A stretch of DNA of 64,000 bases from assembly GCF_001514535.1 (NCBI RefSeq), contig NZ_BCNO01000002.1, positions 1 to 64,000 on the forward strand, given 5' to 3'. Source of the DNA: Thermodesulfovibrio aggregans (lineage in GTDB: Bacteria > Nitrospirota > Thermodesulfovibrionia > Thermodesulfovibrionales > Thermodesulfovibrionaceae). Shown one piece after another: positions 1 to 64,000 of this stretch (position 1 is its first letter; every line of letters begins with the position of its first letter). Below the pieces are notes generated by a model that worked only from the letters and a program-made list of their open reading frames with translations, had not been told where the DNA came from and ran no database searches. Position numbers and translations under genes: made by a program.

Positions 1-188
1 GGGGTTCTTTCATATTTTTGAGCCCCTGTAAGTGCTGTTATCTCCTCTTGTAATGCTAATTCAATAAACTTTTTCTTCATTAACTTCATTCTTTGTTCAA
101 GTTCTTCCCAGAAAGATTCATTAAAATTTCTGTTGAATTCTTTCCATAAATCTGGTAACCTTAAATTAGTTAAAGGTTTTTCTTTCAT
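1..188 (-). CDS. Transposase, N-terminal part, cut by window edge (IS256/Mutator-like)
   Basis: The 62 visible codons begin MKEKPLTNLRLP and continue past the left edge. The stretch ALQEEITALTGAQKYER resembles the N-terminal region of Mutator/IS256-family DDE transposases, which normally leads into a YRNG-type motif; that part lies outside the window. The start is set by a strong ribosome-binding site, GAAAGGAGGA, eight bases before the ATG. The preceding PLD-family ORF stops across this ATG (ATGA overlap). The element differs in sequence from the Mutator-like fragment at 15.4-15.9 kb. The family call is moderately sure; the catalytic triad is not visible. Confidence 0.6.
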   Translation of the reverse strand, partial: MKEKPLTNLRLPDLWKEFNRNFNESFWEELEQRMKLMKKKFIELALQEEITALTGAQKYERT

Positions 189-1156
189 GGGTGTATTCCT
201 CCTTTCTTTGTTTGATTTTTGGGTAATTTAATGGAGGATACACCCTCTTTTATTGCTCTGTCAATTTTACACATAAAAAATTTTACACTACCCTGCGTTC
301 TTTTATGTGAAAAAGACACAATCTCTTTTAGCTTTTCCTTAAGTGTTATCAACTTCTGCTTTGGTTCGAAGGAATAGCCATCTTTTGTTTTCTTTGTTAC
401 ATTCTCGATGATTTTTTCAACTCTCTCTATCTCCATTATTCTTTTTTCAGTTCTTTCCTTTTCATTCATAACCTCTATTACAAGACTTCCAGCATCTCCA
501 CCAGCTTGAATCTGTCTTTGCACTTTTTCAACAATAGCCTCTGCTCTATCATCGGGTGTAAAAATCAGAATATTTTCTGCCCGTAAAATCAGGCTCTGAA
601 TCTTCTTTTTAGTTTTTTCAGAGAGAAAATCCATTGAATTTTCGTATATTTCTTTGAATCTTTTAATATAGGCATCACAGAATGACGGATTATAGGAACT
701 ATCATAGACGATCAATTCCTCAAACTGTCCTCTGTTACTGAAAGCAGAGCTGGTAAAGTTTGCAGAGCCAACCATTACCCTTGTATTTCCCTGAACATCT
801 GAAAGTATGTAAATCTTTGAGTGTATTCGTTCACCTGCTTTCATGTATCTTAATTCAATTACCCCATTTGCAATGGCTTCAAGCACCTGAGGGTCTGATT
901 CTGCAGAAAGAATAAACCGTTCTTCAAAGGCTGGATCAAGCTGATAAAACTCTCTTGCCGATTCTTCCTCTCCAAGAATAGCTATAACTTTTTTAAACTT
1001 TTTCACCCTATCAAAGAAAAACTCAGGTGAGGAAACATAGGTTACAACCCTTAGCTCAGTAAAATTACCATCAAAAAGTGTTTGAGGCTCTGATTTAAAT
1101 GGTTTATCATTATGAAGAATGTGCAGATAGGAAACTCTCTTTGAAAATAAATCCAT
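185..1156 (-). CDS. Phospholipase D-like (HKD) domain protein, probably 3'-truncated by an IS
   Basis: The 323-aa product has one recognisable PLD/HKD half-site: H112-S-K114 followed by GSANFTSSA at 130-138 and a Glu pair near 146-147. This form occurs in PLD-like nuclease domains attached to helicases and restriction-type enzymes. The C-terminal 150 residues are charged and helical. Two HKD motifs (or dimerisation) are needed for activity and only one is visible. The last 20 or so codons coincide with the presumed insertion-sequence end at 221-247, so the natural C-terminus was probably lost and the ORF now runs out in IS sequence. Specific function is unknown; a nuclease or defence role is possible but not shown. 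Confidence 0.6.
   Translation of the reverse strand: MDLFSKRVSYLHILHNDKPFKSEPQTLFDGNFTELRVVTYVSSPEFFFDRVKKFKKVIAILGEEESAREFYQLDPAFEERFILSAESDPQVLEAIANGVIELRYMKAGERIHSKIYILSDVQGNTRVMVGSANFTSSAFSNRGQFEELIVYDSSYNPSFCDAYIKRFKEIYENSMDFLSEKTKKKIQSLILRAENILIFTPDDRAEAIVEKVQRQIQAGGDAGSLVIEVMNEKERTEKRIMEIERVEKIIENVTKKTKDGYSFEPKQKLITLKEKLKEIVSFSHKRTQGSVKFFMCKIDRAIKEGVSSIKLPKNQTKKGGIHP
221..247. repeat. Candidate terminal end of the left-edge insertion sequence
   Basis: Read on the minus strand, GAGGGTGTATCCTCC starts a stretch that leads through the ribosome-binding site into the transposase ATG. It pairs with GGGTGTATTCCTCC at 189-202, so it could be an IS end or only a hairpin near the start. The opposite end of the element is outside the window, so the terminal repeat cannot be confirmed. 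Confidence 0.35.
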
Positions 1157-1191
1157 AGACTATTATAGCATTTAGAAAATTCGTTTAAAAA

Positions 1192-2440
1192 TCAAACAAA
1201 AAGTCTCCATGAAGGAACTGCCCAGATCTTATCTGAAAGGCGTTTTATTTTATTTCCTCTATAGATAACCATCCCACCAATCAATTGATTACCGAGTTTT
1301 TCTGATAGAGCTCTCATTGGTCTTGCATCTACAGAGTCAACTTCATGTCTTCCCTTTATCTCAAAGGCTATCAAACCTCTTTCTGTTTCTATCAAAAGGT
1401 CTACCTCAAGTCCTGAACGGGTTCTATAGTAATAAATTGAACATGAAGCCTGCATTGTATTAATCCATTTATAAATCTCCATTACCACCATTGTTTCGTA
1501 TATTTCACCTGTTACAGTTTCATATATTCCTGTGAGAGACCTGAGAAGTCCAATATCTGAAATATAGACCTTAGGACTCTTGATAACTGAACTTGTAATG
1601 TTTCTATAATAGGGCTGAATAAAAATCGCCTGATAGCTTATCTTAAGATACTCAAAATATCTTCTTGCTGTATCAACACTAATACCACAATCTCTTTGCA
1701 AGGTCTGAATAATTAAGAATACTGCCTGATCTCAGGGCAACAAGTTTCTGAAATTTTCTAAAAGGCTCAAGATACTCAAGTCTTGCAAGGTCTGAAAGGT
1801 CTCTTTCAAGATAGGTGTATTGATAATCCTTAAGCCACTTTTTTTTCTCTTCATCTTTTTCAATATGAATTAAAGCAGGCATACCACCCCACTTGAGAAT
1901 GTATTCTTCAATGCTTTTGAGCTTTAAAGCCTCCTCTTCAAATAAAACTGCAGGTATTGTTTCTAAAACTTCATCCAGCTCAGTTGACTTTATCACTGAA
2001 TCAATAAGAGGATATGTATTGCTTTCGGCTATTTCAGCCATCATAAGGGGCCACAACTCATAAATCCAGACTCTACCAGCCAATGATTCCCTAATTTTTT
2101 TGAGTAACATTATCTGACTTGAACCAAGTAAAACCTGAAAGTAAATCTTATCTTCATCATAGGCATACTTAATCTTTTCAAATATAGATGATTCCTTCTG
2201 TGCTTCATCTATAACAGCTTCCCCAACATCTCTGTGCCAGTTTAAAACTGAAACATCCCTTAATACTTCTCTGTTTTCTATGAGATCAAGGTTTATATAT
2301 CTGAGTTCAGGATATTTTATTTTTGCAAGAGTAGTTTTTCCAGTTTGTCTTGCACCTGTAATCAAGACAATCCTTTTCCCTGAATCTTTCTGGGGAAGCA
2401 CATCCGATAGGTAACGATAATACAGCTTTTTTTCGTTCAT
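1192..2440 (-). pseudogene. AAA ATPase with DUF4143 domain, frameshifted
   Basis: Two consecutive minus-strand ORFs (2440-1679 and 1701-1192) together make one protein of about 415 aa. The first has a P-loop GARQTGKTT at residues 29-37 and a Walker B-like AVIDEAQK, then ends abnormally in LNYSDLAKRLWY. The second frame continues as DCGISVDTARRYFEYL, the winged-helix link typical of DUF4143 ATPases, and ends in a nuclease-fold-like stretch GLEVDLLIETERGLIAFEIKG. Removing one A near 1700 (AAAGAG to AAGAG) restores LARDCGIS. This family is frequent in mobile and defence-rich DNA, with poorly known function. A sequencing error would be the alternative. Confidence 0.75.
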
Positions 2441-2516
2441 TATCTTAAAATTTACAGCAAAATTTAAGACAATGTCAATAAATTATACTTTACAAAATTT
2501 TTCTTTTCAATAAAAT

Positions 2517-2690
2517 ATGAAAGAACTTCTTACAGTTCTTGAAACAGGATATAATCACGGAGCGGGATGCTTTGGAGATGGAGTTCAATTTGCAACAGAT
2601 TGCACTGCAGGGAAAGGAAATCTCATAAAAAAACCAAGAGGTAAGCTTGCTTTTACACTGATTGATCCTAAACAGGGAAAACAGATTTTT
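2517..2690 (+). pseudogene. FmdE-family protein fragment
   Basis: The reading frame from 2517 gives HGAGCFGDGVQFATDCTAGKGNLI and GKLAFTLIDP, which resemble the central segment of FmdE-family proteins (the family of formylmethanofuran dehydrogenase subunit E), with a metal-ligand-type Cys pattern. The N-terminal His/Cys segment and the C-terminal zinc region are missing. After about 2690 the frame simply reads antisense through the neighbouring gene. I take it as a relic, not a working gene. Confidence 0.55.
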
Positions 2691-3931
2691 TATTTTGTAA
2701 GTCTCTTCGCCTCCAGAGAACCTGTTTTTCCATCATAAATAGCGTAACCGATTTTGTTTCCCCTTTTATCAAAAAACTCATACATAATTCCAACAAGCTC
2801 TCCATCTCTATAACTGTGTGATATTCTAGTAGTGGTAGCATTTGAATGAATTGTCTTAGTCCATGTAAGTGTCCTTGTTGTCTTTTGTTGTTCAATTTTA
2901 CCTGTCCATTCTCTTTTCACAGGGTCTGTAATACGCCCCGGGTCAAACCCCATAGAGGCAGCCTCTTCAGGAGAAGGTAAACCTCTTCCGCAGAAATCAA
3001 TCTTTCTTTCACCTCTCTGAGAAGATGAATCAGATGGATTAATGATAGTTTCACCTTTTTCAGTCTTTGCGCTCTTTTCTCTTTCATAGCCAGACTTTGT
3101 TGCCTCACCAGTATAGGTTTTTGAAGCAACAGGACCTCCAAATTGAGCTGAACTATCCGGTGAAGGATTTATGCGAGACCATTTTAGTCTCTCTACAGTT
3201 CCTTTTTTCTCTTCTTCTGCAATGGCATTAAGATACTCAGGCAAAGTTTTCATTACAACTCCGTCACCAGACTTTACTATGCAGCCGCCTGCAATTCCTT
3301 CAGGATCGCAGTTTCCTCGAACACCTCCAGATCCCCCTTTTGTCTTCACAGGTGAAGGCTTAGGCCAGTCAGGTGTTTTATCTATAAGCCATGAACGAGC
3401 TTTTCCTAAAATTTCAAGAATGGGGTGGGAATCTTTGCGTTCTATGTTCATTGTAACTTCCGTTTTCCGTGATAAAATTATAGTATAGTCTTCACCCATA
3501 ACTATAACACACCTTTCTGAGTCATTTTTAAAGGTAACTGTTCCATCAGGATTTGAAATTGCCTCTGCACACTTTTTTCCCGTAGAGTCATAGGATTCAT
3601 AACAGACATTTTCTGCAGAAAAGCTTTCTTCCTCCATTATCTGTCTTTGTTTACCTATATTTGTTGAAGGTTTTTTGGGTATACCTCCTAGAGAAATACC
3701 TCCACTTCCGTATTTTTTCATTCCACCCATTGTTTTTTCCATACCCTGACAGGGATCATTTCCAAAAGATGGCATGACTAAACCAATAGAATATAAGGCA
3801 TTTATCACCTCTCTCTGAGCATCCTGTTTTTTTATATTTTCCTTTTTAACTACTTTTTCATCTGCCTCTGAATAAAAAGGAGAGGAAACCATCAAAATGC
3901 TCAACAGAATAAAAATCATAAAATTTTTCAT
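2690..3931 (-). CDS. Secreted hypothetical protein, 413 aa
   Basis: I do not recognise this family. The N-terminus MKNFMIFILLSILMVSSPFYSE is a clear Sec signal peptide, so the product should leave the cytoplasm. The mature part has six or so scattered cysteines, a Gly/Ser-rich low-complexity stretch near residues 195-215, and a C-terminal region rich in Thr, Lys and aromatic residues (ISHSYRDGELVGIMYEFFDK) that resembles the beta-hairpin style of YD/RHS-like repeats, though no full repeat is present. The start has a good ribosome-binding site (CAGGAGGTCATAG before ATG). It is monocistronic. The FmdE fragment abuts its 3' end. Confidence 0.6.
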   Translation of the reverse strand: MKNFMIFILLSILMVSSPFYSEADEKVVKKENIKKQDAQREVINALYSIGLVMPSFGNDPCQGMEKTMGGMKKYGSGGISLGGIPKKPSTNIGKQRQIMEEESFSAENVCYESYDSTGKKCAEAISNPDGTVTFKNDSERCVIVMGEDYTIILSRKTEVTMNIERKDSHPILEILGKARSWLIDKTPDWPKPSPVKTKGGSGGVRGNCDPEGIAGGCIVKSGDGVVMKTLPEYLNAIAEEEKKGTVERLKWSRINPSPDSSAQFGGPVASKTYTGEATKSGYEREKSAKTEKGETIINPSDSSSQRGERKIDFCGRGLPSPEEAASMGFDPGRITDPVKREWTGKIEQQKTTRTLTWTKTIHSNATTTRISHSYRDGELVGIMYEFFDKRGNKIGYAIYDGKTGSLEAKRLTK

Positions 3932-4244
3932 CTATGACCTCCTGAAAAAGTTGTTTAATAAATTATACCAATTTTTCTTGACTTTGACAGTTAAAATTAC
4001 TCCACATTCTTAGCAATTTTGCAAGCTTTGAAAAAGACAGAGATAGAAAAAGCCATCTGATAGGTAGCGATAATGCTTTTTTTGAAAAACAGACAAAAAT
4101 CCCTAACTAGGCTGAATATACTAAAAATGGATGCATAGAAAGCAGCAGAAAGAATTTTTATAAAATTTTGTTTTTTTACTGGCTAATGGTGTAAAATTGA
4201 CCTAAACTTATTTAATTATAAAAATTTTTCCAGGAGGTTAAAAA
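3932..4244. other. Intergenic stretch with a 28-bp ATPase-start relic
   Basis: There is no gene in these 313 bases. Positions 4056-4083 read on the minus strand give KKHYRYLSD, matching KKLYYRYLSD at the start of the frameshifted ATPase gene at 2440, with matching DNA (GATAGGTAGCGATAAT versus GATAGGTAACGATAAT). It looks like the eroded start of a second copy. The remainder is AT-rich leader of the MscL gene. Confidence 0.4.
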
Positions 4245-4550
4245 ATGCCTATGATTAAAGAGTTTTTAGATTTTTTAAAGGAATACAAAGTTATTGCATT
4301 AGCTGTAGCCTTTATTATGGGTACAGCTTCAACCGCGCTGGTAAAATCTCTCGTTGATAACATTATCATGCCTTTGATTACACCTTTTGTCCCAGGAGGA
4401 GGCTGGAAAACAGCCACACTCTCTATTGGCCCTTTTGTTATAGGCTGGGGTGCTTTTTTAGGAGAATGCATAAATTTTGCGATTATAGCTTTTGTTGTAT
4501 TTATAATTGCAAAAAAAGTGATGAAACAGGAAAAAGTTGAGAAAATATAA
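4245..4550 (+). CDS. mscL: Large-conductance mechanosensitive channel family protein (MscL)
   Basis: This is a 101-aa membrane protein whose first helix, VIALAVAFIMGTASTALVKS, and following DNIIMPLI match the pore-lining TM1 region of MscL. A second hydrophobic segment (residues 69-90) precedes a basic tail. MscL opens under membrane tension to release osmolytes during hypo-osmotic shock. The protein is shorter than typical MscL (about 130-150 aa): the periplasmic loop is reduced and the C-terminal helical bundle is almost absent. The start has a strong ribosome-binding site, AGGAGG, eight bases upstream. It is the last chromosomal gene before the displaced tRNA half that marks the island boundary. 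Confidence 0.8.
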   Translation: MPMIKEFLDFLKEYKVIALAVAFIMGTASTALVKSLVDNIIMPLITPFVPGGGWKTATLSIGPFVIGWGAFLGECINFAIIAFVVFIIAKKVMKQEKVEKI

Positions 4551-4564
4551 TTGGGATTTTACTA

Positions 4565-4608
4565 TGGGCGATGCAGGGATTGAACCTGCGACCTCTTCCG
4601 TGTGAAGG
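4565..4608 (-). repeat. Displaced tRNA-Val 3' half, left attachment site
   Basis: Read on the minus strand this is an anticodon loop, anticodon 3' stem, variable loop, complete T arm (GCAGG/CCTGC, perfectly paired) and 3' acceptor strand ATCGCCC plus A. There is no 5' half, so it cannot be a working tRNA. It differs from the intact gene at 43649-43720 mainly in the T arm, as expected if this is the original host 3' half displaced by integration. Confidence 0.75.
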
Positions 4609-4678
4609 CGAACTTAAAACAAAAAATTGGCTTAAATACAGGGTTTCCTAAATGCAAAAAAATGTAATTTTTTACATT

Positions 4679-4698
4679 TTTATCACAATTTTATCACA
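4679..4698 (+). repeat. Putative integrase arm-type site, left end
   Basis: TTTATCACAATTTTATCACA is identical to 43581-43600 and contains two TTATCACA half-units ten bases apart. It begins 71 bp inside the left core. A small AT-rich hairpin (4658-4681) sits directly before it. The rest of the 4609-4909 gap shows no gene, only AT-rich leader before kpsC. Confidence 0.5.
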
Positions 4699-4909
4699 GT
4701 GAATTAAAGTTCACTAAATTAAAATTTATTCATTGTTCCAAAGTTCCAAAGATAAATTTTTTTTCATACATTTTATTTTTGTTTTTTTATGCCATTGACG
4801 TGGATTCCATTGATTTGTAAAAAATAAAAAGTCTTATTGAAAATTATCCTTCGAAAAGCTGAATGTATATAAATTGAATCAGCATGAATAAAATAGGTAA
4901 AATCTTGAA

Positions 4910-6949
4910 ATGTATCTTACTTTTTCTAAAGAAATAAAAAATATTCCATTCATTGATTCTTTCCTTGACAAAAAGGTCGTTTATTACTCAAAAAATATCC
5001 TTCCTTCAGAAATTGAAGGAGTTATTGGATGGGGACAGAAGAAAACTGCTGAAAAAGCAAGAAAATTTGCTCAAAAATACAATATTCCATACATCTCGCT
5101 TGAGGATGGTTTTATATGTTCCTATGGACTAAGAGTTAAGGGCTGTCCTCCTCTTTCCCTTATTGTAGACCCTGTAGGAATATACTATGATGCAACCAGA
5201 CCTTCATTGATAGAAAACTTAATAAACAGAGGAGAATTTAATAATAAATTGTTAAACGAAGCTGAAAAGGCATTAAAACTTCTACTTCAATACAATATTA
5301 GCAAATTTAACTATCAACCAAATGCAGATATTTCGTCATTGAAAGGAAGAAGAAAGAGAAGAGTACTGTTAATTGATCAGACTTTTAATGACCTTTCTGT
5401 TTTATTAGGTATGGCTGATAAAAAAACTTTTTTAAATATGTTTAATGATGCTTTAATGGAAAACCCTGATGCTGATATATATGTTAAAATCCACCCTGAT
5501 GTCTTATGTGGGAAAAAGAAAGGCTACCTCAGTGACATAGTTATTGAAAAAGAAAATGTTTATCTTATAACCCAGGATGTGAATCCGATTTCACTTTTAA
5601 AATTCTTTGATAAAGTATACACTGTCAGTTCCCAAATGGGATTTGAAGCTTTAATATTAGGTAAAAATGTTATATGTTATGGCATGCCCTTTTATGCAGG
5701 ATGGGGACTAACGGAGGACAAAATCGAATGTCCAAGAAGAACTAAGAAAGCTGAATTGATTGAAATTTTTTATGCAGCTTACATTGCCTACTGTATATAT
5801 ATAAATCCAGTTACAGGAAAAAAAGGAACAATATTTGATGTAATAAATTTTATTCTCAAACAAAAAGAGATGGCTGAAAAAATTGGTAAATTTAATTATT
5901 ACTGTGTAGATTTTCATTTGGCAAGGAAAAAATTTATCAAACCCTATCTTAAAACTGAGAAAAACAATGTCTATTTTGTCGAATCTAAATCACTAAGCGA
6001 TATTGTCCTTGCTAAAAACAGTGTTTTGGTTGTTTGGGGAAGTAAAGGAAGAAGAAATTTATTTGAAAAACTAAAGAAAGATACCCCTGTTTACACATTA
6101 GAAGATGGTTTTATTCGCTCAGTAGGTCTTGGCTCAGAGTTCATTCCTCCCATGAGCATAGTGATTGATAAACGTGGAATCTACTATGACCCAACTGAAG
6201 AAAGTGAGCTTGAATACATTCTTAACAACTATGAGTTTAACGAAGAAGAAATAAGTAAAGCTGAAATGATAAGAAAGCTTATCGTTGAGAATAATGTCAC
6301 TAAGTATAATGTAGAAATTTTGAAACCCTTGGTGAGACCTTCACAGACAAAAAAAATAATTCTCATACCAGGACAGGTGGAAGATGACGAAGCCGTTATT
6401 TTAGGTGGAGAAAATATTAAGAGTAACCTTGAACTTTTAGAGACCGTAAGGATTAAAAATCCTGATAGTTTCATAATTTACAAGCCCCATCCAGATGTAT
6501 TGTCAAAAAATAGAAGAGGCGATAAAGCCTTTAAAAAGATAAGAGAACTCTCTGACCATATTGAAACAGATGCTAATATCATAAGTTGCATAGCTATTTC
6601 AGATGAAATTCATACTTTAACTTCTCTTTCTGGTTTTGATGCACTGATTAGGGGTAAAAAGGTATTTACTTATGGAGCAGCTTTTTACGGAGGATGGGGA
6701 TTAACGCAAGATGAATTAAATTTGCCAAGAAGAAAGAGAAAACTTAATTTATACCAACTTATAGCTGGAGTTTTATTGATCTATCCTGTTTACTATGATT
6801 GGAAACTAAAAGGATTTGTCGATTGTGAGGCTGTAATTAATAGAATAATTGAGGAAAGAACAAATATTAATTTAAAAATTAAAAGCAAACTTCCAAAAAT
6901 TTTTAAAAAAATTGTAAACTATTTCAATTTTCTAACAAGGAATATATAA
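4910..6949 (+). CDS. kpsC: Capsule polysaccharide export protein KpsC (beta-Kdo transferase)
   Basis: The 679-aa protein is an internal duplication. Each half carries the same blocks: LEDGF at residue 64 and again near 400, GIYYD after it, a KIHPD/YKPHPD motif, and YGMPFYAGWGL or YGAAFYGGWGL near its end. This two-domain layout is that of KpsC, which adds the alternating beta-Kdo linker on a phosphatidylglycerol lipid anchor for group 2-type capsules in the cytoplasm. It lies four bases before kpsS, the usual partner. No clear ribosome-binding site is visible before the ATG. KpsC and KpsS are on the opposite strand to the export operon kpsMTED about 20 kb away but inside the same island. Confidence 0.9.
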   Translation: MYLTFSKEIKNIPFIDSFLDKKVVYYSKNILPSEIEGVIGWGQKKTAEKARKFAQKYNIPYISLEDGFICSYGLRVKGCPPLSLIVDPVGIYYDATRPSLIENLINRGEFNNKLLNEAEKALKLLLQYNISKFNYQPNADISSLKGRRKRRVLLIDQTFNDLSVLLGMADKKTFLNMFNDALMENPDADIYVKIHPDVLCGKKKGYLSDIVIEKENVYLITQDVNPISLLKFFDKVYTVSSQMGFEALILGKNVICYGMPFYAGWGLTEDKIECPRRTKKAELIEIFYAAYIAYCIYINPVTGKKGTIFDVINFILKQKEMAEKIGKFNYYCVDFHLARKKFIKPYLKTEKNNVYFVESKSLSDIVLAKNSVLVVWGSKGRRNLFEKLKKDTPVYTLEDGFIRSVGLGSEFIPPMSIVIDKRGIYYDPTEESELEYILNNYEFNEEEISKAEMIRKLIVENNVTKYNVEILKPLVRPSQTKKIILIPGQVEDDEAVILGGENIKSNLELLETVRIKNPDSFIIYKPHPDVLSKNRRGDKAFKKIRELSDHIETDANIISCIAISDEIHTLTSLSGFDALIRGKKVFTYGAAFYGGWGLTQDELNLPRRKRKLNLYQLIAGVLLIYPVYYDWKLKGFVDCEAVINRIIEERTNINLKIKSKLPKIFKKIVNYFNFLTRNI

Positions 6950-6953
6950 ATAA

Positions 6954-8210
6954 GTGATAACAGAGATAAGAGAGGAAGTACTTATTTATAATAATTACCT
7001 CCTACTTCAAGGTCCTAAAGGATTTTTCTTCTATAAGATCGCTAAATTTTTGAAAACACTTGGTAAAAGAGTTTATAAAATTAATTTTAATGGTGGAGAC
7101 TTAATAACTTTCCCTATTTTTAGCAATATTTATAACTACAGAGGTAAGATAGAAAATTTTGAAAGTTATCTAAAAGATTTCATTTTCTCAAAGGATATAG
7201 AAGTAATACTTCTATATGGTGACTATAAACCATATCACAAGATAGCTGTTAATTTATGTAAAAAATTAAATATTCCAATTTATGTATTTGAAGAGGGATA
7301 TGTTCGTCCTTTTTATATAACTCTTCAAAAAAATGGCATAAACGGCTGGAGTTCACTCCCCCAAAATCCTGAATTTTATAAAAGTCTTCCCGATATTAAA
7401 ATACCTGAACCTCTACCAGTTAATTTCAAATATCTAAAAAGAGTAACTTGCTGTGTATATCATTATTTTTTCTTAGAATTTTTCCGCTGGTATTTTCCTC
7501 ATTATGCGCACTGTAAAAAATACTTCCCCTATATACCTTGGCTTTTTAAATATTTCAGGGGTCTTGTAAGAAAGGTTATTTATAAATCCACTGAAAAGAA
7601 GTTTCTTGAATTATTTACAACTAAACTTAAATATAAATATTTTCTCATCCCTCTTCAGGTTCGTAATGACACACAGATTACAATTCACAGTAAGTATGCC
7701 TCAATAGAAGATTTTATTACTGAAGTGATGGAGTCCTTCGCAAAAAATAGTAAAGATGACTATTATCTTGTTTTTAAGCATCATCCTGAAGACAGAGGAT
7801 TTAAAAACTATAAAAAACATATAACTAAGGTCTCACAGAGATTAGGTTTAGAGCGAAAAGTATTTTATGTGCACGACTTACATTTACCCACTTTAATAAA
7901 AGGAAGCATCGGTGTTATAGTTGTTAATAGCACTGTAGGATTACAAGCACTATATCATAATAGACCAGTAAAAGTCATGGGAAAAGCTATTTATGACATG
8001 CCTGGTTTAACATTTCAAGGGAGTCTTGATAAATTTTGGCAAAATCCGGGCAAGATTGACAGAAAACTTTTTGAGAAATTTAGAAGCTATGTGATTAAAA
8101 CAACACAGCTTAATGGAAGTTTCTATGGAAGATTTCCTTTTGAGAAAGAAATTCTATCTTCAATCAGTTTAAAAACTATATCAACAGATTCCTCTAAACT
8201 CAATAGATGA
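6954..8210 (+). CDS. kpsS: Capsule polysaccharide export protein KpsS-like (Kdo transferase)
   Basis: This 418-aa protein has the KpsS-type N-terminal block LLLQGPKGFFFYKIAKFL, then VFEEGYVRPFYIT, FKHHPEDRG and VVNSTVGLQALYH, all hallmarks of the family that starts the Kdo linker on the lipid acceptor. Start is GTG, four bases after kpsC stops, so translation is probably coupled. The last 29 codons overlap the 3' end of cysC on the other strand (88 bp), so this C-terminal tail may be an acquired extension. No KdsA/KdsB or KpsF gene is in the window, so CMP-Kdo must come from elsewhere. Confidence 0.85.
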   Translation: MITEIREEVLIYNNYLLLQGPKGFFFYKIAKFLKTLGKRVYKINFNGGDLITFPIFSNIYNYRGKIENFESYLKDFIFSKDIEVILLYGDYKPYHKIAVNLCKKLNIPIYVFEEGYVRPFYITLQKNGINGWSSLPQNPEFYKSLPDIKIPEPLPVNFKYLKRVTCCVYHYFFLEFFRWYFPHYAHCKKYFPYIPWLFKYFRGLVRKVIYKSTEKKFLELFTTKLKYKYFLIPLQVRNDTQITIHSKYASIEDFITEVMESFAKNSKDDYYLVFKHHPEDRGFKNYKKHITKVSQRLGLERKVFYVHDLHLPTLIKGSIGVIVVNSTVGLQALYHNRPVKVMGKAIYDMPGLTFQGSLDKFWQNPGKIDRKLFEKFRSYVIKTTQLNGSFYGRFPFEKEILSSISLKTISTDSSKLNR

Positions 8211-8734
8211 GTATCAAGCACTAAATCTGGCGCTTCTGGTTCTTCATACGAAGCAGAGACTCCTGTGTATTCCTTTATTTCGCCAGCTCTTGCCTTCTTA
8301 TACATTCCCTTTGGATCTCTCATCTCGCATACTTCAACAGGGCATCTACAGTATATCTCGAGAAAATCTCTCTCTCCTATTATTTTTTTTATTTTTTCTC
8401 TGTGCTCCTTTAAAGGCGAGACAAAGGCTGCTATAACTACTATTCCTGCATCAACGAAAAGCTTTATCACTTCTGCAATTCTTCGCAAATTTTCATCTCT
8501 ATCTCCCTTTGAAAAACCTAAATCAGAACAAAGTCCATGTCTTATGTTGTCTCCATCAAAAGTGTAAGTTCTTATGCCTCTTTCATACAGTTTTTTCTCC
8601 AATGCGTGAGCAATAGTTGATTTACCAGAACTTGGAAGCCCTGTAAACCAAATTGCGATGCTTTTATGTCCATTGAGTATATTTCTCATCTGTCTTGTTA
8701 CTTCAGGTTTATGCCAGACTATATTATTATTCAT
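8123..8734 (-). CDS. cysC: Adenylylsulfate (APS) kinase
   Basis: The 203-aa protein has P-loop GLPSSGKST at 32-40, then FDGDNIRHGLCSDLGFS and DRDENLRRIAEV, the classic APS kinase signature. It phosphorylates APS to PAPS, the universal sulfate donor. In this setting it is the last gene of the minus-strand rml/glycosyltransferase set, starting in a 4-bp ATGA overlap with the upstream glycosyltransferase. The island also encodes a sulfotransferase at 20547-21320, so the likely role is feeding PAPS to polysaccharide sulfation, not assimilatory sulfate reduction (inference). Its 3' end overlaps kpsS convergently. Confidence 0.93.
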   Translation of the reverse strand: MNNNIVWHKPEVTRQMRNILNGHKSIAIWFTGLPSSGKSTIAHALEKKLYERGIRTYTFDGDNIRHGLCSDLGFSKGDRDENLRRIAEVIKLFVDAGIVVIAAFVSPLKEHREKIKKIIGERDFLEIYCRCPVEVCEMRDPKGMYKKARAGEIKEYTGVSASYEEPEAPDLVLDTHLLSLEESVDIVFKLIEDRISFSKGNLP

Positions 8735-9726
8735 TCAAGCCTCCGAATCAGATTTTCTTTATAGATTTTTTCTGCAAATTCTCTAAGAGTCCTCAATTTT
8801 TCTAATGAATTAAAATACAATTTTAATCTATAAGAGGATTCCTCAGCAAGTTTTAAAATGCTTTTTATCCATATTTCTTTAACATTTGAGACTAAAATAC
8901 CATCATTTTCATTAGATATTATTTTTCTGTAGCAACTCTCCTGCGAATAAACTCCAACCGCACCACAAGCCACTATCTCAAAAAACTTTGTATAGTTTCT
9001 TGCAAGATTAAATTTTTTAGCTAATACAGGAACTAAACCTATATGGCGTGTTTCTTTTAAGAGAAATTTTTTATAGAGCTTCCATTTCATCGGATGAACT
9101 ACTATAGCTCCTTTTAAATTTTTGAATTTATCATAAACTTCTTTATCTCCCACAAATTCAAAAATTATTTTTTCATTCTCACTTAAGATAGCTTTTACAA
9201 TGTCATAAAGCCAATTGATCTCCTGTGTATGTGAAGCTGTGCCGTGGTAGAAAACTTTTATATATTTTTCTCTATTCTCTAAAGACCAATTATTAAAAAT
9301 TGGATAGGGAGGAATAATTGAGGGGTTTAAGTATTGATACTTTTCAGCTAAAAAATCTGTGGAGACAAAAAAATCAGCTCCATTCTTAATTAACCACCCT
9401 TTCCATCTATAAGCTTTTAAATAGATTTTTTTTACATACCTCAGGGGAAGACCTCTCCAGCTACTCAAATCAAAGAGGTCATCATCCATAAAATATATAA
9501 TTTTTTTTATTGATTTTCTATTTTTCTCAATAAAATTAATCCAATTTTTGCTTAAGTAGCGAACAAAAATTATAGTAATTTGTATTTTCGGTAGCTCTTT
9601 GGGAGGAAAATTTAATAATTTAACTCTATCTTCAAGTCCTGATATTTTTAAGGCTGGTAAAATATAATATTCTGTTGAAGGATTGGAACGCTCTTCAACA
9701 ATCCATATGTCCTTTTTAAAATCCAT
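8731..9726 (-). CDS. Glycosyltransferase, GT-B type
   Basis: The 331-aa protein carries a Rossmann-like C-terminal half with IKVFYHGTASHTQEINWL, a motif style seen in GT4/GT1-type enzymes, and YTKFFEIVACGAVGVYS, which matches the E-x7-E nucleotide-sugar site region. The N-terminal half has IIYFMDDDLFDL, a block also seen as YEIDDLIFDL in the 1260-aa glycosyltransferase of this island, so the two share a domain. It overlaps the upstream GT2 gene by 11 bp and cysC by 4 bp. The sugar transferred cannot be read from sequence. Confidence 0.75.
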   Translation of the reverse strand: MDFKKDIWIVEERSNPSTEYYILPALKISGLEDRVKLLNFPPKELPKIQITIIFVRYLSKNWINFIEKNRKSIKKIIYFMDDDLFDLSSWRGLPLRYVKKIYLKAYRWKGWLIKNGADFFVSTDFLAEKYQYLNPSIIPPYPIFNNWSLENREKYIKVFYHGTASHTQEINWLYDIVKAILSENEKIIFEFVGDKEVYDKFKNLKGAIVVHPMKWKLYKKFLLKETRHIGLVPVLAKKFNLARNYTKFFEIVACGAVGVYSQESCYRKIISNENDGILVSNVKEIWIKSILKLAEESSYRLKLYFNSLEKLRTLREFAEKIYKENLIRRLE

Positions 9727-11824
9727 TTTTGTTCCAGGGTTTTTTTATTTTTGGAAATGAATTCAAATTAAAATCGGGCTTATTATAGTTTAGGTTTGGG
9801 TTATAAAATGGGTCATATTCAATATATTTTTGCCACTTTTTTCTTATAAAATCAGCTTCTCTTTTTGCTCGTTTTTGAGATTCCGGTGAAAGATCTTTTC
9901 CTCTACTTAGGGACTCATAATGATAAAGTTCAACATAGGGAGTGAATACAATCCTGTATCCTGCCTCTCTAAGTTTTAAACAGTAATCAACATCATTGAA
10001 ACTAACTGGAAGATTCACCTCATCAAACCCACCGATTTTAATAAAAAGATTTTTCCATGTCATCATGCATGCAGCTGTAACTGCTGAATATTCTTGTTGT
10101 AGTATTGTCCTGTCCATATATCCATTTTCTTCTTTATTAAGGTACTTAAATGCGTGGTCAGCACAACCACCAGTCCCTATCACTACCCCTGCATGTTGAA
10201 TCTTACCATTGGGATAGTAAAGTTTTGCACCAACAGCACCTACATTAGGTTGCTGAAGACAGCCAAGCATTATCTCAAGCCATTGAGAGGTTATAACCTC
10301 TGTATCATTGTTCAAAAATAGTAAAACTTCACCTTGAGCTTTGCTTACTGCAAAATTATTAATTGCTGAAAAATTATAGGATTTATCATATCTAAAAACT
10401 CTGATTTTTGCATTATTTGTCAAACTCTTTAAGTATTCAATTGCCTCTAAGTCATTGCTCTGATTATCAACTAATAAAATTTCATAGTTATCATATGTAG
10501 TTTTTCTAATTATGCTTTCAATACATTTTTTAAGAATGGCAAGTTGATTTTTAGTAGGTATTATGATGCTTATGAGAAGATTATTTTTAACATGATAGAT
10601 AACTTTATAATTTTTAAAATCAATTTTTTCTACTGTTGCAGATACTTGCATTCTTTCAAGATGTTCTCTTACTGGATTATAATCCGAGGAAAGATCATTA
10701 TTAGTTATACTTATCAAGGGTAGATGAAAAAGCACAGCGGGGATATGCTTTATTTTGGAAGTTTTTTCTGCTATTTTAAGCAGTAAACTATGCAAATTCC
10801 ATGATATTTCTGCCATATCTAAGCCTTCAATTTTTGATAATACTTCAGCTTTAACAGCAAATGTAGAATCAATATAATTTGTTGCCCTTAAATATTCTAA
10901 AGAAAAATCTGGCTTAAAACATGGATTTACTCTTTCATTTTCAGCTGTTATGTAATCATGATCAGTATAAATTAAATCTGCGTTAGATATCCTTGCCTCC
11001 TTTGCTATCCGGTATAATGCATGGGAAGATAAAACTGTGCCAGATTTTAAAAATAAAAAATATGTCTTTTTTGTATTGCCTTGAGTTAAGAATTCATTAA
11101 ACTGCATATCCATCCTGTTTTTTAAGATATTAACAGTGAATGATTTATATATTTGATCCTCAAGAGACTGAATAGTTTTTTCTAACTCTTCCTCATCTTG
11201 ATTATGGATTAAAATATTAAAGACCACATCAAGATTAGATTTTTTGATATCTTTTTTTATCCTCTTGGTGTCTTCGTCGGTTAATCTATCAAAAGATTCT
11301 GTCCATTTTGAATAATCTAAGGTTGAATCACAATCTCTTATTTTATTTGCTAATTCATAGGCTCGCTTTAGATTGAAAAAAGGGGTGTAATAAGATAATC
11401 CCAAAATTTTTCTCTTATGTTTAAAACGTTTTTGAAAGAAAAAAAGAACTCTTTTCAGCATCCTATATATTCTTTCAATATTTCTCACAGGCTTAAGAGT
11501 AAAATCTTCAATAATTTCAAACTCACCAATTGAATTCATCGGTTCAAAGATTATTTCTTTTGTTTTAGAGGGAATTTTAATAAGCTCAAGCATAGTTCCC
11601 TTGCAATTAACAGGGAACACATATTTTTCATCGTTAATGATTAATTTTGCCTTTAAGTTCTTCCCTCTTCTTTTTAAAGCTCCTTTGATTAGACACCATC
11701 CTTTGGGTAAATAACCATCTCTGTCAGCCACAAGTTTAATTCTTGCGGGTAAGTTTTTGACTATGCAAGTTCTATTTTCCTTGTCAAAAAATATATTTTC
11801 TTCAAGAATTATCCTTAACTTCAT
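9716..11824 (-). CDS. Glycosyltransferase with GT2 domains, 702 aa
   Basis: The C-terminal 300 residues form a canonical GT2 domain: LISIIIPTKNQLAILKKCI, ILLVDNQSNDLEA, LLFLNNDTEV (DxD-type metal site) and GGFDE followed by FNDVDYCLKLREAGY. The middle segment (about residues 195-400) is a second, degenerate GT2-like domain with DLIYTDHDYI and FKPDFSLEYL, as in rhamnan/teichuronic-type chain enzymes. The first 130 residues look like a beta-sandwich accessory domain. Position right after rmlA suggests, but does not prove, use of dTDP-rhamnose. It is probably cytoplasmic; no membrane helix is evident. Confidence 0.8.
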   Translation of the reverse strand: MKLRIILEENIFFDKENRTCIVKNLPARIKLVADRDGYLPKGWCLIKGALKRRGKNLKAKLIINDEKYVFPVNCKGTMLELIKIPSKTKEIIFEPMNSIGEFEIIEDFTLKPVRNIERIYRMLKRVLFFFQKRFKHKRKILGLSYYTPFFNLKRAYELANKIRDCDSTLDYSKWTESFDRLTDEDTKRIKKDIKKSNLDVVFNILIHNQDEEELEKTIQSLEDQIYKSFTVNILKNRMDMQFNEFLTQGNTKKTYFLFLKSGTVLSSHALYRIAKEARISNADLIYTDHDYITAENERVNPCFKPDFSLEYLRATNYIDSTFAVKAEVLSKIEGLDMAEISWNLHSLLLKIAEKTSKIKHIPAVLFHLPLISITNNDLSSDYNPVREHLERMQVSATVEKIDFKNYKVIYHVKNNLLISIIIPTKNQLAILKKCIESIIRKTTYDNYEILLVDNQSNDLEAIEYLKSLTNNAKIRVFRYDKSYNFSAINNFAVSKAQGEVLLFLNNDTEVITSQWLEIMLGCLQQPNVGAVGAKLYYPNGKIQHAGVVIGTGGCADHAFKYLNKEENGYMDRTILQQEYSAVTAACMMTWKNLFIKIGGFDEVNLPVSFNDVDYCLKLREAGYRIVFTPYVELYHYESLSRGKDLSPESQKRAKREADFIRKKWQKYIEYDPFYNPNLNYNKPDFNLNSFPKIKKPWNKNGF

Positions 11825-11841
11825 AAATTATAAAATTTATA

Positions 11842-12714
11842 TCAATCTATCTCCTCAGCTATTTTAACAAGATATTTCCCGTATCCACTGTTTTTGAGCG
11901 GTTTTGCTATTTCAAGAAGTTGCTCCTTTGTAATGTAACCAAGTCTATATACTATCTCTTCAATACAAGCTATTTTAAAACTCTGCCTCTTTTCAATGAT
12001 TCTTACAAACTCTGATGCCTGATGTAAAGAGTCAAAAGTGCCTGCATCAATCCATGTATAACCTCTGCCTAATTTTTTTACTTTCAATCGTCCTTGTTCA
12101 AGATAAAGTCTGTTTAAGTCGGTTATCTCAAGCTCTCCTCTATGAGATGGTTTAATTGTTTTTGCAAGTTTTGGTGCGTCACCATCGTAAAGATATAATC
12201 CAGTTACTGCATAAGTTGATTTTGGTTTTGCTGGCTTTTCTTCAAGAGAGAGAACTTTTCCTTCTTTGTCAAACTCAACAACTCCAAATCTTTGAGGGTC
12301 AGAAACAGGATAGGCAAACACTGTAGCTCCATCATGTTCGGCTAAAGCCTCTTTAAGTAATTGATGAAGTCCGTGTCCAAAGAAGATGTTATCACCTAAG
12401 ATAACCCATACTCTATCTTCTCCTATGAAATCCTCCCCTAATATTAATGCCTCAGCAATTCCATTTGCCTTAGCTTGAGTCTTATAGAAAAACTTAATAC
12501 CCAAATGAGAGCCATCGCCAAGTAATTCCTCAAATCTTTTAATATCCCTTGGGGTTGATATTATTAAAATATCTTTACAACCAGCAAGTAAAAGAATAGA
12601 CAGAGGATAGTAAATCATTGGTTTATCATATATAGCAAGTAGGTGTTTATTAATTGGTAATGTTGCCGGATAAAGCCTTGTGCCAGAGCCTCCCGCAAGT
12701 ATTATTCCTTTCAT
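11842..12714 (-). CDS. rmlA: Glucose-1-phosphate thymidylyltransferase
   Basis: This 290-aa enzyme has the nucleotidyltransferase signature LAGGSGTRLYPAT at 7-19, then NKHLLAIYDKPMIYYPLS, ILGDNIFFG (metal-binding Asp) and GYTWIDAGTFDSL. It condenses dTTP and glucose-1-phosphate to dTDP-glucose, step 1 of dTDP-L-rhamnose synthesis. It follows rmlD by 2 bp. Length and motifs are normal for RmlA. All four rml genes are present in the order C-B-D-A. Confidence 0.95.
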   Translation of the reverse strand: MKGIILAGGSGTRLYPATLPINKHLLAIYDKPMIYYPLSILLLAGCKDILIISTPRDIKRFEELLGDGSHLGIKFFYKTQAKANGIAEALILGEDFIGEDRVWVILGDNIFFGHGLHQLLKEALAEHDGATVFAYPVSDPQRFGVVEFDKEGKVLSLEEKPAKPKSTYAVTGLYLYDGDAPKLAKTIKPSHRGELEITDLNRLYLEQGRLKVKKLGRGYTWIDAGTFDSLHQASEFVRIIEKRQSFKIACIEEIVYRLGYITKEQLLEIAKPLKNSGYGKYLVKIAEEID

Positions 12715-12716
12715 TT

Positions 12717-13553
12717 TTATCCCCCTAAAAACTTTTTTAACTCATCATCCCAATTAGGGATGGAAATATTCAATACTCTGCTTATTTTTTCATTGCTCAT
12801 CGCTGAAAAACGAGGTCTCTTCGCTGGAAGATTAAATTCAGCCATATAAGCAGGATAGATGAATTTTTTTAATCCCTTAATTTTAAGATACTCCTTTGCC
12901 CATTCATAACGAGATGCATAGCCAGAGCAGACGAGATGAAAAAGCCCCTTAAATCCCTTCTTCAACGCCTTTAAAGTTACATCAACTATGATTTTAGTGG
13001 ATGTGGGAACAGAGAATTCATCGCAAGCTATCTTGAGATATTCCTGAGTATTTATCCATTGAGTTAGCTTATAAAGAAAATTCTGAGTTCCTTCTCCGTA
13101 AACCCAGCTTGTACGGAAAATAAGATAGTTTTCAAGCACTGCTTCTATTTGCTTCTCTCCAAGATATTTGCTTAAAGCATACTTACTAAGTGGATTAGGA
13201 GTGTCATCTTCTGTATATAATCCCTTTTTTTCTCCGTCAAAAACATAATCTGTTGAATAATGTACAAGAAAAGCTCCTGTTTCTCTGCAAGCTGTTGCTA
13301 AGTTTGAAACTCCGATACAGTTTACTGACAGAGCCTTATCAAACTCATCCTCAGCTTTGTCAACCTGATTGTAAGCAGAGCAGTTTATTACCACCTGAGG
13401 TTTAAATTGTTTAAATATATCTAAAACCTTGTGAAAATCCCTTATGTCAAGCTCCTCTCTGCCGAGGGCTAAAAATTCAGCTTTCAAGTTTTCTAAGGCT
13501 CTAACAAACTCTCTTCCAAGCTGTCCCTTTGCTCCAGTTATTAAACATTTCAT
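12717..13553 (-). CDS. rmlD: dTDP-4-dehydrorhamnose reductase
   Basis: The 278-aa protein is an extended short-chain dehydrogenase with GAKGQLG at 7-13 for the nucleotide, YSTDYVFDGEKKGLYTEDD, and the catalytic YALSK. It performs the last step, reducing dTDP-4-keto-L-rhamnose to dTDP-L-rhamnose with NAD(P)H. The start overlaps the rmlB stop by 4 bp (ATGA). Nothing about the sequence is unusual. Confidence 0.94.
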   Translation of the reverse strand: MKCLITGAKGQLGREFVRALENLKAEFLALGREELDIRDFHKVLDIFKQFKPQVVINCSAYNQVDKAEDEFDKALSVNCIGVSNLATACRETGAFLVHYSTDYVFDGEKKGLYTEDDTPNPLSKYALSKYLGEKQIEAVLENYLIFRTSWVYGEGTQNFLYKLTQWINTQEYLKIACDEFSVPTSTKIIVDVTLKALKKGFKGLFHLVCSGYASRYEWAKEYLKIKGLKKFIYPAYMAEFNLPAKRPRFSAMSNEKISRVLNISIPNWDDELKKFLGG

Positions 13554-14542
13554 CTTAGCTCATAAACCCTATTCCAATATCTTTTTAACTGTCTTAACTT
13601 AGTTTTTACCCAATTTAAATGTGCCACATACCAACTAACTGTTCTTTCAAGTCCATCCTCAAAGCTTGTCTTTGGCTGCCAACCTATATCACTCTCTATC
13701 TTTTCTGTGCTTACAGAGTATCTATAGTCATGTCCTGGTCTGTCCTTTATAAACTGAATTAGACTTTCAGGTTTGCAAAGCAAGGAAAGTATGGCTTTCA
13801 CTACCTCAATGTTTTTCCTCTCAATTCCACTTCCTACATTATAAATCTCACCAACTGCACCCTTTTCAACAATCTCCAAGACTGCCTCTGCACAATCCTC
13901 AACATAAAGCCACTCCCTAACATTTGAACCATCTCCATAAACAGGAACAGGCTCATCATTTAATGCTTTAATTATCACTACAGGAATCAATTTTTCAGGA
14001 TACTGCCAAGGTCCATAGTTATTTGAAGGTCTTACTGTTATTACAGGCAGACCATAGGTTCTAAAATATGCCCTTCCAAGCATATCCTGAGCAGCTTTAC
14101 TTACTGAGTAAGGTGAGTTTGGTATGAGTGGTGAACTTTCAGTAAATTTTCCCTCTCTTATCTCTCCATAGACCTCATCTGTAATAATATTTATAAATTT
14201 TGAAATGTTATATTTTTTTGACAACTCAAGTAGGTTATGAGTTCCTTCAATATTGGTTTTCAAAAAAGCCTGTGGATTTAGAATACTTCTGTCTACATGG
14301 GTTTCTGCTGCAAAATGGGCGACAATCTCGGGTTTTTCTGTTGAAAATATTTCTTCAACATGCTTCCTATTACATATATCAACCTTGTAAAATTTTATTT
14401 TCTCCCTTACTTCCTCTACTCTCTTCAAATCTCCTGCATAAGTAAGTTTATCTAAAACTGTAACATTGTATCCTTTCTTCACTGCCTGTCTTACAAACTC
14501 GCTTCCTATAAATCCTGCTCCACCTGTAACAAGGAGTTTCAT
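13550..14542 (-). CDS. rmlB: dTDP-glucose 4,6-dehydratase
   Basis: The 330-aa extended SDR enzyme has TGGAGFIGSEFVR at 6-18, HFAAETHVDRSI, TDEVYG with the catalytic Asp-Glu pair, YSVSKAAQDML with Tyr/Lys, and VRPSNNYGPWQYPEKLIP. It converts dTDP-glucose to dTDP-4-keto-6-deoxyglucose. It shares a 4-bp ATGA overlap with rmlC before it and rmlD after it, so the four genes are a single translation-coupled unit. Confidence 0.95.
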   Translation of the reverse strand: MKLLVTGGAGFIGSEFVRQAVKKGYNVTVLDKLTYAGDLKRVEEVREKIKFYKVDICNRKHVEEIFSTEKPEIVAHFAAETHVDRSILNPQAFLKTNIEGTHNLLELSKKYNISKFINIITDEVYGEIREGKFTESSPLIPNSPYSVSKAAQDMLGRAYFRTYGLPVITVRPSNNYGPWQYPEKLIPVVIIKALNDEPVPVYGDGSNVREWLYVEDCAEAVLEIVEKGAVGEIYNVGSGIERKNIEVVKAILSLLCKPESLIQFIKDRPGHDYRYSVSTEKIESDIGWQPKTSFEDGLERTVSWYVAHLNWVKTKLRQLKRYWNRVYELR

Positions 14543-15102
14543 CTGCTGTCTCCATAAAAAAAGTTATTTTCTGCATCTTTTAAGAGAGGTAATTTTTTAT
14601 CTTTCTCTGAAAGTATAGGATTTTCAATGGGCCACTTTATACCGATTAAGGGATCATTCCATACTATTCCTCTATCCAAAGCTGGATCATACTCTGCGGT
14701 GCATTTATAAAGTATTTCACAATCCTCTAAAGCAACAAAACCATGAGCAAAACCTGGTGGAATCCAGAGCATGAATTTATTTTCCTCAGAAAGCTCAACG
14801 GCTACCCATTTAGCAAAGGTTGGAGAATCTTTTCTTATATCAACTGCCGCATCCCATATTTTACCTCTTATGCATCTAATCAGCTTTCCTTGCGCTTTTG
14901 GGTTAAGCTGATAGTGCAGTCCTCTTAAAATACCCTTTTTTGACCTTGAGTGATTATCCTGAACAAAGTTAAAACTTATATCTGCTTTAGCAAACTCAGA
15001 GTGTTTGAAGCTTTCAAGAAAAAAACCTCTTTCATCTTCAAATATTTTTGGTTTAATGATAATAACCTCTGGTATCTCAAGCTTAAAAAATTCAAATGGC
15101 AT
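14539..15102 (-). CDS. rmlC: dTDP-4-dehydrorhamnose 3,5-epimerase
   Basis: The 187-aa cupin enzyme has DERGFFLESF, FVQDNHSRSKKGILRGLHYQ with the catalytic His region, KLIRCIRGKIWDAAVDIRKDSPTF, and PPGFAHGFVAL. It epimerises C3 and C5 of the 4-keto sugar. It heads the rml operon. Its ATG lies directly at the end of a 94-bp insertion-sequence end (15105-15198), and the only upstream Shine-Dalgarno-like sequence, AGGGGGG, belongs to that repeat. Expression signals therefore appear to be borrowed from the mobile element. Confidence 0.94.
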   Translation of the reverse strand: MPFEFFKLEIPEVIIIKPKIFEDERGFFLESFKHSEFAKADISFNFVQDNHSRSKKGILRGLHYQLNPKAQGKLIRCIRGKIWDAAVDIRKDSPTFAKWVAVELSEENKFMLWIPPGFAHGFVALEDCEILYKCTAEYDPALDRGIVWNDPLIGIKWPIENPILSEKDKKLPLLKDAENNFFYGDSR

Positions 15103-15104
15103 TG

Positions 15105-15198
15105 TACTGCCCCCCTATAAAGTCTTTTCTTTCTGCTTATGCAGAAAGTTTAACCTCTACTAATTGACCGTGTCCACTTTTTAAGGGGTTCAGTATAT
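15105..15198 (-). repeat. IS3-type left end, copy 1 (94 bp), fused to rmlC
   Basis: This 94-bp block is identical to 15283-15376. On the minus strand it starts ATATACTGAACCCC with AAAAAGTGGACACG, typical of IS3-family terminal repeats, then has an 8-bp hairpin CTTTCTGC-ATAA-GCAGAAAG (15129-15148) and a GGGGGG Shine-Dalgarno-like run, ending seven or so bases before an ATG. Here the ATG is that of rmlC. Confidence 0.8.
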
Positions 15199-15279
15199 GT
15201 CAGCTACTGATTTGACTCCTTTAATTCCTTCCAAAACTATCGCCATTTTTTCTTCTGCTGTCCACTTCCTTTGTTTCAT
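15190..15279 (-). pseudogene. IS3-family OrfA, first 26-27 codons only
   Basis: The short frame MKQRKWTAEEKMAIVLEG then IKGVKSVAD matches the start of the helix-turn-helix OrfA protein of IS3-type elements. It is cut after about 27 codons by a second copy of the element's own left end, whose TGA (from CTGAACCCC) supplies the stop. The remaining OrfA, OrfB and the right end are not found nearby. Confidence 0.7.
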
Positions 15280-15282
15280 TTA

Positions 15283-15376
15283 TACTGCCCCCCTATAAAG
15301 TCTTTTCTTTCTGCTTATGCAGAAAGTTTAACCTCTACTAATTGACCGTGTCCACTTTTTAAGGGGTTCAGTATAT
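15283..15376 (-). repeat. IS3-type left end, copy 2 (94 bp), in front of OrfA start
   Basis: This copy is identical to 15105-15198 and is in its natural setting: its GGGGGG Shine-Dalgarno run precedes the OrfA ATG at 15279. Its outer end interrupts the Mutator-like transposase fragment at the GIDLKG codons, so this element jumped into that one. Confidence 0.8.
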
Positions 15377-17379
15377 CCCTTTAGGTCTATCCCTGTTGAG
15401 ACAAATATACTGATACTCTGCATCTTCCCTTCTTCTCTTAACTCCGTATGATAGGCATCAATAAATACAGAAAACATTTCCTCTGGAAGTGGTCTATTCC
15501 TTAGATAGTCAAGCTTTTCCTCAATGAATTCCTCAAGTATCACAAGAGCATCTTCTGAATAGGGAATACCTAAACTCTTACAGAGTTTTTCAATTCTTGC
15601 TTTAGAGTATCCGTTTACCAAACAGGCAAGTAAGAATTCTTCATAGTCTTTGTTAAATCTTCTCCATCTTGCAGGAAGTAGTGCAGGTCTGAAGGTGTTT
15701 GATATTCTTACCCGAGGAATCCTCAGATGAAGTTCTCCAAAGTGTGCTACAAGACTTCTTCTGTAGTTTCCATTTGCATGCTCCTGAGGATTGTTCTTTA
15801 AGTAGATTTCCCTTTCTTTCTGCATAAGATAATTCAACATACCCTCCATAAGAATGGTGAGACTCGGATATTGTCCTCTATGGAGGAATTCTTCCATAGA
15901 GTTCATAAAATTTTTAAACCGTAACTCTGCCTGATTTACGTAATATGTATATTCAATTTCTCTATAAGTTTTTTTAGTTTTGCTGGTTATTTCAGATGTA
16001 TGCCATGAATCATTGATCCTGACCTTATTTATTTCTCTCAGACGCATAAGTAAATCCTGTGGAGAAAATTTTGATAAAAGTTGTCTCTCAGATAACAACC
16101 TGTAAATGCGATAATATAACTGTAATGCGATAAATGTAATAAACATCCATCCTTCCAATGCTGTTTGATTTCTCATATATGAACTGTCAGCTTTCAGAAC
16201 ATTTTTCATTGCATCAATCATTATTTCAATACTGTTACGACTTTTGTAATTCGTATATATCTGTTCAGAAGTTGCATGAGTAATATTTGTTAATATTGCC
16301 AGTGTTCCAAAACGTGCACTTATAGAATGAAACTCACTGATTGTATGTCTCTCAGGATGTGTTTCTATTCGTCTTAAATAGTCATGCTCTTCTTTGCTTC
16401 TTAGATTCTCATCAAGATATAGGTGTATCATTCTTCTGTTTATCGGATATGAGTAATACCAAATGTATCGATTATTGAATTTGAAATATCCCTGAAACCC
16501 CTGTTTATTTGATTTTTCAAAAGGACTATAGTCAATTAAAGTGCTACTTCTTCTTAAAGGAATAATATATTGCAACTGCTCACTTTCCAATTGGGCAACA
16601 TTTTCTTCTGAATAAAAACCTTTATCTGCAATAACTACCGCATCTTTGATACCACTATCCTGCAGGGTTAGTTTAAATGCCTTGACTTCTCTTATATTGC
16701 CAGCAACACACCTGTAATAGACAGGAATATTCAGGGTGGATGAATAAATAAAAAGCAAGTTTACTTTAGAGGCAAACTCTTGCTGATGATTGTATCCAGG
16801 TTTGGCAATCTCCATTTCCTCTGAATAAGAAAGTAAGTGGGTTGCATCTATTATCATATAATCATTCCGACTGTTATCAATGTATTTCTTTAAAAATTCA
16901 GAGATTTTTTGACGTCCCTCACCAATGACCCTCAATAATGAACTGATTTTCTTATCAGTGACAGATACATCAGGATACACTGTAGAGAGATAACTATGTT
17001 GAAAATGGAAATCTATATTTTTCATAGGAGACTGATACAATAATCGCATACAAGAAATAATAAAAATTTCTCTCCACAACGAAGGAAAGGAGTCCTTCAG
17101 AGCAACAACTACATCAGAGGCAAGTTGCTGAAGGAAATGAGTTGCACCATATTCTTTGACAATCACTGAGTGTATTGGTTTTTGTGCCAATGCATATTTA
17201 GGGGATTGAATAAATCCTTCTGGAGTGATTTTCCCTAATAATCTTCCAGTAATCTTTTGAGCTCGTTTTTTATGGGGATTCCATTTACTGCTTACTTCGT
17301 AAAGATAATAAGTCCCTCGTATGAGTCTAAGTTCAGTGCCTTTTGTTTTATATTTTAATGCCCATTCAGGATGTTTCAT
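15328..17379 (-). CDS. IS1634-like transposase fused in frame to a Mutator-type fragment
   Basis: One 683-aa frame covers two transposases. Residues 1 to about 485 are an IS4/IS1634-type DDE transposase: MIIDATHLLSY (first Asp), DAVVIADKGFYSEENV (second Asp) and the NSIEIMIDAMKNVLKAD region (Glu). Codons of the terminal inverted repeat encode YYVNQAELRFK, after which the frame runs without a stop into the Mutator-type fragment and ends with 14 codons of IS3-type end. The element itself seems to carry no stop codon before its end here, so the readthrough is a product of nested insertions, not a designed fusion. The IS1634-like catalytic part may still be active. Confidence 0.75.
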   Translation of the reverse strand: MKHPEWALKYKTKGTELRLIRGTYYLYEVSSKWNPHKKRAQKITGRLLGKITPEGFIQSPKYALAQKPIHSVIVKEYGATHFLQQLASDVVVALKDSFPSLWREIFIISCMRLLYQSPMKNIDFHFQHSYLSTVYPDVSVTDKKISSLLRVIGEGRQKISEFLKKYIDNSRNDYMIIDATHLLSYSEEMEIAKPGYNHQQEFASKVNLLFIYSSTLNIPVYYRCVAGNIREVKAFKLTLQDSGIKDAVVIADKGFYSEENVAQLESEQLQYIIPLRRSSTLIDYSPFEKSNKQGFQGYFKFNNRYIWYYSYPINRRMIHLYLDENLRSKEEHDYLRRIETHPERHTISEFHSISARFGTLAILTNITHATSEQIYTNYKSRNSIEIMIDAMKNVLKADSSYMRNQTALEGWMFITFIALQLYYRIYRLLSERQLLSKFSPQDLLMRLREINKVRINDSWHTSEITSKTKKTYREIEYTYYVNQAELRFKNFMNSMEEFLHRGQYPSLTILMEGMLNYLMQKEREIYLKNNPQEHANGNYRRSLVAHFGELHLRIPRVRISNTFRPALLPARWRRFNKDYEEFLLACLVNGYSKARIEKLCKSLGIPYSEDALVILEEFIEEKLDYLRNRPLPEEMFSVFIDAYHTELREEGKMQSISIFVSTGIDLKGYTEPLKKWTRSISRG
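15378..15913 (-). pseudogene. IS256/Mutator-like transposase N-terminal fragment
   Basis: The part of the long fused frame from MNSMEEFLHRGQYPSL to SIFVSTGIDLKG is the N-terminal 175 or so residues of a Mutator-type transposase: NYRRSLVAHFGELHLRIPRVR, then FIDAYHTELRE, whose Asp would be the first of the DDE triad. The second Asp and Glu are gone because an IS3-type end truncates the gene. An IS1634-like element is inserted immediately upstream of its start codon, so it has lost its own promoter. Confidence 0.7.
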
Positions 17380-17492
17380 AAATATTACGTATATACGTAA
17401 TATTTAAAATATAAAAAATAATTCAGAAATGTCAATACATACTTAGTTTTTATTAAATCATATTACGTAAAATTAGCGGAGTTAGGGATTAA
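15914..17492 (-). mobile_element. IS1634-like insertion sequence, about 1.58 kb
   Basis: Imperfect terminal inverted repeats bound the element: 15914-15947 reading TTAAACCGTAACTCTGC then TTTACGTAATATG, and the reverse of 17459-17492 reading TTAATCCCTAACTCCGC then TTTACGTAATATG. The size fits the IS4-superfamily IS1634 group. A palindrome ATTACGTATATACGTAAT (17385-17402) lies just before the transposase start. I could not identify an unambiguous target duplication. Confidence 0.65.
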
Positions 17493-17511
17493 GCTATTCA
17501 GTTTGCTATTG

Positions 17512-18445
17512 TTATATATTTTCAACATAATTTTCAATAAAATACGAAACCTTTCTTACCACTTCATCTTTTACATGGACATTATCTTCCATAAAGGCTT
17601 TAGTTCCTAAAGATAAAATTATTTCATAACTTGGGAAATAATCCACATTTGGAAATTTCCTATATAGATGTTCTACAACCACTCTTAAAACGCTTTTTGA
17701 ATAACTATTACTTAGTACAGCGTCTGTGTTCGGTATAAAAGTTGTTTGAATAGGAACAGGTGATACTGTTAATAATATCTTTCTATTGCTTAAAATTTGA
17801 ATTGCTTTTTGTAAAAGTTCAATAGATTCAGAACAAGTCAGTCTTTTAAATATATACCTTTTGGGAAATTTTTTAATTTCTGATGGTTCTGGCATACGAT
17901 TTAAAAAAAGTCCAGATTCACTATCATACCAACATTCTATGTAACCAAGAGTTATAATAATTAAATCAGCATCTTTTATTTCTTCATATATTTTTTCTAT
18001 TTCTTTTCTTCTTTCCAATGCACGAGTAAATGTAACAGGAGAACCAGCTGGTAATAATAAATCAATAAATAAATCTTTTGATTTTTCAATAATAGCTTTT
18101 TCTCCAAAATCTAATTGTGAAAACGCATTCAAAATTCTCTGATAAATACAACCTGGGGTATATTCGTTCAACAATCCGTTAGGTCTATGAGACCATTCTT
18201 TCTTTTGGAACTTTAAATTTTAATGTTGGGAGATAAAATCCTTCGTAGGTTGTTAAAATTTCTTCTATATGTCTTGCAAAACAAGATCCAATTGTAAAAA
18301 CTTTTCCACGACTAATTTTAAATTTTGGATTAATATTCGGGAAAATAATGCCATTACTAAATCTTTTATTATCATTTTTTGAAGGGTATTTTCTGAATTT
18401 ATTTTTCAGTGCATTTGCTAAGGCTTTATCACTTTTGAATTGCAT
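17512..18445 (-). pseudogene. GSCFA domain protein, frameshifted
   Basis: Two adjacent frames make one protein of about 310 aa. The N-terminal frame carries the name-giving motif VFTIGSCFARHIEE. It ends at PKERMVS, and the other frame continues as WSHRPNGLLNEYTPGC, then LIIITLGYIECWYD and LLTVSPVPIQTTF, the SGNH-hydrolase-like blocks of the family. Deleting one A near 18195 (GAAAGAATGG to GAAGAATGG) restores PKEEWSHRPNG. Start is taken at 18445 because AAGGAGG lies 11 bases upstream and the FkbM gene stops 4 bases before. GSCFA proteins occur in polysaccharide loci; the exact reaction is unknown. Confidence 0.75.
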
Positions 18446-18449
18446 ATAA

Positions 18450-19319
18450 TTATTTACCTCCTTTAGGTTCACAAAAAAAATTCTGAACACTATTTATTTT
18501 TTCAGGTGCAGTAGAAATTCTGTTGTTTTTATCATCTATTATATAACATTGATAATTATAATATTCCAAAGTATTTTTGATAATATTATAAGTTTTTGGC
18601 CATAATTCTATAATAATATATGGTCTTAATTCTAAGATTTTTTTCATACCTTCAAATACTAAACACTCAGCTCCTTCAACATCAATCTTGACAGTATGGG
18701 GAATTTCTTTCACCTCTTCAATAAATTCATCCAATGAAACTGCGGAGATTAATTCCTCCTCTTTAAAAATTGGAATACCTTTATCTACCACTGAAGCTCC
18801 TGCATCAAGAATTCCCCCTCCTCTATAATTTTTAATTGTGAGAGAACAAGATTTATTCAATATAGCTTTATTTATAGGAATAATTCTTTTCTTTAATCTG
18901 TTTATCTCTATATTTAGAAGTAATCTTCCGTATGTTCTCCTAACTGGCTCGAAAGAATACACTTTAGCTGATGGATTTTTAACAGAAGCACTTAGAGAAT
19001 ATAAACCTGTGTAAGCACCAATATCATATATTATATCAGCCTCTTTGACCATCTCTAACCATAGTGCCATGCTCTTACGTTCATAACTTGAAGGACCATA
19101 CCAAAAATATGCCATAGCACTTAGATCATCATTTCCACTGAACATTACAAATTCAATATCTTGAATAACTATAGGAATAAAACCGTAGTAAGGAAATTTA
19201 TTTTTGTATTCATGGAATAATTGAGTAAACTGCCCAAATGTTTCTTTAGACTTTTCTCTGAATTCTTGAATTTTAGATAAAGCAATAAAATTTCTCTCTA
19301 ACAATTCTTGCAATGTCAT
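18450..19319 (-). CDS. FkbM-family methyltransferase
   Basis: This 289-aa SAM-dependent methyltransferase has DIIYDIGAYTGLYSLSA (SAM-binding motif I), VYSFEPVRRTYGRLLLNI (motif II) and HTVKIDVEGAECLVFEGM, the FkbM signature. Such enzymes O-methylate sugars in surface glycans, so it probably decorates the capsule. It starts in a 4-bp overlap with the beta-helix gene. Its final codons (GGK, GGAGGTAAA) double as the ribosome-binding site for the GSCFA gene downstream. Confidence 0.85.
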   Translation of the reverse strand: MTLQELLERNFIALSKIQEFREKSKETFGQFTQLFHEYKNKFPYYGFIPIVIQDIEFVMFSGNDDLSAMAYFWYGPSSYERKSMALWLEMVKEADIIYDIGAYTGLYSLSASVKNPSAKVYSFEPVRRTYGRLLLNIEINRLKKRIIPINKAILNKSCSLTIKNYRGGGILDAGASVVDKGIPIFKEEELISAVSLDEFIEEVKEIPHTVKIDVEGAECLVFEGMKKILELRPYIIIELWPKTYNIIKNTLEYYNYQCYIIDDKNNRISTAPEKINSVQNFFCEPKGGK

Positions 19320-20566
19320 TTTGCAACCTCTTTGTAAATTTCAATTTCATTCAAAATCATTTTCGTTATTGGATTTATACTTGAAAAGTTATTATCCTTA
19401 ATAATTAAATTTTTATTATTTAATCCCTGATAAATTCCAATACCAGGTGAACTAAATATATTATTGTTTATAAAGATATCATCCGAATTTTGAACTTTAA
19501 TAGAAATTCCACTTTTTGGTTTGTCTCGGTTAGGATAATGGAAAATATTATTCGTTATGATGACTTTCTCATTTCCATCTAATAGCATATGAATAAACTC
19601 TTTTCCTGTGGTGTAAAATAGGTTGTTATTAATCATAATGTATTTCTTTCCTTTGAGATAAAGACCTATTTTTTTAGCATTAATATGATTATTTGAAATA
19701 ACTCCCTCTGGCTCAATAGCTCTTGAATTTTCAATTTTTATTCCAATATTTACATCTACAAATTTCGAAGAGATTACTTGTATTCCCTCCGGACCTGGAT
19801 TAGTTTCTGATAGAACCTCAAGCCCTGTATCCATTGACCAACAAGCACTGTTTGCTACTTCTGGAGAATAGCATTCGCTGAGGACAAAACATTTCCCAGG
19901 AGATGGCTGTTCAACATTCGGTCCAAATGGCCCGGTTATAAATACATTGGAAATGAGAATACGCCAAGCACCTGTTACATTTATTGAAGTTTCGAAAACA
20001 TTTTTATCATTTGCATTTTCACCTCGTATTAAGAGATTTTTTAGAATAATACTTCTATTATGTCTATTACCACCTGGAGGTATCCAAATTTGAATACCAT
20101 TTCCTGAATTGATTTGGGCTGGAATTATTGTAAAATCTGAAATTTCTATAAGAATATCTCTTGTTAGAAAATTTGCTCTTATAAAGCCATTTGAAGCATA
20201 AATCTTTGTTTGCTCTATTCCTGAACCAATTATTTTTATGGCTTTCCATGAGAGAGAATCCTTAGTTTGTTGTATTACTATTGGGTTTCTAAGGTTTATA
20301 GATTTAGCTGGTAACTTTAAAATGACATTACTCTCAGAATCTAAAACTTTTTTCATGCAATTACTAATTTGAATGGATATATTAGAAATATTGATAGTTT
20401 GTAAATCTAAACTGTCTAAAGGTATAGTATTATCTTTAATTTCTATTTGTTGATTTTTTCCAAATTCACAATATATAGTTTTTGCTTCTAAAGTTAATGG
20501 ATTTAAAAAGGCTAAAATAATTAATAATATTGAATAAATTATTATCCTATTCATAGAACCACTCAT
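19316..20566 (-). CDS. Secreted right-handed beta-helix protein
   Basis: The 416-aa protein starts with a signal peptide (start MNRIIIYSILLIILAFL is likely the fifth residue of the frame). It then has repeated short coils of the form VIITNNIFHY, DDIFINNNIFSS and LIIKDNNFSS, typical of pectate-lyase-like parallel beta-helices. Proteins of this fold bind, cleave or epimerise acidic polysaccharides. No lyase catalytic set could be confirmed. Its place between the sulfotransferase and FkbM genes suggests a periplasmic role on the capsule, such as a lyase that trims the chain (inference). It overlaps its upstream neighbour by 20 bp. Confidence 0.7.
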   Translation of the reverse strand: MSGSMNRIIIYSILLIILAFLNPLTLEAKTIYCEFGKNQQIEIKDNTIPLDSLDLQTINISNISIQISNCMKKVLDSESNVILKLPAKSINLRNPIVIQQTKDSLSWKAIKIIGSGIEQTKIYASNGFIRANFLTRDILIEISDFTIIPAQINSGNGIQIWIPPGGNRHNRSIILKNLLIRGENANDKNVFETSINVTGAWRILISNVFITGPFGPNVEQPSPGKCFVLSECYSPEVANSACWSMDTGLEVLSETNPGPEGIQVISSKFVDVNIGIKIENSRAIEPEGVISNNHINAKKIGLYLKGKKYIMINNNLFYTTGKEFIHMLLDGNEKVIITNNIFHYPNRDKPKSGISIKVQNSDDIFINNNIFSSPGIGIYQGLNNKNLIIKDNNFSSINPITKMILNEIEIYKEVAK

Positions 20567-21320
20567 TTAATATACCTCCTAATTCTTGTGTAATAATTTT
20601 AATCTCTTCCTTTTTTAATTTAAATCTATATTCCAAAGCTATTTTCGCACTTATGTAATCTGCTCTTGTATGACGATATCTAAGGTTTCTTAATAATAGA
20701 TAATCCAAGTTAAATTCTAATCCCACAAATTCAAAAATTTTTTCAAGTGTTTTTCTACAATCAAAAGTTATCTCTTCAAGAGAAACAATCAAAAAATTTC
20801 CTTTAATTTCTTCTTTTTTTATTTTTTGATAATTTTCGTAAATTTTTAACCAATATTTTATGGATTTTGGCAAATTATTTTCTATAAAATCTTTAAAATT
20901 CACATTTTCCCCATACCTCTTATAGTTTGAATAAAAAAGAGCCCTCGGGTCTTTGTAGGTTAAGATGTATTTTCCATCTGGATAATTGGAAATACACTTT
21001 TCAATTCCCCAAGCATAACGTGGAGTTTTATCAAAAATTTCACAAGGTTTTTTAATAATTTGTGATTTTTCATAAAGTCTTTCGTAAAAATCTTGAAAAG
21101 AATCTGTATCACAGATGTAGTCTAGGTCCTCTTCCGTTAGACCCCACCCCGCAGGCATTTGATCTATAAAAGGTTTAAATGTTCTAAATTCTTTTGGTGT
21201 ATTACACAATAAAACACCCACCTCAAAACCACTATCCAATCCAGGGACTTGTCTAAATATATCTGACAACAGAGTGGTTCCTGAGTGTTCAACTCCACCA
21301 ATAACGAACTTTGGCATCAT
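20547..21320 (-). CDS. PAPS-dependent sulfotransferase
   Basis: The 257-aa protein has the 5'-phosphosulfate loop GGVEHSGTTLLSDIF at 8-22 and a 3'-phosphate-binding block LTYKDPRALFYSNYKRYG, the two signatures of cytosolic-type carbohydrate sulfotransferases. LIVSLEEIT and IFEFVGLEF match the C-terminal family pattern. The likely acceptor is a sugar of the capsule repeat unit or its lipid-linked precursor. CysC at 8123-8734 in the same island would supply PAPS. It is coupled by 4 bp to the large glycosyltransferase upstream. Substrate position is unknown. Confidence 0.85.
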   Translation of the reverse strand: MMPKFVIGGVEHSGTTLLSDIFRQVPGLDSGFEVGVLLCNTPKEFRTFKPFIDQMPAGWGLTEEDLDYICDTDSFQDFYERLYEKSQIIKKPCEIFDKTPRYAWGIEKCISNYPDGKYILTYKDPRALFYSNYKRYGENVNFKDFIENNLPKSIKYWLKIYENYQKIKKEEIKGNFLIVSLEEITFDCRKTLEKIFEFVGLEFNLDYLLLRNLRYRHTRADYISAKIALEYRFKLKKEEIKIITQELGGILNEWFYE

Positions 21321-24300
21321 AATTTAATAACCTCCCTGTAGACATTAACTATTTCTTTTGCCTGTTCTTCAGAAGTTCTTATTCCATTATATTCAAACAC
21401 TTTCTTGAAATAATCAGGATTTTCATCTATTTTTTTAATTATTTCTGCCAAATTATCTACTGTAGGTTCAACTATATAGCATCCCTCCTTACCGATAAAA
21501 TCATTAATACATCCTGTATTTTGAGATACTACTACAGCACATCCACATTTCATAGCCTCTCTTGGGGTTAATCCATAACTCTCTGGCCATATTGATGGAT
21601 GAAATAAAACATCAATTTTGCTATAGAATTTTTCAGGCATTTTATATCTATTTATCATTCCAGTAACTGTTACAGGAATATTCTCTATAAGTCCTAATTC
21701 TACATAATTTTCCAATTTACTGTAATCTATCAATAAAACCTCTATATTTTTGGGTTTTACTTTTCTTAACGCCTTTTCAAAAATATAATAACCTTTATGA
21801 ATTGCAAAAGCAGAAGAAAATCCTAATACAACTTTATCAGTATAATTGGTATTCTTTAGAATCCAATTTATTCTTGTGGAAATACCATTTGGAATAGCTT
21901 TAATCCAAGTAATTCCATTTTTTTTATAAATCTCTGCAAATTCTGGACTTGGAGCATATACGAAAGAAGCATTCTGTAAGATAGTTTTTAAGAAAGAAAT
22001 TCTCCCAACAGATTGAGTTAATGAAATCCCTTTTGGTAAACTTCTGGTTGAAAAAATATCAGGAAAACCTTCAGGATAAACATTGCCCTCATCATCTGTC
22101 AGAAACATCCAATCCGAAATCCACCAAGCATCATGAACAGTTATAATGTATGGAATTCCTTTCTCATAAGCGGCTTCTGCAATTGATGCAGTTAGTCTTT
22201 GAATAGCATGAAAGTGAACTAAATCTGGCTTTTCAATATCCAAAAATTTCATAAAAACTTTTTTCATTTCTTCATCATTATAAATCCAATCTATATTATC
22301 AGTCTTAAAATTTGGATTTACCTTGTAAACATTGGAATCGTTATATTTATAAATTTCTAATGAATATGGATTATTTTCGTTGGAATGGGGTTGTGTAGTA
22401 AAAACTACAAATTCGTAGTCATCAGGATAAAGCCTCTTAATGTCATAAAAATTATCCACTGCAACAACTGTACCTCCTCCTATCTCTTCTGGTGGGAAAT
22501 AGACATTAACAAGAGCTATTTTTTTCTTATTATTTGATTTTATTGTCGTAAGATTTTTATAGCTATCTTCCTCTATCTTTTGAATAATCTTTTGCAGATT
22601 CTGTCCCATATTATCTAAAGAATACTCTTTAAAAACTCTCTCATGAGCGTTTTTAGCTATCTCATATCTTAGCTCTGGATTTTCTATTAGCATTTTCATA
22701 TAGTTATAAAATTCATCAGAGTTTTTGGCTATAAATCCATCTATTCCATGCTTAACAATCTCTCTATATGTTTCAGTTGAACTTACAATAGAAGGTACAA
22801 AAACACATGCTGCTTCAACCCACTTAAGTTCGCTTTTACAGCCTTCAAATACACCATCATAAAGAACAGCAAGATTTATATCAGCAAAGGATAAAATTTT
22901 ATAATATTCTTTTAAATTTTTTGTAAACCCTAATAAAACAATTTTGTTTTCAAATTTGTTTATAAATTCTTGCGGTAATCTTAAATATCCACCAATCCAT
23001 AATTTAACATTATCATACTCTGTTAAAATTCTTTCTAAAGCTGGTAAAGCCAATTCACAGAAATCCTGATTATGAGATAAAGTTCCACTACCATAAAAGA
23101 TTATAATTTCTTTCTTTTGCTGAAAGTCTTTAAGGTTTTTTTTGACGATTAAATTATAATCATCAAGTGCATTTCTATGAATAAAACAGGTTTTTGAAAA
23201 AACCAATTCTTTTAATTTTTCACTGAGGGGAGTGGTTGAAGCTAATCCATATCTACAAAATCTTGCAATTACATTAAAAAGAATTGAACTAAAAATTAAT
23301 CCATGATACATTGGTAAATCTACGTAACCTCCAAAATTTTCAAGTAGTGGAGGATAATTGTCCAGATCAAATATCAGGTCATCTATCTCATAAATAGAGA
23401 CCTTACCTAATGCGTTGATGAAAGCTAAAAATTTTATTATTTCAATGGTTGGAGGTAATCTATAGAATATGAAAATGTCGTAGTCGAAAATATATTCAAA
23501 AATATTTTGTAACTTATCATATGGAATAACATCTACTTTAATATTCACTGTTTCAAACTGTTTGACTTTTTGCTCAATTCTGTATCTTTTACATTGAGGA
23601 AGATCCAAACTTCCAGCAATAATTAATACTTTATTTGTATTTTTTACATTTACTACAGGAGAATCCGAAAGTCCATATATTTTTTGGAAAGAGTTATATA
23701 TTTTTATAAAAGCTTCATATACCATTTCAAATAACATTTTTTTTGCTATAGTTTTTTCGTGTATTAGTTTTACAAACATAGAAGTTTCTTGTTGGACTTT
23801 ATTCCAGAAAGTATTTAAAATTTCTATTAATCTACTCTTGAAATAAAAAGAATAAAATGGAAATCTATCGTGTCCCTCAAGTAATAGTAATATAGCTTTT
23901 GATATGTTTTCCGGATCAAAACTATTTTTATACATTTTATATAAATTAAGATAGACCCAAAAGGTGACATCTTTATTTTTAGCCACTTTATAGTATTGAT
24001 TATCCACTTGTTTTAATTCAAAAGTTATGTTGCCTAATAATTCTAATGAATGAGGGAATTCATCAAAATATAAAGAATAAAAAAGAAACTTTTCAGCTAA
24101 AATAAAATCTTTATTAAGGAGTTTTTCATGTGCTAAAGTTTTATATAAGATGCTATTTAATCTATTTGAATCAAAAATAAATAAAGGAAGATTGGTTGAA
24201 ATAATTGTATTTAAAAGTTCATTACTATTTTTTATTTCAATGAACAATCCCCTTTTTTTATTTAACTCTAATATTGATTTCCATTCTTTGGTAATAAAGT

Positions 24301-25099
24301 TTTTCAATGTATTTATATCAAATGCTTTATAAACCGTTTTATTAATTCTCTTGACTTTCATCTTATGAGTTCCTAATATTAATTTATATTCTTCAACATA
24401 TGCTTTAACTTTAATTTCTTTTTTGTTTTCATATTTTGAGGGCTCTAAATCTATATCTATTGCAAATCCGTATTTACCGTCTCCAATGCCTGCATTTTTC
24501 AAATCCTCTCTGTAGTTATTTGCGTAGCCTTCTCCTAAAATATTTCCGTAATCGTCTAAAATTTGAACCTTCAATCTATTTTCAGGTTTAGCTTTATCCC
24601 ATACCCATCCACATGCAATAAAATCATTTGTAACTACATCAAAATTTCCTTCTATATCTTTTTTCTTAATTCTATTTAACATTTTTTCTCCTCCTATTTT
24701 TTGCAATCTCTTTATCACCATTCTTTTTATAAAAAAATCATTTCCAACTCCAATAATAGGCTTGATTTTTATATTTGAAGGAATATTTTTTAGATTAATT
24801 TCAACATCAAACCGACTATATTGATTTAAATTTAGTCTATAAATATCTGAATTGTCTTTGTATTCTATGAAAATATCAATTGCCATATTATTTAATGCAT
24901 ACAAAGGTGTTACTTTTAATAAATACTTTCCTTCCTTTAAATTACGTAACAAAATTCTTTTAAATTTTATGATATGTTTTTCATTATCTTTTGAGATACT
25001 CAATAATTTTGATAAATTTTTTTCATAAAAAACAATAGTATTCAAAAATGAAAATTTAAAAAGAAAAATTTTTAAATAAGTAAAAAAATTTCCTACCAT
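21317..25099 (-). CDS. Multidomain glycosyltransferase, 1260 aa
   Basis: The N-terminal 130 residues are a hydrophobic start plus beta-rich domain, followed near 145-240 by another beta domain (DFIACGWVWDKAKPENR). A helical segment runs to about 480. Then two GT-B units follow: residues about 490-830 with VSIYEIDDLIFDLDNYP and IIIFYGSGTLSHNQDF, and about 850-1260, a GT4 domain with FPPEEIGGGTVVAVDN, LVHFHAIQRL, KAIPNGIS and PESYGLTPREAMKCGCAVVVS. Two glycosyltransferases in one chain suggest synthesis of a disaccharide repeat. An internal ATG at 24682 has its own strong Shine-Dalgarno, so a shorter 1121-aa form may also be made. Confidence 0.8.
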   Translation of the reverse strand: MVGNFFTYLKIFLFKFSFLNTIVFYEKNLSKLLSISKDNEKHIIKFKRILLRNLKEGKYLLKVTPLYALNNMAIDIFIEYKDNSDIYRLNLNQYSRFDVEINLKNIPSNIKIKPIIGVGNDFFIKRMVIKRLQKIGGEKMLNRIKKKDIEGNFDVVTNDFIACGWVWDKAKPENRLKVQILDDYGNILGEGYANNYREDLKNAGIGDGKYGFAIDIDLEPSKYENKKEIKVKAYVEEYKLILGTHKMKVKRINKTVYKAFDINTLKNFITKEWKSILELNKKRGLFIEIKNSNELLNTIISTNLPLFIFDSNRLNSILYKTLAHEKLLNKDFILAEKFLFYSLYFDEFPHSLELLGNITFELKQVDNQYYKVAKNKDVTFWVYLNLYKMYKNSFDPENISKAILLLLEGHDRFPFYSFYFKSRLIEILNTFWNKVQQETSMFVKLIHEKTIAKKMLFEMVYEAFIKIYNSFQKIYGLSDSPVVNVKNTNKVLIIAGSLDLPQCKRYRIEQKVKQFETVNIKVDVIPYDKLQNIFEYIFDYDIFIFYRLPPTIEIIKFLAFINALGKVSIYEIDDLIFDLDNYPPLLENFGGYVDLPMYHGLIFSSILFNVIARFCRYGLASTTPLSEKLKELVFSKTCFIHRNALDDYNLIVKKNLKDFQQKKEIIIFYGSGTLSHNQDFCELALPALERILTEYDNVKLWIGGYLRLPQEFINKFENKIVLLGFTKNLKEYYKILSFADINLAVLYDGVFEGCKSELKWVEAACVFVPSIVSSTETYREIVKHGIDGFIAKNSDEFYNYMKMLIENPELRYEIAKNAHERVFKEYSLDNMGQNLQKIIQKIEEDSYKNLTTIKSNNKKKIALVNVYFPPEEIGGGTVVAVDNFYDIKRLYPDDYEFVVFTTQPHSNENNPYSLEIYKYNDSNVYKVNPNFKTDNIDWIYNDEEMKKVFMKFLDIEKPDLVHFHAIQRLTASIAEAAYEKGIPYIITVHDAWWISDWMFLTDDEGNVYPEGFPDIFSTRSLPKGISLTQSVGRISFLKTILQNASFVYAPSPEFAEIYKKNGITWIKAIPNGISTRINWILKNTNYTDKVVLGFSSAFAIHKGYYIFEKALRKVKPKNIEVLLIDYSKLENYVELGLIENIPVTVTGMINRYKMPEKFYSKIDVLFHPSIWPESYGLTPREAMKCGCAVVVSQNTGCINDFIGKEGCYIVEPTVDNLAEIIKKIDENPDYFKKVFEYNGIRTSEEQAKEIVNVYREVIKL

Positions 25100-26772
25100 G
25101 CTAACAATAAAACTCTCGCCGTTACCGCAATTTGATAGAGTATCTGTGTAATTCCTCTTACAATCTCTATGCTTTTTGCTTCAATCTTTGGTAGCACGAA
25201 TATTTCATCTCCAGGCTGTATTTTTGCTTTATCTCCATCCTCAAATTTTCCATTTTGATGCAAAACTACTATAACATTTTTGTTTGCTCTTTGTGTAAAA
25301 CCACCTGACTGCTCAATATAGTAGTCTATATCCTTATCTGGAGCATAAAGTATTGCATTTGGAAATCTAACCTCACCATGAACCATTACAACAGAGGTTT
25401 TCTCAGGTATTGTTATTACATCGCCATCTTCAAGCAAAGTGACTTTTGCTTCTTCTAATGAGCCTAATGTTATCTGACCCTTTGGTTCAATATTTTTTGC
25501 AAGGTCAATAAATTTCATGATCAGTTCTGCTTCCTTTGCCCTTAAATTGGCTTCTTCCTGTGTTTCTGATCTGCCTGTAAGTGCATAGTTTTGAAGCTGC
25601 TGAAGTGATGTAAGAAGCATCTCTTTCTGTCTCTGAGCAACTGATTTTCTAAAAAGTTGGATTGCCTCAAGATTTGACCTTACATTTGGCACAATCTTAG
25701 GTAAAACATCTTTCATTGTTGCTCCATAGGGAAGCACTAAAGCATGAGAACCCATATGAGCTCCTTCAACTCTAACAAGTATTGTTCCTGGATATCTATC
25801 TGAAAGAACTGTTACCTCATCTCCATTGTAAATTTTTACTTTCTCAAGCTCTGTAAGAGCATAATATTCAGTATATTTCTCCAATCCTTGCTTTCTTGTT
25901 ACTGTTAGATGAGTGGCTCCGGGCTTAGGTTTAGCAAGTGCCATAGCATTTTTTCCACTTATGTATTCTCCTTCAAACTCAAACTGAAAGGGGTTAAATA
26001 CCTCTCCAGTGACTGTGAAAGTGCTCTTTTTCGGTGCTACAAAAATAGTGTCTCCATCAACCATCTGAATGAGTTCCAGCTTTCCATTTAGTAAAAAATC
26101 ATAAAGATTGACCTTTTTTCTTATCTGTTGAGCCCTTAAAACAGTAATATCTATGAAACTCCCTCTCTGTGAGTCAACTCCTCCTGCTCTATCAAGGTAG
26201 TAAAGTACAGAGTTTGATGAAAGACCGCCATAAAGCCCTGGATTTTTTACAAAACCTGTAACAAATACTTTAACTGGTACTGCTGTTTCTAAGGAAGCAT
26301 AGACTCCTACTATGTTTTTGAATACTTTTCTCACTGCTGACTCAACTACACTGTTTAATTCTGCGTTTCTAACACCTAACATATAAACAGGTCCTACCTG
26401 AGGAATAAAGATATTACCCTGAGGGTCAACTGTGAGTGTACTTTCAAACTGAACTGCTCCCCACATTCTTATAGTGATTCTGTCTCCTATTGCTACTTGA
26501 TAGTCAGGATTAAAGCCTGTGTATTGCTCTGATGCAAATTTTCCTAAAAAGAGTTGCTCCCCAAATACGGTAATTTGTACTGGCTGTGGCGGCTGCGGAG
26601 GTTGAATTTGAGCAGGCTGTGGCGTAATTATTGGTTGTGCTTGAGTTTGTTGGGCTTGTTGAAAAGGTAAAATCTGCTGAACAGCTTGGACTGGCAAAGG
26701 CTGGGATGTCTGTTGCGCAAAAGCAGGACAGATTAATAAAAAAGTGATAAAAAACCATATAAAAATTTTCAT
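25093..26772 (-). CDS. kpsD: Polysaccharide export outer-membrane protein (OPX, KpsD-like)
   Basis: The 559-aa protein has a signal peptide (IWFFITFLLICPAFA), then a Gln/Pro-rich linker (residues 20-66), then the polysaccharide export domain YQVAIGDRITIRMWGAV with DPQGNIFIPQVGPVYM. Several SLBB-type beta-grasp repeats follow (FVTGFVKNPGLYGGLS, FTVTGEVFNPFQFEF, MVHGEVRFPNAILYA). This is the periplasmic/outer-membrane conduit for capsule. No lipobox cysteine follows the signal, as in KpsD and unlike Wza. Start overlaps the kpsE stop by 4 bp. Confidence 0.88.
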   Translation of the reverse strand: MKIFIWFFITFLLICPAFAQQTSQPLPVQAVQQILPFQQAQQTQAQPIITPQPAQIQPPQPPQPVQITVFGEQLFLGKFASEQYTGFNPDYQVAIGDRITIRMWGAVQFESTLTVDPQGNIFIPQVGPVYMLGVRNAELNSVVESAVRKVFKNIVGVYASLETAVPVKVFVTGFVKNPGLYGGLSSNSVLYYLDRAGGVDSQRGSFIDITVLRAQQIRKKVNLYDFLLNGKLELIQMVDGDTIFVAPKKSTFTVTGEVFNPFQFEFEGEYISGKNAMALAKPKPGATHLTVTRKQGLEKYTEYYALTELEKVKIYNGDEVTVLSDRYPGTILVRVEGAHMGSHALVLPYGATMKDVLPKIVPNVRSNLEAIQLFRKSVAQRQKEMLLTSLQQLQNYALTGRSETQEEANLRAKEAELIMKFIDLAKNIEPKGQITLGSLEEAKVTLLEDGDVITIPEKTSVVMVHGEVRFPNAILYAPDKDIDYYIEQSGGFTQRANKNVIVVLHQNGKFEDGDKAKIQPGDEIFVLPKIEAKSIEIVRGITQILYQIAVTARVLLLAW

Positions 26773-27914
26773 AGTCTATGCTCCTTGATAACTCCTATTA
26801 TAATTTTTAATATTCCATAGAAAATTAAAAGTAGCAAAGTTGCAAGAGCTAAATTATAAGTTTTCTTTGGATAAAGGGCTTCATCAGGCAAATTAGGTGA
26901 TGCTATAATTACAAGATTTTTTAGCTTTCTCGAGGCTTCCACCCTTGTTGTCTCAAGAGCACTGAGCGTTGCTTTATATACATCTGTTGAGAAATCAAGC
27001 TCAAGTTTATGATTAAGATACTCAGCAGCAATTTTGTTAAGTTTTGAGTCTCCTCCTCCAACAATTTTTGATTTTTCTATCTCTCTCTGTTCTTTTAAAG
27101 CTTTGATTTGGCTTTTTAATGCCTGCACCTGAAAAGAGTCTTCACTTAGATAGGTAAGCAAATTTTTAAGTTGAGCTTCCTGTGAGGCAAGCTGAGTTTC
27201 AAGTTGTGCAACAAGACTAACTGCTGCCTGTGCTTCCTGGGTAGGATCTATTACTTTGTAAGTGTTTTGAAATTTAATCAAGGTATTTTTTGCTGATTGC
27301 ATTTTTTGATTGGCATAGGAAAGCTCTTGCTCTATAAAATTCATCTGCTCCTTTGCTATTTTATGGGATACTCCATTTATGTATTTTTCACACTGCTCAA
27401 GTATTGCCTCATTTATTTTTTTTGCATCTTCAGGTGTGAAAGCATAAACTTTAATTGTAAGAATTGAGGATATATCATCATACTTCACATCCACAATATG
27501 TTTTTGATAGTATTTTAAAAATTCTTCATGAGTTGCATCAGAAGAAAGCCTTTGTACAAAATCTATTTTTTTATTTTGATAGATTTTTTTTAGACTGAGT
27601 TTCCTTTCAAGATAATCAAGCATGTCATAAGAAAGTATGTACTCTTGAAAATACATAGCATCTTCTCTTACTGTAGGATTTCCGAAAGAAAAGAGGCTTA
27701 AATTAAATGAAGTGGGTTGCTGTCCTGTTTCTTTTATTGTAATTTTTGACTCACTTATGAATTTGTCTGAGGCTATAAGAACATAATAAAAAGTAAGAAT
27801 AGAAATTGGAAAAACTACTATAGAAATGAAAAGATAATGTTTTTTTAAAAACTCTTTTTTATCAATCTGTTTTAGCCAGTTCTGGAATTGCTGTAGTCTT
27901 TGAGATATCTGCAT
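26769..27914 (-). CDS. kpsE: Capsule export inner-membrane protein (KpsE, PCP family)
   Basis: About 381 aa, with a membrane helix near the N-terminus (YLFISIVVFPISILTFYYVLI) and one at the C-terminus (YNLALATLLLLIFYGILKII), separated by a long periplasmic coiled coil rich in Gln, Glu and Lys. This is the polysaccharide co-polymerase layout of KpsE, which links the ABC exporter to KpsD. Start is placed at 27914 (MQISQRLQQF) because AAGGAGG precedes it; the longer frame from 27986 lacks one. The start lies 53 bp inside the kpsT gene. Confidence 0.85.
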   Translation of the reverse strand: MQISQRLQQFQNWLKQIDKKEFLKKHYLFISIVVFPISILTFYYVLIASDKFISESKITIKETGQQPTSFNLSLFSFGNPTVREDAMYFQEYILSYDMLDYLERKLSLKKIYQNKKIDFVQRLSSDATHEEFLKYYQKHIVDVKYDDISSILTIKVYAFTPEDAKKINEAILEQCEKYINGVSHKIAKEQMNFIEQELSYANQKMQSAKNTLIKFQNTYKVIDPTQEAQAAVSLVAQLETQLASQEAQLKNLLTYLSEDSFQVQALKSQIKALKEQREIEKSKIVGGGDSKLNKIAAEYLNHKLELDFSTDVYKATLSALETTRVEASRKLKNLVIIASPNLPDEALYPKKTYNLALATLLLLIFYGILKIIIGVIKEHRL

Positions 27915-28554
27915 AGAATTTGGTAGCCTCCTTGAAGTTTTCAAACACAATAAGATCACCCTTATAAGGAATAGCGAATATATCACAAAATTTATTAAGT
28001 TTGCTTATATCATGGGATGTCATTATTACATTTGATTTTTTTAGTTTTTCTCTTAAGATTTGATTACATTTTTTCCTAAAATTTATATCTCCTACTGCTG
28101 TAACTTCATCTATAAGATAGTAGTCAAAATCAAAAGCCATGCTCAATGCGAAGGCAAGTCTTGCTCTCATTCCTGCAGAGTATGTTTTTATAGGCATTTC
28201 AAAGTATTCTCCAAGCTCAGTGAATTCCTTAACAAAAGCTATTTTATCAGCCATATCTCCGTTTGCTCCATAAATCATACATACAAATTTAACTATTTCA
28301 AAGCCTGTAAGACTCCCCTGAAAACCACCTGAAAAGGCTACAGGCCATGAGACAGACTTATTTGTGATGATTTCTCCACTGTCTGGATAATCAATCTTTC
28401 CTATCAGCCTTAAAAGAGTTGATTTGCCAGCACCATTTGGACCAATTATTCCAATATTTTTGCCTTCAGGAAATAAAGCATTTACATTTCTGTATACATA
28501 ATGTCTGCCATATTTTGTTATATATGATTTTGTAACATTTCTTAGTTCAATCAT
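27862..28554 (-). CDS. kpsT: Capsule ABC exporter ATP-binding protein
   Basis: The 230-aa ATPase has Walker A GPNGAGKST at 38-46, the signature region YSAGMRARLAFALSMAF and Walker B YYLIDEVTAVGD, followed by the switch His in MTSHD. This matches KpsT/Wzt-type exporters without the C-terminal carbohydrate-binding extension, as in group 2 capsules. Its start overlaps the kpsM stop by 4 bp. KpsM and KpsT move the lipid-linked polysaccharide across the inner membrane. Confidence 0.92.
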   Translation of the reverse strand: MIELRNVTKSYITKYGRHYVYRNVNALFPEGKNIGIIGPNGAGKSTLLRLIGKIDYPDSGEIITNKSVSWPVAFSGGFQGSLTGFEIVKFVCMIYGANGDMADKIAFVKEFTELGEYFEMPIKTYSAGMRARLAFALSMAFDFDYYLIDEVTAVGDINFRKKCNQILREKLKKSNVIMTSHDISKLNKFCDIFAIPYKGDLIVFENFKEATKFYADISKTTAIPELAKTD

Positions 28555-29348
28555 TCTGAAGCAAGCACCTCTCTTATTTTAAGTCTGTATAAAACTAAGC
28601 CTAAAAATAAAGCACTTATTGTGCAAATTATTATAAAGTTTAAACTACACATATCAGCTTTGTAAAGGGGAAAAAAACTTGCTCTGCTAAGCTCTATGAA
28701 ATGAAGACAAGGATTCCAGAGAAGATATATCTGAAATTTCTTGGGAATCATGTTTATGGAGAAAAAAAGACCAGATGTAAAAAATAAAAACATCATAATT
28801 GGAGGAATGACGTTTCTTGCCTCTTCATAAATATTTACAATCATGCAAAATATCATTCCAACTCCGAAGGAAAAAAGATAGAAAAGAAAATAAATACCTA
28901 TTAAACCAAGCGGGTCTTTTATTTCTGTTCTAAAACCAATAAAATCAAGAATAATAAAAACTATGACCCATAAAATCATGAAAATAACACCCTCAAGAAT
29001 CCATCTTGAAAGCATCGCATCTATTGGTTTAACAGGCTGATAGGCAAAAAGCCCTCTGTTTGCATCAATTGAGTTCATAACCTGGCTTACTATATGCCTA
29101 AACATAAAAAAAGGGACAAGACCTGCTGCTAAAAACAAAGGGTAGTCAACATGATATATTATTTTATCAGCTGCTCCACGAAGAGAACCTGCCAGAATTC
29201 CTCTTATTCCTACAAACATGGCAATATGCAAAAAAGGCTCTATCAATGCCCATAGATATCCAAGACGATATTTACCAAAACGAGTTTTGAGTTCTCTTAC
29301 AAAAATCGCAAAAACAACTCTTTTGATCTGGGATATTTCTTTAAGCAT
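28551..29348 (-). CDS. kpsM: Capsule ABC exporter permease
   Basis: The 265-aa membrane protein has six predicted hydrophobic segments. Its ABC-2 style N-terminus, FVRELKTRFGKYRLGYLWALIEPFLH, is characteristic of KpsM-type permeases. The late motif FFTSGLFFSINMIPKKFQIYLLWNPCLHFIELSR also matches. It heads the minus-strand export operon M-T-E-D. Upstream lies an inverted repeat at 29385-29406 that could be an operator, and no strong Shine-Dalgarno is apparent. Confidence 0.9.
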   Translation of the reverse strand: MLKEISQIKRVVFAIFVRELKTRFGKYRLGYLWALIEPFLHIAMFVGIRGILAGSLRGAADKIIYHVDYPLFLAAGLVPFFMFRHIVSQVMNSIDANRGLFAYQPVKPIDAMLSRWILEGVIFMILWVIVFIILDFIGFRTEIKDPLGLIGIYFLFYLFSFGVGMIFCMIVNIYEEARNVIPPIMMFLFFTSGLFFSINMIPKKFQIYLLWNPCLHFIELSRASFFPLYKADMCSLNFIIICTISALFLGLVLYRLKIREVLASE

Positions 29349-29384
29349 AAAACATTATATTATAAAAAAGTATGAAATTCCAAT

Positions 29385-29406
29385 TATACTAAAGAACCTT
29401 AGTATA
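29385..29406. promoter_or_regulatory. Inverted repeat upstream of kpsM
   Basis: TATACTAA, six bases, then TTAGTATA form an 8-bp arm inverted repeat 37 bp before the kpsM start. Its position fits an operator or promoter of the capsule export operon. No -35/-10 pair is clear. The remaining gap to 29594 holds no gene that I can see. Confidence 0.35.
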
Positions 29407-29594
29407 CCTTCAAAAATGCCGCGGTGCCGTCTCATCGAAATCTACCCTCTGCAGTTACTCTATTGAACTCTAAAACTCATTAAAACTTATCAGTCGCCTT
29501 AAAAGAAAAGAGAGCTACTAAAATGTGGACAAAACTCATTTCATAAAAAGCTTAACGAGGAGGTGACTTATTACCCTTAAGCCACCCCTTCTTT

Positions 29595-29608
29595 TCGGGA
29601 CGTCCCGA
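29595..29608. repeat. GC-rich palindrome 1 (TCGGGACGTCCCGA)
   Basis: This is a perfect 14-bp palindrome centred on GACGTC, immediately after the stop codon of the 29610-30323 gene. It is the shortest member of a six-copy family confined to the plasmid-like module of the island. A direct repeat CTTAAGCC flanks it. It could act as a terminator for the minus-strand gene, but no clear T-run follows. Confidence 0.6.
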
Positions 29609-29609
29609 C

Positions 29610-30323
29610 TTAAGCCCCTAAAAGCCCTTTCTCATAAAAGTAGATGAATTTCTCACAGATATATAGGAATAAGGCACTGTCATAATCATTTCCAGTTAAT
29701 TCTCTTGCTATGTTTAAGGCTTTCTCAACTGTTTCTGCCTCATTTTCATGAGGATAGGACAGGTAATAAAATTTTTCATGTTTTACGTTTTGTCCTGAAC
29801 TGTCATTTTCCTCTTCATGCATCCTTTCTAATTCTCTTATATCTCCTTCAGAAACCTCAAAGCGACTGTCTTCATTCTTAACACTTCTTTCAGGATTGAG
29901 GATCTCATTTTTTATCCTCTTTATCTGTTTTACACTTAGATATGGAAGTTTGGATAGCAGTTCTGCGATTTTCTCTTCATTAACTTTTTCTACTAAGTAA
30001 CATAGCTCTCTTAGTTTGTAAAAACCTACTTTCATAAAATCACTTTTCTTGATTCCAAACTTAAGAATTAGCCTATTTACATTTACATAGTCATAAAAGG
30101 TCTTAAGCTTAATGTGGTATCCATAAGCATTAAGTTCATTGAGATACTGCCTCAGATTCTGAAATCCTTTGTTTTCCCACTCTTTTTCAAGGATAATTTC
30201 ATGGCAAATTGAACACAAATTCCATTTGTTCTCCTGTTCGTTGGTAAGGCATGTTTTCAGATTCTCGGTCAAATCCATCGGGTTTGTAAGCTCCTTCTTT
30301 AAAGTTGTAACGCTTGTTATCAT
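29610..30323 (-). CDS. Hypothetical protein of the mobile module, 237 aa
   Basis: I do not recognise a family. The product is mostly helical and charged. A Cys pair (NLCSICHEIILEKEW, near 36-39) could be half of a metal site. Residues 55-145 have a helix-rich style similar to helix-turn-helix proteins of plasmid partition or control (YLSVKQIKRIKNEIL), without a confident match. The start is supported by AAAGGAGG seven to ten bases upstream. It lies next to the methyltransferase, on the same strand, with a 200-bp gap between them. Confidence 0.5.
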   Translation of the reverse strand: MITSVTTLKKELTNPMDLTENLKTCLTNEQENKWNLCSICHEIILEKEWENKGFQNLRQYLNELNAYGYHIKLKTFYDYVNVNRLILKFGIKKSDFMKVGFYKLRELCYLVEKVNEEKIAELLSKLPYLSVKQIKRIKNEILNPERSVKNEDSRFEVSEGDIRELERMHEEENDSSGQNVKHEKFYYLSYPHENEAETVEKALNIARELTGNDYDSALFLYICEKFIYFYEKGLLGA

Positions 30324-30390
30324 GGCTTTTTCCTCCTTTTTAAAATTTTTTATTTCTACTTAGTTATACCCTAATTTTGGAGGTGGTAAG

Positions 30391-30537
30391 ATTTATTTTG
30401 GACATAAGACTGATAAGGGTTTATATTATCGGTGGATTATAAAAAAGCTATTTGGAAAAAATAGAATTTTTGTTTGGTTAAATTTAAAGATTTCTTTCAG
30501 AGCGCCCCGAAAATTTGAGTTAGGAGAGTATTACTGA
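30391..30537 (+). other. Possible 48-codon ORF with non-canonical (ATT) start
   Basis: A perfect Shine-Dalgarno-like GGAGGTGG is followed after four bases by ATT and an open frame IYFGHKTDKGLYYRWIIKK, then LFGKNRIFVWLNLK and FELGEYY, ending in TGA inside the end of the methyltransferase gene on the other strand. The composition looks coding (basic and aromatic). No ATG, GTG or TTG lies in frame. It may instead be the tail of a 5'-deleted gene. Confidence 0.25.
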
Positions 30538-31967
30538 CTGTTTTTGTTATTAAGCATTAAATTTTCCCGCTGAGCCTTTAATCTTTCTTCTGTTATCTGG
30601 ACATACTTTTCAGTTATCTCTATTCCTATCCATTTTCTTCCTATTCTCTCTGCAACTAATGCCACTGTTCCTGAACCTAAGAATGGGTCTAACACTACTC
30701 CTTCTTCAGGACAGCCCATCTCTAAAAGAGCCTCTACAAGTCTCTGTGGCATGATTGAAAAGTGAGCTACGTTTATCCTTTCAGGATTTACAAACCAAAC
30801 ATTCCCAACATAGGCTAAAGGTGATATTACCAAGACTGCTTTTTTGTATTCGTCTTTTACTATCTCTTCATACTCAGGCAAGTCAAGCACTGGTTTTATT
30901 ATTTCCCATGCCTCCCACGAGGGTATTGCTGCTCCTGTTAGGTCTGTTCTGAAAAAATGACAAAGTGTTCCTTTACTTATACCTGTTATAAGGGAAAGTT
31001 CTCTTAAGGAAAGACCCGACTGTTTGAGTTTTCTCTTTAGGAATCCATTAACATTGTTTACTGCTTCTTCATAAAGCTCTATGAATGAATTGTCAGGATT
31101 TCGAAATTTAAGTATTCTTCTTGCTGCATAGGAGGCACTGAGTGAGATTGATTCTGATTTTATGTATTTTGAGTTGATAGGACTTGCCTCTATAAGCTTA
31201 CTTATGCTTACTTTTTCTTGATTCGTGTTATGATTGGTATGGTTATTTTTATTTGTTAAATTTTTACTGTTTTTACTTTTAATATGTAAAGGATTTGTCT
31301 TTGGCTTTTTGAAGTAGTATCTTTCTGATTTTACTGCATGGATTACTACTTCATAACTTTTGCTTAATCTGTCCATTGCACTTTCAGGCATTCCTGAACC
31401 TATCTGTCTTTTCTGTTTCACGTCATAGACCTTTTTGCTCCATACTATCATGTCTCTTATTATCCATCCCCTACTTTGCATCTGTATTGCCAGTCTGTAT
31501 GGTACAAGTAGAAGTTGTTTTGGTTTAACCCAGTGTTTGTGTTTTTTAAACCTGTATATTGGAATGGGTCCTCCATTTTTTCTATCTGTATGAGAATCAC
31601 TTATTAAAGAAGAATTATGGAAGGAGAGATTTCTTCTTAAGCTATTGGCATAGGTATCACCGATATTTAAGAAGACATTGCCTGTGTTTTTTAATACTCT
31701 CATGCACTGGTCAAATATGTCTGCAAGGTGTTTTACATATAAATCCACATCTGGTTCTAAACCAAGCTGTCCATACCAGCCACCACATTTTGTGCAGAAA
31801 TTGTATTTATCCCATATATGCTTGCATCTTTTGTCACCATCCCAGAGTATTTCACATTCACTACCGTAGTTTCTTGAGTAATAATAAGGGGGAGAAGTAA
31901 TTATACAGTCAACGGAATTAGAGTCAATCTTTTTTAGTTCTTCAAGGGCATTACCTATGAGTATCAT
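30531..31967 (-). CDS. DNA methyltransferase, beta class (N4-cytosine/N6-adenine type), with inserted HTH
   Basis: The 478-aa protein has catalytic motif IV TSPPYY at 24-29 near the N-terminus and SAM-binding motif I LDPFLGSGT at 426-434 near the C-terminus, the beta-class order. C48, H50, C58 and C61 form a possible zinc site, followed by GGWYGQLGLEP, common in this methylase group. Residues 313-345 (GLSLRELSLITGISKGTL) are a helix-turn-helix inserted in the target-recognition region, preceded by an Asn/Lys-rich linker at 228-252. No restriction endonuclease is adjacent, so it is probably solitary. No good ribosome-binding site precedes the ATG. Confidence 0.85.
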   Translation of the reverse strand: MILIGNALEELKKIDSNSVDCIITSPPYYYSRNYGSECEILWDGDKRCKHIWDKYNFCTKCGGWYGQLGLEPDVDLYVKHLADIFDQCMRVLKNTGNVFLNIGDTYANSLRRNLSFHNSSLISDSHTDRKNGGPIPIYRFKKHKHWVKPKQLLLVPYRLAIQMQSRGWIIRDMIVWSKKVYDVKQKRQIGSGMPESAMDRLSKSYEVVIHAVKSERYYFKKPKTNPLHIKSKNSKNLTNKNNHTNHNTNQEKVSISKLIEASPINSKYIKSESISLSASYAARRILKFRNPDNSFIELYEEAVNNVNGFLKRKLKQSGLSLRELSLITGISKGTLCHFFRTDLTGAAIPSWEAWEIIKPVLDLPEYEEIVKDEYKKAVLVISPLAYVGNVWFVNPERINVAHFSIMPQRLVEALLEMGCPEEGVVLDPFLGSGTVALVAERIGRKWIGIEITEKYVQITEERLKAQRENLMLNNKNSQ

Positions 31968-32085
31968 TTTTCTTATTATATTTCAATTTTACTTTAAGAG
32001 AGAAATGGTTAAATCTTAAAAGTAATTGAAAAAGCTGGAATTATTAAGCAAAAGGAAAGTTTCAGGAGAAGATAGTAATAGGTGT

Positions 32086-32113
32086 GCAGATGCTGCGACG
32101 TCGCAACATCTGC
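32086..32113. repeat. GC-rich palindrome 2, 28 bp
   Basis: Two 14-base arms beginning GCAGATGCTGCGAC meet at a GACGTC centre with one mismatched pair (C32093/A32106). It stands alone in the gap between the divergent methyltransferase and helicase genes, so it cannot be a terminator of either. Confidence 0.7.
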
Positions 32114-32201
32114 TACCACCCTTATGCTATCAAAATCTCTTTTTCATCAGATTCATTTAGTTTTTTATTTTTTATAAAAAAATAATTAAATGGAGGAATC
32201 T

Positions 32202-33662
32202 ATGATAAAAGAATTTACAGAAGAACAAAAATTCGTAATCAATAAAGCCTTTAATGTTCAATCTCTTAAAATTAATGCACTCGCGGGTACTGGAAAAACT
32301 ACCGCCTGTTTCGGTCTTATTGATGAAGCATTAAAGAGAAATTACAGTACCCTTTATCTTGTTTTTAACAGGTCCATGAAGAATGAGGCAAAAGACCTAT
32401 CAAAAAAATACTTTATAAAAAGTAATAATCTAAAGATTTCTACTGCCCACGGATTAGCTTACGATATGCTTGCAAAAATTGGATATTTTAAATATAGAAC
32501 AATTAACAATCTTAAAGCTTTAAATCTCATGGAGTCTAATATTACAAAAGATTTTGATTCAGCATTGGGCATTATTTCAGTTTTTAACAGTTTCCTATGG
32601 AGTGAATATCTCTTAGATGAGACTGAGCAGTTTTTTGAAATTATATCAAATGACAAAGATTTATATAAAATCATTAGTGACCGTAAAATCACTCCAGAAC
32701 ATTTAAATATGATAATTAGAAAAATTGAATATAATCAGCTTCCCTGCGGATTTGACTATTATCTCAAAAAGTGTTTAACTCTTCTTGCAAGAGGTGAAAT
32801 TAAGCTTAACTATGACATGGTCATAATTGATGAAGCCCAAGATATAAATCTCTCAATTTTCAGTTTTGCAAAGCACTTATGCATAAGACATTTAATTCTT
32901 TTTGGAGACAAGCATCAGGCTATTTACAACTTTACAGGGAGAGTAAATCTGATAGATTATTTAAATAATACAGAGGAAGCATATCTTACAGTGTCATTTA
33001 GATTAAATGAAAAAGTTACAAAAATAGCAAATGAAATTTTAAAGCTAAAAGGTGAAAAAAACTTAATAAAGTCAAAGCAAATTAATACACCAGAAAAATC
33101 AAAAGCAATAATAAGCAGAACTAATGAAGAATTGATAAAATTTTATCTTAATCTGCCTGAGGAATTGGAGAAAATGGTTAAATTTGAAAGAAAAATTGAA
33201 GAAATACTTAAGCTTCACTTTACGCTGAGTTGCATTATTCATCAAATTAATCCAGAAATTCTATGTCATAAATATAAAATCAAAAAAGAAAAAGTTTTAA
33301 TTGAATTTGTATACCATAACCTTAAAAACAGCTCTAATACAGAATTTTTTGGGTATTTAAAGAATCTGCTATTGTATGGAAAAAATTTCTCTCAAGAGTC
33401 AGACCTAATCACTGCCTATCGCTTAGCTCAAGAGCTTTCACCAGATAGAATTTTAAAAATTATTGATAAATACAATTCATATAAAAAGGAAAATAAAGAA
33501 CTCTATATGGGAACAGTTCACAGTTGCAAAGGTAAAGAATACAAAGAAGTATTTCTGCTTAAAGACTTAAGATTAAATAAAAACTATGATCAATATCATT
33601 TGAATCTGCTTTATACTGCTGTAAGTCGTGCTTCAGAAGATTGTATTTTTTTCAAAAAGTGA
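32202..33662 (+). CDS. Superfamily 1 (UvrD/Rep-like) DNA helicase
   Basis: The protein of about 486 aa has motif I NALAGTGKTTA, motif II MVIIDEAQD, motif III LFGDKHQAIYNFTG, a motif IV-like TVSFRLNEKV, and the C-terminal pair MGTVHSCKGKEYKEV and YTAVSRASE. It is a compact 3'-5' helicase in the style of FBH1/PcrA relatives on mobile elements. Start is set at 32202 because GGAGG (32192-32196) is its ribosome-binding site; the in-frame ATG at 32190 overlaps that site. It probably unwinds DNA for the HUH replication protein next door, as PcrA does for rolling-circle plasmids (inference). Confidence 0.85.
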   Translation: MIKEFTEEQKFVINKAFNVQSLKINALAGTGKTTACFGLIDEALKRNYSTLYLVFNRSMKNEAKDLSKKYFIKSNNLKISTAHGLAYDMLAKIGYFKYRTINNLKALNLMESNITKDFDSALGIISVFNSFLWSEYLLDETEQFFEIISNDKDLYKIISDRKITPEHLNMIIRKIEYNQLPCGFDYYLKKCLTLLARGEIKLNYDMVIIDEAQDINLSIFSFAKHLCIRHLILFGDKHQAIYNFTGRVNLIDYLNNTEEAYLTVSFRLNEKVTKIANEILKLKGEKNLIKSKQINTPEKSKAIISRTNEELIKFYLNLPEELEKMVKFERKIEEILKLHFTLSCIIHQINPEILCHKYKIKKEKVLIEFVYHNLKNSSNTEFFGYLKNLLLYGKNFSQESDLITAYRLAQELSPDRILKIIDKYNSYKKENKELYMGTVHSCKGKEYKEVFLLKDLRLNKNYDQYHLNLLYTAVSRASEDCIFFKK

Positions 33663-33669
33663 CTAAGAT

Positions 33670-34473
33670 TTAAATGAATCTTTTGGCAAATTTTTTAATT
33701 ATCACTAAATACTCAAAGCCGTTTCTGAATTCATTTTCAAGAGAATAATCAACTACATTATGCAGTTCGTCGTAGACTATTATATCTAAGATAAATTTTC
33801 CTATGTCCCTGGTAATTAAAACAATAAGATTATAGCCATATTTTCTCTTAAACAGTATTTTTAAATAATCTTTAAAATTTAAAGATTCAAAAAACAGATC
33901 AGTCTTTAATTTTTGACAAATACCAAAAATTCTTATTTTTCTCTTTAAATTCAAAAGATATGGTGCAGTTGTTAAAAAATTAAATAATGCCTTTGAAAAC
34001 CTATTTAATATAATCTTTTTAAAATGTTTTTTATATTTAAAACTCTTACTTAAGTAAGAAACTATTACGTTAAATGTATGATAACTAACAGTTCTTATGT
34101 TACTGCTTCCCCAATGCCAATTAGACTTGTCAGGAAATTTTATTGAAACACCTTTTGGTAAAACTAAAATTAAATGATAATGTGGTACTCCTCTTTCTTG
34201 AGCTTCTAATACCCAGATATAAAAGAAATCCTTTCTACCTGATAATTGTCTTTCTATATGTATCCTTAAATTAGTTAAATATGTGTTTAACCCATTGTTA
34301 TCAATAAAATTTTTAAACTGTATTATATCAGAAAATGTTAATGTAATTAACTTCATTTCATGAGTTCCTCTGTTAACATAAAATTTAAGAGTGTTTAATG
34401 CAATTAAAACTGATTTTCTTGCTCTTTTGAATTTTTTCATAAAATATTTTTCTAAATTATTTTTAATTGACAT
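33670..34473 (-). CDS. HUH-family rolling-circle replication initiator (Rep)
   Basis: The 267-aa protein has the three motifs of HUH endonucleases in order: KLITLTFSD at 41-49 (motif 1), GVPHYHLILVLP with H98-Y99-H100 (motif 2, metal site), and VIVSYLSKSFKY with Tyr140 (motif 3, nicking Tyr). E90 in WVLEAQERG is also conserved in such proteins. It would nick the double-strand origin and attach to the 5' end. The gene converges on the helicase gene with only 7 bp between stops. Start is supported by AGAGAGG before ATG. Confidence 0.8.
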   Translation of the reverse strand: MSIKNNLEKYFMKKFKRARKSVLIALNTLKFYVNRGTHEMKLITLTFSDIIQFKNFIDNNGLNTYLTNLRIHIERQLSGRKDFFYIWVLEAQERGVPHYHLILVLPKGVSIKFPDKSNWHWGSSNIRTVSYHTFNVIVSYLSKSFKYKKHFKKIILNRFSKALFNFLTTAPYLLNLKRKIRIFGICQKLKTDLFFESLNFKDYLKILFKRKYGYNLIVLITRDIGKFILDIIVYDELHNVVDYSLENEFRNGFEYLVIIKKFAKRFI

Positions 34474-34668
34474 CTTTTTACCTCTCTTTCTGATTTATTA
34501 ATAAAAAAATAAAAAACATTCTTAACTAGAACACATGAGTAATAAAAATAAAATTTTGAGTTATTATTTATTTAAAAAAATAAACCCCTATGTCTTTCAT
34601 CTTCTTGTCAATCAGGCAGTCATGTAAAAAGTCAGAGAAAATTTCATGAGGTCTAACGAGGAAAGTCG

Positions 34669-34686
34669 TGCAGCGGCGCCGCTGCA
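34669..34686. repeat. GC-rich palindrome 3, 18 bp
   Basis: TGCAGCGGCGCCGCTGCA is perfect and centred on GGCGCC. The same 18-bp core occurs inside palindrome 5 at 40168-40199. It lies in a noncoding stretch, not next to a gene end. Confidence 0.75.
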
Positions 34687-34785
34687 TCTGATTTCATAAT
34701 AACATCAAAAAAATTATAATAAGGTATGTTTCTCTCTCTCTCTTATCATTCAAAAGTCTTATGTTTAAAACAATTAAAATTCAGA

Positions 34786-34813
34786 AAAGATGTCGGGACG
34801 TCCCGACATCTTT
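34786..34813. repeat. GC-rich palindrome 4, 28 bp perfect
   Basis: Arms AAAGATGTCGGGAC mirror exactly around GACGTC. The inner CGGGACGTCCCG is identical to palindrome 1 at 29596-29607. It is in noncoding DNA 260 bp before hicA. Confidence 0.75.
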
Positions 34814-35074
34814 GTAATGCATCGATAAAAATCTTTAATAGATAAAAAGAACTCTTCTGCCTTTTTCATATAAATTTTATCTGTAGCCATTAATGACCGT
34901 TAGTGCCTTTACTCAAAAATTTATTTACACTTTAGAAAATATTAATACTGTCTATAGAAATTCAAATTCTGTGATGGTAAATTTTAACTTCAAGGCTTTG
35001 GCACTATTCGTTACCGTAATTTCCATAATTAAATAGTTTTTAGATAAAAGAAAAGTCTGTGATAAAATATATTA

Positions 35075-35328
35075 ATGAGCGTAGACAAAAAATTTCTTGA
35101 TAAATTGTTGTCTGGATTATCAGATAAAAATTTAAGGTTTGAAGATCTAAGAAAACTGTTAATAGATTTTGGCTTTAAGGAGAGAATAAAGGGAAGTCAT
35201 CATATATTTTTAGGGAATAAATTGAGGAAATAATAAATTTGCAACCGTTGATTGATGGAAAAGCAAAACCCTATCAAGTAAAACAAGTGAGAAGTTTGAT
35301 ATTAAAATACAAGCTTCACAAGGGGTAA
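35075..35328 (+). pseudogene. hicA: HicA toxin, frameshifted
   Basis: The frame from ATG 35075 gives MSVDKKFLDKLLSGLSDKN, then FGFKERIKGSHHIF with the conserved catalytic-His motif of HicA mRNA interferases, but hits tandem stops at 35231. The remainder, IEEIINLQPLIDGKAKPYQ then VKQVRSLILKYKLHKG, is intact in another frame and ends 3 bp before hicB. One base appears lost near 35218-35224 (AATAAATT). The toxin lacks its C-terminal half in any single frame, so it should be inactive. Confidence 0.75.
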
Positions 35329-35331
35329 AAG

Positions 35332-35541
35332 ATGTATAGGTATGAAATAATAATCTATTGGTCTGAGGAAGATGAGGCTTTCATCGCTGAAGTGCCAGAA
35401 CTTCCAGGATGCATGGCTGATAGCAAAACCTATGAAGAAGCAGTTAATAATGTTAAGGTAGTAATTGAGGAATGGATAGAAACTGCAAAATCTTTAGGCA
35501 GAGAAATCCCTCAACCAAAGGGTAAATTAGCATTTGCTTAA
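35332..35541 (+). CDS. hicB: HicB-family antitoxin
   Basis: This 69-aa protein has the whole compact HicB fold: YEIIIYWSEEDEAFIAEVPELPGC, then ADSKTYEEAVNNVK and a C-terminal PKGKLAFA. It is the short form with no DNA-binding tail. It normally neutralises HicA; here the toxin gene three bases upstream is frameshifted, so the antitoxin may persist without a target or guard against a related toxin elsewhere. The ribosome-binding site is AAGGGG at the end of hicA. Confidence 0.88.
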   Translation: MYRYEIIIYWSEEDEAFIAEVPELPGCMADSKTYEEAVNNVKVVIEEWIETAKSLGREIPQPKGKLAFA

Positions 35542-36488
35542 TATACTAAAGCCTCGATAAGACGTATTATTTGTGAAAATTCTCAATAAAACTGATCCTC
35601 CCCTAATATTAAATGATTTATAAAACAGAGTAAAGTTGATCAGCATAAAGGATTGAGTAATGATAAATTTCAAATTAAGCTATTTATTTTCATATTTTTT
35701 TACTCATGAAAAAATGAATAACAATTTTGAGTCCTTTATAATTCCAATACAATTCTGTGGAATCGCATCATTTAAACCTTGAAATGTATTTAAAAATTTA
35801 TAATTAGATCAGTTTTGGTAATTTTTGGCTGAATAGGAAATTAATAAACATAAGTAATTTAAAAGATTTTTCTAAATTCTTCTGATTTTTATTAAAATTT
35901 TGAGACCCTATAACTTTACTGTTTTAAATAATAATTTTTTTATTTATATTTTAAGTTTTGAAATTTTTAAAACTATTCAAAAAATTTCTCTGGAAATTTT
36001 TTGAATTTAGCAATGTTATTTTATTTCTAATTTAAATAAATATAATTTAATTAATTAACTATTGTTTAAATATATATTTTCTTTTTTTACCTTAATTTTT
36101 TGTGTTTTTAATTTTAGCAATGTTATTTTTTTTCTGGTTATATCATGAAAAAATCTAAAAATATCAATCACTTTACAATAAAAATCAATCAAAAACAGGA
36201 CAACTTATAAAAAAATAGGACAAGTCTTATAAAAGTCAGGACACTTTCAATAAAAATCAGGACATTTCATTCAAAAATCAGGATAAATCCAAAAGCTCTT
36301 TACTTTGGAGTTATGTAATCTGAAATTAAAAGTTCTACTTTCTTACTGTTTAATTCAATAAATAATCTGATACGTTAATTTTCTAAGTTTAAAAAAACTA
36401 TTTCCCTCTCTCTACCCCTATCTGCTTGAATAATTTTCAATTTCATGAGGATTTTTATTTTTTAATAAAAACAATATGGAGGGTTAAA
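35542..36488. other. AT-rich origin-like region, no gene
   Basis: These 947 bases hold no credible ORF and very long A/T runs. A 22-bp direct repeat (TTTAGCAATGTTATTTT core) occurs at 36006 and 36113. Iterons lie at 36190-36285, a copy of ATTTCATGAGG at 36440-36450, and the T-rich motif at 36451-36470. The arrangement, AT-rich stretch plus iterons upstream of an initiator gene, is that of a plasmid origin (inference). Confidence 0.55.
36190..36285 (+). repeat. Iteron array, five units of about 21 bp
   Basis: The sequence AGGAC (last copy AGGAT) recurs at 36197, 36217, 36238, 36259 and 36280, spacing 20-21-21-21. The consensus is AAAAATCAGGACAWTT. Two upstream ATCAATCA units (36163, 36184), also 21 bp apart, may be degenerate members. 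A 21-bp phase is two helical turns, as in iterons bound by winged-helix Rep proteins. The array lies about 200 bp before the RepA-like gene. Confidence 0.7.
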
Positions 36489-37838
36489 ATGAAAGAAACA
36501 AAAAATATTGAGTCTGAAGAGAGAATTCTGAATGAAAAAAATGACAAACCAGAACAAATCACCGAGAAGGATTTTTATGAAGATTATGTAGATTTTGCCG
36601 ATCTCTTTGCAAATGTCTCTATTCATGATAATGTTAAAAATAGTGAGCAAGAAATTGAACCTGAAAACACAAAACAAAAATACGACAAAATTTATAAAAG
36701 AGAGACTTTGAAACAACCTGAAACAAAAAAGAGGGAAAAGGCATCAGATGATTCTGTAGAGGAAATCTGTATAGAGAGTAATATTAATAAATATCTCGTA
36801 TACAACAAAGTATACTGGAGACACATACAATTTTGGTTTGGCTTAATGAAGTTGTTTAACACTCAAAGACAACAGACAATAACTTTCAGCTGTAGAAAAA
36901 TTATCTCGCTACTAAGATGGGGGAAAGATAAAAGTTCATACAAGAAAATTGAAGACTCAATAAATTTTTTTGCAAGAGAGATAGAGTTCAAAAATTATTG
37001 CTTCTGGTCTGAAAAGGATAAAAAGAAAAAGAAAATAAAAAGTATCAAGTTCAAGCCAATTGATATAGTTAAAGAAAAAAATTACTTCCAATTAACACTA
37101 AATTCTTACCTATACAAAAACCTGAAGTCAGGGATAGTAGTTTGGAAAAAAATCAATTGGAATCAGCCAAAAATAATACAGAAATTCCTATTTGTTCTTG
37201 ATACGATAATGATACCCTATCATAAAAGGGTTAAAAATCAGATTCTTTCAATCAAGAACATTGATTTAAACAAATACTTCACAAAAAGTGAAATAATGGG
37301 AATAAAGAGATACTATAAATATTTTAAAGAAAATCTATCTGGAACATATTACGAAATTTTAGATTTAAAAATAAACAGAGAAAAGCTCTCTTTGGAAGTT
37401 TACACTAACTTTTATACTCAAAAGACAGACTATTATGTTGAAAAATATGGAGACTTAATTGATACAACAGAGAAGCTTATTGCATGTTTTTTCACGAACA
37501 AGAACAAAAATCCCTCCCTTGAGAGAAAATTAAGCCAAAACGATTTTAAATATCTTATATCCTTCCTTAATAAATATGGTTTAGCAAGAACCACGTTTCT
37601 CATATATTACATTTCTCAGGAGATAGAAACAGCAGTCTTAAAAGATTTTGGAAAATTTAGTCTGATAAAACTATTCAAGAGGTTTAAGTCATCAGCTATG
37701 AGAATGTTTTTGCAATATGATGGTAAGAAAATAGAGAAAAAAGGGTTCAATGTAAATGAATACGGTGTGATTTTTGCAGAATTTTTTGTAAAAAAGAGGA
37801 AATTCCCAGAGATTGTTGAGAAAATTTTCAAGAAATGA
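36489..37838 (+). CDS. Putative plasmid replication initiator (RepA/RPA-like)
   Basis: The 449-aa protein has an acidic, disordered N-terminal 100 residues. A winged-helix-like segment follows: NKVYWRHIQFWFGLMKLF, then TITFSCRKIISLLRWGKD and SSYKKIEDSINFFAREIEF, which follows the pattern of replication initiator protein A (an R/Y-K-I...L helix followed by a wing). A Lys-rich C-terminal half completes it. The upstream iterons support the call. Start is at 36489 because GGAGGG stands seven bases before; the in-frame ATG at 36426 has no such site. The assignment rests partly on context. Confidence 0.55.
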   Translation: MKETKNIESEERILNEKNDKPEQITEKDFYEDYVDFADLFANVSIHDNVKNSEQEIEPENTKQKYDKIYKRETLKQPETKKREKASDDSVEEICIESNINKYLVYNKVYWRHIQFWFGLMKLFNTQRQQTITFSCRKIISLLRWGKDKSSYKKIEDSINFFAREIEFKNYCFWSEKDKKKKKIKSIKFKPIDIVKEKNYFQLTLNSYLYKNLKSGIVVWKKINWNQPKIIQKFLFVLDTIMIPYHKRVKNQILSIKNIDLNKYFTKSEIMGIKRYYKYFKENLSGTYYEILDLKINREKLSLEVYTNFYTQKTDYYVEKYGDLIDTTEKLIACFFTNKNKNPSLERKLSQNDFKYLISFLNKYGLARTTFLIYYISQEIETAVLKDFGKFSLIKLFKRFKSSAMRMFLQYDGKKIEKKGFNVNEYGVIFAEFFVKKRKFPEIVEKIFKK

Positions 37839-38334
37839 TCAATCTAATTCGGATGAATCTGATTTGCTCAAAATACGAACATAATAAATCACCTAAAGAA
37901 AGAAATGATAAAAGTGCAGGTAAGAAATCTCTCCATCAAAATACCTTGAAATGGATATGAGGGAGTTTGAAGTTGGAAAAATAATAATTTTATGAATAAT
38001 AGCATATGCTATAGAATCAATTTTTTAATGTTACCTAATCCTACAAAATTGACAGATCTGAACTTTCCATACTTTTTTGGGGCTTCATGAAATTTCATGA
38101 AAAGGTAGTGGCAATTATTGTGAGATTTTTTAACTAATTTATTTGCAGGAAGAAATAATTGATAAAACTGATAAGGTTTGGTCTTTCATTATTTAAAAAA
38201 GAAAATTCAAAATTTTCAACTTTTTATTAAAAATTTTCTATGTTTTTTATTTTTTTATTGTAAGGAGAAAATTTAGTGAAAAATTTATTTGGGTATAATT
38301 TAATCGGAAAATAAAAAATAGAAGGAGGTTTACA
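37839..38334. other. Noncoding gap before the topoisomerase-like gene
   Basis: No gene is seen in 496 bases. Two palindromes are present: ATAGCATATGCTAT (37999-38012) and TTCATGAAATTTCATGAA (38084-38101), both operator-like. A T-rich motif occurs at 38242-38260, and a TATAAT box at 38294-38299 sits about 35 bp before the topoisomerase ATG. Confidence 0.5.
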
Positions 38335-40104
38335 ATGCTTTTAAAAATTCCAGTTTTTAGACAGTTTACAGATTTAGAAGAACTAAAGAGATTCATACCT
38401 CCAAGTTTTAATCGTTCATTGGTAGTTGTGAAAGAGATTCTCGATAATGCATGTGATGAGGCTGAAAAGAAAGATTACATAGTTGAAGTTAGTTTAAAAG
38501 ATATAACTCTCACTGTTAAAAACAAAGGTATCTTTACAGAAGACCAGCTACAGGTTATTTCAGACTTTTCTGAAAGGATAACAAGCAAATACCTCAAAAA
38601 ATCATATCAAAGAGGAGCTATTGGACAGGGGCTTATGATTGCAATAATGCTCTCAGATATAGATAACCATCCAGTAATAATTAACTCCAATCAAAAACAG
38701 TTCAAGATTGAGCAAGACAGATTTTCCGAATTTTCTAAATTTTTGAAAAAAGTTGCAAAACCAGTTAAAGCGTTCTGGTATGGTAAAAATGCAATATCTG
38801 AGAGAATTGAGGTTCTTAGCTATAAAAAGATTTCTCTTTCAAGTAATGAAACCATAGAGATCATAGCAAGCAGAGAGCTTAAAGATAATGTTCTATGCGT
38901 GAATGGAAGTTTAGTTCATTCGATCTTTTATAGCTCCGATGAGGATGGTTATGTTGTAAATTTAACATCCTTTCTTAATGAGCCTCAGAAAAAGAAGCCA
39001 ATTAAATGCCTTTTTATATATCACTCTCCGAACATTCGTTATGCTGACAAAAATAAAGAAAGAGTTAAAATACCATACAAAATTTCAAGATACATAAAAA
39101 ACTTCTACAAAAACATCTCCATAAAATCAGCTGCTGGTGAAAAGGACTGGATTCTAATAAAAGAAAAGTGTCAAAAAATAGCTGAAAAAAAGAATATCAC
39201 CAAAGAAAATATTTTAAAAGAATATGGAAAATCAATGAAACCCTGGAGATATGTTTTTCTTCTACTTTGCAAAAATATAATTGATGAACTTAATTCAAAA
39301 TACGGTGCTGTAACCATAAGACAGGTTTATTATCAGCTTGTAAGTAAAGGATACATAAGCAATGCTGAGAACAGCTATTCAAATTTAGTGGCTCAGCTTA
39401 CCGATGCAAGAGAGATGGGGATAATTGATTATTTTGCTTTTGAAGATCGTTCACGATATCTTTTAAAGCCAAAAACTATCTCAATAAAAACAAATCCAAA
39501 AGATATAGTTAAAGATGCCGTAATATCTTCACTTAAGCCACCAGAGATTGATATATGGGAAAATCAAGACTACCACTTAGAGCTTTGGATTGAAAAAGAT
39601 GCTTTACTTAAGCTTTTCAAAAAAATTGCAGATAAGCATCAACTTAATCTTTATCCAAGCAGGGGATACTCTTCACTTACCAAAATTCATGAAGCAAAAG
39701 AGAGATTTAAAGAACAGATAAGAAAAGGCAAAGAATGCGTCATTCTATACTTTGGAGACCTTGACCCTTCAGGATGGAACATTTACGAAGTGATACAGAA
39801 AAAGTTTTCAGACTTACCCGTAACAATTGAAAGAATAGCAGTAAACCCAGACCAGACAGAAGGGCTTATACCCATGCCTTTAAAAGAAAAAGACACGAGA
39901 ATAAATGGATTTCTGGAAGAACTTAAACTTACAGAATGCTACGAACTTGATGCTCTTGAACCAGAGCTAATTTTATCTTTAGCTGAAAATGCAATAGATA
40001 AATATTTTGATAAAAACTTAATTCCTGATGATTCTGAGTGGTTCAAAAAGTATCAAGAAATAACTGAAAAAATAATAAAACTTGTAAATGAGATTGAAGC
40101 ATGA
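38335..40104 (+). CDS. Single-chain type IIB topoisomerase-like protein (Topo VIII-like)
   Basis: In 589 aa it fuses a GHKL ATPase domain to a Spo11/TopoVI-A-like part. The ATPase part has EILDNACDEAE at 34-44 and GAIGQGL at 94-100; the usual DxGxG box is KNKG at 62-65, so an Asp is missing. The A part has TIRQVYYQLVSKG with candidate catalytic Tyr332/333, then a Toprim domain with E420 in LWIEKDA and FGDLDPSG (D475, D477). This order B-A in one polypeptide is that described for topoisomerase VIII of plasmids and integrated elements. The transducer domain looks reduced. The start has AGAAGGAGG upstream. It probably relieves supercoiling or decatenates the element. Confidence 0.75.
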   Translation: MLLKIPVFRQFTDLEELKRFIPPSFNRSLVVVKEILDNACDEAEKKDYIVEVSLKDITLTVKNKGIFTEDQLQVISDFSERITSKYLKKSYQRGAIGQGLMIAIMLSDIDNHPVIINSNQKQFKIEQDRFSEFSKFLKKVAKPVKAFWYGKNAISERIEVLSYKKISLSSNETIEIIASRELKDNVLCVNGSLVHSIFYSSDEDGYVVNLTSFLNEPQKKKPIKCLFIYHSPNIRYADKNKERVKIPYKISRYIKNFYKNISIKSAAGEKDWILIKEKCQKIAEKKNITKENILKEYGKSMKPWRYVFLLLCKNIIDELNSKYGAVTIRQVYYQLVSKGYISNAENSYSNLVAQLTDAREMGIIDYFAFEDRSRYLLKPKTISIKTNPKDIVKDAVISSLKPPEIDIWENQDYHLELWIEKDALLKLFKKIADKHQLNLYPSRGYSSLTKIHEAKERFKEQIRKGKECVILYFGDLDPSGWNIYEVIQKKFSDLPVTIERIAVNPDQTEGLIPMPLKEKDTRINGFLEELKLTECYELDALEPELILSLAENAIDKYFDKNLIPDDSEWFKKYQEITEKIIKLVNEIEA

Positions 40105-40167
40105 CATTTTTATCTTTTGAAATTTTATAAAGTTAGTTTAAAAAGTATGTCAAGCCATTTTCAGAAT

Positions 40168-40199
40168 ATAAAAATGCAGCGGCGCCGCTGCATTTTTAT
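40168..40199. repeat. GC-rich palindrome 5, 32 bp perfect; possible bidirectional terminator
   Basis: Arms ATAAAAATGCAGCGGC mirror exactly around GGCGCC. With its flanking A-run and T-run it could form a rho-independent terminator in both directions, 64 bp after the topoisomerase-like gene. It is also a member of the palindrome family, sharing its 18-bp core with 34669-34686. Confidence 0.7.
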
Positions 40200-40283
40200 C
40201 TTACTAAATATGACCTAAACACTTACAAAATCTCTTTTTTATGAAATTTTTATTTTTTTACTAAATTGAAATATTAAAATTTC

Positions 40284-40324
40284 TTGCGTTTTAACCATCT
40301 TTTAAGTATAATTATAATTATACT
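40284..40324 (+). promoter_or_regulatory. Promoter with overlapping 20-bp palindrome
   Basis: TTGCGT (40284-40289), a 17-bp spacer and TATAAT (40307-40312) form a sigma-70-like promoter, with expected start of RNA near 40319. A perfect palindrome AGTATAATTATAATTATACT (40305-40324) covers the -10 box and start point, a classic repressor position. The ATG at 40340 lacks a clear Shine-Dalgarno. Confidence 0.55.
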
Positions 40325-40339
40325 AAACTGGATTATACT

Positions 40340-41749
40340 ATGGGAGAATTGAAATTTATCAACAGAAAAAATGAATTAGAATCACTTAACAGATTATACT
40401 CTAAAGAAGGCTTTCAGTTCGTTCCCATATATGGAAGAAGAAGAGTTGGCAAAACAAGGCTAATTCAAGAGTTCATAAAGGACAAACCCGCTATATATTA
40501 TCTTGCTGATTCAGTTTCAGAGAGAGAACAACTCAAAAATTTAGGTAAAGAAGTCGGTGAGTTTTTCAGAGACCAGATACTCACTGAGGCTGGGTTTAAA
40601 GATTGGTATCAGCTTTTTAGATATTTGAAAGATAAATCAAAGGATAGATTAATACTGGTAATAGATGAATTCCCCTATCTTGTTAACTCTAATTCTGCCA
40701 TATCATCAATATTTCAAAAGGGTATAGACCAATATCTAAAAGAAACTCAGACATTTTTAATTCTTATGGGTTCAAGTATTGGTATGATGGAAAAGGAAGT
40801 CCTCCATTATAAAGCACCTCTTTATGGAAGAAGAACCGCTTCCTTAGAAATTAAGGAAATGAACATATCAGCCCTTTTTGAACTTTTTCCAAACAAAAAA
40901 ATCTCTGATATAGTAAAAATTTATTCTGTCTTTGGAACAATTCCCGCATATCTTGAAAAAATTGATACTAAAAAAGACATATTTTCAAACATAGAAGACC
41001 TTGTTTTAGATAAAAGCTCTTTTTTATACAACGAAGTAGAGTTTATCGTAAGAGAAGAATTAAGAGAGCCAAGAAACTACTTTGTAATTTTGAAGGCAAT
41101 TGCACAGGGAAAACACAAACTTTCAGAAATCATAAATGAAACAGGTTTTGAAAAAAGCATGGTGTCAAGATATCTTGATATACTTAAATCACTAAGATAT
41201 GTTAAGAAAGAAATTCCCATAACAGAGAAAAACCCTGAGAAAAGTAAATTAGGTTTGTATCGGATTTTTGATAGATATTTTAACTTTTGGTTTAAATTCA
41301 TCTTTCCAAACAGAAGATGGATAGAGATTGGAAGAGGAGATGTATTATTGAATTACATAAAAGAGCAGTTTGAACATCATGTATCCTCTGTTTTCGAAGA
41401 TGCCTGTATAGAAATATGTGAAATATTAATGCAGAAAGGGCTAATAAGGTTTAGCCAAATTGGTAAATGGTGGACAAAAGACAGTGAAATAGACATAGTT
41501 GCATTAGATGATGAAACTAAGACGGTTTATTTCGGAGAATGTAAGTGGAGTAACAAAAAAGTAGGCGAAAATGTCTATCATGAGCTCGTTGAAAAATCAA
41601 AAAAAATCTCTTACTATGGTAAAAGGCAGAAAAACAAATACATTTTATTTAGCAAAAATGGATTTACTGATAGGGTCAAAGATTTGGCAAAGAGGGATGG
41701 TGTAATTTTAATAGACTGTAGCGGTTCCTCTATTTTATCTTTAGAGTAA
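40340..41749 (+). CDS. Archaeal-type AAA ATPase with DUF234-like C-terminus
   Basis: The 469-aa protein begins FINRKNELESLNRLY, has P-loop GRRRVGKT at 32-39 and Walker B ILVIDEFPYL. A winged-helix segment follows near 245-285 (GFEKSMVSRYLDILKSLRYV), then a C-terminal restriction-endonuclease-fold piece DSEIDIVALDDETKTVYFGECKW, with the D-x-D...E-x-K pattern of PD-(D/E)XK domains. This is the DUF234/archaeal ATPase group, common in genomic islands, with unknown cellular role; a defence or stress-linked nuclease ATPase is one possibility. It is apparently expressed from its own repressible promoter. Confidence 0.8.
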   Translation: MGELKFINRKNELESLNRLYSKEGFQFVPIYGRRRVGKTRLIQEFIKDKPAIYYLADSVSEREQLKNLGKEVGEFFRDQILTEAGFKDWYQLFRYLKDKSKDRLILVIDEFPYLVNSNSAISSIFQKGIDQYLKETQTFLILMGSSIGMMEKEVLHYKAPLYGRRTASLEIKEMNISALFELFPNKKISDIVKIYSVFGTIPAYLEKIDTKKDIFSNIEDLVLDKSSFLYNEVEFIVREELREPRNYFVILKAIAQGKHKLSEIINETGFEKSMVSRYLDILKSLRYVKKEIPITEKNPEKSKLGLYRIFDRYFNFWFKFIFPNRRWIEIGRGDVLLNYIKEQFEHHVSSVFEDACIEICEILMQKGLIRFSQIGKWWTKDSEIDIVALDDETKTVYFGECKWSNKKVGENVYHELVEKSKKISYYGKRQKNKYILFSKNGFTDRVKDLAKRDGVILIDCSGSSILSLE

Positions 41750-42186
41750 ACTGTCATTAAACATCCTTAATTTTCTAAAATTTTTAATTATAATTCAATA
41801 TGTTATATCAAACTTTTTCGCAACAATGAAAATTTCCTTCATACGATTAAAATTAAATTTTATACATTCAATAACTTAATTTCTATTTATTTAAAAAATG
41901 AGCAAAGAGTGGCTTAATGATTTATGGTAGATGCTGCTGCGCCGCAGCATCTACGTTGGAAGGATTTCTATAAAATAATACTAAAAAAATAAAAAAGATT
42001 ATCTATTACTTCATTTTCAATTTTATTAAAACAATCATGAGAAATTCTATCGCCTGTTATATATGAAAACAGAGAAAACGTCCTTTTATCAAAAAAAATT
42101 ATCACTTAACATAATCAAATTTTTTTAAAGCCTAAAAAAATAATTTTCAGTCCAACTTTTAGAGAGATTTTTATTTTTTATATGAG
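41750..42186. other. Noncoding gap before the excisionase-like gene, with palindrome 6
   Basis: I see no gene in these 437 bases. An inverted repeat at 41927-41954 belongs to the palindrome family. The T-rich motif ATTTTTATTTTTTA (42167-42180) lies directly before the HTH gene, and a reverse-orientation copy is at 41981-41997. Confidence 0.5.
41927..41954. repeat. GC-rich palindrome 6, 28 bp
   Basis: Arms GTAGATGCTGC and GCAGCATCTAC (11 bp) flank TGCGCC, so only the centre departs from the GGCGCC found in two other members. It is in noncoding DNA about 180 bp after the ATPase gene, and there is no T-run, so a terminator role is doubtful. Confidence 0.7.
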
Positions 42187-42501
42187 ATGGATAATTCACA
42201 AGAAAGGAAATATAAGGTTAAGTGGAATATAAAAAGAAATGAATCAGAGGTGGCTGAGAATAGTTTAAGGTTGCTGAAGATTTCTGAAGTTTCTAAGATT
42301 CTTGGGATATCAAAAAGAACAGTTTATAACTATGTGAAAGAAGGAAAGCTTCCCTGTGTGAAGCTTTCAAATAGGGCATTGAGGTTTAAAGAGACAGATT
42401 TAATGAAGCTTATCTCTGAAAGAACAATCACATATGAGCCAAGTGAAAAAACAGATTTTATAGCCAAGAGAGTGCTTGAAAAAATCTTAAAGAGGGGGTA
42501 A
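42187..42501 (+). CDS. MerR-like HTH protein, probable excisionase/control protein
   Basis: The 104-aa protein has an N-terminal basic tail and a central HTH_17-type winged helix: LLKISEVSKILGISKRTVYN, then YVKEGKLPCVKLSNRALRFK, the pattern of excisionases and SinR/Xis-like factors. It lies 67 bp before the integrase gene on the same strand, the standard place for a directionality factor. No Shine-Dalgarno precedes the ATG; the T-rich motif ends six bases before it, so the mRNA could be leaderless or the start could be wrong. Confidence 0.7.
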   Translation: MDNSQERKYKVKWNIKRNESEVAENSLRLLKISEVSKILGISKRTVYNYVKEGKLPCVKLSNRALRFKETDLMKLISERTITYEPSEKTDFIAKRVLEKILKRG

Positions 42502-42504
42502 ATT

Positions 42505-42555
42505 ATGTTAAGGACAAAGGTCTTTGACAAGGGAAACCCTGTATTTGAGCCATAG
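42505..42555 (+). CDS. Possible 16-aa ORF between Xis-like and integrase genes
   Basis: The ORF MLRTKVFDKGNPVFEP has a strong ribosome-binding site, AGAGGGGG, six bases before its ATG. It begins 4 bp after the HTH gene and ends 13 bp before the integrase ATG. A leader peptide or translational coupler is possible. No homologue is known to me; coding status rests on position and the ribosome-binding site. Confidence 0.35.
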   Translation: MLRTKVFDKGNPVFEP

Positions 42556-42568
42556 TTAGGAGGTAACT

Positions 42569-43621
42569 ATGGGCTTATACAGGAGAGGAAAAATTTATTG
42601 GGCTTCTCTAACTCACAACGGTGAACAGATTAGATTTTCTACAAAGTGCAGAGATAAAAAGGAAGCTGAGGCTGTTTATGCCAAGATACTTCTTGAGCTT
42701 AAAATTGGCAAGGTAGCAGTAATCCAACCAGAGAAAAAGGAAAAGATAACATTCAATCAGTTTTTTGTTGAGCAGTATCTGCCTTTCTGTAAAAAACAAA
42801 GTTCATATAATACAAAACGATACTCACTAAATATGATTCCTGAATGGTTTAAGTCAACTCCTTTGATGGATTTCAATACGAGACATATTGACCTGTTTGT
42901 TAGCGAACTTGCAACAACAAGAAAACCAGCTACTGTTAACAAACTCCTTCACATTGTGAAGCACGCATTTAGAAAGGCTCTTGATTGGGAACTGATAGAT
43001 GAGGCTACCTTTAAAAAGATTGACAAGGTTAAACCACTTAAGGGAGAGACAAAAAGGCTCAGATATCTTAATCAAGAGGAAATCCAAAGGCTTTTATCAC
43101 ACTGTGATAATTATCTTTATCCAATCGTTTTTACCGCACTTAATACAGGAATGCGGAGAGGAGAGATACTTAATCTTAAATGGGAGAACATTGACCTGAA
43201 AAATGGACTAATACTTCTTGAAAAAACCAAAAACGGTGAGCGAAGAGAGATCCCGATGAATGAGAGCTTAAAGACACTGTTTAGACAACTTTACACACAA
43301 AGAAGGCTTGACACTGATTACGTATTCATCAATCCAAAAACAGGAACAAGACTAACTGAATTTAAAAGAAGCTTTGCCACTGCACTTAAGAAAGCTGGCA
43401 TAAGGGATTTTACTTTTCACGATTTAAGACATACTTTTGCAAGTCAGCTTGTGATGGCTGGAATTGACCTGAGAACCGTTCAGGAGCTACTTGGACACAA
43501 GACAATTACAATGACTCTTAGATATGCTCATCTATCAGAAGCTCATAAAAGAGAAGCTGTAAGGACATTGGAGAACAAACTTTATCACAATTTTATCACA
43601 ATTTCATTGCAAGCTAAATAG
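42569..43621 (+). CDS. int: Tyrosine site-specific integrase
   Basis: The 350-aa recombinase has an arm-binding-type N-terminus (YRRGKIYWASLTHNGEQIRFS), a SAM-like core-binding domain (about 60-155) and the catalytic set R196 (TGMRRGEI), H284 and R287 (HDLRHTFA), H310 (LLGHKT) and Y319 (RYAHLS). It lies 51 bp from the core at 43673, pointing at tRNA-Val, the usual arrangement for tRNA-targeting elements. The start is backed by TAGGAGG. Its final codons (LYHNFITIS) contain the 20-bp arm-type repeat, so coding and recombination sites overlap. It looks complete and potentially active. Confidence 0.93.
   Translation: MGLYRRGKIYWASLTHNGEQIRFSTKCRDKKEAEAVYAKILLELKIGKVAVIQPEKKEKITFNQFFVEQYLPFCKKQSSYNTKRYSLNMIPEWFKSTPLMDFNTRHIDLFVSELATTRKPATVNKLLHIVKHAFRKALDWELIDEATFKKIDKVKPLKGETKRLRYLNQEEIQRLLSHCDNYLYPIVFTALNTGMRRGEILNLKWENIDLKNGLILLEKTKNGERREIPMNESLKTLFRQLYTQRRLDTDYVFINPKTGTRLTEFKRSFATALKKAGIRDFTFHDLRHTFASQLVMAGIDLRTVQELLGHKTITMTLRYAHLSEAHKREAVRTLENKLYHNFITISLQAK
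43581..43600 (+). repeat. Putative integrase arm-type site, right end
   Basis: TTTATCACAATTTTATCACA is identical to 4679-4698, in the same orientation, and ends 73 bp before the right core. It lies within the 3' end of the integrase gene. Confidence 0.5.
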
Positions 43622-43648
43622 GCAGGCTAAAAAATCCTTAAAAATCAA

Positions 43649-43720
43649 TGGGCGATGAGGGATTTGAACCCACGACCTCTTCCGTGTGAAGGAAGCGCTC
43701 TCCCACTGAGCTAATCGCCC
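43649..43720 (-). tRNA. tRNA-Val (anticodon CAC), island integration target
   Basis: The 72-nt cloverleaf has acceptor GGGCGAT/ATCGCCC, D arm GCTC/GAGC, anticodon stem CTTCC/GGAAG with loop TTCACAC, and T arm GTGGG-TTCAAAT-CCCTC. The anticodon CAC reads GTG. CCA is not encoded. The T stem has one T-T mismatch, whereas the displaced half at 4565-4608 pairs perfectly. The 3' half therefore probably came from the island, the 5' half from the host. Confidence 0.93.
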
Positions 43721-43764
43721 ATTTGATGAATTATAAATTTTTTCTTACCTTTATTGTCAATTCT

Positions 43765-46134
43765 CTAAATTTTTCTTCTCTTCAATCTAAGCGAATTACT
43801 TACAACGGACACTGAACTCAGGGACATGGCAAGAGAGGCTATCATTGGATTAAGAAGTGGTCCACCCAATAAATACAAAACTCCTGCTGCTATCGGAATG
43901 CCAATTATGTTATAGATGAAAGCCCAGAAGAGGTTTTCTTTGATAGTTTTTAAGGTGAGTTTGCTCAATTTTATCAAAGATGGCACACCTTTTAAGCCAC
44001 CTTTCATAAGTGTTACATCTGCTGTATGTATTGCTATATCTGTTCCACTTCCCATTGCAATACCTATGTTTGCCTCTGCAAGAGCTGGAGCATCGTTTAT
44101 TCCATCTCCTATCATGCCAACGATTTTTCTCTCTTCAACTCTATATTTTCTCACTATTTTTGCCTTTTCATTGGGAAGAACTCCTGCGAAGTATTGTTTT
44201 ATTCCTAATTTTTCAGCAATTGCTCTGGCTGTCAGTGGATTATCTCCTGTAAGAATGGTTATTTCAATACCCATTTTTTTGAGTTCCTCTATTGTTTCGG
44301 GTGTCTCTTGTCTTATTGGATCGATGATGTAAAAAACTGCCTGCACCTTACCATCAATTGAGGCATAAACAGTGGTAGCTATATCGGAAAATATTTCTGG
44401 TAAGTTAATTTTATTCTTTTCTATTAATTTGCCGCTTCCAATTAATATATCTCTTTCAATGCCCTGTGAATCTCTTACCTTTGCTCTCACGCCACCTCCT
44501 GCAATTACCTGAAACTGCACTGGCTCCTCCAGATTAACTCCCTCTCTCATGCAGTGTCTTAAAATTGCTCTTGCAAGAGGATGTTCAGAGTATTTTTCAG
44601 CACTGCCTACAAGTCTTAAAACTTCCTTTTCAGGCATATCAAAGTATTGAACCCTGTTAACTTCAGGTTTTCCCTGAGTCAGTGTGCCTGTTTTATCTGT
44701 AAAAAGAATCTCTATCCTGTTTAGTTCTTCAAGTTTTTCCACATTTCTTAAAAGAATTCCCTCCCTGGCAGCTCTTCCTGTAGCAACCATTATTGCTGTT
44801 GGTGTTGCAAGTCCCAAAGCACAGGGGCAGGCAATGATTAATACAGCGATGGCATTTGAAAGAGCAATTGAAAGATTTCCGCCGAAAATCATCCACAGTA
44901 AAAAGGTTAATACTGCTATAGTTAGAACTGTAGGAACAAATATTGCCGAGATTTTATCTGCAAGCCTCTGAACAGGTGGTTTTCCTGTCTGTGCCTCCTG
45001 AATCAGTTTAATAATCTGACTGAGCAGCGATTCTTTTCCTACTGCCCTTGCCTCAATCCTTACAAATCCTGAAAGAACTATTGTGCCACCTATTACTCTG
45101 TCTCCTGATGTTTTATCAACCGGGATTGGTTCTCCTGTTATCATTGACTCATCTATTGAGCATGTACCATCAATAATAACACCATCAACAGGGATTTTTT
45201 CTGACTGCCTGACAATCACTATATCACCAATCTTTACCTCATCAATTGGTATCTCCATCTCCCTGCCATCTCTAAATACCAGTGCAGTCTTTGGTTGCAT
45301 CTGAATAAGCCTTTGAATTGCATCAGATGTTTTTGCCTTTGCTCTTTCTTCAAGAGTCCTTCCAAAAAGTATTAGGGTAATTATAACTGCAGAGGTTTCA
45401 AAGTAAAAGTGACTGCCTTCATGTCCGAAAAGTAGCATTGCAAGGCTGTAAAAATAGGCTGCATTTGTTCCAAGACTGACAAGACTGTTCATATTTGCCT
45501 GCCCATGCTTGAGGGCAGTGAATGCAAGCCTGTGAAATCTCCATCCTGTAATAAATTGAACAGGAGTGGTAAGCACAAGCTGAACAAAACCCTCTCGCAG
45601 AAAAGGTATATGAAACATGCTTCCAAGAAAAACAGGCAGTGTAAAGATAAAACTTATAATAAGGTCTCTTTTAAGCTTTTCAAACTCTCTCTTTTTTTCT
45701 TCAAAGGCAGATACAGTATCAGCAATCTTCTTTGCCTTTATACTAAGATTTTTTAGAGCGGACAGTATCTTAGCCTCATCAATGATTGTAGGAATATATG
45801 ATAAAACAGCATTTTTACTAACCACATCAGTTTTTACCTCTATGATTCCTTCAGTTTGAGATAGTTTTTCTTCAATAAGTCTTGCAGTATCACTGTCAAG
45901 CTCGGTTATCTGTAAATAAAGACTGGTCTTTCCTATGTCATATCCTGTTGCTCTTACAATGCTTATTAATCTGTGAATATCAACCCTATCGCTTACCTCA
46001 ATCTTTGCTTTTTCAGTGAGAAGATTTACCTCTGCATCAATGACTCCTTCAACCTTTTTTAGAGCTCTACCTACAGCCTGAGCACAGGCAGCACATGTCA
46101 TTCCTTTGATAGGGATTTCAACGGTTTTCGTCAT
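43765..46134 (-). CDS. copA: Copper-translocating P-type ATPase
   Basis: The 789-aa P1B-type ATPase has an N-terminal heavy-metal domain with GMTCAAC at 11-17, a second degenerate metal-domain-like segment without the CxxC, the intramembrane CPC in [15 protein letters not shown], phosphorylation site [11 protein letters not shown] motif SEHPLARAI and hinge TGDNPLTA and [13 protein letters not shown] with downstream NSLRLKR fits Cu(I) export. It is the first gene outside the island and its start overlaps the rlmB stop by 4 bp, so it follows rlmB in an operon; no copper regulator is adjacent. Confidence 0.92.
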
Positions 46135-46871
46135 AAACTCTTTCTTTGTCTTAAAACTTCAAAGGCAATTATGCTAACAGAGTTAGAAACATTCAGGGAG
46201 TTTACTTTTCCTTTCATTGGAATTTTTACGATTTCATCACACAAAGAAAGCACTGTCTGCCTTATTCCTTTTCCTTCAGAGCCAACTACCAGAGCTGTAG
46301 GACATCTGAAATCGCATTCCCAGAAAACATCCTCGCCCTGAGCTTCAGCACCGTAGATTTTAATATCATGCTCTTTAAGAGTTCTGATTGCGTATTTGAT
46401 GTTGTTAATTTCTACAAGATTAACATGCCAGAGAGCTCCGGCAGAGGCTTTCCATGCAGAAGGGACAACTCCTACAGAGCGTCGCTCCTGATAAACTACT
46501 GCATGAATACCCGCAGCATCAGCCACTCTGCAAATGCTTCCAAAATTTTGAGGGTCTTCAACCAGATCAAGAATTAAGAAAAAGGCAGGTTCCTGTTTTT
46601 GTGATGGTATCTTAAGAGCTTCCTCAAGGGTGATAGTTCTTTTCGGTTTAACTCTGGCAACTATTCCCTGATGAACTCCCTTTGCATTTTTTTCAATAAA
46701 GCTTTCATCCACTAATTTAACAGGGATTGAGTTTTTCTCAGCAAGCTCAATTATTTCTTTAAGCTTTGAGACTCTGTTTTTCGATATGTAAATTTCCTTT
46801 AAAGCTTCCGGTATCTTGAAAGCTTCACGGACAGGATTTACGCCATAGATAATTATACTTTTACTTTCCAT
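46131..46871 (-). CDS. rlmB: 23S rRNA (guanosine-2'-O-)-methyltransferase, RlmB/TrmH family
   Basis: The 246-aa SPOUT enzyme starts [13 protein letters not shown], the substrate-binding domain of RlmB, and has the knot motifs [31 protein letters not shown] and [19 protein letters not shown]. It would methylate G2251 of 23S rRNA. It overlaps the cysS end by 19 bp and copA by 4 bp. Nothing is unusual. Confidence 0.9.
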
Positions 46872-48313
46872 ATTGTTCTTTCAGGTTTATCCTCAAGAAT
46901 AATTCCTTTTGAGAGAAGTTCCTGCCTGATGCTATCAGCTTTTTGCCAATCTTTGTTTTTTCTTGCCTGAGTTCTTTCATCAATCAATCTGTTGATATCT
47001 TCCTCTGTAATCTCTATTTTTTTAGTTTTAAGCAAATCACGATACCACTGTATCGGCGTGCGTTGAAAAAGATTTAAAATACTGCCGAGTTTCTGGATTG
47101 TTTCTTTTGAAGTAAAAAGCAAATTCAGCTCTTCTTTGCTCGATGGCTTTTTATCCATAAAGCGATTAAGTTCTTTAACGAATTCGAATATTATTCCTAA
47201 TGCTTTTGCTGTATTGAAGTCATCATCCATTGCTTTTTCAAACTCTGGTCTGAGGCTTTTAAGTTCTGAACTGATTTTGCTCAAATCTAAACTGCTCTTG
47301 TCTTTTGGCTCAACTTTTTCAAAATCTTCAATTCTCATTATTGTGCTATAAACTCTATCAAGAGTTGCTTCAGCTTCTTTAAGATACTCATGGGAAAACT
47401 CTATGGGGCTGCGGTAATGACTGGAAAGAAGAAAAAGCCTCAGAGCTTCAGCATCGTAAAGCTCAAGCAGATCCCTGATGTTGAGAACATTTCCAAGTGA
47501 TTTTGACATCTTTTCTTTGTTTATTGTAACAAAGCCATTATGAATCCAGTATTTGGCAAAGGGTTTACCGGTAAATGCCTCAGACTGGGCAATCTCATTT
47601 TCGTGATGGGGAAATATTAAGTCCGCACCACCACCATGAATGTCAAAGGTTTCACCGAGATATTTTATTGACATGGCAGAACATTCTATGTGCCATCCAG
47701 GTCTTCCTTTGCCCCAGGGTGAATCCCACCAGGGTTCACCCGGTTTTGATGCTTTCCATAGAGCAAAATCAAGGGGACTTTTTTTCCTTTCATCTACCTC
47801 AACTCTTGCACCGCTCATCAATTCATCAATCTTTTTCTTTGAAAGTTTTCCGTACTGCGGAAACTTTTCAACTGAAAAATAAACACTCTTTGCCTCACCT
47901 TCATCTACTTCATAGGCATATCCTTTTTCAACTAATTTTTGAATTATCTCTATCATCTCTTTTATGTGTTCTGTTGCCTTTGGCTCTATGTCAGCTCTTA
48001 ATATTCCAAGACGATCCATATCTTTGTAGTATTCTTCAGTATATTTCTCAGCAACTTCCTTCCAGCTTAATCCTTCTTTATTTGCTCTGTTTATGATTTT
48101 GTCATCAATATCAGTAAAATTTCTCACAAATGTGACTTCATAGCCTTTGTATCTTAAATATCTAACAATTACATCAAAAACAACAGCACTTCTTGCATGA
48201 CCAATGTGGCAGAGGTCATAAACAGTAACTCCACAGGCATAAATACCAACTTGCCTGTTATTAAGAGGTTCAAACTCTTCAACTCTGCCAGTTAGAGTAT
48301 TAAAAACTTTCAT
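46853..48313 (-). CDS. cysS: Cysteinyl-tRNA synthetase
   Basis: About 486 aa, class I synthetase with CGVTVYDLCHIGHARS (HIGH), KEKMSKSLGN (KMSKS), and zinc ligands in CGVTVYD and ECSAMS with HH in FPHHENEIAQSE. The start is taken at 48313 (MKVFNTLTG) because GGAGG lies just upstream; a frame extension to 48328 lacks a site. The order cysS-rlmB is common in many bacteria. No T-box or other leader was recognised. Confidence 0.94.
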   Translation of the reverse strand: MKVFNTLTGRVEEFEPLNNRQVGIYACGVTVYDLCHIGHARSAVVFDVIVRYLRYKGYEVTFVRNFTDIDDKIINRANKEGLSWKEVAEKYTEEYYKDMDRLGILRADIEPKATEHIKEMIEIIQKLVEKGYAYEVDEGEAKSVYFSVEKFPQYGKLSKKKIDELMSGARVEVDERKKSPLDFALWKASKPGEPWWDSPWGKGRPGWHIECSAMSIKYLGETFDIHGGGADLIFPHHENEIAQSEAFTGKPFAKYWIHNGFVTINKEKMSKSLGNVLNIRDLLELYDAEALRLFLLSSHYRSPIEFSHEYLKEAEATLDRVYSTIMRIEDFEKVEPKDKSSLDLSKISSELKSLRPEFEKAMDDDFNTAKALGIIFEFVKELNRFMDKKPSSKEELNLLFTSKETIQKLGSILNLFQRTPIQWYRDLLKTKKIEITEEDINRLIDERTQARKNKDWQKADSIRQELLSKGIILEDKPERTIWKVKV

Positions 48314-48346
48314 CCTTTCCTCCAGCACTTAGTTTATTGCCTAATT

Positions 48347-50242
48347 TTAACTTAATTCCTTAAATCTTTCCCAATCAGTGTGGGGTAAAAAGAGCGCTGA
48401 AACATATTCATCCATAAATCTCTTTGACCTTGAAAGATCAATGTATGTCATCTTTTTAGCAATCTCCTCTGCAGTTTCTCTTAGTTGTCTGCTTAAGAGA
48501 CACAAAATAGCGCCTGTCAGGGAAGTGTTACCTAAAAATACGAATCTTTCCTCAGCAAGATTTGGAAGCATACCTATTTTTACAGCCTTTTTCACATCAA
48601 GAAACTCTCCAAATCCTCCTGCAATATAAACTTTTTTTAATTCTTTTTCCTGTATCCCCAGCTCTTCAAGAAGAGTTGAAATCCCAGCATAAATAGCAGC
48701 CTTTGCTCTTATAATGTTGTCAATATCTGATTGGGTTATGTAGCAATCCGAAGAAATAACGAATCTTATCTCCTCATCCTCTTCTTTGAACCCTGAACCT
48801 TGAATCGCCCGAAGGGCGGTTGAATCACCCGCAGGGTTGCGGGCGGTTGAATCGCCGTAAGGCGGTTGCACTTTGAACTTTATATGTTTGGACTTATCAA
48901 CAATTAGCTTTCCTTTCTGATCAACAACTCCGCTCATGAAAAGTTCTGATAAAATATCTATCATCCCACTTCCGCATATTCCTCTTGGAGGCACATTACC
49001 TATAACTTTAAATTCAAAACTATCGTTTTCCCGTTGATATCTAAAAACCTCTACTGCTCCCTCAGTTGCTCTCATTCCACAGCTTATTCCACTTCCTTCA
49101 AAACATGGTCCTGCAGATGTTGATGCTGTAACAAGAAAATCTCTATTACCAACCACAATTTCACCATTTGTTCCTATGTCAATAAACAAAGATAACTCTT
49201 CATTTTCATAAAGCCCTGATGCAAGCACTCCTGCAACAATATCTCCTCCTACATAACCAGCAACAGAGGGAATTGTGTATACAGGTATCTGCGAATCTGC
49301 TGAAAGTCTGGCATCAGAAACTCTCCATACTGGATAATGATTCAGTGTAGGGATGTAAGGCTCCTGCCTTATATACTTTGGATTAATTCCCCAGAAAAGA
49401 TGACACATTGTAGTATTGCCAGACAGTGTAACATAATAAATTCTGCCTTCTTTATTCCTCATTGAAACAGTATTTAAGAGAGCATTTATATCGTCAACAA
49501 TACACTTTCTTAAAATATTAAGTCCTTCAGGTTTTTCCTCTGCATAAACAATTCTCGTAATTACATCATCTCCGTAATTAATCTGAGAGTTATAACATGT
49601 AGCAACATCAACAATTCTTCCTTCTTCAAGATCCACCAAAGCCAGTGCTACTGTAGTAGTTCCAATATCTACAGCAACTCCGTAGATCTTTTTTGAATCT
49701 GAGACAAAGTCGATAATTTCATCATCTGTTATGGCTAAACTGACATGCCAGTTGTTTTGTCTTAAAAAATCTGAAAGTTGACAGGCAAGTTTCCTTGATA
49801 TTGATAAATCTTTGCCAGCTGCCTGTTTTAGTCTTTCAAAGTCTGCCTGAGAATCAATATCAGGTGGTTGTATTTTTAAGTTTACTCTTTTTACCAATGG
49901 ATTAAGCTCAATGGTTTTGAATATCTTTTCTATAATTTTTTCATTTGCAAGGGCTATTCTTTCAGAAACTGTGATTAACTGATGTGGCAATTCAATGAAG
50001 ATGTCGCTTTGAGGAAAACTCTGGCAGGCAAGAACAAAACCTTCAGATTTTTCATTTTCTGATATACCAAAGAAGGAAGTTGATTTTACTTTTCCCTCTA
50101 AAATTTTAATCTTACACCTTCCACAACTTCCTTTTCCACCACAGGATGCAGGAACATATACTGAATGATTCTGTAAAATCTGAAGAAGGCTTTCATCTTT
50201 TCCTTCAAAGACTTCACCACGATTTGTTCTTATTTTATACAT
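48347..50242 (-). CDS. Ferredoxin-ASKHA protein (RACo-like, DUF4445)
   Basis: The 631-aa protein has an N-terminal [2Fe-2S] domain with C34, C40, C43 and C73 (ASCGGKGSCGRCKIKI), then an ASKHA ATPase domain with VAVDIGTTTVALALVD, LSGNTTMCHLF, LFIDIGTNGEIVVG and IAGGFGEFLDVKKA. Such proteins reductively activate corrinoid proteins (RACo). No corrinoid protein or methyltransferase gene is nearby. Residues near 465-495 are an in-frame insertion of a repetitive element (48785-48880), in a region that is probably a surface loop. Confidence 0.85.
   Translation of the reverse strand: MYKIRTNRGEVFEGKDESLLQILQNHSVYVPASCGGKGSCGRCKIKILEGKVKSTSFFGISENEKSEGFVLACQSFPQSDIFIELPHQLITVSERIALANEKIIEKIFKTIELNPLVKRVNLKIQPPDIDSQADFERLKQAAGKDLSISRKLACQLSDFLRQNNWHVSLAITDDEIIDFVSDSKKIYGVAVDIGTTTVALALVDLEEGRIVDVATCYNSQINYGDDVITRIVYAEEKPEGLNILRKCIVDDINALLNTVSMRNKEGRIYYVTLSGNTTMCHLFWGINPKYIRQEPYIPTLNHYPVWRVSDARLSADSQIPVYTIPSVAGYVGGDIVAGVLASGLYENEELSLFIDIGTNGEIVVGNRDFLVTASTSAGPCFEGSGISCGMRATEGAVEVFRYQRENDSFEFKVIGNVPPRGICGSGMIDILSELFMSGVVDQKGKLIVDKSKHIKFKVQPPYGDSTARNPAGDSTALRAIQGSGFKEEDEEIRFVISSDCYITQSDIDNIIRAKAAIYAGISTLLEELGIQEKELKKVYIAGGFGEFLDVKKAVKIGMLPNLAEERFVFLGNTSLTGAILCLLSRQLRETAEEIAKKMTYIDLSRSKRFMDEYVSALFLPHTDWERFKELS
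48785..48880 (-). repeat. In-frame triple hairpin repeat inside the RACo-like gene
   Basis: On the plus strand TTGAATC recurs three times, each followed by a short, different stem-loop: GCCC-gaa-GGGC, CCCGC-agggtt-GCGGG and GCC-gtaa-GGC. The stems vary but stay self-complementary. The flanks share CCTTCGGGCGATTCAAGG with a repeat in the neighbouring GT9 gene (50612-50647). It encodes GDST, GDST and AIQGS peptides and keeps the frame. Confidence 0.75.
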
Positions 50243-50259
50243 GATTTTAAAATTATATC

Positions 50260-51132
50260 ATGAAAGCTCTTGTTTATCGCATGGGAGGATTGGGAGACAG
50301 TCTTCTTGTCTATCCGGTGCTTGAGATTCTAACAAATAAGGGATATGAACTAACTGTCTGGGGAAATCCTGAATACTTCAAGCTCGCGGTGAGGGCTGGT
50401 TTCTGTAAAAGGGTAATATTTTATCAACCAAAAGAAGATTTTGATTTGAAAATAGTTTTTTCAAAAAACAGAGAACTTCTCAACAGTAATAGCTCAATCC
50501 ATATTAATCCAATTCCTGAAGAGAAAATCTGGGTAGTGGATTACTATTTGAAAAAACTTGGACTTGAAAATGAAAAGTTTTCTAAAACTCTTCCATTAGC
50601 CCATCAGCCTTCGGCGATTCAAGGTTCAAAGTTCAAGGTTCAAGATGGAAAGTTATGCATTGTTCATCCGGGCAGTGGTTCAAAAAAGAAAAATACTGAT
50701 TTGACTTTTTTCTTTGAGTTAGAAAAATTTTTAAAAAAATCGGGCTTTGATGTTCTCTATATTGTCGGACCAGCAGAAGTAGAATTCACAAATATATTCA
50801 AAAACTCAGTTTACATTGAAGACTCTCTGGAAATTGCAAATACTCTTCTTAAAGCAAATCTTTATATCGGACTTGACAGCGGAGTAAGTCATCTAAGTAG
50901 CTATCTCGGAGTTCCTTCAATTATTATCTTCGGACCAACAGACCCTGAAGTGTGGCATCCAATTGGTGAGAATTATATAATAATTCGTTATGAAGGCTGC
51001 AAACCCTGTTTTCCTAATGTATGTGAAGATAGAAGATGCCTAAACCCGGATTTTTTAATCTCAGAGTTCTGCAAATATGTCAAAAAGCTTGAAGTTTCTC
51101 AAGCTCAAATAATGGGCATAAAGAATCAATAG
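50260..51132 (+). CDS. Glycosyltransferase family 9 (heptosyltransferase-like)
   Basis: The 290-aa protein starts KALVYRMGGLGDSLLVYPVLE, the GT9 N-terminal signature, and has LCIVHPGSGSKKKN and LKANLYIGLDSGVSHLSSYLGVPSIIIFGPT for ADP-heptose-like donor binding. It is divergent from the RACo-like gene and is likely an LPS core enzyme. Between the two Rossmann halves AIQGSKFKVQDGK is encoded by a repeat also found in the RACo-like gene. Its last 72 bases overlap the SapC gene convergently. Confidence 0.85.
   Translation: MKALVYRMGGLGDSLLVYPVLEILTNKGYELTVWGNPEYFKLAVRAGFCKRVIFYQPKEDFDLKIVFSKNRELLNSNSSIHINPIPEEKIWVVDYYLKKLGLENEKFSKTLPLAHQPSAIQGSKFKVQDGKLCIVHPGSGSKKKNTDLTFFFELEKFLKKSGFDVLYIVGPAEVEFTNIFKNSVYIEDSLEIANTLLKANLYIGLDSGVSHLSSYLGVPSIIIFGPTDPEVWHPIGENYIIIRYEGCKPCFPNVCEDRRCLNPDFLISEFCKYVKKLEVSQAQIMGIKNQ
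50612..50647 (+). repeat. In-frame repeat unit inside the GT9 gene
   Basis: GGCGATTCAAGGTTCAAAG, preceded by CCTTC and followed by TTCAAGGTTCAAGATGG, matches the minus strand of 48781-48812 with a few changes. Both copies are translated in the same frame as AIQGS-x-FK, though the host genes are unrelated and on opposite strands. Confidence 0.7.
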
Positions 51133-51756
51133 ATAACCTTTTGAGTTGATATTATAGAGTTTTTCAGGTAGAATTTTTGATAAATTCTCAACATTTGCCA
51201 TTAACATATTGCGAAACTGCATTTTCCCAAGCTTTGTATCGACATCAAGGTCAAACTGTTTCAACAATCCAAGCTCAAGAAGTTCTTTTGAACACTCCTC
51301 TGCATCATGAAAATCTCTTGCAAGTTCTGTAAGTCCCTGCTTAATTTTTGAGAAAAACTCTGTATCACTGCCTTCATCATCAAAGATTCTCTCTCCGTAA
51401 TCGGAGGAGTAAACCTCATCAAAAATAATGGTGTATTCATCACCTTCTTTAAAAACTCCGAAAGGATAATGTTTACAAACATTTGGCACTACATCAACCT
51501 TCCATGTTCCGTCTTTCTTTAAATATACGTTTTTGCCATTAATCCCTGTAACAGCAAATGGAAAAACTTCTCTATCCTGAGTGCCGAACATGACAGGATA
51601 ATACATGGTGGCAGATAAAATCTCTGAGTAAGTAAGAGGAACCACTTCAACATCTGCCATATATGAATAGTTTTCAGGCATTTTTACTTTTAGATCTCTA
51701 TGAACCGTACTGTCTAATGCAACAGCTTTTTTGAATGCCTTCATTATTGCTTTCAT
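51061..51756 (-). CDS. SapC family protein
   Basis: The 231-aa protein has the SapC pattern: VPLTYSEILSATMYYPVMFG, FPFAVTGINGKNVYL and YPFGVFKEGDEYTIIFDE. SapC proteins take their name from a Campylobacter S-layer-associated operon; their exact function is unsettled. It is monocistronic, with a strong ribosome-binding site (AAGGAGG). It is transcribed divergently from the vorB-like gene, with the two promoters sharing a 110-bp gap. No signal peptide is seen. Confidence 0.8.
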   Translation of the reverse strand: MKAIMKAFKKAVALDSTVHRDLKVKMPENYSYMADVEVVPLTYSEILSATMYYPVMFGTQDREVFPFAVTGINGKNVYLKKDGTWKVDVVPNVCKHYPFGVFKEGDEYTIIFDEVYSSDYGERIFDDEGSDTEFFSKIKQGLTELARDFHDAEECSKELLELGLLKQFDLDVDTKLGKMQFRNMLMANVENLSKILPEKLYNINSKGYLLILYAHYLSLRNFKLFDIFAEL

Positions 51757-51803
51757 TTTGACCTCCTTGCAAAAAGTTTCTAAATTATAGCATAAAACTT
51801 TTC

Positions 51804-51833
51804 TTGACAGTGTATTTTATAAACGAGTATAAA
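51804..51833 (+). promoter_or_regulatory. Sigma-70-type promoter of the oxidoreductase gene
   Basis: TTGACA (51804-51809), an 18-bp spacer and TATAAA (51828-51833) lie 36 bp before the ATG at 51870. On the other strand TATAAT (complement of 51784-51789) may serve sapC, so the two promoters are nearly back to back. Confidence 0.6.
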
Positions 51834-51869
51834 ATATAATATTGTTAAAACACTTTGAAAGGAGTTCCT

Positions 51870-52946
51870 ATGAATAAAGTTCTGATGAAAGGAAACGAAG
51901 CTGTAGCAGAGGCTGCAATTAAGGCTGGTTTAAAATTTTATGCAGGATATCCAATTACCCCTCAAAATGAAATTCCAGAATACTTATCAAAAAGACTACC
52001 AGAGGTAGGAGGGGTATTTATTCAGGCTGAAAGCGAGATTGCAGCGGCAAACATGATTTATGGTGCATCTGCCTGCGGCGTAAGAGTAATGACTTCTTCA
52101 AGTTCACCCGGTATTAGCTTAAAACAAGAGGCAATATCATATATGGCTTCAGCAGAACTGCCTGCAGTTATTGTTAATATGATGCGTGGTGGACCAGGGC
52201 TTGGCAATATTTCAGGAAGTCAGGCAGACTACTTTCAGGCAGTAAAAGGTGGCGGGCATGGAGATTACAGGCTTCTTGTTTACGCACCTTTCAGTGTTCA
52301 GGAACTCTGGGACTACACAATACTTGCCTTTGAAAAAGCTGATGAATGGAGAAATCCTGTTATGATTCTTGGAGATGGTGTTATTGCACAGATGATGGAA
52401 CCTGTAATACCAAAAGTTCCTGAGTTAAAATTCTTTGATAAAACTTCATGGGCGTTAACAGGTGCAAAAGGAAGACCTTCGAGATTTATAAGAACTCTTT
52501 TAATGGCTGAGGGAGAGCTTGAAAAACATAACTGGAAACTTCAGGAAAAGTATCAGAGATGGAAAGAAAAGGAAGTTAGGTATGAGACTTACTTTCTTGA
52601 TGACGCAGAGGTTGTGGTTGTAGCCTTTGGTTCTGCTGCAAGAATCACTCTCTCTGCAATCAGAAGACTGAGACAGGAAGGTTTAAAAATCGGACTTCTA
52701 AGACCTATAACTCTTTTTCCATTTCCTGAAGAGCCAGTAAGACAGCTTGCTCAGGAAATAGAGAGATTTATTGTTGTTGAGTTCAATGTAGGGCAGATGG
52801 TTGAAGATGTAAAGCTTGCAGTAAATGGAATGGCAGAAGTTTATCTCTACGGAAGACCTGGAGGAAGCATAGTAACAGCAGAAGATGTCTATGATGCTCT
52901 TGCTAAATATACAGTTAGTGAAAAAGTTTATGTAACTGTAAAATAA
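51870..52946 (+). CDS. 2-oxoacid:ferredoxin oxidoreductase alpha subunit (VorB/KorA-like), orphan
   Basis: The 358-aa protein has the alpha-subunit layout: NEAVAEAAIKAGLKFYAGYPITPQNEIPEYL, SEIAAANMIYGAS, TSSSSPGISLKQEAISYM and a C-terminal VVVAFGSAARITLSAI with RPITLFPFPEEPV. It would form the non-TPP half of a 2-oxoglutarate or branched-chain 2-oxoacid oxidoreductase. The start is at 51870 because AAAGGAG precedes it. The usual neighbours, TPP-binding beta, gamma and ferredoxin subunits, are absent; an MscS gene follows after 3 bp. Confidence 0.85.
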   Translation: MNKVLMKGNEAVAEAAIKAGLKFYAGYPITPQNEIPEYLSKRLPEVGGVFIQAESEIAAANMIYGASACGVRVMTSSSSPGISLKQEAISYMASAELPAVIVNMMRGGPGLGNISGSQADYFQAVKGGGHGDYRLLVYAPFSVQELWDYTILAFEKADEWRNPVMILGDGVIAQMMEPVIPKVPELKFFDKTSWALTGAKGRPSRFIRTLLMAEGELEKHNWKLQEKYQRWKEKEVRYETYFLDDAEVVVVAFGSAARITLSAIRRLRQEGLKIGLLRPITLFPFPEEPVRQLAQEIERFIVVEFNVGQMVEDVKLAVNGMAEVYLYGRPGGSIVTAEDVYDALAKYTVSEKVYVTVK

Positions 52947-52949
52947 CTC

Positions 52950-53984
52950 ATGAATATTGAAAAACTAGCGATTTCCTCTGCTGTAGTATTAGCTTCAGCA
53001 GGGGTTTTACTGTTTGCAAGATTTTTTCTGTTTAAAATACTTCATCAGTGGGCTAAAAGGACAAAAACAGGCATAGATGATGTAATAATCAACACAATCA
53101 AGCTTCCTTCCATATTTTGGTGCATTGGAATAGCCCTTTACATTGGAATTGAAAGCTCAGAAATTCCCTCAAAGTATACTTTGTATGTAATTAAAGCAAT
53201 TCATGTTCTGATAATTCTATCAATCACTGTAGCTGCTGCCAATCTCGTTAACAGACTCTTTATTCAGTATGTGGAACGTTCAACTGTTTCTGTTCAATCA
53301 ACAGGTCTTTTAAATACAATAATAAAAGGTGCTGTTTATTTAATCGGTTTTATAATAATTCTTAACATCTTCGGTATTTCTATTGCACCCTTGATAACCG
53401 CACTTGGTATAGGAGGTCTTGCGGTTGCTCTGGCACTTAAAGACACCCTTGAAAATCTCTTTGCTGGAATACACATCATGGCAGAAAAAACAATAAGAGT
53501 TGGAGATTTCGTTCGTCTTGAGACAGGACAGGAAGGATATGTAGAGGATATCTCGTGGAGAACAACAAGAATACGGATGCTTCCAAATAACATGATAATA
53601 ATACCAAACAGCAAGCTTGCCCAGAGCATTGTGGTAAACTACTTTCTTCCTGAAAAAAGAATGTCTCTGCAGATTCCTATAAGTGTAAGCTATTCAGCAG
53701 ACCCTGAAAAGGTTGAGAAATTATTACTTGAAGAAGTTAAAAAAGCTGTTGAAGAAATCCCAGGTCTGCTAAGGGAACCTGAACCCATGGTAAGATTTAT
53801 CCCTGGTTTTGGGGAAAGTTCCCTTGATTTTACCCTCGTTTGTCATATTGAGGATATATCCTATCAGTTTCCCATACAGCATGAACTAAGAAAAAGAATA
53901 TTTAAACGCTTTCAAGAAGAAGGCATTGAAATACCCTTCCCTCAGAGAGTTGTCTGGCTTAAAAATGAAAGTTCATCTACTTAG
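52950..53984 (+). CDS. mscS: Small-conductance mechanosensitive channel (MscS family)
   Basis: The 344-aa protein has four or so membrane helices and the MscS pore and beta domain: GIGGLAVALALKDTLENLFAGIHIMAEKTIRVGDFV, then YVEDISWRTTRIRMLPNNMIIIPNSKLAQS. It sits 3 bp behind the oxidoreductase gene, presumably co-transcribed. Start is ATG at 52950. The window also holds an MscL-family gene. Confidence 0.9.
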   Translation: MNIEKLAISSAVVLASAGVLLFARFFLFKILHQWAKRTKTGIDDVIINTIKLPSIFWCIGIALYIGIESSEIPSKYTLYVIKAIHVLIILSITVAAANLVNRLFIQYVERSTVSVQSTGLLNTIIKGAVYLIGFIIILNIFGISIAPLITALGIGGLAVALALKDTLENLFAGIHIMAEKTIRVGDFVRLETGQEGYVEDISWRTTRIRMLPNNMIIIPNSKLAQSIVVNYFLPEKRMSLQIPISVSYSADPEKVEKLLLEEVKKAVEEIPGLLREPEPMVRFIPGFGESSLDFTLVCHIEDISYQFPIQHELRKRIFKRFQEEGIEIPFPQRVVWLKNESSST

Positions 53985-54861
53985 CTCTTGGGTGGTGTTT
54001 AAGATACTCTTTGCGAAGCCTGTCCATTGAAACTTTGGTATAAATCTGTGTGGTAGAGATGTCACTGTGTCCAAGCATTTTCTGTAATGACCTTAAATCT
54101 GCACCGCCTTCAAGAAGATGTGTTGCAAAGCTATGCCTAATCATATGAGGTGTTACATTCACTCCAGCAATCTTTCCCATCGCTTTTAGATTTTGCCAGA
54201 ATCTCTGCCTTGTCATTGCCTGCCCACGATTGTTGAGGAAAACATAATCTGAGGCATTTCTTTTGAGAAGCTTTGGTCTTAGTTCTACAAGATACTTTTT
54301 AAGCTTTTCCATTGAACGATGAGCTATGGGAACAACTCTTTCTTTGTCTCCCTTACCTCTGACTCTTATAAATCCTGCTTCAAAATTTATATCGCTCAAC
54401 TTTAAATTGACAAGTTCACTAACCCTTAATCCCGAAGCATACATTAACTCGAGCATAGTAATATCTCTTAAATAGTACTTGCTTTCAAGCATTACTGAAA
54501 GAAGCTTTTTTACCTCATCAAGTTCAAGAGCCTTTGGAAGTCTCAGCCACAGCTTTGGAGATTTGAGTCCTTCTGTTGGGTCATGTTTTATTAAATCTTC
54601 AATAATCAAGAATCGGAAAAACTGCTTTAAAGAAGATATATTTCTTGCAATGGAGGAAGAATTGAAACCTTTTTCTTTTAATTCTAAAAGATAGTGTAAT
54701 ATGTCGTCCTTTTTACATTCGAGAATCAATATATTTTGCTCCTCAATCCATCTTAAAAAGCCTTTCAAATCACTTTCATAAGATTTTACTGTATTTATAG
54801 ACAGGGCTTTTTCAGTAAGGCAGTAGTTAAGAAACCTTTTGAGAAGTTCTCTTTGTTCCAT
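53977..54861 (-). CDS. xerD: Tyrosine recombinase XerD-like
   Basis: The roughly 294-aa protein has the Xer N-terminal SAM-like domain (NTVKSYESDLKGFLRWI) and catalytic ASGLRVSELVNL (Arg), TPHMIRHSFATHLLEGGADL (His, Arg), LGHSDISTTQIYTKV (His, Tyr). Length and C-terminal end fit XerC/XerD, which resolve chromosome dimers at dif. Start at 54861 (MEQRELLKRF) is preferred over 54879 by family alignment, though no ribosome-binding site is clear. It overlaps the exonuclease gene upstream by 35 bp and mscS by 8 bp convergently. Confidence 0.88.
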   Translation of the reverse strand: MEQRELLKRFLNYCLTEKALSINTVKSYESDLKGFLRWIEEQNILILECKKDDILHYLLELKEKGFNSSSIARNISSLKQFFRFLIIEDLIKHDPTEGLKSPKLWLRLPKALELDEVKKLLSVMLESKYYLRDITMLELMYASGLRVSELVNLKLSDINFEAGFIRVRGKGDKERVVPIAHRSMEKLKKYLVELRPKLLKRNASDYVFLNNRGQAMTRQRFWQNLKAMGKIAGVNVTPHMIRHSFATHLLEGGADLRSLQKMLGHSDISTTQIYTKVSMDRLRKEYLKHHPRAK

Positions 54862-55633
54862 TATCCATAAACTCTTCAATGCCTACCTGTGAACGCAACA
54901 TCTCATAAAAAATCTTTCCAAGTTGAAATAAATTCTCTGTGTCTGCCCGATTATAAGAAATTAATTTTTCAAGACTCTCAATGCTTCCATTTAAATAAGC
55001 CTTCCATAGTTTTACAGCATCATATCCGTTAAGTCCTTTAAGTTCATCATCTCTCTCAATTAAAAATAAGGTTTCAAGCTTTTTAAGTCCACCCTGAATT
55101 CCAAGTCTTTTCCCTGCAAAAAAAAGATCGAAATGGGGGAGGTGTTCTATCCTCAAATTGGGGAATTCTTTTTTAAGAAAGGGGATATCAAAAATGCATC
55201 CATAGAAGGTAATTAAATACTTATGTTCATCAAGAATTTGCTGAAGCGATTCTTCAGTGAGATTTTCTCCTTTAACTAAAGCTTTGTATCCTTTTATTGA
55301 GTACAATCCTACAACTGTTATATATCCACCTTTTTCTGGAGTTAATCCATTGGTTTCTATATCAAGGCATAAAGCGTCATTTAAAAATTCCTCAAATAGT
55401 CTCCAGTGCTCTCTTTTTTTCAGTTTTTCAGCAAAGAAGTAGCAATTTTTAGAGGCTAATGCATCACAGGCTCTATATAGAAATTCGTCGTAAACCCTTT
55501 TTTTATCGTAATCTATATCAAGAACCTCTTTACTTTGGAAAAAATCCTCCCATGTAAGAATCCCCTCTCCCCACAGTCTCTTTTCTCTTTTTTCACCTAT
55601 TCCATCAAGAAGTATAAATGTGTTTCTAATCAT
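54827..55633 (-). CDS. RNase H-like DEDD exonuclease domain protein
   Basis: The 268-aa protein has CLDIETNGL (Asp, Glu), FYGCIFDIPFL (Asp) and ISYNRADTENLFQLG (Tyr, Asp), the DEDDy pattern of YprB/RNase_H_2 proteins. The N-terminal 75 residues (TFILLDGIGEKREKRLWGEGILTWEDFF) resemble a helix-hairpin-helix-like lead. It is likely a 3'-5' exonuclease for DNA or RNA; substrate unknown. It lies upstream of xerD in the same operon. Confidence 0.75.
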   Translation of the reverse strand: MIRNTFILLDGIGEKREKRLWGEGILTWEDFFQSKEVLDIDYDKKRVYDEFLYRACDALASKNCYFFAEKLKKREHWRLFEEFLNDALCLDIETNGLTPEKGGYITVVGLYSIKGYKALVKGENLTEESLQQILDEHKYLITFYGCIFDIPFLKKEFPNLRIEHLPHFDLFFAGKRLGIQGGLKKLETLFLIERDDELKGLNGYDAVKLWKAYLNGSIESLEKLISYNRADTENLFQLGKIFYEMLRSQVGIEEFMDNGTKRTSQKVS

Positions 55634-55752
55634 GTTTTTATTATATTAATCTTACAGAAATTTAAACAAGTTCTTGAGATAAAAAAACTTGAATATTGAT
55701 TAGAAATTTGAAATAATAATTTATCCAATGGGTAAAGTAAGGAGGTGGAGAA

Positions 55753-56598
55753 GTGTATAAAGTAAGAAAACTTATTTTAAAACTTTTTTCTCCTGTCACA
55801 ATCATGTTTATACCCCATGGAAGAACAAAGGTTTATGGTGTAAAACTTCCTTTTTTATCAATTTTTCTACTTATTTCTTTAACATTTGCTTTTAATGTTT
55901 ATGTTTTATCAAAAGCTGTTAACACAATTGAATATTATCGAATGAAGCAAGAGTTTTCATATATAATGACCAAGTTTAATGAACTTAAATCTACAATTGT
56001 TACTTTAAAACATGCTGAAGCAGAGCTTAGCAGAATTTTTTCTTTGAAATCAAAAAAGGAAATTCTTGAATCTTTAACTTTTAATCCATCAGGTGACATT
56101 AATATAGAAGAACTAAAAAAAATTAGTGAAAAAGCCATAGAATCAGTAAGCGAAATAAAAAGTTTTCTATCACAACAACATGACATATATAGATCAACAC
56201 CTCTTGGCTGGCCTGTTAATGGAGAAATAACATCTTATTTTGGGAAAAGAGAGCATCCAAAATACGGATATGAAGAACTCCACACAGGCATTGATATTTC
56301 AGTACCCTCTGGTACAGAAATCAAAGCAACAGCAGATGGAATAGTGGTTTTTTCAGGATATCAGGCTCGTAATGGAAATGTGGTAATGATAAAACATGGT
56401 TACGGTTTTACCACTGTTTATGCCCATAATAAACAAAATCTCGTAACAGTAGGGCAAAGAGTAAAAAGGGGAGAGATAATAGCTATTTCAGGAAATACTG
56501 GTTCAACTACAGGACCTCATCTGCATTATGAAGTATGGAAAAATAACTCGCCTGTTAATCCCTTATCCTATCTTAAGGAGGACCCTAATGTTTTTTAA
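55753..56598 (+). CDS. M23 family metallopeptidase (LytM-like) membrane protein
   Basis: The 281-aa protein has a membrane anchor (residues 30-52), a periplasmic coiled coil (60-150) and a LytM domain: HTGIDISVPSGT with His and Asp, then TGPHLHYEVW with the HxH pair. It should cut or bind peptidoglycan cross-bridges. Start is GTG, supported by AGGAGGTGG. It overlaps the bactofilin gene by 11 bp, a pairing known from other bacteria where both shape the wall. Confidence 0.9.
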   Translation: MYKVRKLILKLFSPVTIMFIPHGRTKVYGVKLPFLSIFLLISLTFAFNVYVLSKAVNTIEYYRMKQEFSYIMTKFNELKSTIVTLKHAEAELSRIFSLKSKKEILESLTFNPSGDINIEELKKISEKAIESVSEIKSFLSQQHDIYRSTPLGWPVNGEITSYFGKREHPKYGYEELHTGIDISVPSGTEIKATADGIVVFSGYQARNGNVVMIKHGYGFTTVYAHNKQNLVTVGQRVKRGEIIAISGNTGSTTGPHLHYEVWKNNSPVNPLSYLKEDPNVF

Positions 56599-56944
56599 AA
56601 AACAACAAAAGATGGAAACAGTAATCGGAGCAGAAACTTTTATAAATGGAGAGATCACATCAAATAGTGGTTTAAGAATTGACGGGACAGTAGAGGGTAC
56701 AATAAGAGCAGATTGGATTTCAGTGGGAGATTCAGGAAAAATTACAGGGAAGATCACATGTAGAGGAATAGTGATAGGTGGAAATGTAAATGGAATTATA
56801 AATGCTTCAGAGATAATTACAATAACTCACAAGGGCAGTGTAACAGGCGAAATCTATACTCTCAAACTCTCAATTGAAGAGGGAGGGAAATTTGAGGGAA
56901 AATCATGTATTCAACTTTCAACAAATTCACAGGAAGGAAAATAA
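56588..56944 (+). CDS. Bactofilin
   Basis: The 118-aa protein has the bactofilin beta-helix: ETVIGAETFINGEITSNSG, then LRIDGTVEGTIRAD, GKITGKITCRGIVIGGNVNG and KGSVTGEIYT. Bactofilins polymerise without nucleotide and position wall enzymes. Start at 56588 has AAGGAGG seven bases upstream. It overlaps the M23 gene, fitting a joint role in wall shaping. Confidence 0.9.
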   Translation: MFFKKQQKMETVIGAETFINGEITSNSGLRIDGTVEGTIRADWISVGDSGKITGKITCRGIVIGGNVNGIINASEIITITHKGSVTGEIYTLKLSIEEGGKFEGKSCIQLSTNSQEGK

Positions 56945-56971
56945 TTTATAATAATTATGAATTACAGATTA

Positions 56972-58876
56972 TTACTTTTGCCTTTTTAAAAAAAGAATGC
57001 CCAAAGGAGGCAATGTTAAATTTAAAGAATATGCTCTTCCATGCATAGGTATATCATCTGCATAAACTCCACCCATGTTTCCACAGTTGCTTCCGCCATA
57101 GAGCTCTGAATCACTGTTAAAAATCTCTTTCCAGAAACCTCTCACAGGAACACCTACACGGTAATTAAGTCTTGGCACCGGAGTAAAATTACATACTATT
57201 AAAATTGTATCATCAGGATTTTTAGTTTTTCTTAAAAAACTTATAATGCTCTGGTCTGCGTCACTGAAATCAATCCATTCAAAACCTGATGGGTCAAAGT
57301 CAAGTTCATAAAGGGCTGGCTCATTTTTGTAAAGATTGTTTAAATCTTTCACCAACCTTTGAATACCCTGATGATGAGGATAGTTTAGAAGATGCCAGTG
57401 CAAGCTCTCTTCGTGATACCACTCATTCCATTGAGCAAACTCTCCTCCCATAAAGAGAAGTTTTTTACCAGGATGGGCATACATGTATCCATAAAGAAGC
57501 CTTAGATTAGCAAATTTCTGCCAGTAATCACCGGGCATTTTGTTTATCAAAGCCCCTTTTCCATAAACAACTTCATCATGGGAAAGAGGCAAAACATAAT
57601 TCTCACTGAAAGCATACCAGATGCTGAAAGTAAGTTGATTGTGATGATATTTTCTGTAAATTGGATCTCTTGAAAAATAAAATAGGGTGTCATGCATCCA
57701 GCCCATATTCCACTTCATGCCAAATCCCAATCCACCAAGATAAGTAGGCCGGGTAACAAGGGGCCATGCAGTAGATTCCTCAGCAATGGTTTGTGTATCA
57801 GGAAATTTTTCGTAAACTGTTTCATTAAGCCTTCTTATGAATTCTATTGCCTCCAGGTTTTCCTTGCCTCCATATTTATTGGGAATCCACTCTCCGGGCT
57901 GTCTTCCATAATCAAGATAAAGCATTGAAGCAACCGCATCCACTCTTAATCCATCGACATGATACTTTTCAAGCCAGAATACTGCTGAACTTATAAGAAA
58001 GTTTCTGATCTCATTTCTCCCATGATTGAAAATATAACTGTGCCAATGAGGATGATATCCTTTTTTTGGATCCTGATGCTCATAAAGATATGTTCCATCA
58101 AAGAAGCTGAGTCCATGTCCATCATCAGGAAAATGAGAGGGTACCCAGTCAAGAATTACACCAATGCCATTTTGATGAAGCCTGTCAATCAAATACATAA
58201 AATCCTGAGGTGTTCCGTATCTGCTTGTAGGTGCAAAATATCCTGTTACCTGATATCCCCAGGAACCATAAAAAGGATGCTCCATAACTGGAAGGAATTC
58301 CACATGAGTGAATCCCATCTCTTTTACATATTCAGGCAACCAATAAGCAAGTTCTCTGTATGAAAGAGGTCTGTTTCCTTCTTCAGGAACTCTCCTCCAC
58401 GAGCCAAGATGAACTTCATATATTGATATGGGTGAATAAAGAGAGTTGCTTTTAGCTCTGTTTTTCATCCACTCTTCATCATTCCACTGATACTCAAGAT
58501 CCCAGACTATTGATGCTGTCTTAGGTGGTGTCTCCCAAAGGAAAGCATAGGGATCACCTTTTTCTAAATGATAACCATATTTTGAAATTATGTAGTATTT
58601 GTACTTTGTTCCTTTCTCAACACCTGGGATAAAACCTTCCCATATGCCAGAGCCATCCCATCTTATCCCAAGAGGATGTGAGAGTTTCCATCTATTAAAA
58701 TCACCTATAACATAAACCTGCTCTGCATTTGGTGCCCATACGGCAAAGTAAGTTCCCCTCTGACCATCAACTTCTATGATATGAGCACCAAGCTTATCAT
58801 AGGCATTGAAATGATTCCCCTCTTTAAAAAGATAAATATCAAAATCAGTAAAAAGACTTACATCATGCCTAACCAT
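56972..58876 (-). CDS. glgB: 1,4-alpha-glucan branching enzyme
   Basis: The 634-aa enzyme (GH13) has a CBM48 domain ([21 protein letters not shown]), the catalytic motifs [29 protein letters not shown] (nucleophile Asp), [10 protein letters not shown] (acid Glu) and [12 protein letters not shown]. It introduces alpha-1,6 branches into glycogen. It overlaps the antiporter stop by 8 bp and converges on the bactofilin gene. No other glg gene is in the window. Confidence 0.93.
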
Positions 58877-60077
58877 AGCTGTCTCCTCCTTTCTCTTTTA
58901 AAAGAGTTTTCAACACAATAGGAGAAAGCAGAGTAGTAAGGGCAACCACAAATATAATAACTGCATAAAGAGTGCTATCATAAACTCCGCTTATTCTACC
59001 AAATTCGGCAAAAATGAGACCCACTTCACCTCTTGGAAGCATAGAAAATCCCACGCTTAATTTTTCCTTCTTTGTTCCTTTGATAAATAAACCAGCCAAT
59101 AATTTCGTTGTAAGAGCAACCAGGAACAAAACAGCACTTAAAAGCCAGAAATTCAAGGAAGAGAAATCTATTGCTTTCAGATTAAGCTGTAGTCCCACAT
59201 AAACAAAAAATATGGGAGTAAAAAGCCATATTAATGGATTCAAGGATTCTTCAATTTTATGAATAATCTGTCTGTCTGCCTGAAAGGCTGCTGCAAAAGG
59301 AATTGTAAACCTTCTTGAAAAAGCTATCCCAGCTGTGAAAGCACCGAGTATTTCAGGAGACCCTATCTCATGGGCAGCAAAGGCAAACAGCAGAATTATG
59401 GCAACAACAACAGGAGGAACAAAATCAAGGGTATTTAGCCGTCTTGAAAGAGTACTTATAAAATAAGCAAAAAATTTACCTATTATAGGAGCAAACAAAA
59501 AGAAAGTTCCAATATAGAGTATTAGAAGCAATGTAGCATTAACATTGATTTCCTGAGTTTTTGAAAACTCAAAAAGCGCAGCAAGAACGACAACACCAAA
59601 TATATCATCAAGCACTGCTGCACCAAGCACAATTTGAGCGAATCGCTCTCTCATTTTTCCAAGATCTTCAAGCACTCTTACAGTAATACCAATGCTTGTG
59701 GCAGTAAGAGTTCCCCCTATGAAAAGAGAGGTTATTACCGGGAAATTAAAAACATAGTAGGAGACAAGAAATCCAGCAACCATAGGAGCTAATGCACCTG
59801 TTATTGCAACGGCTGCAGCAGAAAAACCGACTTCTTTTAGTTGTTTTAAATCAGCTTCAAGTCCAATATGGAAAAGAAGAAGTATTATCCCTAGTTCTGC
59901 AAGAAGTCTCATTACATCGTTGAGAGGTATTATTCCAAGGACACTTTGTCCGAGCAATACTCCTACGAATATCTCCCCAAGAACAGATGGAATTCCAAAT
60001 TTTGCAAAGATGTCGCCTGTAAGTCTTGCAAAAAAGAGCAAAATAGCAAGATAGAGAAAAATAAGATGCAAATCCAT
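58869..60077 (-). CDS. Monovalent cation:proton antiporter (CPA2 family)
   Basis: The 402-aa protein has 11-13 hydrophobic segments and the CPA2 features: [57 protein letters not shown] (the Asp-Asp proton/cation site) and [12 protein letters not shown]. There is no C-terminal TrkA-N (KTN) domain, so it resembles NapA-type Na+/H+ or K+/H+ exchangers. Confidence 0.87.
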
Positions 60078-60093
60078 ATGAAATTATAACATT

Positions 60094-60375
60094 TTAAGCA
60101 AATGCACCTAAAATTGAAAGAAGAAGCATCATTCTTGCAGAGAGTCTTAGAGAGTCTGTCGGAACTCTGATTGAAACAGCACAGTCTGCTTCTTTTCCTT
60201 TCTCAATAATAAAAGAGGAATCGATATATATTTAAATCTGAAAACAGAATACTGTATTTTCAAGTCTGGTATATTCCTTTGTTTTGCCCGTTCTTCTCAT
60301 TCTTGTGATAACAATGGCTTCGGGAGAAAAAATAAGAGGTTCAATCTTATCAAAAATTTCTCGCCACTTTATCAT
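60094..60375 (-). pseudogene. Small gene with an in-frame stop, coupled to the LysE gene
   Basis: The frame MIKWREIFDKIEPLIFS, then TRMRRTGKTKEYTRLEN, meets TAA at codon 48 and reopens in the same frame as IYIDSSFIIEKGKEADCAV, ending after 93 sense and stop codons in all. It begins in a 4-bp ATGA overlap with the LysE-family gene. The 47-aa first part could still be made. I do not recognise the family. Confidence 0.5.
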
Positions 60376-61025
60376 AAGTATAGTTTAAAAAAATATTTTA
60401 CCCTCTCAATCCCTTTCCAGATGAAGTAAAAGGAAAAGCCTATAAGGATTAAGGCACAGAAAAAGACTATTTTTCTGTAAAGGCTGTCATTGAGAATTTT
60501 CTTGCCTTTATGCACTCCCAATGAAACACCTGAATACCAGGCTAAATCTCCAAGAATATGTCCTGTGAAAAATGCCACAATTCCTAATATGCCAATTTCC
60601 ATTGATTGAACCAGATATCCAAGTCCTATTGTTGCCCACCAGAAAGACCAGTAAGGGTTTGCCAGACTTAACAAAATTCCTGATAAAAAAAGAGAGCCCT
60701 TTGCCTGCCTGTTAAATTCATTTTGCAGGCTAAGTTTTGGCAGTGAACGAAACATTGAAAGCCCCATAAAAAATAAAAATATACCACCAACCAGTGCAAC
60801 AGCAATAAAAGTTTCATTCATCTGTAAAAAACTTCCAAGACCAGAAACAATCAAAAGTAAAAGAGAAAGCTCAAGAACTCCATGACCTGCTACCAAAACA
60901 GGTCCTGTAATCCAGCCTCTACGAGGTGTTTCTGATACTGTTACTGCAAAAAGAGGTCCTGGCATCATTGCACCTGATAGAGCTATGATAAAGGATGAAA
61001 TTCCAATAAAAAGGACTTTAAACAT
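60372..61025 (-). CDS. LysE family transporter
   Basis: The 217-aa membrane protein has six or so helices and the LysE/RhtB motif SGAMMPGPLFAVTVSETPRRGW near its N-terminus, then LSLANPYWSFWWATIG. The family exports amino acids and small polar molecules. Its stop overlaps a decayed small gene by 4 bp, and its start overlaps the comM stop by one base. Confidence 0.85.
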   Translation of the reverse strand: MFKVLFIGISSFIIALSGAMMPGPLFAVTVSETPRRGWITGPVLVAGHGVLELSLLLLIVSGLGSFLQMNETFIAVALVGGIFLFFMGLSMFRSLPKLSLQNEFNRQAKGSLFLSGILLSLANPYWSFWWATIGLGYLVQSMEIGILGIVAFFTGHILGDLAWYSGVSLGVHKGKKILNDSLYRKIVFFCALILIGFSFYFIWKGIERVKYFFKLYL

Positions 61026-62548
61026 TAAAAACTTAACCTTTCAAGACTGCGATACTGAATTGCCTCTGCTATATGGGAGGCTTTGATGTTTTCAGAGCCT
61101 TCAAGGTCAGCTATTGTCCTTGCAACTTTAATTATCTTTGAGTGCGCCCTTGCAGACAAGCCCAATTTTTCCATAGCAGACTGTAGCAGGCTGTGGCAGT
61201 CCTCATCAATTTTGCAGAATTTTTTTAAATGCTTCGTTTTCATGTGAGCATTGCAGTATATTCCTTCGTCCTTAAATCTTTTTAACTGAATCTGTCTTGC
61301 TCTTATCACTCTCTCACGAACAATTTTTGAGCTTTCTGATGGTGTATCATCTTTGAGTTCCTGATAGTTAACTCTTGGAACTTCAATATGTATGTCAATC
61401 CTGTCAAGAAGAGGACCTGATACCCTTGAACGATAACGAATTATCATCTGGGGTGTACAGGTGCAGGGTTTAAGACTGTCTCCAGAATGTCCGCAAGGAC
61501 ATGGGTTCATTGCTGCAACCAGCAAAAATCTTGAAGGAAATTGAACTGTAGCATAACTGCGAGCAACTGTTACAAAGCCGTCTTCAAGAGGTTGTCTAAG
61601 CACCTCTAAAACATTTCTTTTAAACTCAGGTAGTTCATCAAGAAAAAGCACTCCATTATGAGCAAGTGATACTTCACCGGGTTTAGGAATCTGTCCACCA
61701 CCTATCAAACTTACATCACTGGATGAGTGATGGGGGCTACGAAATGGGCGACTGGTAATAAGTCCTTTCCCATCAGGAAGCAGTCCTGCCACACTGTATA
61801 TCTTTGTTGTCTCTATTGCCTCATCAACTGTCATGGGGGGAAGTATCCCTGGAAGCCTACGGGCAAGCATACTTTTACCACTTCCCGGTGGTCCAATGAA
61901 TAAAATATTGTGTCCACCTGCTGCAGATATCTCAAGTGCTCTTTTTGCCTGAAACTGTCCTTTTACATCTGCAAGGTCTTCATAGATGCTGGATTCAGAA
62001 CAATCAATCTCCGAAGTAAATGGCTTAATATTCTTCTGTCCTCTAAGAAACTCTACCACCTCTGATAAATCTTCCACAGCATAAACTTCCACACCTTTTA
62101 CAACAGCTGCTTCAGAAGCATTTTTCATGGGAACAATTAATTTTTTTACTCCCAGTTCATTAAGCTTTGAAGCAATACAGAGTGTCCCTTTTACAGGTCT
62201 AAGTCTGCCTTCAAGTGCGAGTTCTCCAACAATTAAAAAATCCTTGAGAACATCTTTGGGAATATGCCCTTCTGCAGCCAAGATTCCTACAGCAATGGGA
62301 AGGTCAAAGGAAGAGCCCTCTTTTTTTAGGTCTGCTGGAGCAAGATTTACTGTAATCTGCTTGATGGGAAAGGGAAATCCTGTGTTTTTAAAAGCAGCTT
62401 TTATTCTATCCCGAGACTCTTTAACTGCTGTGTCTGGAAGTCCCACAATATTAAAATGAGGCAGCCCTCTTTGAGCTATGTCAACCTCTACATCAACAGC
62501 ATAGGGCTCTATGCCTATTAAATGAGCACTTTGAACCCTGGCGAGCAT
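61025..62548 (-). CDS. comM: YifB/ComM-family Mg-chelatase-like AAA ATPase
   Basis: About 507 aa, with an N-terminal Lon-like fold domain ([20 protein letters not shown] and [17 protein letters not shown]), Walker [10 protein letters not shown], Walker [12 protein letters not shown], and [12 protein letters not shown] (Cys cluster). ComM is a hexameric branch-migration helicase in natural transformation of other bacteria. The start is at 62548 ([12 protein letters not shown]) because GAGGAG precedes it. The start lies 56 bp inside the radical SAM gene. Confidence 0.9.
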
Positions 62549-63431
62549 TTCTCTCCTCAAGCCTTTTATTTATGTCATTCAAAATCTGCTGTTTTGAGCG
62601 GTTCCATTTAGGGGCAATTAAAATCTCATCAGGTGAGGTTGCAAAAAGTCTCTGAATTACAATATCTGGACTGAGTCTCTCAAGAAAATCTACCACAAAA
62701 TCAAGATACTCTTCATACTCAAAAACCTTAAAAGGCTCTCTCTCATATATACGGGCAAGAACAGTATCTTTTACAACCTGAAGTTGATGAATCTTCAGAA
62801 ACTTTATGGGATGGCGATTTATCTCATCTGCCATTGCAAGGGATTCTTCACGAGTTTCAGTTGGAAGTCCAACTATGATGTGTGCTCCAACTAAAATGCC
62901 CCTTTCATGTGTATCATAAACAGCCTTAAGAAAAGTGGAATAGTCATGCCCTCTTTTAATAAACTTAAGAGATTTGTCATATATTGATTGTAACCCATAC
63001 TCAATAATTATTAAATGAGTTTTTGATAAATCTCGTAAAAGTTCAAGTTTTTCCTCATCAACACAATCAGGCCTTGTTCCTATAGCAAGACCGATAACCT
63101 CTGGGAAAGAAAGAGCCTCTCTGTAAAGCTTTTCAAGTTTTTCTACTGGCGCATAAGTATTCGTATAGGGCTGAAAATAAACAAGAAAAGCCTCTGCTTT
63201 ATATCTTTTTTTAACATGCTCTATTCCTCTTGAAATCTGCTCTGTTAAAGAGATTTCTGGGACACAGCTTGGAGGTCTGAATGATGCATTGTTGCAGTAA
63301 ATACATCCACCATAACCAAGAGTGCCGTCTCTATTCGGGCATGTGAACCCGGCGTCCACATTTACTTTATAGACTTTTTTCCCAAAAATTTCTTTAAGAT
63401 ATTCTCCAAAAGAATAATAACGCTTTATCAT
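62493..63431 (-). CDS. TIGR01212-type radical SAM protein (YhcC family)
   Basis: The 312-aa protein has [18 protein letters not shown], the cysteine set of this radical SAM family, [25 protein letters not shown] and [17 protein letters not shown]. YhcC homologues are conserved with unknown reaction, perhaps linked to sulfur or tRNA chemistry. The C-terminal tail overlaps the comM start. The last residues (RHRALCC) are probably non-homologous run-on. Confidence 0.88.
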
Positions 63432-63521
63432 AGTTTTTTCTAATACATTTAAGTGCTTTTAGTCAAATACTTCTACAAAGAGCTTGAAACAAATTTATGG
63501 TTCTTGCTATTATTAAAAATA

Positions 63522-63603
63522 GCCGAAGTGGTGGAACTGGTAGACACGCACGTTTGAGGGGCGTGTGGGGAAACCCGTGCGGGTTCGAGTCCCGCCTTCG
63601 GCA
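63522..63603 (+). tRNA. tRNA-Leu (anticodon GAG)
   Basis: Acceptor GCCGAAG pairs with CTTCGGC. The anticodon stem is CACGT/GCGTG with loop TTGAGGG, giving GAG. A long variable arm (TGGGGAAACCCG) marks a class II tRNA. T arm GCGGG-TTCGAGT-CCCGC is perfect. CCA is not encoded. The gene stands alone between the radical SAM gene and the ACR3 relic. Confidence 0.95.
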
Positions 63604-63605
63604 TT

Positions 63606-63920
63606 CTGTACTACCAAATTCGGACAAAGTTCTGGCAAAATCAAGTTCGTAACAAGAGCAAACTTAAAAGGTACTTCAATCAGTGGACCGATTACAGTAG
63701 CAAGAGCAACAGGAGGATTGAAAGCATCTGAACAATTGAATTAAAAGCAACAAGTATTATTGCAAGTGGACCATTTCCTCCTGCAAGATAGGTAAAAACA
63801 ATTACCATTGCAATACATGGTGCAAATCTATTTTCCAATTGCAATTCCAATAATCATGCTAACAATAACGAAAAAAGGTAGAAGTTTAAAATTATGCAGT
63901 TTTTCAAGAAATTTTCTCAT
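63606..63920 (-). pseudogene. ACR3-type arsenite permease, heavily deleted
   Basis: A good start (GGAGGAG before ATG 63920) leads to MRKFLEKLHNFKLLPFF and VIVSMIIGIAIGK, then a stop. Other frames give PCIAMVIVFTYLAGG then NGPLAIILVAFNSIVQ, and [19 protein letters not shown] then PELCPNLV, all from ACR3/arsB-type carriers. Most membrane helices are missing and frames are broken, so this is a relic. Confidence 0.7.
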
Positions 63921-63931
63921 AAACTCCTCCA

Positions 63932-64000
63932 TTACTTAAAATTCAAAACTTTAACTTTTCTTTCGCCTGAAATCAGTTCAGATGCTGCAAGCAGACAGGC
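63932..64000 (-). CDS. C-terminal end of a gene cut by the window edge
   Basis: The last 22 codons, ACLLAASELISGERKVKVLN plus FK, end in TAA 9 bp before the ribosome-binding region of the ACR3 relic. The family cannot be told. By position it may be another member of an arsenic-resistance operon. Confidence 0.4.
   Translation of the reverse strand, partial: ACLLAASELISGERKVKVLNFK

Follow-up and report, generated by a model that had tools for sequence, protein, structure and literature searches.

A capsule locus on an integrase-made island in tRNA-Val(CAC) of a probable Thermodesulfovibrio

Gene content of the region

The window (the whole stretch of DNA analysed, 64 kb from the start of contig C2 in a 1,997,652-bp genome of three contigs) contains an island with a GC content of 0.309, lower than that of its left (0.354) and right (0.370) flanks, which extends from a displaced tRNA fragment to a complete tRNA gene (Table 1). 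Judging from its relatives, the host is probably a heat-loving sulfate reducer of the genus Thermodesulfovibrio, and by copA its closest relative is genome G001 (87%). Comparisons covered 16 genomes of the genus, among them Thermodesulfovibrio sp. N1 (G003) and UBA2600 (G004), and 177 genomes of the order.

Table 1. Features of the island and its ends (window coordinates)
Feature	Position	Strand	Evidence
attL: displaced 3' part of original tRNA-Val(CAC) (acceptor end, T arm, part of anticodon arm)	4563-4608	-	local alignment
Attachment core, left copy, 20 bp	4589-4608	-	exact match to 43673-43692
Left-end arm region with GGCTTAAATACAGGGTTTCC (4629-4648) and TTTATCACAATTTTATCACA (4679-4698)	4609-4720		repeats
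kpsC, Kdo transferase, starts group 2 capsule linker	4910-6949	+	Pfam Capsule_synth 3.3e-89; PDB KpsC 6mgb 3e-104
kpsS	6954-8210	+	NCBIfam KpsS 2.1e-118, under curated cut-off
cysC, APS kinase	8123-8734	-	Pfam 8.7e-66
Two glycosyltransferase genes	8731-9726, 9716-11824	-	Pfam (first one weakly)
rmlA, rmlD, rmlB, rmlC (dTDP-rhamnose)	11842-15102	-	Pfam
Broken insertion-sequence junction	15105-17379	-	Pfam; NCBIfam; repeats
GSCFA-family protein, FkbM methyltransferase, NosD-like repeat protein, sulfotransferase (20547-21320)	17512-21320	-	Pfam
Multi-domain glycosyltransferase, 1260 aa	21317-25099	-	Pfam
kpsD, kpsE, kpsT, kpsM (capsule export)	25093-29348	-	Pfam; NCBIfam
DNA N6/N4 methyltransferase	30531-31967	-	Pfam 8e-40
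UvrD-like helicase	32190-33662	+	Pfam; PHROGs
Rolling-circle replication initiator (Rep)	33670-34473	-	Pfam; PHROGs
Island part of module common to UBA2600	34778-43647		blastn, 94% DNA identity
GHKL ATPase with topoisomerase-like C-terminal part	38335-40104	+	Pfam HATPase_c 4.5e-5; PHROGs topoisomerase 5.6e-59
ATPase_2/DUF234 ATPase	40340-41749	+	Pfam
Excisionase-like HTH_17 protein	42187-42501	+	Pfam; PHROGs excisionase 4.4e-12
Inverted near-copy of 4629-4648 motif, 1 mismatch, upstream of int	42532-42551	+	repeat comparison
Tyrosine integrase, intact frame, 350 aa	42569-43621	+	Pfam 3e-41; motifs
Right-end arm repeat TTTATCACAATTTTATCACA, within 3' end of int	43581-43600	+	exact copy of 4679-4698
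attR: regenerated, chimeric tRNA-Val(CAC)	43648-43721	-	ARAGORN, Rfam; core 43673-43692

Pfam and PDB matches identified a complete group 2 (ABC-dependent, Kdo-linker) capsule set, comprising KpsC, KpsS, KpsM, KpsT, KpsE and KpsD; the NCBIfam matches of KpsE (family, 2.4e-97) and KpsM (2.1e-51) both fell under the curated cut-offs. The broken insertion-sequence junction within this block consists of an IS1634-type and an N-terminal IS256-type transposase sequence fused in one frame, with a direct repeat of about 97 bp on both sides. The island cysC is the only APS kinase gene of the genome, and an APS kinase is found in six of the 16 genus genomes, in one of which (G015) the gene also adjoins a flippase and a sulfotransferase. 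Since the pairing of APS kinase and sulfotransferase recurs in the island and in G015, the capsule polysaccharide is probably sulfated.

The remainder of the island encodes a plasmid-like module. Its Rep matched REP_ORF2-G2P (1.3e-16) and the PHROGs replication initiation group (6.6e-8), and the module also encodes a 470-aa protein without an assigned family. Fused type IIB topoisomerases of the Topo VIII-like kind are known on integrated plasmids, and the GHKL/topoisomerase protein resembles these in lying beside replication genes and an integrase; from one PHROGs match, it is possibly Topo VIII-like. A search for a PDB relative of this 589-aa protein found none, and its predicted fold (pLDDT 41) was unusable. 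No relaxase, type IV secretion or other conjugation gene was recognised among the island proteins scanned, which sets the island apart from integrative conjugative elements; it does carry the replication initiator that characterizes an integrated plasmid. A known virus was also considered as the source and judged unlikely, since among viral contigs neither Rep nor the topoisomerase-like protein had a relative and the only integrases were distant (28-38% identity).

Attachment sites and recombination functions

ARAGORN and Rfam called a single tRNA-Val(CAC), at the right end of the island, and no tRNA at 4565, where local alignment located a 46-bp 3' fragment of tRNA-Val(CAC) whose sequence matches the corresponding part of the N1 gene exactly. 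The two ends share the core CGACCTCTTCCGTGTGAAGG, and the original prediction of an identical 20-bp core at both positions proved correct to the base. The same prediction described direct copies of the tRNA 3' half; this was borne out for the core and for about 10 bases of the acceptor end, but not for the T arms, which have diverged (GCAGG..CCTGC on the left, GTGGG..CCCTC on the right). No further tRNA fragment was reported between the two cores. When the flanks were joined in silico (4608 to 43693), an intact gene was restored that ARAGORN called as tRNA-Val and that is identical to N1 tRNA-Val(CAC) at 73 of 73 bases; the reciprocal attP joint contained no tRNA.

The integrase, which contains the motifs RRGEI, HDLR and RYAH, points at the right tRNA copy as anticipated: 26 bp separate the end of its gene from the tRNA 3' end, towards which its C-terminus is directed. 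The arm repeat TTTATCACAATTTTATCACA, from one of the small number of 20-mer families that recur in the window, lies 70 bp inward of the left core (4679) and 72 bp inward of the right one (43581). A second motif, GGAAACCCTGTATTTAAGCC, occurs inverted at 4629 and is also present at 42532, upstream of int. The order of sites at the left end recurs at two other tRNA fragments of the integrase family, both on G004:C24, in which GTGATAAAA repeats are followed by GGAAACC..ATTTAAGCCA (clear in one of them) and then by the core. The restored tRNA, the arm repeats at 70 and 72 bp and the left-end architecture recurring elsewhere show that the island ends are a true attL/attR pair, and the circle released by excision would measure 39,084 bp.

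Two readings of the strand exchange were considered. If it took place in the anticodon arm, the left T arm would be that of the original host gene; if it took place towards the acceptor end, that role would fall to the right T arm. In its D-loop the window tRNA agrees with N1 and G002 and not with G001, and exchange in the anticodon arm is therefore favoured. The GTGGG T arm, as in the right copy, is the one present in G001. In UBA2600, a tRNA-Val(GAC) beside an integrase 97% identical to that of the island is fully normal, with element-specific sequence beginning only past the tRNA end, an arrangement that the less favoured acceptor-end reading would explain better. The left flank AGTAAAATC that follows the tRNA was first taken as ancestral host sequence; since it resembles the flanks behind other occupied tRNAs of the genus, an older element may have stood there.

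For the empty site, mscL, copA and the anticodon arm of tRNA-Val(CAC) were each located in the 16 genus genomes. None has the three together, because the order of neighbouring genes differs between species: the surroundings of copA, mscL and tRNA-Val(CAC) are rearranged among them. In G015, copA is followed by a PLD gene, a 257-aa gene and a 706-aa gene, and in UBA2600 copA also lies near the PLD gene. In the window the island separates copA from the PLD gene. An insertion sequence accompanied by a 9-bp duplication (AGAACGCAG) splits the PLD gene in this genome: the N-terminal half lies at window positions 292-1179, and the C-terminal half is found at C1:635.7-640.6 kb together with the 257- and 703-aa genes. 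Given the order of copA and PLD in G015 and the split PLD gene, the island, tRNA-Val, mscL and two or three further genes sit between two genes that were once neighbours. The adjacency of copA and PLD without an island in G015 thus gives partial, indirect support to insertion. Since the relatives do not have tRNA-Val and mscL between copA and PLD, the locus has undergone other rearrangements too.

Origin of the island

The segment from 4609 to 43672 together with one core copy is best explained, and with high confidence, as a 39,084-bp site-specific integrative element with capsule cargo, most likely an integrated plasmid. The tyrosine integrase would have acted on the 20-bp core, which lies in the anticodon arm of tRNA-Val(CAC). 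On the right (attR) the gene would have been made whole by the tRNA 3' half that the element carried, and the original host 3' half would have ended up on the mscL side (attL). On this reading the cargo, a capsule locus of group 2 type (KpsC/S, KpsMTED) whose product is probably sulfated, was gained by horizontal transfer and encodes its own means of supplying rhamnose and PAPS. Int and Xis could release the circle, after which the cell would have a functional tRNA-Val and no capsule; the element may still be excised at the present day, replicate autonomously and be transferred. The restored tRNA, the arm sites and the position of kps, rml, cysC and the module inside the ends support the original prediction of a 39-kb tRNA-Val island holding the whole capsule locus, and the sequence establishes that an integrase made this island and where its ends lie. 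None of the relatives has kps at this place or an unrelated tRNA beside mscL, and neither of the refuting outcomes named with the prediction was seen.

Relatives of the integrase occur in at least 10 genus genomes, where they adjoin tRNA-Ala (GGC, CGC), tRNA-Val (CAC, GAC, and TAC beside Asp) and once tRNA-Arg. Their cargo varies: on G004:C24, one tRNA fragment pairs with an integrase-flanked tRNA-Ala(CGC) and delimits an 8.7-kb element encoding a DUF3854 protein, and a type IV coupling protein lies near the G015 copy. For three other integrase copies of the window's own genome, no tRNA fragments were found in the stretches examined. A closely related element lies at tRNA-Val(GAC) of UBA2600 (G004:C8:81600-90961; L009/L154). 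A blastn comparison of 34778-43762 with G004:C8 gave the DNA identity listed in Table 1 and placed the end of homology at 34778. In the 83 kb of UBA2600 examined no kps genes were present, and a scan of the same 83 kb for the core, T arm and arm repeats of an attL gave no match. KpsC is present in two of the 16 genus genomes and two of the 177 order genomes, a scarcity in line with a foreign origin of the capsule genes. Within the order one further kps locus was found, that of G012, in which roughly 30 bp separate the neighbouring and divergently oriented kpsC and kpsM; among the genes scanned on that contig are those for a PurF-like amidotransferase and for an M29 peptidase, and no integrase relative was found there.

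It is possible, though we consider it less than probable, that a small integrative plasmid (the module at 34.8-43.6 kb) arrived first and that the capsule genes were added later, within it or next to it, by insertion sequences or homologous recombination, and would thus lie between the att sites without having been brought in by the integrase. The end of UBA2600 homology at 34778, the two fused broken transposases at 15.3-17.4 kb that mark a rearrangement inside the capsule region, the small size of family elements elsewhere (8.7 kb) and the different placing of kpsC and kpsM, which are neighbours in G012 and stand at opposite ends of the capsule block here, all fit stepwise assembly; however, the left att end directly adjoins kpsC with its arm sites intact, and the lack of any reported tRNA fragment between module and capsule genes also argues against it. 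In the circle, kpsC and kpsM would flank the plasmid module, and the circularly permuted order relative to G012 is consistent with a plasmid cointegrate that was closed where the insertion sequence is broken, although ordinary reshuffling among polysaccharide genes would explain it equally well. A further proposal, which we regard as distinctly improbable, is that a rolling-circle plasmid-like element, opened between kpsM and kpsC and closed at the broken insertion sequence, alternates between integrated and circular states and so governs capsule expression, copy number and loss.

That the ends are correctly identified but the island is now immobile appears rather unlikely. The 3' region of the integrase is rearranged or broken by stops in relatives from several genomes, but here Int and Xis, like the core and the arm sites, are intact, and the position of the 97%-identical UBA2600 integrase at a different tRNA suggests that the integrase has moved since the two diverged. 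Finally, that the partial tRNA is a chance match or unrelated relic within ordinary chromosomal sequence is extremely improbable: a true empty site was not recovered among the 16 genus genomes, but the composition-based expectation of an exact 20-mer in common with the tRNA is about 5e-7, a real tRNA is restored exactly, the arm sites match, and kps is missing from 175 of the 177 order genomes.

Comparison with known systems

Capsule loci on tRNA islands are already well documented in Escherichia coli, and the att logic proposed here is that of Islander. The pheV islands PAI V536 (K15), PAI-UTI89-pheV (K1) and PAI-CFT073-pheV (K2) carry group 2 capsule loci (PMC7545054). Like these, the window island has a kps locus at a tRNA gene, but in another phylum and at a tRNA-Val with an anticodon-arm core, and it carries a Rep/topoisomerase plasmid-like module where the E. 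coli islands carry virulence genes. The capsule loci of the pheV islands vary between strains; at the window's site no other capsule was found. The proposal that surface type is swappable is partly supported: the capsule set lies within an island made by an integrase, but no relative has a different capsule at the tRNA. In Islander-type tRNA islands of class A, the att site is centred on the anticodon (PMC4383910, citing Williams, 2002). Class A shares with the window island a tyrosine integrase beside a regenerated tRNA, a displaced 3' fragment opposite and an anticodon-arm core; unlike it, the window island has diverged T arms and an identity block that stops short of the tRNA 3' end. The UBA2600 element is near-identical in integrase and module but lies at a different tRNA-Val gene and without kps. 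Among open-licence papers on Thermodesulfovibrio genomic islands or capsules, no title concerned an island of this kind.

Across the genus, the comparison further reveals an integrase family whose targets are mainly tRNA-Val and tRNA-Ala genes and whose cargo varies. For a thermophilic sulfate reducer of the Nitrospirota, the exact ends, the circle junction and the acapsular derivative that would result are open to testing for a mobile and probably sulfated capsule. The theme of a capsule on a tRNA island, best known in E. coli, is extended to an order in which KpsC is otherwise nearly absent.

Left edge of the window

The window opens with the terminus of an IS256-like insertion sequence, about 15 copies of which (98-100% identity) occur in the genome, and contig C2 breaks at this point. 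The PLD gene was found to be interrupted by it, with a 9-bp duplication. Since the AAA_14/DUF4143 ATPase is encoded by a single 416-aa frame in Thermodesulfovibrio sp. N1 and by two in the window, the latter copy is probably frameshifted.

Features located in the window
Feature	Position	Remark
IS256-like element, terminus	1-292	
Truncated PLD-nuclease and AAA_14/DUF4143 ATPase genes	185-2440	ATPase frames 1192-1701 and 1679-2440
Fused IS1634-type and IS256-type transposases	15105-17379	one 683-aa frame
470-aa protein	36426-37838	
GHKL and topoisomerase-like fusion	38335-40104	

Plasmid-like module and its counterparts

The GHKL/topoisomerase-like fusion is possibly Topo VIII-like; in the relative UBA2600, its reading frame is split. 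The 470-aa protein matched nothing in Pfam, NCBIfam, PHROGs or PADLOC, and UBA2600 is the only other genome of the genus in which it was found. The UBA2600 module is adjoined by a second integrase and by DruA, NurA and HerA-like genes (L160:383-5135), a cluster resembling a defence island. In N1, the same tRNA-Val(CAC) has an integrase gene on each side, one of them degraded (L153:896-2736).

Capsule locus and putative sulfation genes

A direct repeat of ~97 bp brackets the transposase fusion, which is a rearrangement scar within the capsule locus. In G015, another genome of the genus, an APS kinase gene lies between flippase and sulfotransferase genes (L188:15-3092), which suggests that sulfated polysaccharides are a recurring trait in the genus.

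Follow-up and report, generated by a model that had tools for sequence, protein, structure and literature searches.

A dispersed hairpin-and-heptad mini-element resembling Rickettsia palindromic elements, in genes and operon junctions of Thermodesulfovibrio

Short hairpin-bearing repeats occur at about 25 sites in the genome of Thermodesulfovibrio aggregans (G000; 1,997,652 bases in three contigs), both inside protein-coding genes and between the genes of operons. We consider it very probable that these repeats constitute a non-autonomous dispersed palindromic mini-element of ~25–155 bp, most of whose insertions postdate the divergence of the host from its nearest sequenced congeners, and whose copies would survive according to the strand that each presents to its surroundings. 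The copies, the empty sites, the keeping of reading frames, the orientation rule, the patchy distribution and the clustering described below were observed directly, and it is the presence of inserts in some genomes and their absence from others that suggests mobility.

The element was noticed in a 64 kb window (the whole stretch of DNA that was analysed, 64,000 nucleotides), where a sequence-only reading had proposed that two neighbouring, unrelated genes share an in-frame repeat that gives AIQGS-x-FK in both products. This holds: GCGATTCAAGG has exactly two matches in the window, at 48798-48808 (minus strand) and 50614-50624 (plus strand), and both are in frame in genes whose products are unrelated according to Pfam. 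The translation around the repeat is GDSTARNPAGDSTALRAIQGSGFKEE in the RACo-like gene and QPSAIQGSKFKVQDGK in the glycosyltransferase family 9 (GT9) gene. The two genes and their element copies are as follows.

48347..50242, minus strand: RACo-like ASKHA-domain protein with a 2Fe-2S domain, 631 aa (PF14574, PF17651, PF00111)
48783..48882, minus strand: element copy within the RACo-like gene, with hairpin units CGCCTTACGGCG; CCCGCAACCCTGCGGG; CGCCCTTCGGGCG
50260..51132, plus strand: glycosyltransferase family 9 (Glyco_transf_9), 290 aa (PF01075)
50605..50646, plus strand: element copy within the GT9 gene, with hairpin GCC-TTC-GGC, GATTCAA and three GTTCAA heptads

As had been described, the RACo copy comprises three TTGAATC-hairpin units, starting at 48800, 48820 and 48847, with stems that differ (CGCCC/GGGCG, CCCGCA/TGCGGG-type and CGCC/GGCG). 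GATTCAA lies between the hairpin units, the heptads AAGGTTCAGGGTTCAAAG come after them, and the whole adds ~30 residues (VQPPYGDSTARNPAGDSTALRAIQGSGFKE) to the protein. The GT9 copy, which scores 43 bits with a covariance model of the family, codes SAIQGSKFKVQ, or ~9 extra residues. Taken together, the RACo repeat stretch folds with an unexceptional energy (z = -0.99); the conserved feature is the short stems rather than a fold of the whole stretch. When the RACo-like protein is aligned with its homologue 3zyy, residues 447 and 498 bound a gap in the query alignment and the insert lies inside this gap; AlphaFold predictions from single sequences gave pLDDT values (36 for GT9, 32 for RACo) that are too low to place either insert in a loop. 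Elsewhere in the window, two 97-bp copies that are 99% identical lie 178 bp apart (15102-15198 and 15280-15376).

A genome-wide search, which the sequence-only reading had put forward as a check, revealed dispersed copies. The tandem heptad pair TTCAARGTTCAA has 62 matches in G000 and a reversed control pattern has none, and the covariance model, which comprises hairpin and heptads, detects ~25 separate loci with complete or partial copies (best E 1e-13). Each copy is composed of heptads, (AG/GG-TTCAA)n, and short G/C hairpins flanked by ATTCAA, and, read in the TTCAA sense, the copies have the consensus CCTCC-[CACCC-TNNC-GGGTG]-ATTCAA-[CCGCCC-TNN-GGGCG]-ATTCAA-(AGTTCAA)1-2-GGTTCAA. Stems are 4–6 bp long and include CGCCC/GGGCG, CACCC/GGGTG, TGCCC/GGGCA and AGCCC/GGGCT, with TNN(C) loops, and the units downstream of a stem follow in the order ATTCAA, AGTTCAA (one or two) and GGTTCAA. 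Pair changes were read from candidate stems and from flank-defined units, because a MAFFT alignment of the hairpins misplaces 5′ arms wherever loops differ. Among 29 hairpin candidates, a set that had been selected for perfectly paired stems, the outer pair varies between C-G, T-A and A-T and the second pair between G-C and A-T, which are compensated changes. A set of units picked solely on flanking sequence, into which chance units also entered, gave 160 of 315 pairs, compared with a mean of 106 and a maximum of 139 after shuffling. The earlier description of a mobile, protein-coding and palindromic repeat, like the Rickettsia elements but of other sequence, finds support, with two amendments: heptad arrays and hairpins together, not a single palindrome, form the core, and arrays of heptads only extend far more widely in the order.

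Six intact genes of G000 carry seven in-frame inserts, and protein comparison of all six with their congeneric orthologues shows the orthologues to be without them. The RACo insert (30 aa) is missing from 11 orthologues and the GT9 insert (9 aa) from 10 of 11, and the GT9 orthologue of the nearest relative, the congener G013, has decayed heptads (FKVQDSK) at the insert site. Relative to their congeneric orthologues, UbiE is longer by 8 aa, EtfA by ~10 aa and the CHASE2-adenylate cyclase by 23 aa at each of two inserts, and MalQ has a long insert. DNA alignments with congeners show empty sites in the RACo (four relatives), UbiE, EtfA and cyclase genes. The inserts in enzymes are single stretches of ~8–30 residues or slightly more. 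All three heptad reading frames are used, as GDSKFKVQ (MalQ) or DSKFKVQ (EtfA), AIQGSKFKVQ (GT9) and GQFKVQSSRFKVQ (cyclase), as would be anticipated for a 7-bp unit with a TTCAA strand free of stops. Copies are not confined to noncoding DNA, since genic ones exist; many keep frame inside unrelated genes, and their peptides are not conserved in orthologues, in keeping with what had been supposed from the window.

FtsZ is probably a seventh gene with an insert, judging from its linker, the alignment of which is too variable for proof. FliW was rejected as a host gene: it has a similar string, yet its orthologues align without an insert. In the congener G002, two EtfA loci (C1:1517387 and C1:1568590) have identical scores, which suggests a recent duplication.

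The two strands of the element are used differently. Genic copies stand in the TTCAA sense in every case, whereas, where neighbouring genes are co-directional, 13 of the 14 copies between them have the TTGAA sense in the direction of the genes (two-sided binomial p ~0.002), the lone exception being a copy before a MinD-like gene (C1:840032). Of 18 copies, every one can be read through in one frame or more in the TTCAA sense, whereas 17 have no open frame in the TTGAA sense. Intercistronic copies in the TTGAA sense present UGA whichever frame is read, and their terminal GGAGG lies at the Shine-Dalgarno site of the downstream gene; most intercistronic copies lie at, or a few bases from, that GGAGG. 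Copies in the spacers associated with TrpS, TyrS, FlgM, HisC, RbfA-NrnA and RsmI are missing from the aligned spacers of four congeners (G013, G010, G002 and G008). Several of these copies give the preceding gene a new stop. Upstream of trpS, for example, relatives have TTTTTTAGGAGG and G000 has TTTTTTATTGAACC...GGGTGGAGAGGAGG, and in the DNA alignments the TGA of the element substitutes for the relatives' TAG before trpS and for their TAA before hisC. At the convergent MinD/UvrC junction (C1:840.8 kb) both genes end in the element. Intercistronic spacers in G000 are very short and leave few places for a copy to sit.

The terminal CCTCC is probably the element's own sequence, because two genic copies (in MalQ and the first in the cyclase) have it where relatives lack GGAGG. 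The terminal GGAGG of intercistronic copies may nevertheless be partly target rather than element, because the Shine-Dalgarno site near these copies pre-exists in relatives.

We suggest that copies survive since each strand is suited to a context of its own. A copy in the TTCAA sense has at least one stop-free frame, which would yield a bland FKVQ(S/G)SK-type peptide at a site that the protein tolerates. In the TTGAA sense between operon genes, a UGA would end the upstream gene and the GGAGG end would keep a Shine-Dalgarno site for the downstream gene. The same regularities could instead reflect a functional RNA, in which selection maintains the hairpins before Shine-Dalgarno sites as regulators of operon expression, the genic copies being by-products. 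The single orientation of 13 of the 14 copies, with a hairpin beside the Shine-Dalgarno site, and the like arrangement in G013 (L258) and in G026 (L262), a genome of another family, accord with the two-context proposal and would also fit such a role. We nonetheless regard regulation as rather unlikely to be the explanation, given that orthologous operons in congeners lack the element, that hairpin number differs among copies and that an Rfam search of the window repeat stretch returned no match.

The distribution among relatives also bears on the mini-element interpretation. Three consecutive TTCAARG units have 29 matches in G000, two in G013 and none in the other 14 congeners. A hairpin plus heptad occurs in four of 396 genomes of the phylum, namely G000 (15 matches), G026 (6), G013 (1) and G023 (1, in a context that shows no clear hairpin), and the covariance model has 11 matches in G013 and 32 in G026. 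Full elements are patchy, being common in G000 and in a single species from a different family. The cas2-side site is occupied in two genomes: G000 has a copy with the 3′ end of cas2 on one side and a large CRISPR array on the other (C2:402000-416000; L067/L205), and G013 has an element beside cas2 as well (L257). Because this site is occupied in both, the copy predates the split between G000 and G013, and because the GT9 and cas2-side copies are common to these two genomes, the family predates its main expansion. Exact searches of a genome-contig collection (two patterns) and of viral contigs, from which the host or its near kin may be missing, gave no matches, and phage and plasmid collections contained no match to the element.

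Arrays of heptads only are common in the order, are far more widespread than the hairpin elements and are often in frame. Their hosts elsewhere in the order, with genes named by eye, include a Ddl-like gene (L168) and the n-regions of signal peptides (L169, L175, L180 and L181). Such arrays, together with the heptad-only inserts in UbiE, EtfA and FtsZ, could reflect local duplication rather than spread of the hairpin element. This raises the alternative that the entire family is simple-sequence expansion, in which slippage made the heptads independently at each locus and the apparent hairpins are G/C tracts with no relation to one another. The breadth of the heptad-only arrays lends this some weight; one of them, at contig ends in G047, a member of the order, is a run of ~20 GGTTCAA units without variation. 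However, unlinked copies in G000 have the common order hairpin-GATTCAA-AG-AG-GG of non-identical units and common hairpin designs, and the inserts in congeners are absent, not shortened, which makes slippage an improbable origin for the family.

Several arrangements in relatives deserve record beside these arrays. In QueC-like genes of two families (L176 and L179), heptad inserts occupy one common site with a small hairpin ahead (CCTGC-TGTC-GCAGG or similar), which would reflect either shared ancestry or an insertion hot spot. In G026 the hairpin-heptad unit is often trailed by another dispersed repeat, AATTAGATGACAGATGCTGCGAAAAGGCTTTAAACTTGGCACTTG (L182, L186, L188 and L194), which suggests composite elements. 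TTCAAGG heptads in G047 are joined to a different companion sequence, AAAGACAAACAAAAGCAACGAACAGCAGAGCG (L163-L167).

Copying of the mini-element would proceed by a trans-acting recombinase or by template switching at the hairpins. REP elements carry a GTAG or CGTC tag, and the GTAG class is linked to RAYT transposases (PMC3733652); on an alternative reading the present element is of this type, with hairpins mobilised by a Y1 (HUH) tyrosine transposase. The present element resembles them in having short hairpins with a hairpin-end tag, sited mainly between co-directional or convergent genes, and some intragenic copies, which have also been described for REPs (PMC3733652). A search for Y1_Tnp (PF01797), however, had no match in the host genome and was positive in five control genomes; among the copies listed neither GTAG nor CGTC is apparent as a tag at the foot of the hairpins, the flanks being ATTCAA and AAC/CTCC; and heptad tails form no part of the REP description in PMC3733652. 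A REP/RAYT-type origin is therefore highly improbable, and the Y1 transposase hypothesis was rejected since PF01797 is absent from the host genome.

Template switching guided by microhomology requires no transposase: hairpin-forming single strands at replication forks would prime on an existing copy. Besides the lack of a detected Y1 transposase, strong local clustering agrees with such a process. Seven element loci fall within 13.4 kb (C1:838.9-852.3 kb), around the rbfA-nrnA-minD-uvrC-cyclase-fecR genes, and seven loci within 15 kb were obtained in 0 of 100,000 random placements; likewise, the RACo and GT9 copies are 1.8 kb apart. Insertion occurs beside GGAGG, a sequence shared with the element end, and copies grow by whole modules, the number of hairpins reaching four at C1:852 kb and in MalQ. 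Conversely, some copies are separated by hundreds of kb, and both orientations occur. The transposase search covered one family, Y1, and a dedicated trans-acting recombinase outside this family may be at work. Template switching is accordingly a tentative proposal, to which we would give somewhat less than an even chance. No target-site duplication is evident in the DNA alignments with congeners, whose divergence blurs the junctions, and no excision was found. With similar reserve, the mini-element might be described as two-faced, with a stop-free peptide strand for proteins, core enzymes included, and a strand for operon junctions that combines stops in all frames, a hairpin and a Shine-Dalgarno site, and as spreading without a classical transposase.

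Rickettsia palindromic elements (RPEs) are long stem-loops of 105-146 bp with terminal inverted repeats (Ogata et al., reviewed in PMC2229807). The Thermodesulfovibrio element shares with RPEs a dispersed, hairpin-capable repeat (29 hairpin candidates, ~25 loci) that is either intergenic or fused in frame within conserved genes, is missing from orthologues and, on sequence grounds, leaves the reading frames of host genes intact. It differs in having several 4–6 bp stems and heptads in place of one long stem-loop with terminal inverted repeats, in a 7-bp tandem motif used in all three frames, in a GGAGG end and an orientation rule tied to Shine-Dalgarno sites, and in the phylum of its host. The element is a protein-coding palindromic mini-element that resembles RPEs, yet is no member of that family. 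Peptide repeats encoded by palindromic DNA are also known from the palindromic amphipathic repeat coding elements (PARCELs; PMC2996958), which form tandem 25-residue domains; the repeat proteins that contain them have no assigned function, and many are membrane-targeted. The Thermodesulfovibrio inserts, in contrast, are short single stretches, and the proteins that carry them are conserved enzymes. Cyanobacterial short tandemly repeated heptanucleotides (STRRs) also form dispersed arrays of a heptanucleotide unit, with a sequence unlike that of the present element, and we know of no hairpin module or rule of in-frame genic insertion for them. Our literature search, beyond the reach of which lay most subscription papers, returned no description of the element, no bacterial-repeat paper with the heptad strings and, for the genus, no paper on repeats. 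It is likely, although not certain, that the sequence family is new.

Coding mini-elements of this kind are best known from Rickettsia, and the present family, whose host is a thermophilic sulfate reducer, provides a separate case for which sequenced congeners show many empty sites. To the original reading of the window the analysis adds the rule that ties orientation to stops and Shine-Dalgarno sites, the failure to detect a Y1/RAYT-type transposase and the patchy occurrence of full elements. Annotators should be aware that an FKVQGSK-type stretch in a protein from this order can be an insertion rather than a conserved motif. The family offers a system in which to ask how non-coding repeats turn into protein segments, how selfish repeats persist where genomes are compact and rich in operons, and whether the copying of hairpin repeats can dispense with a transposase.
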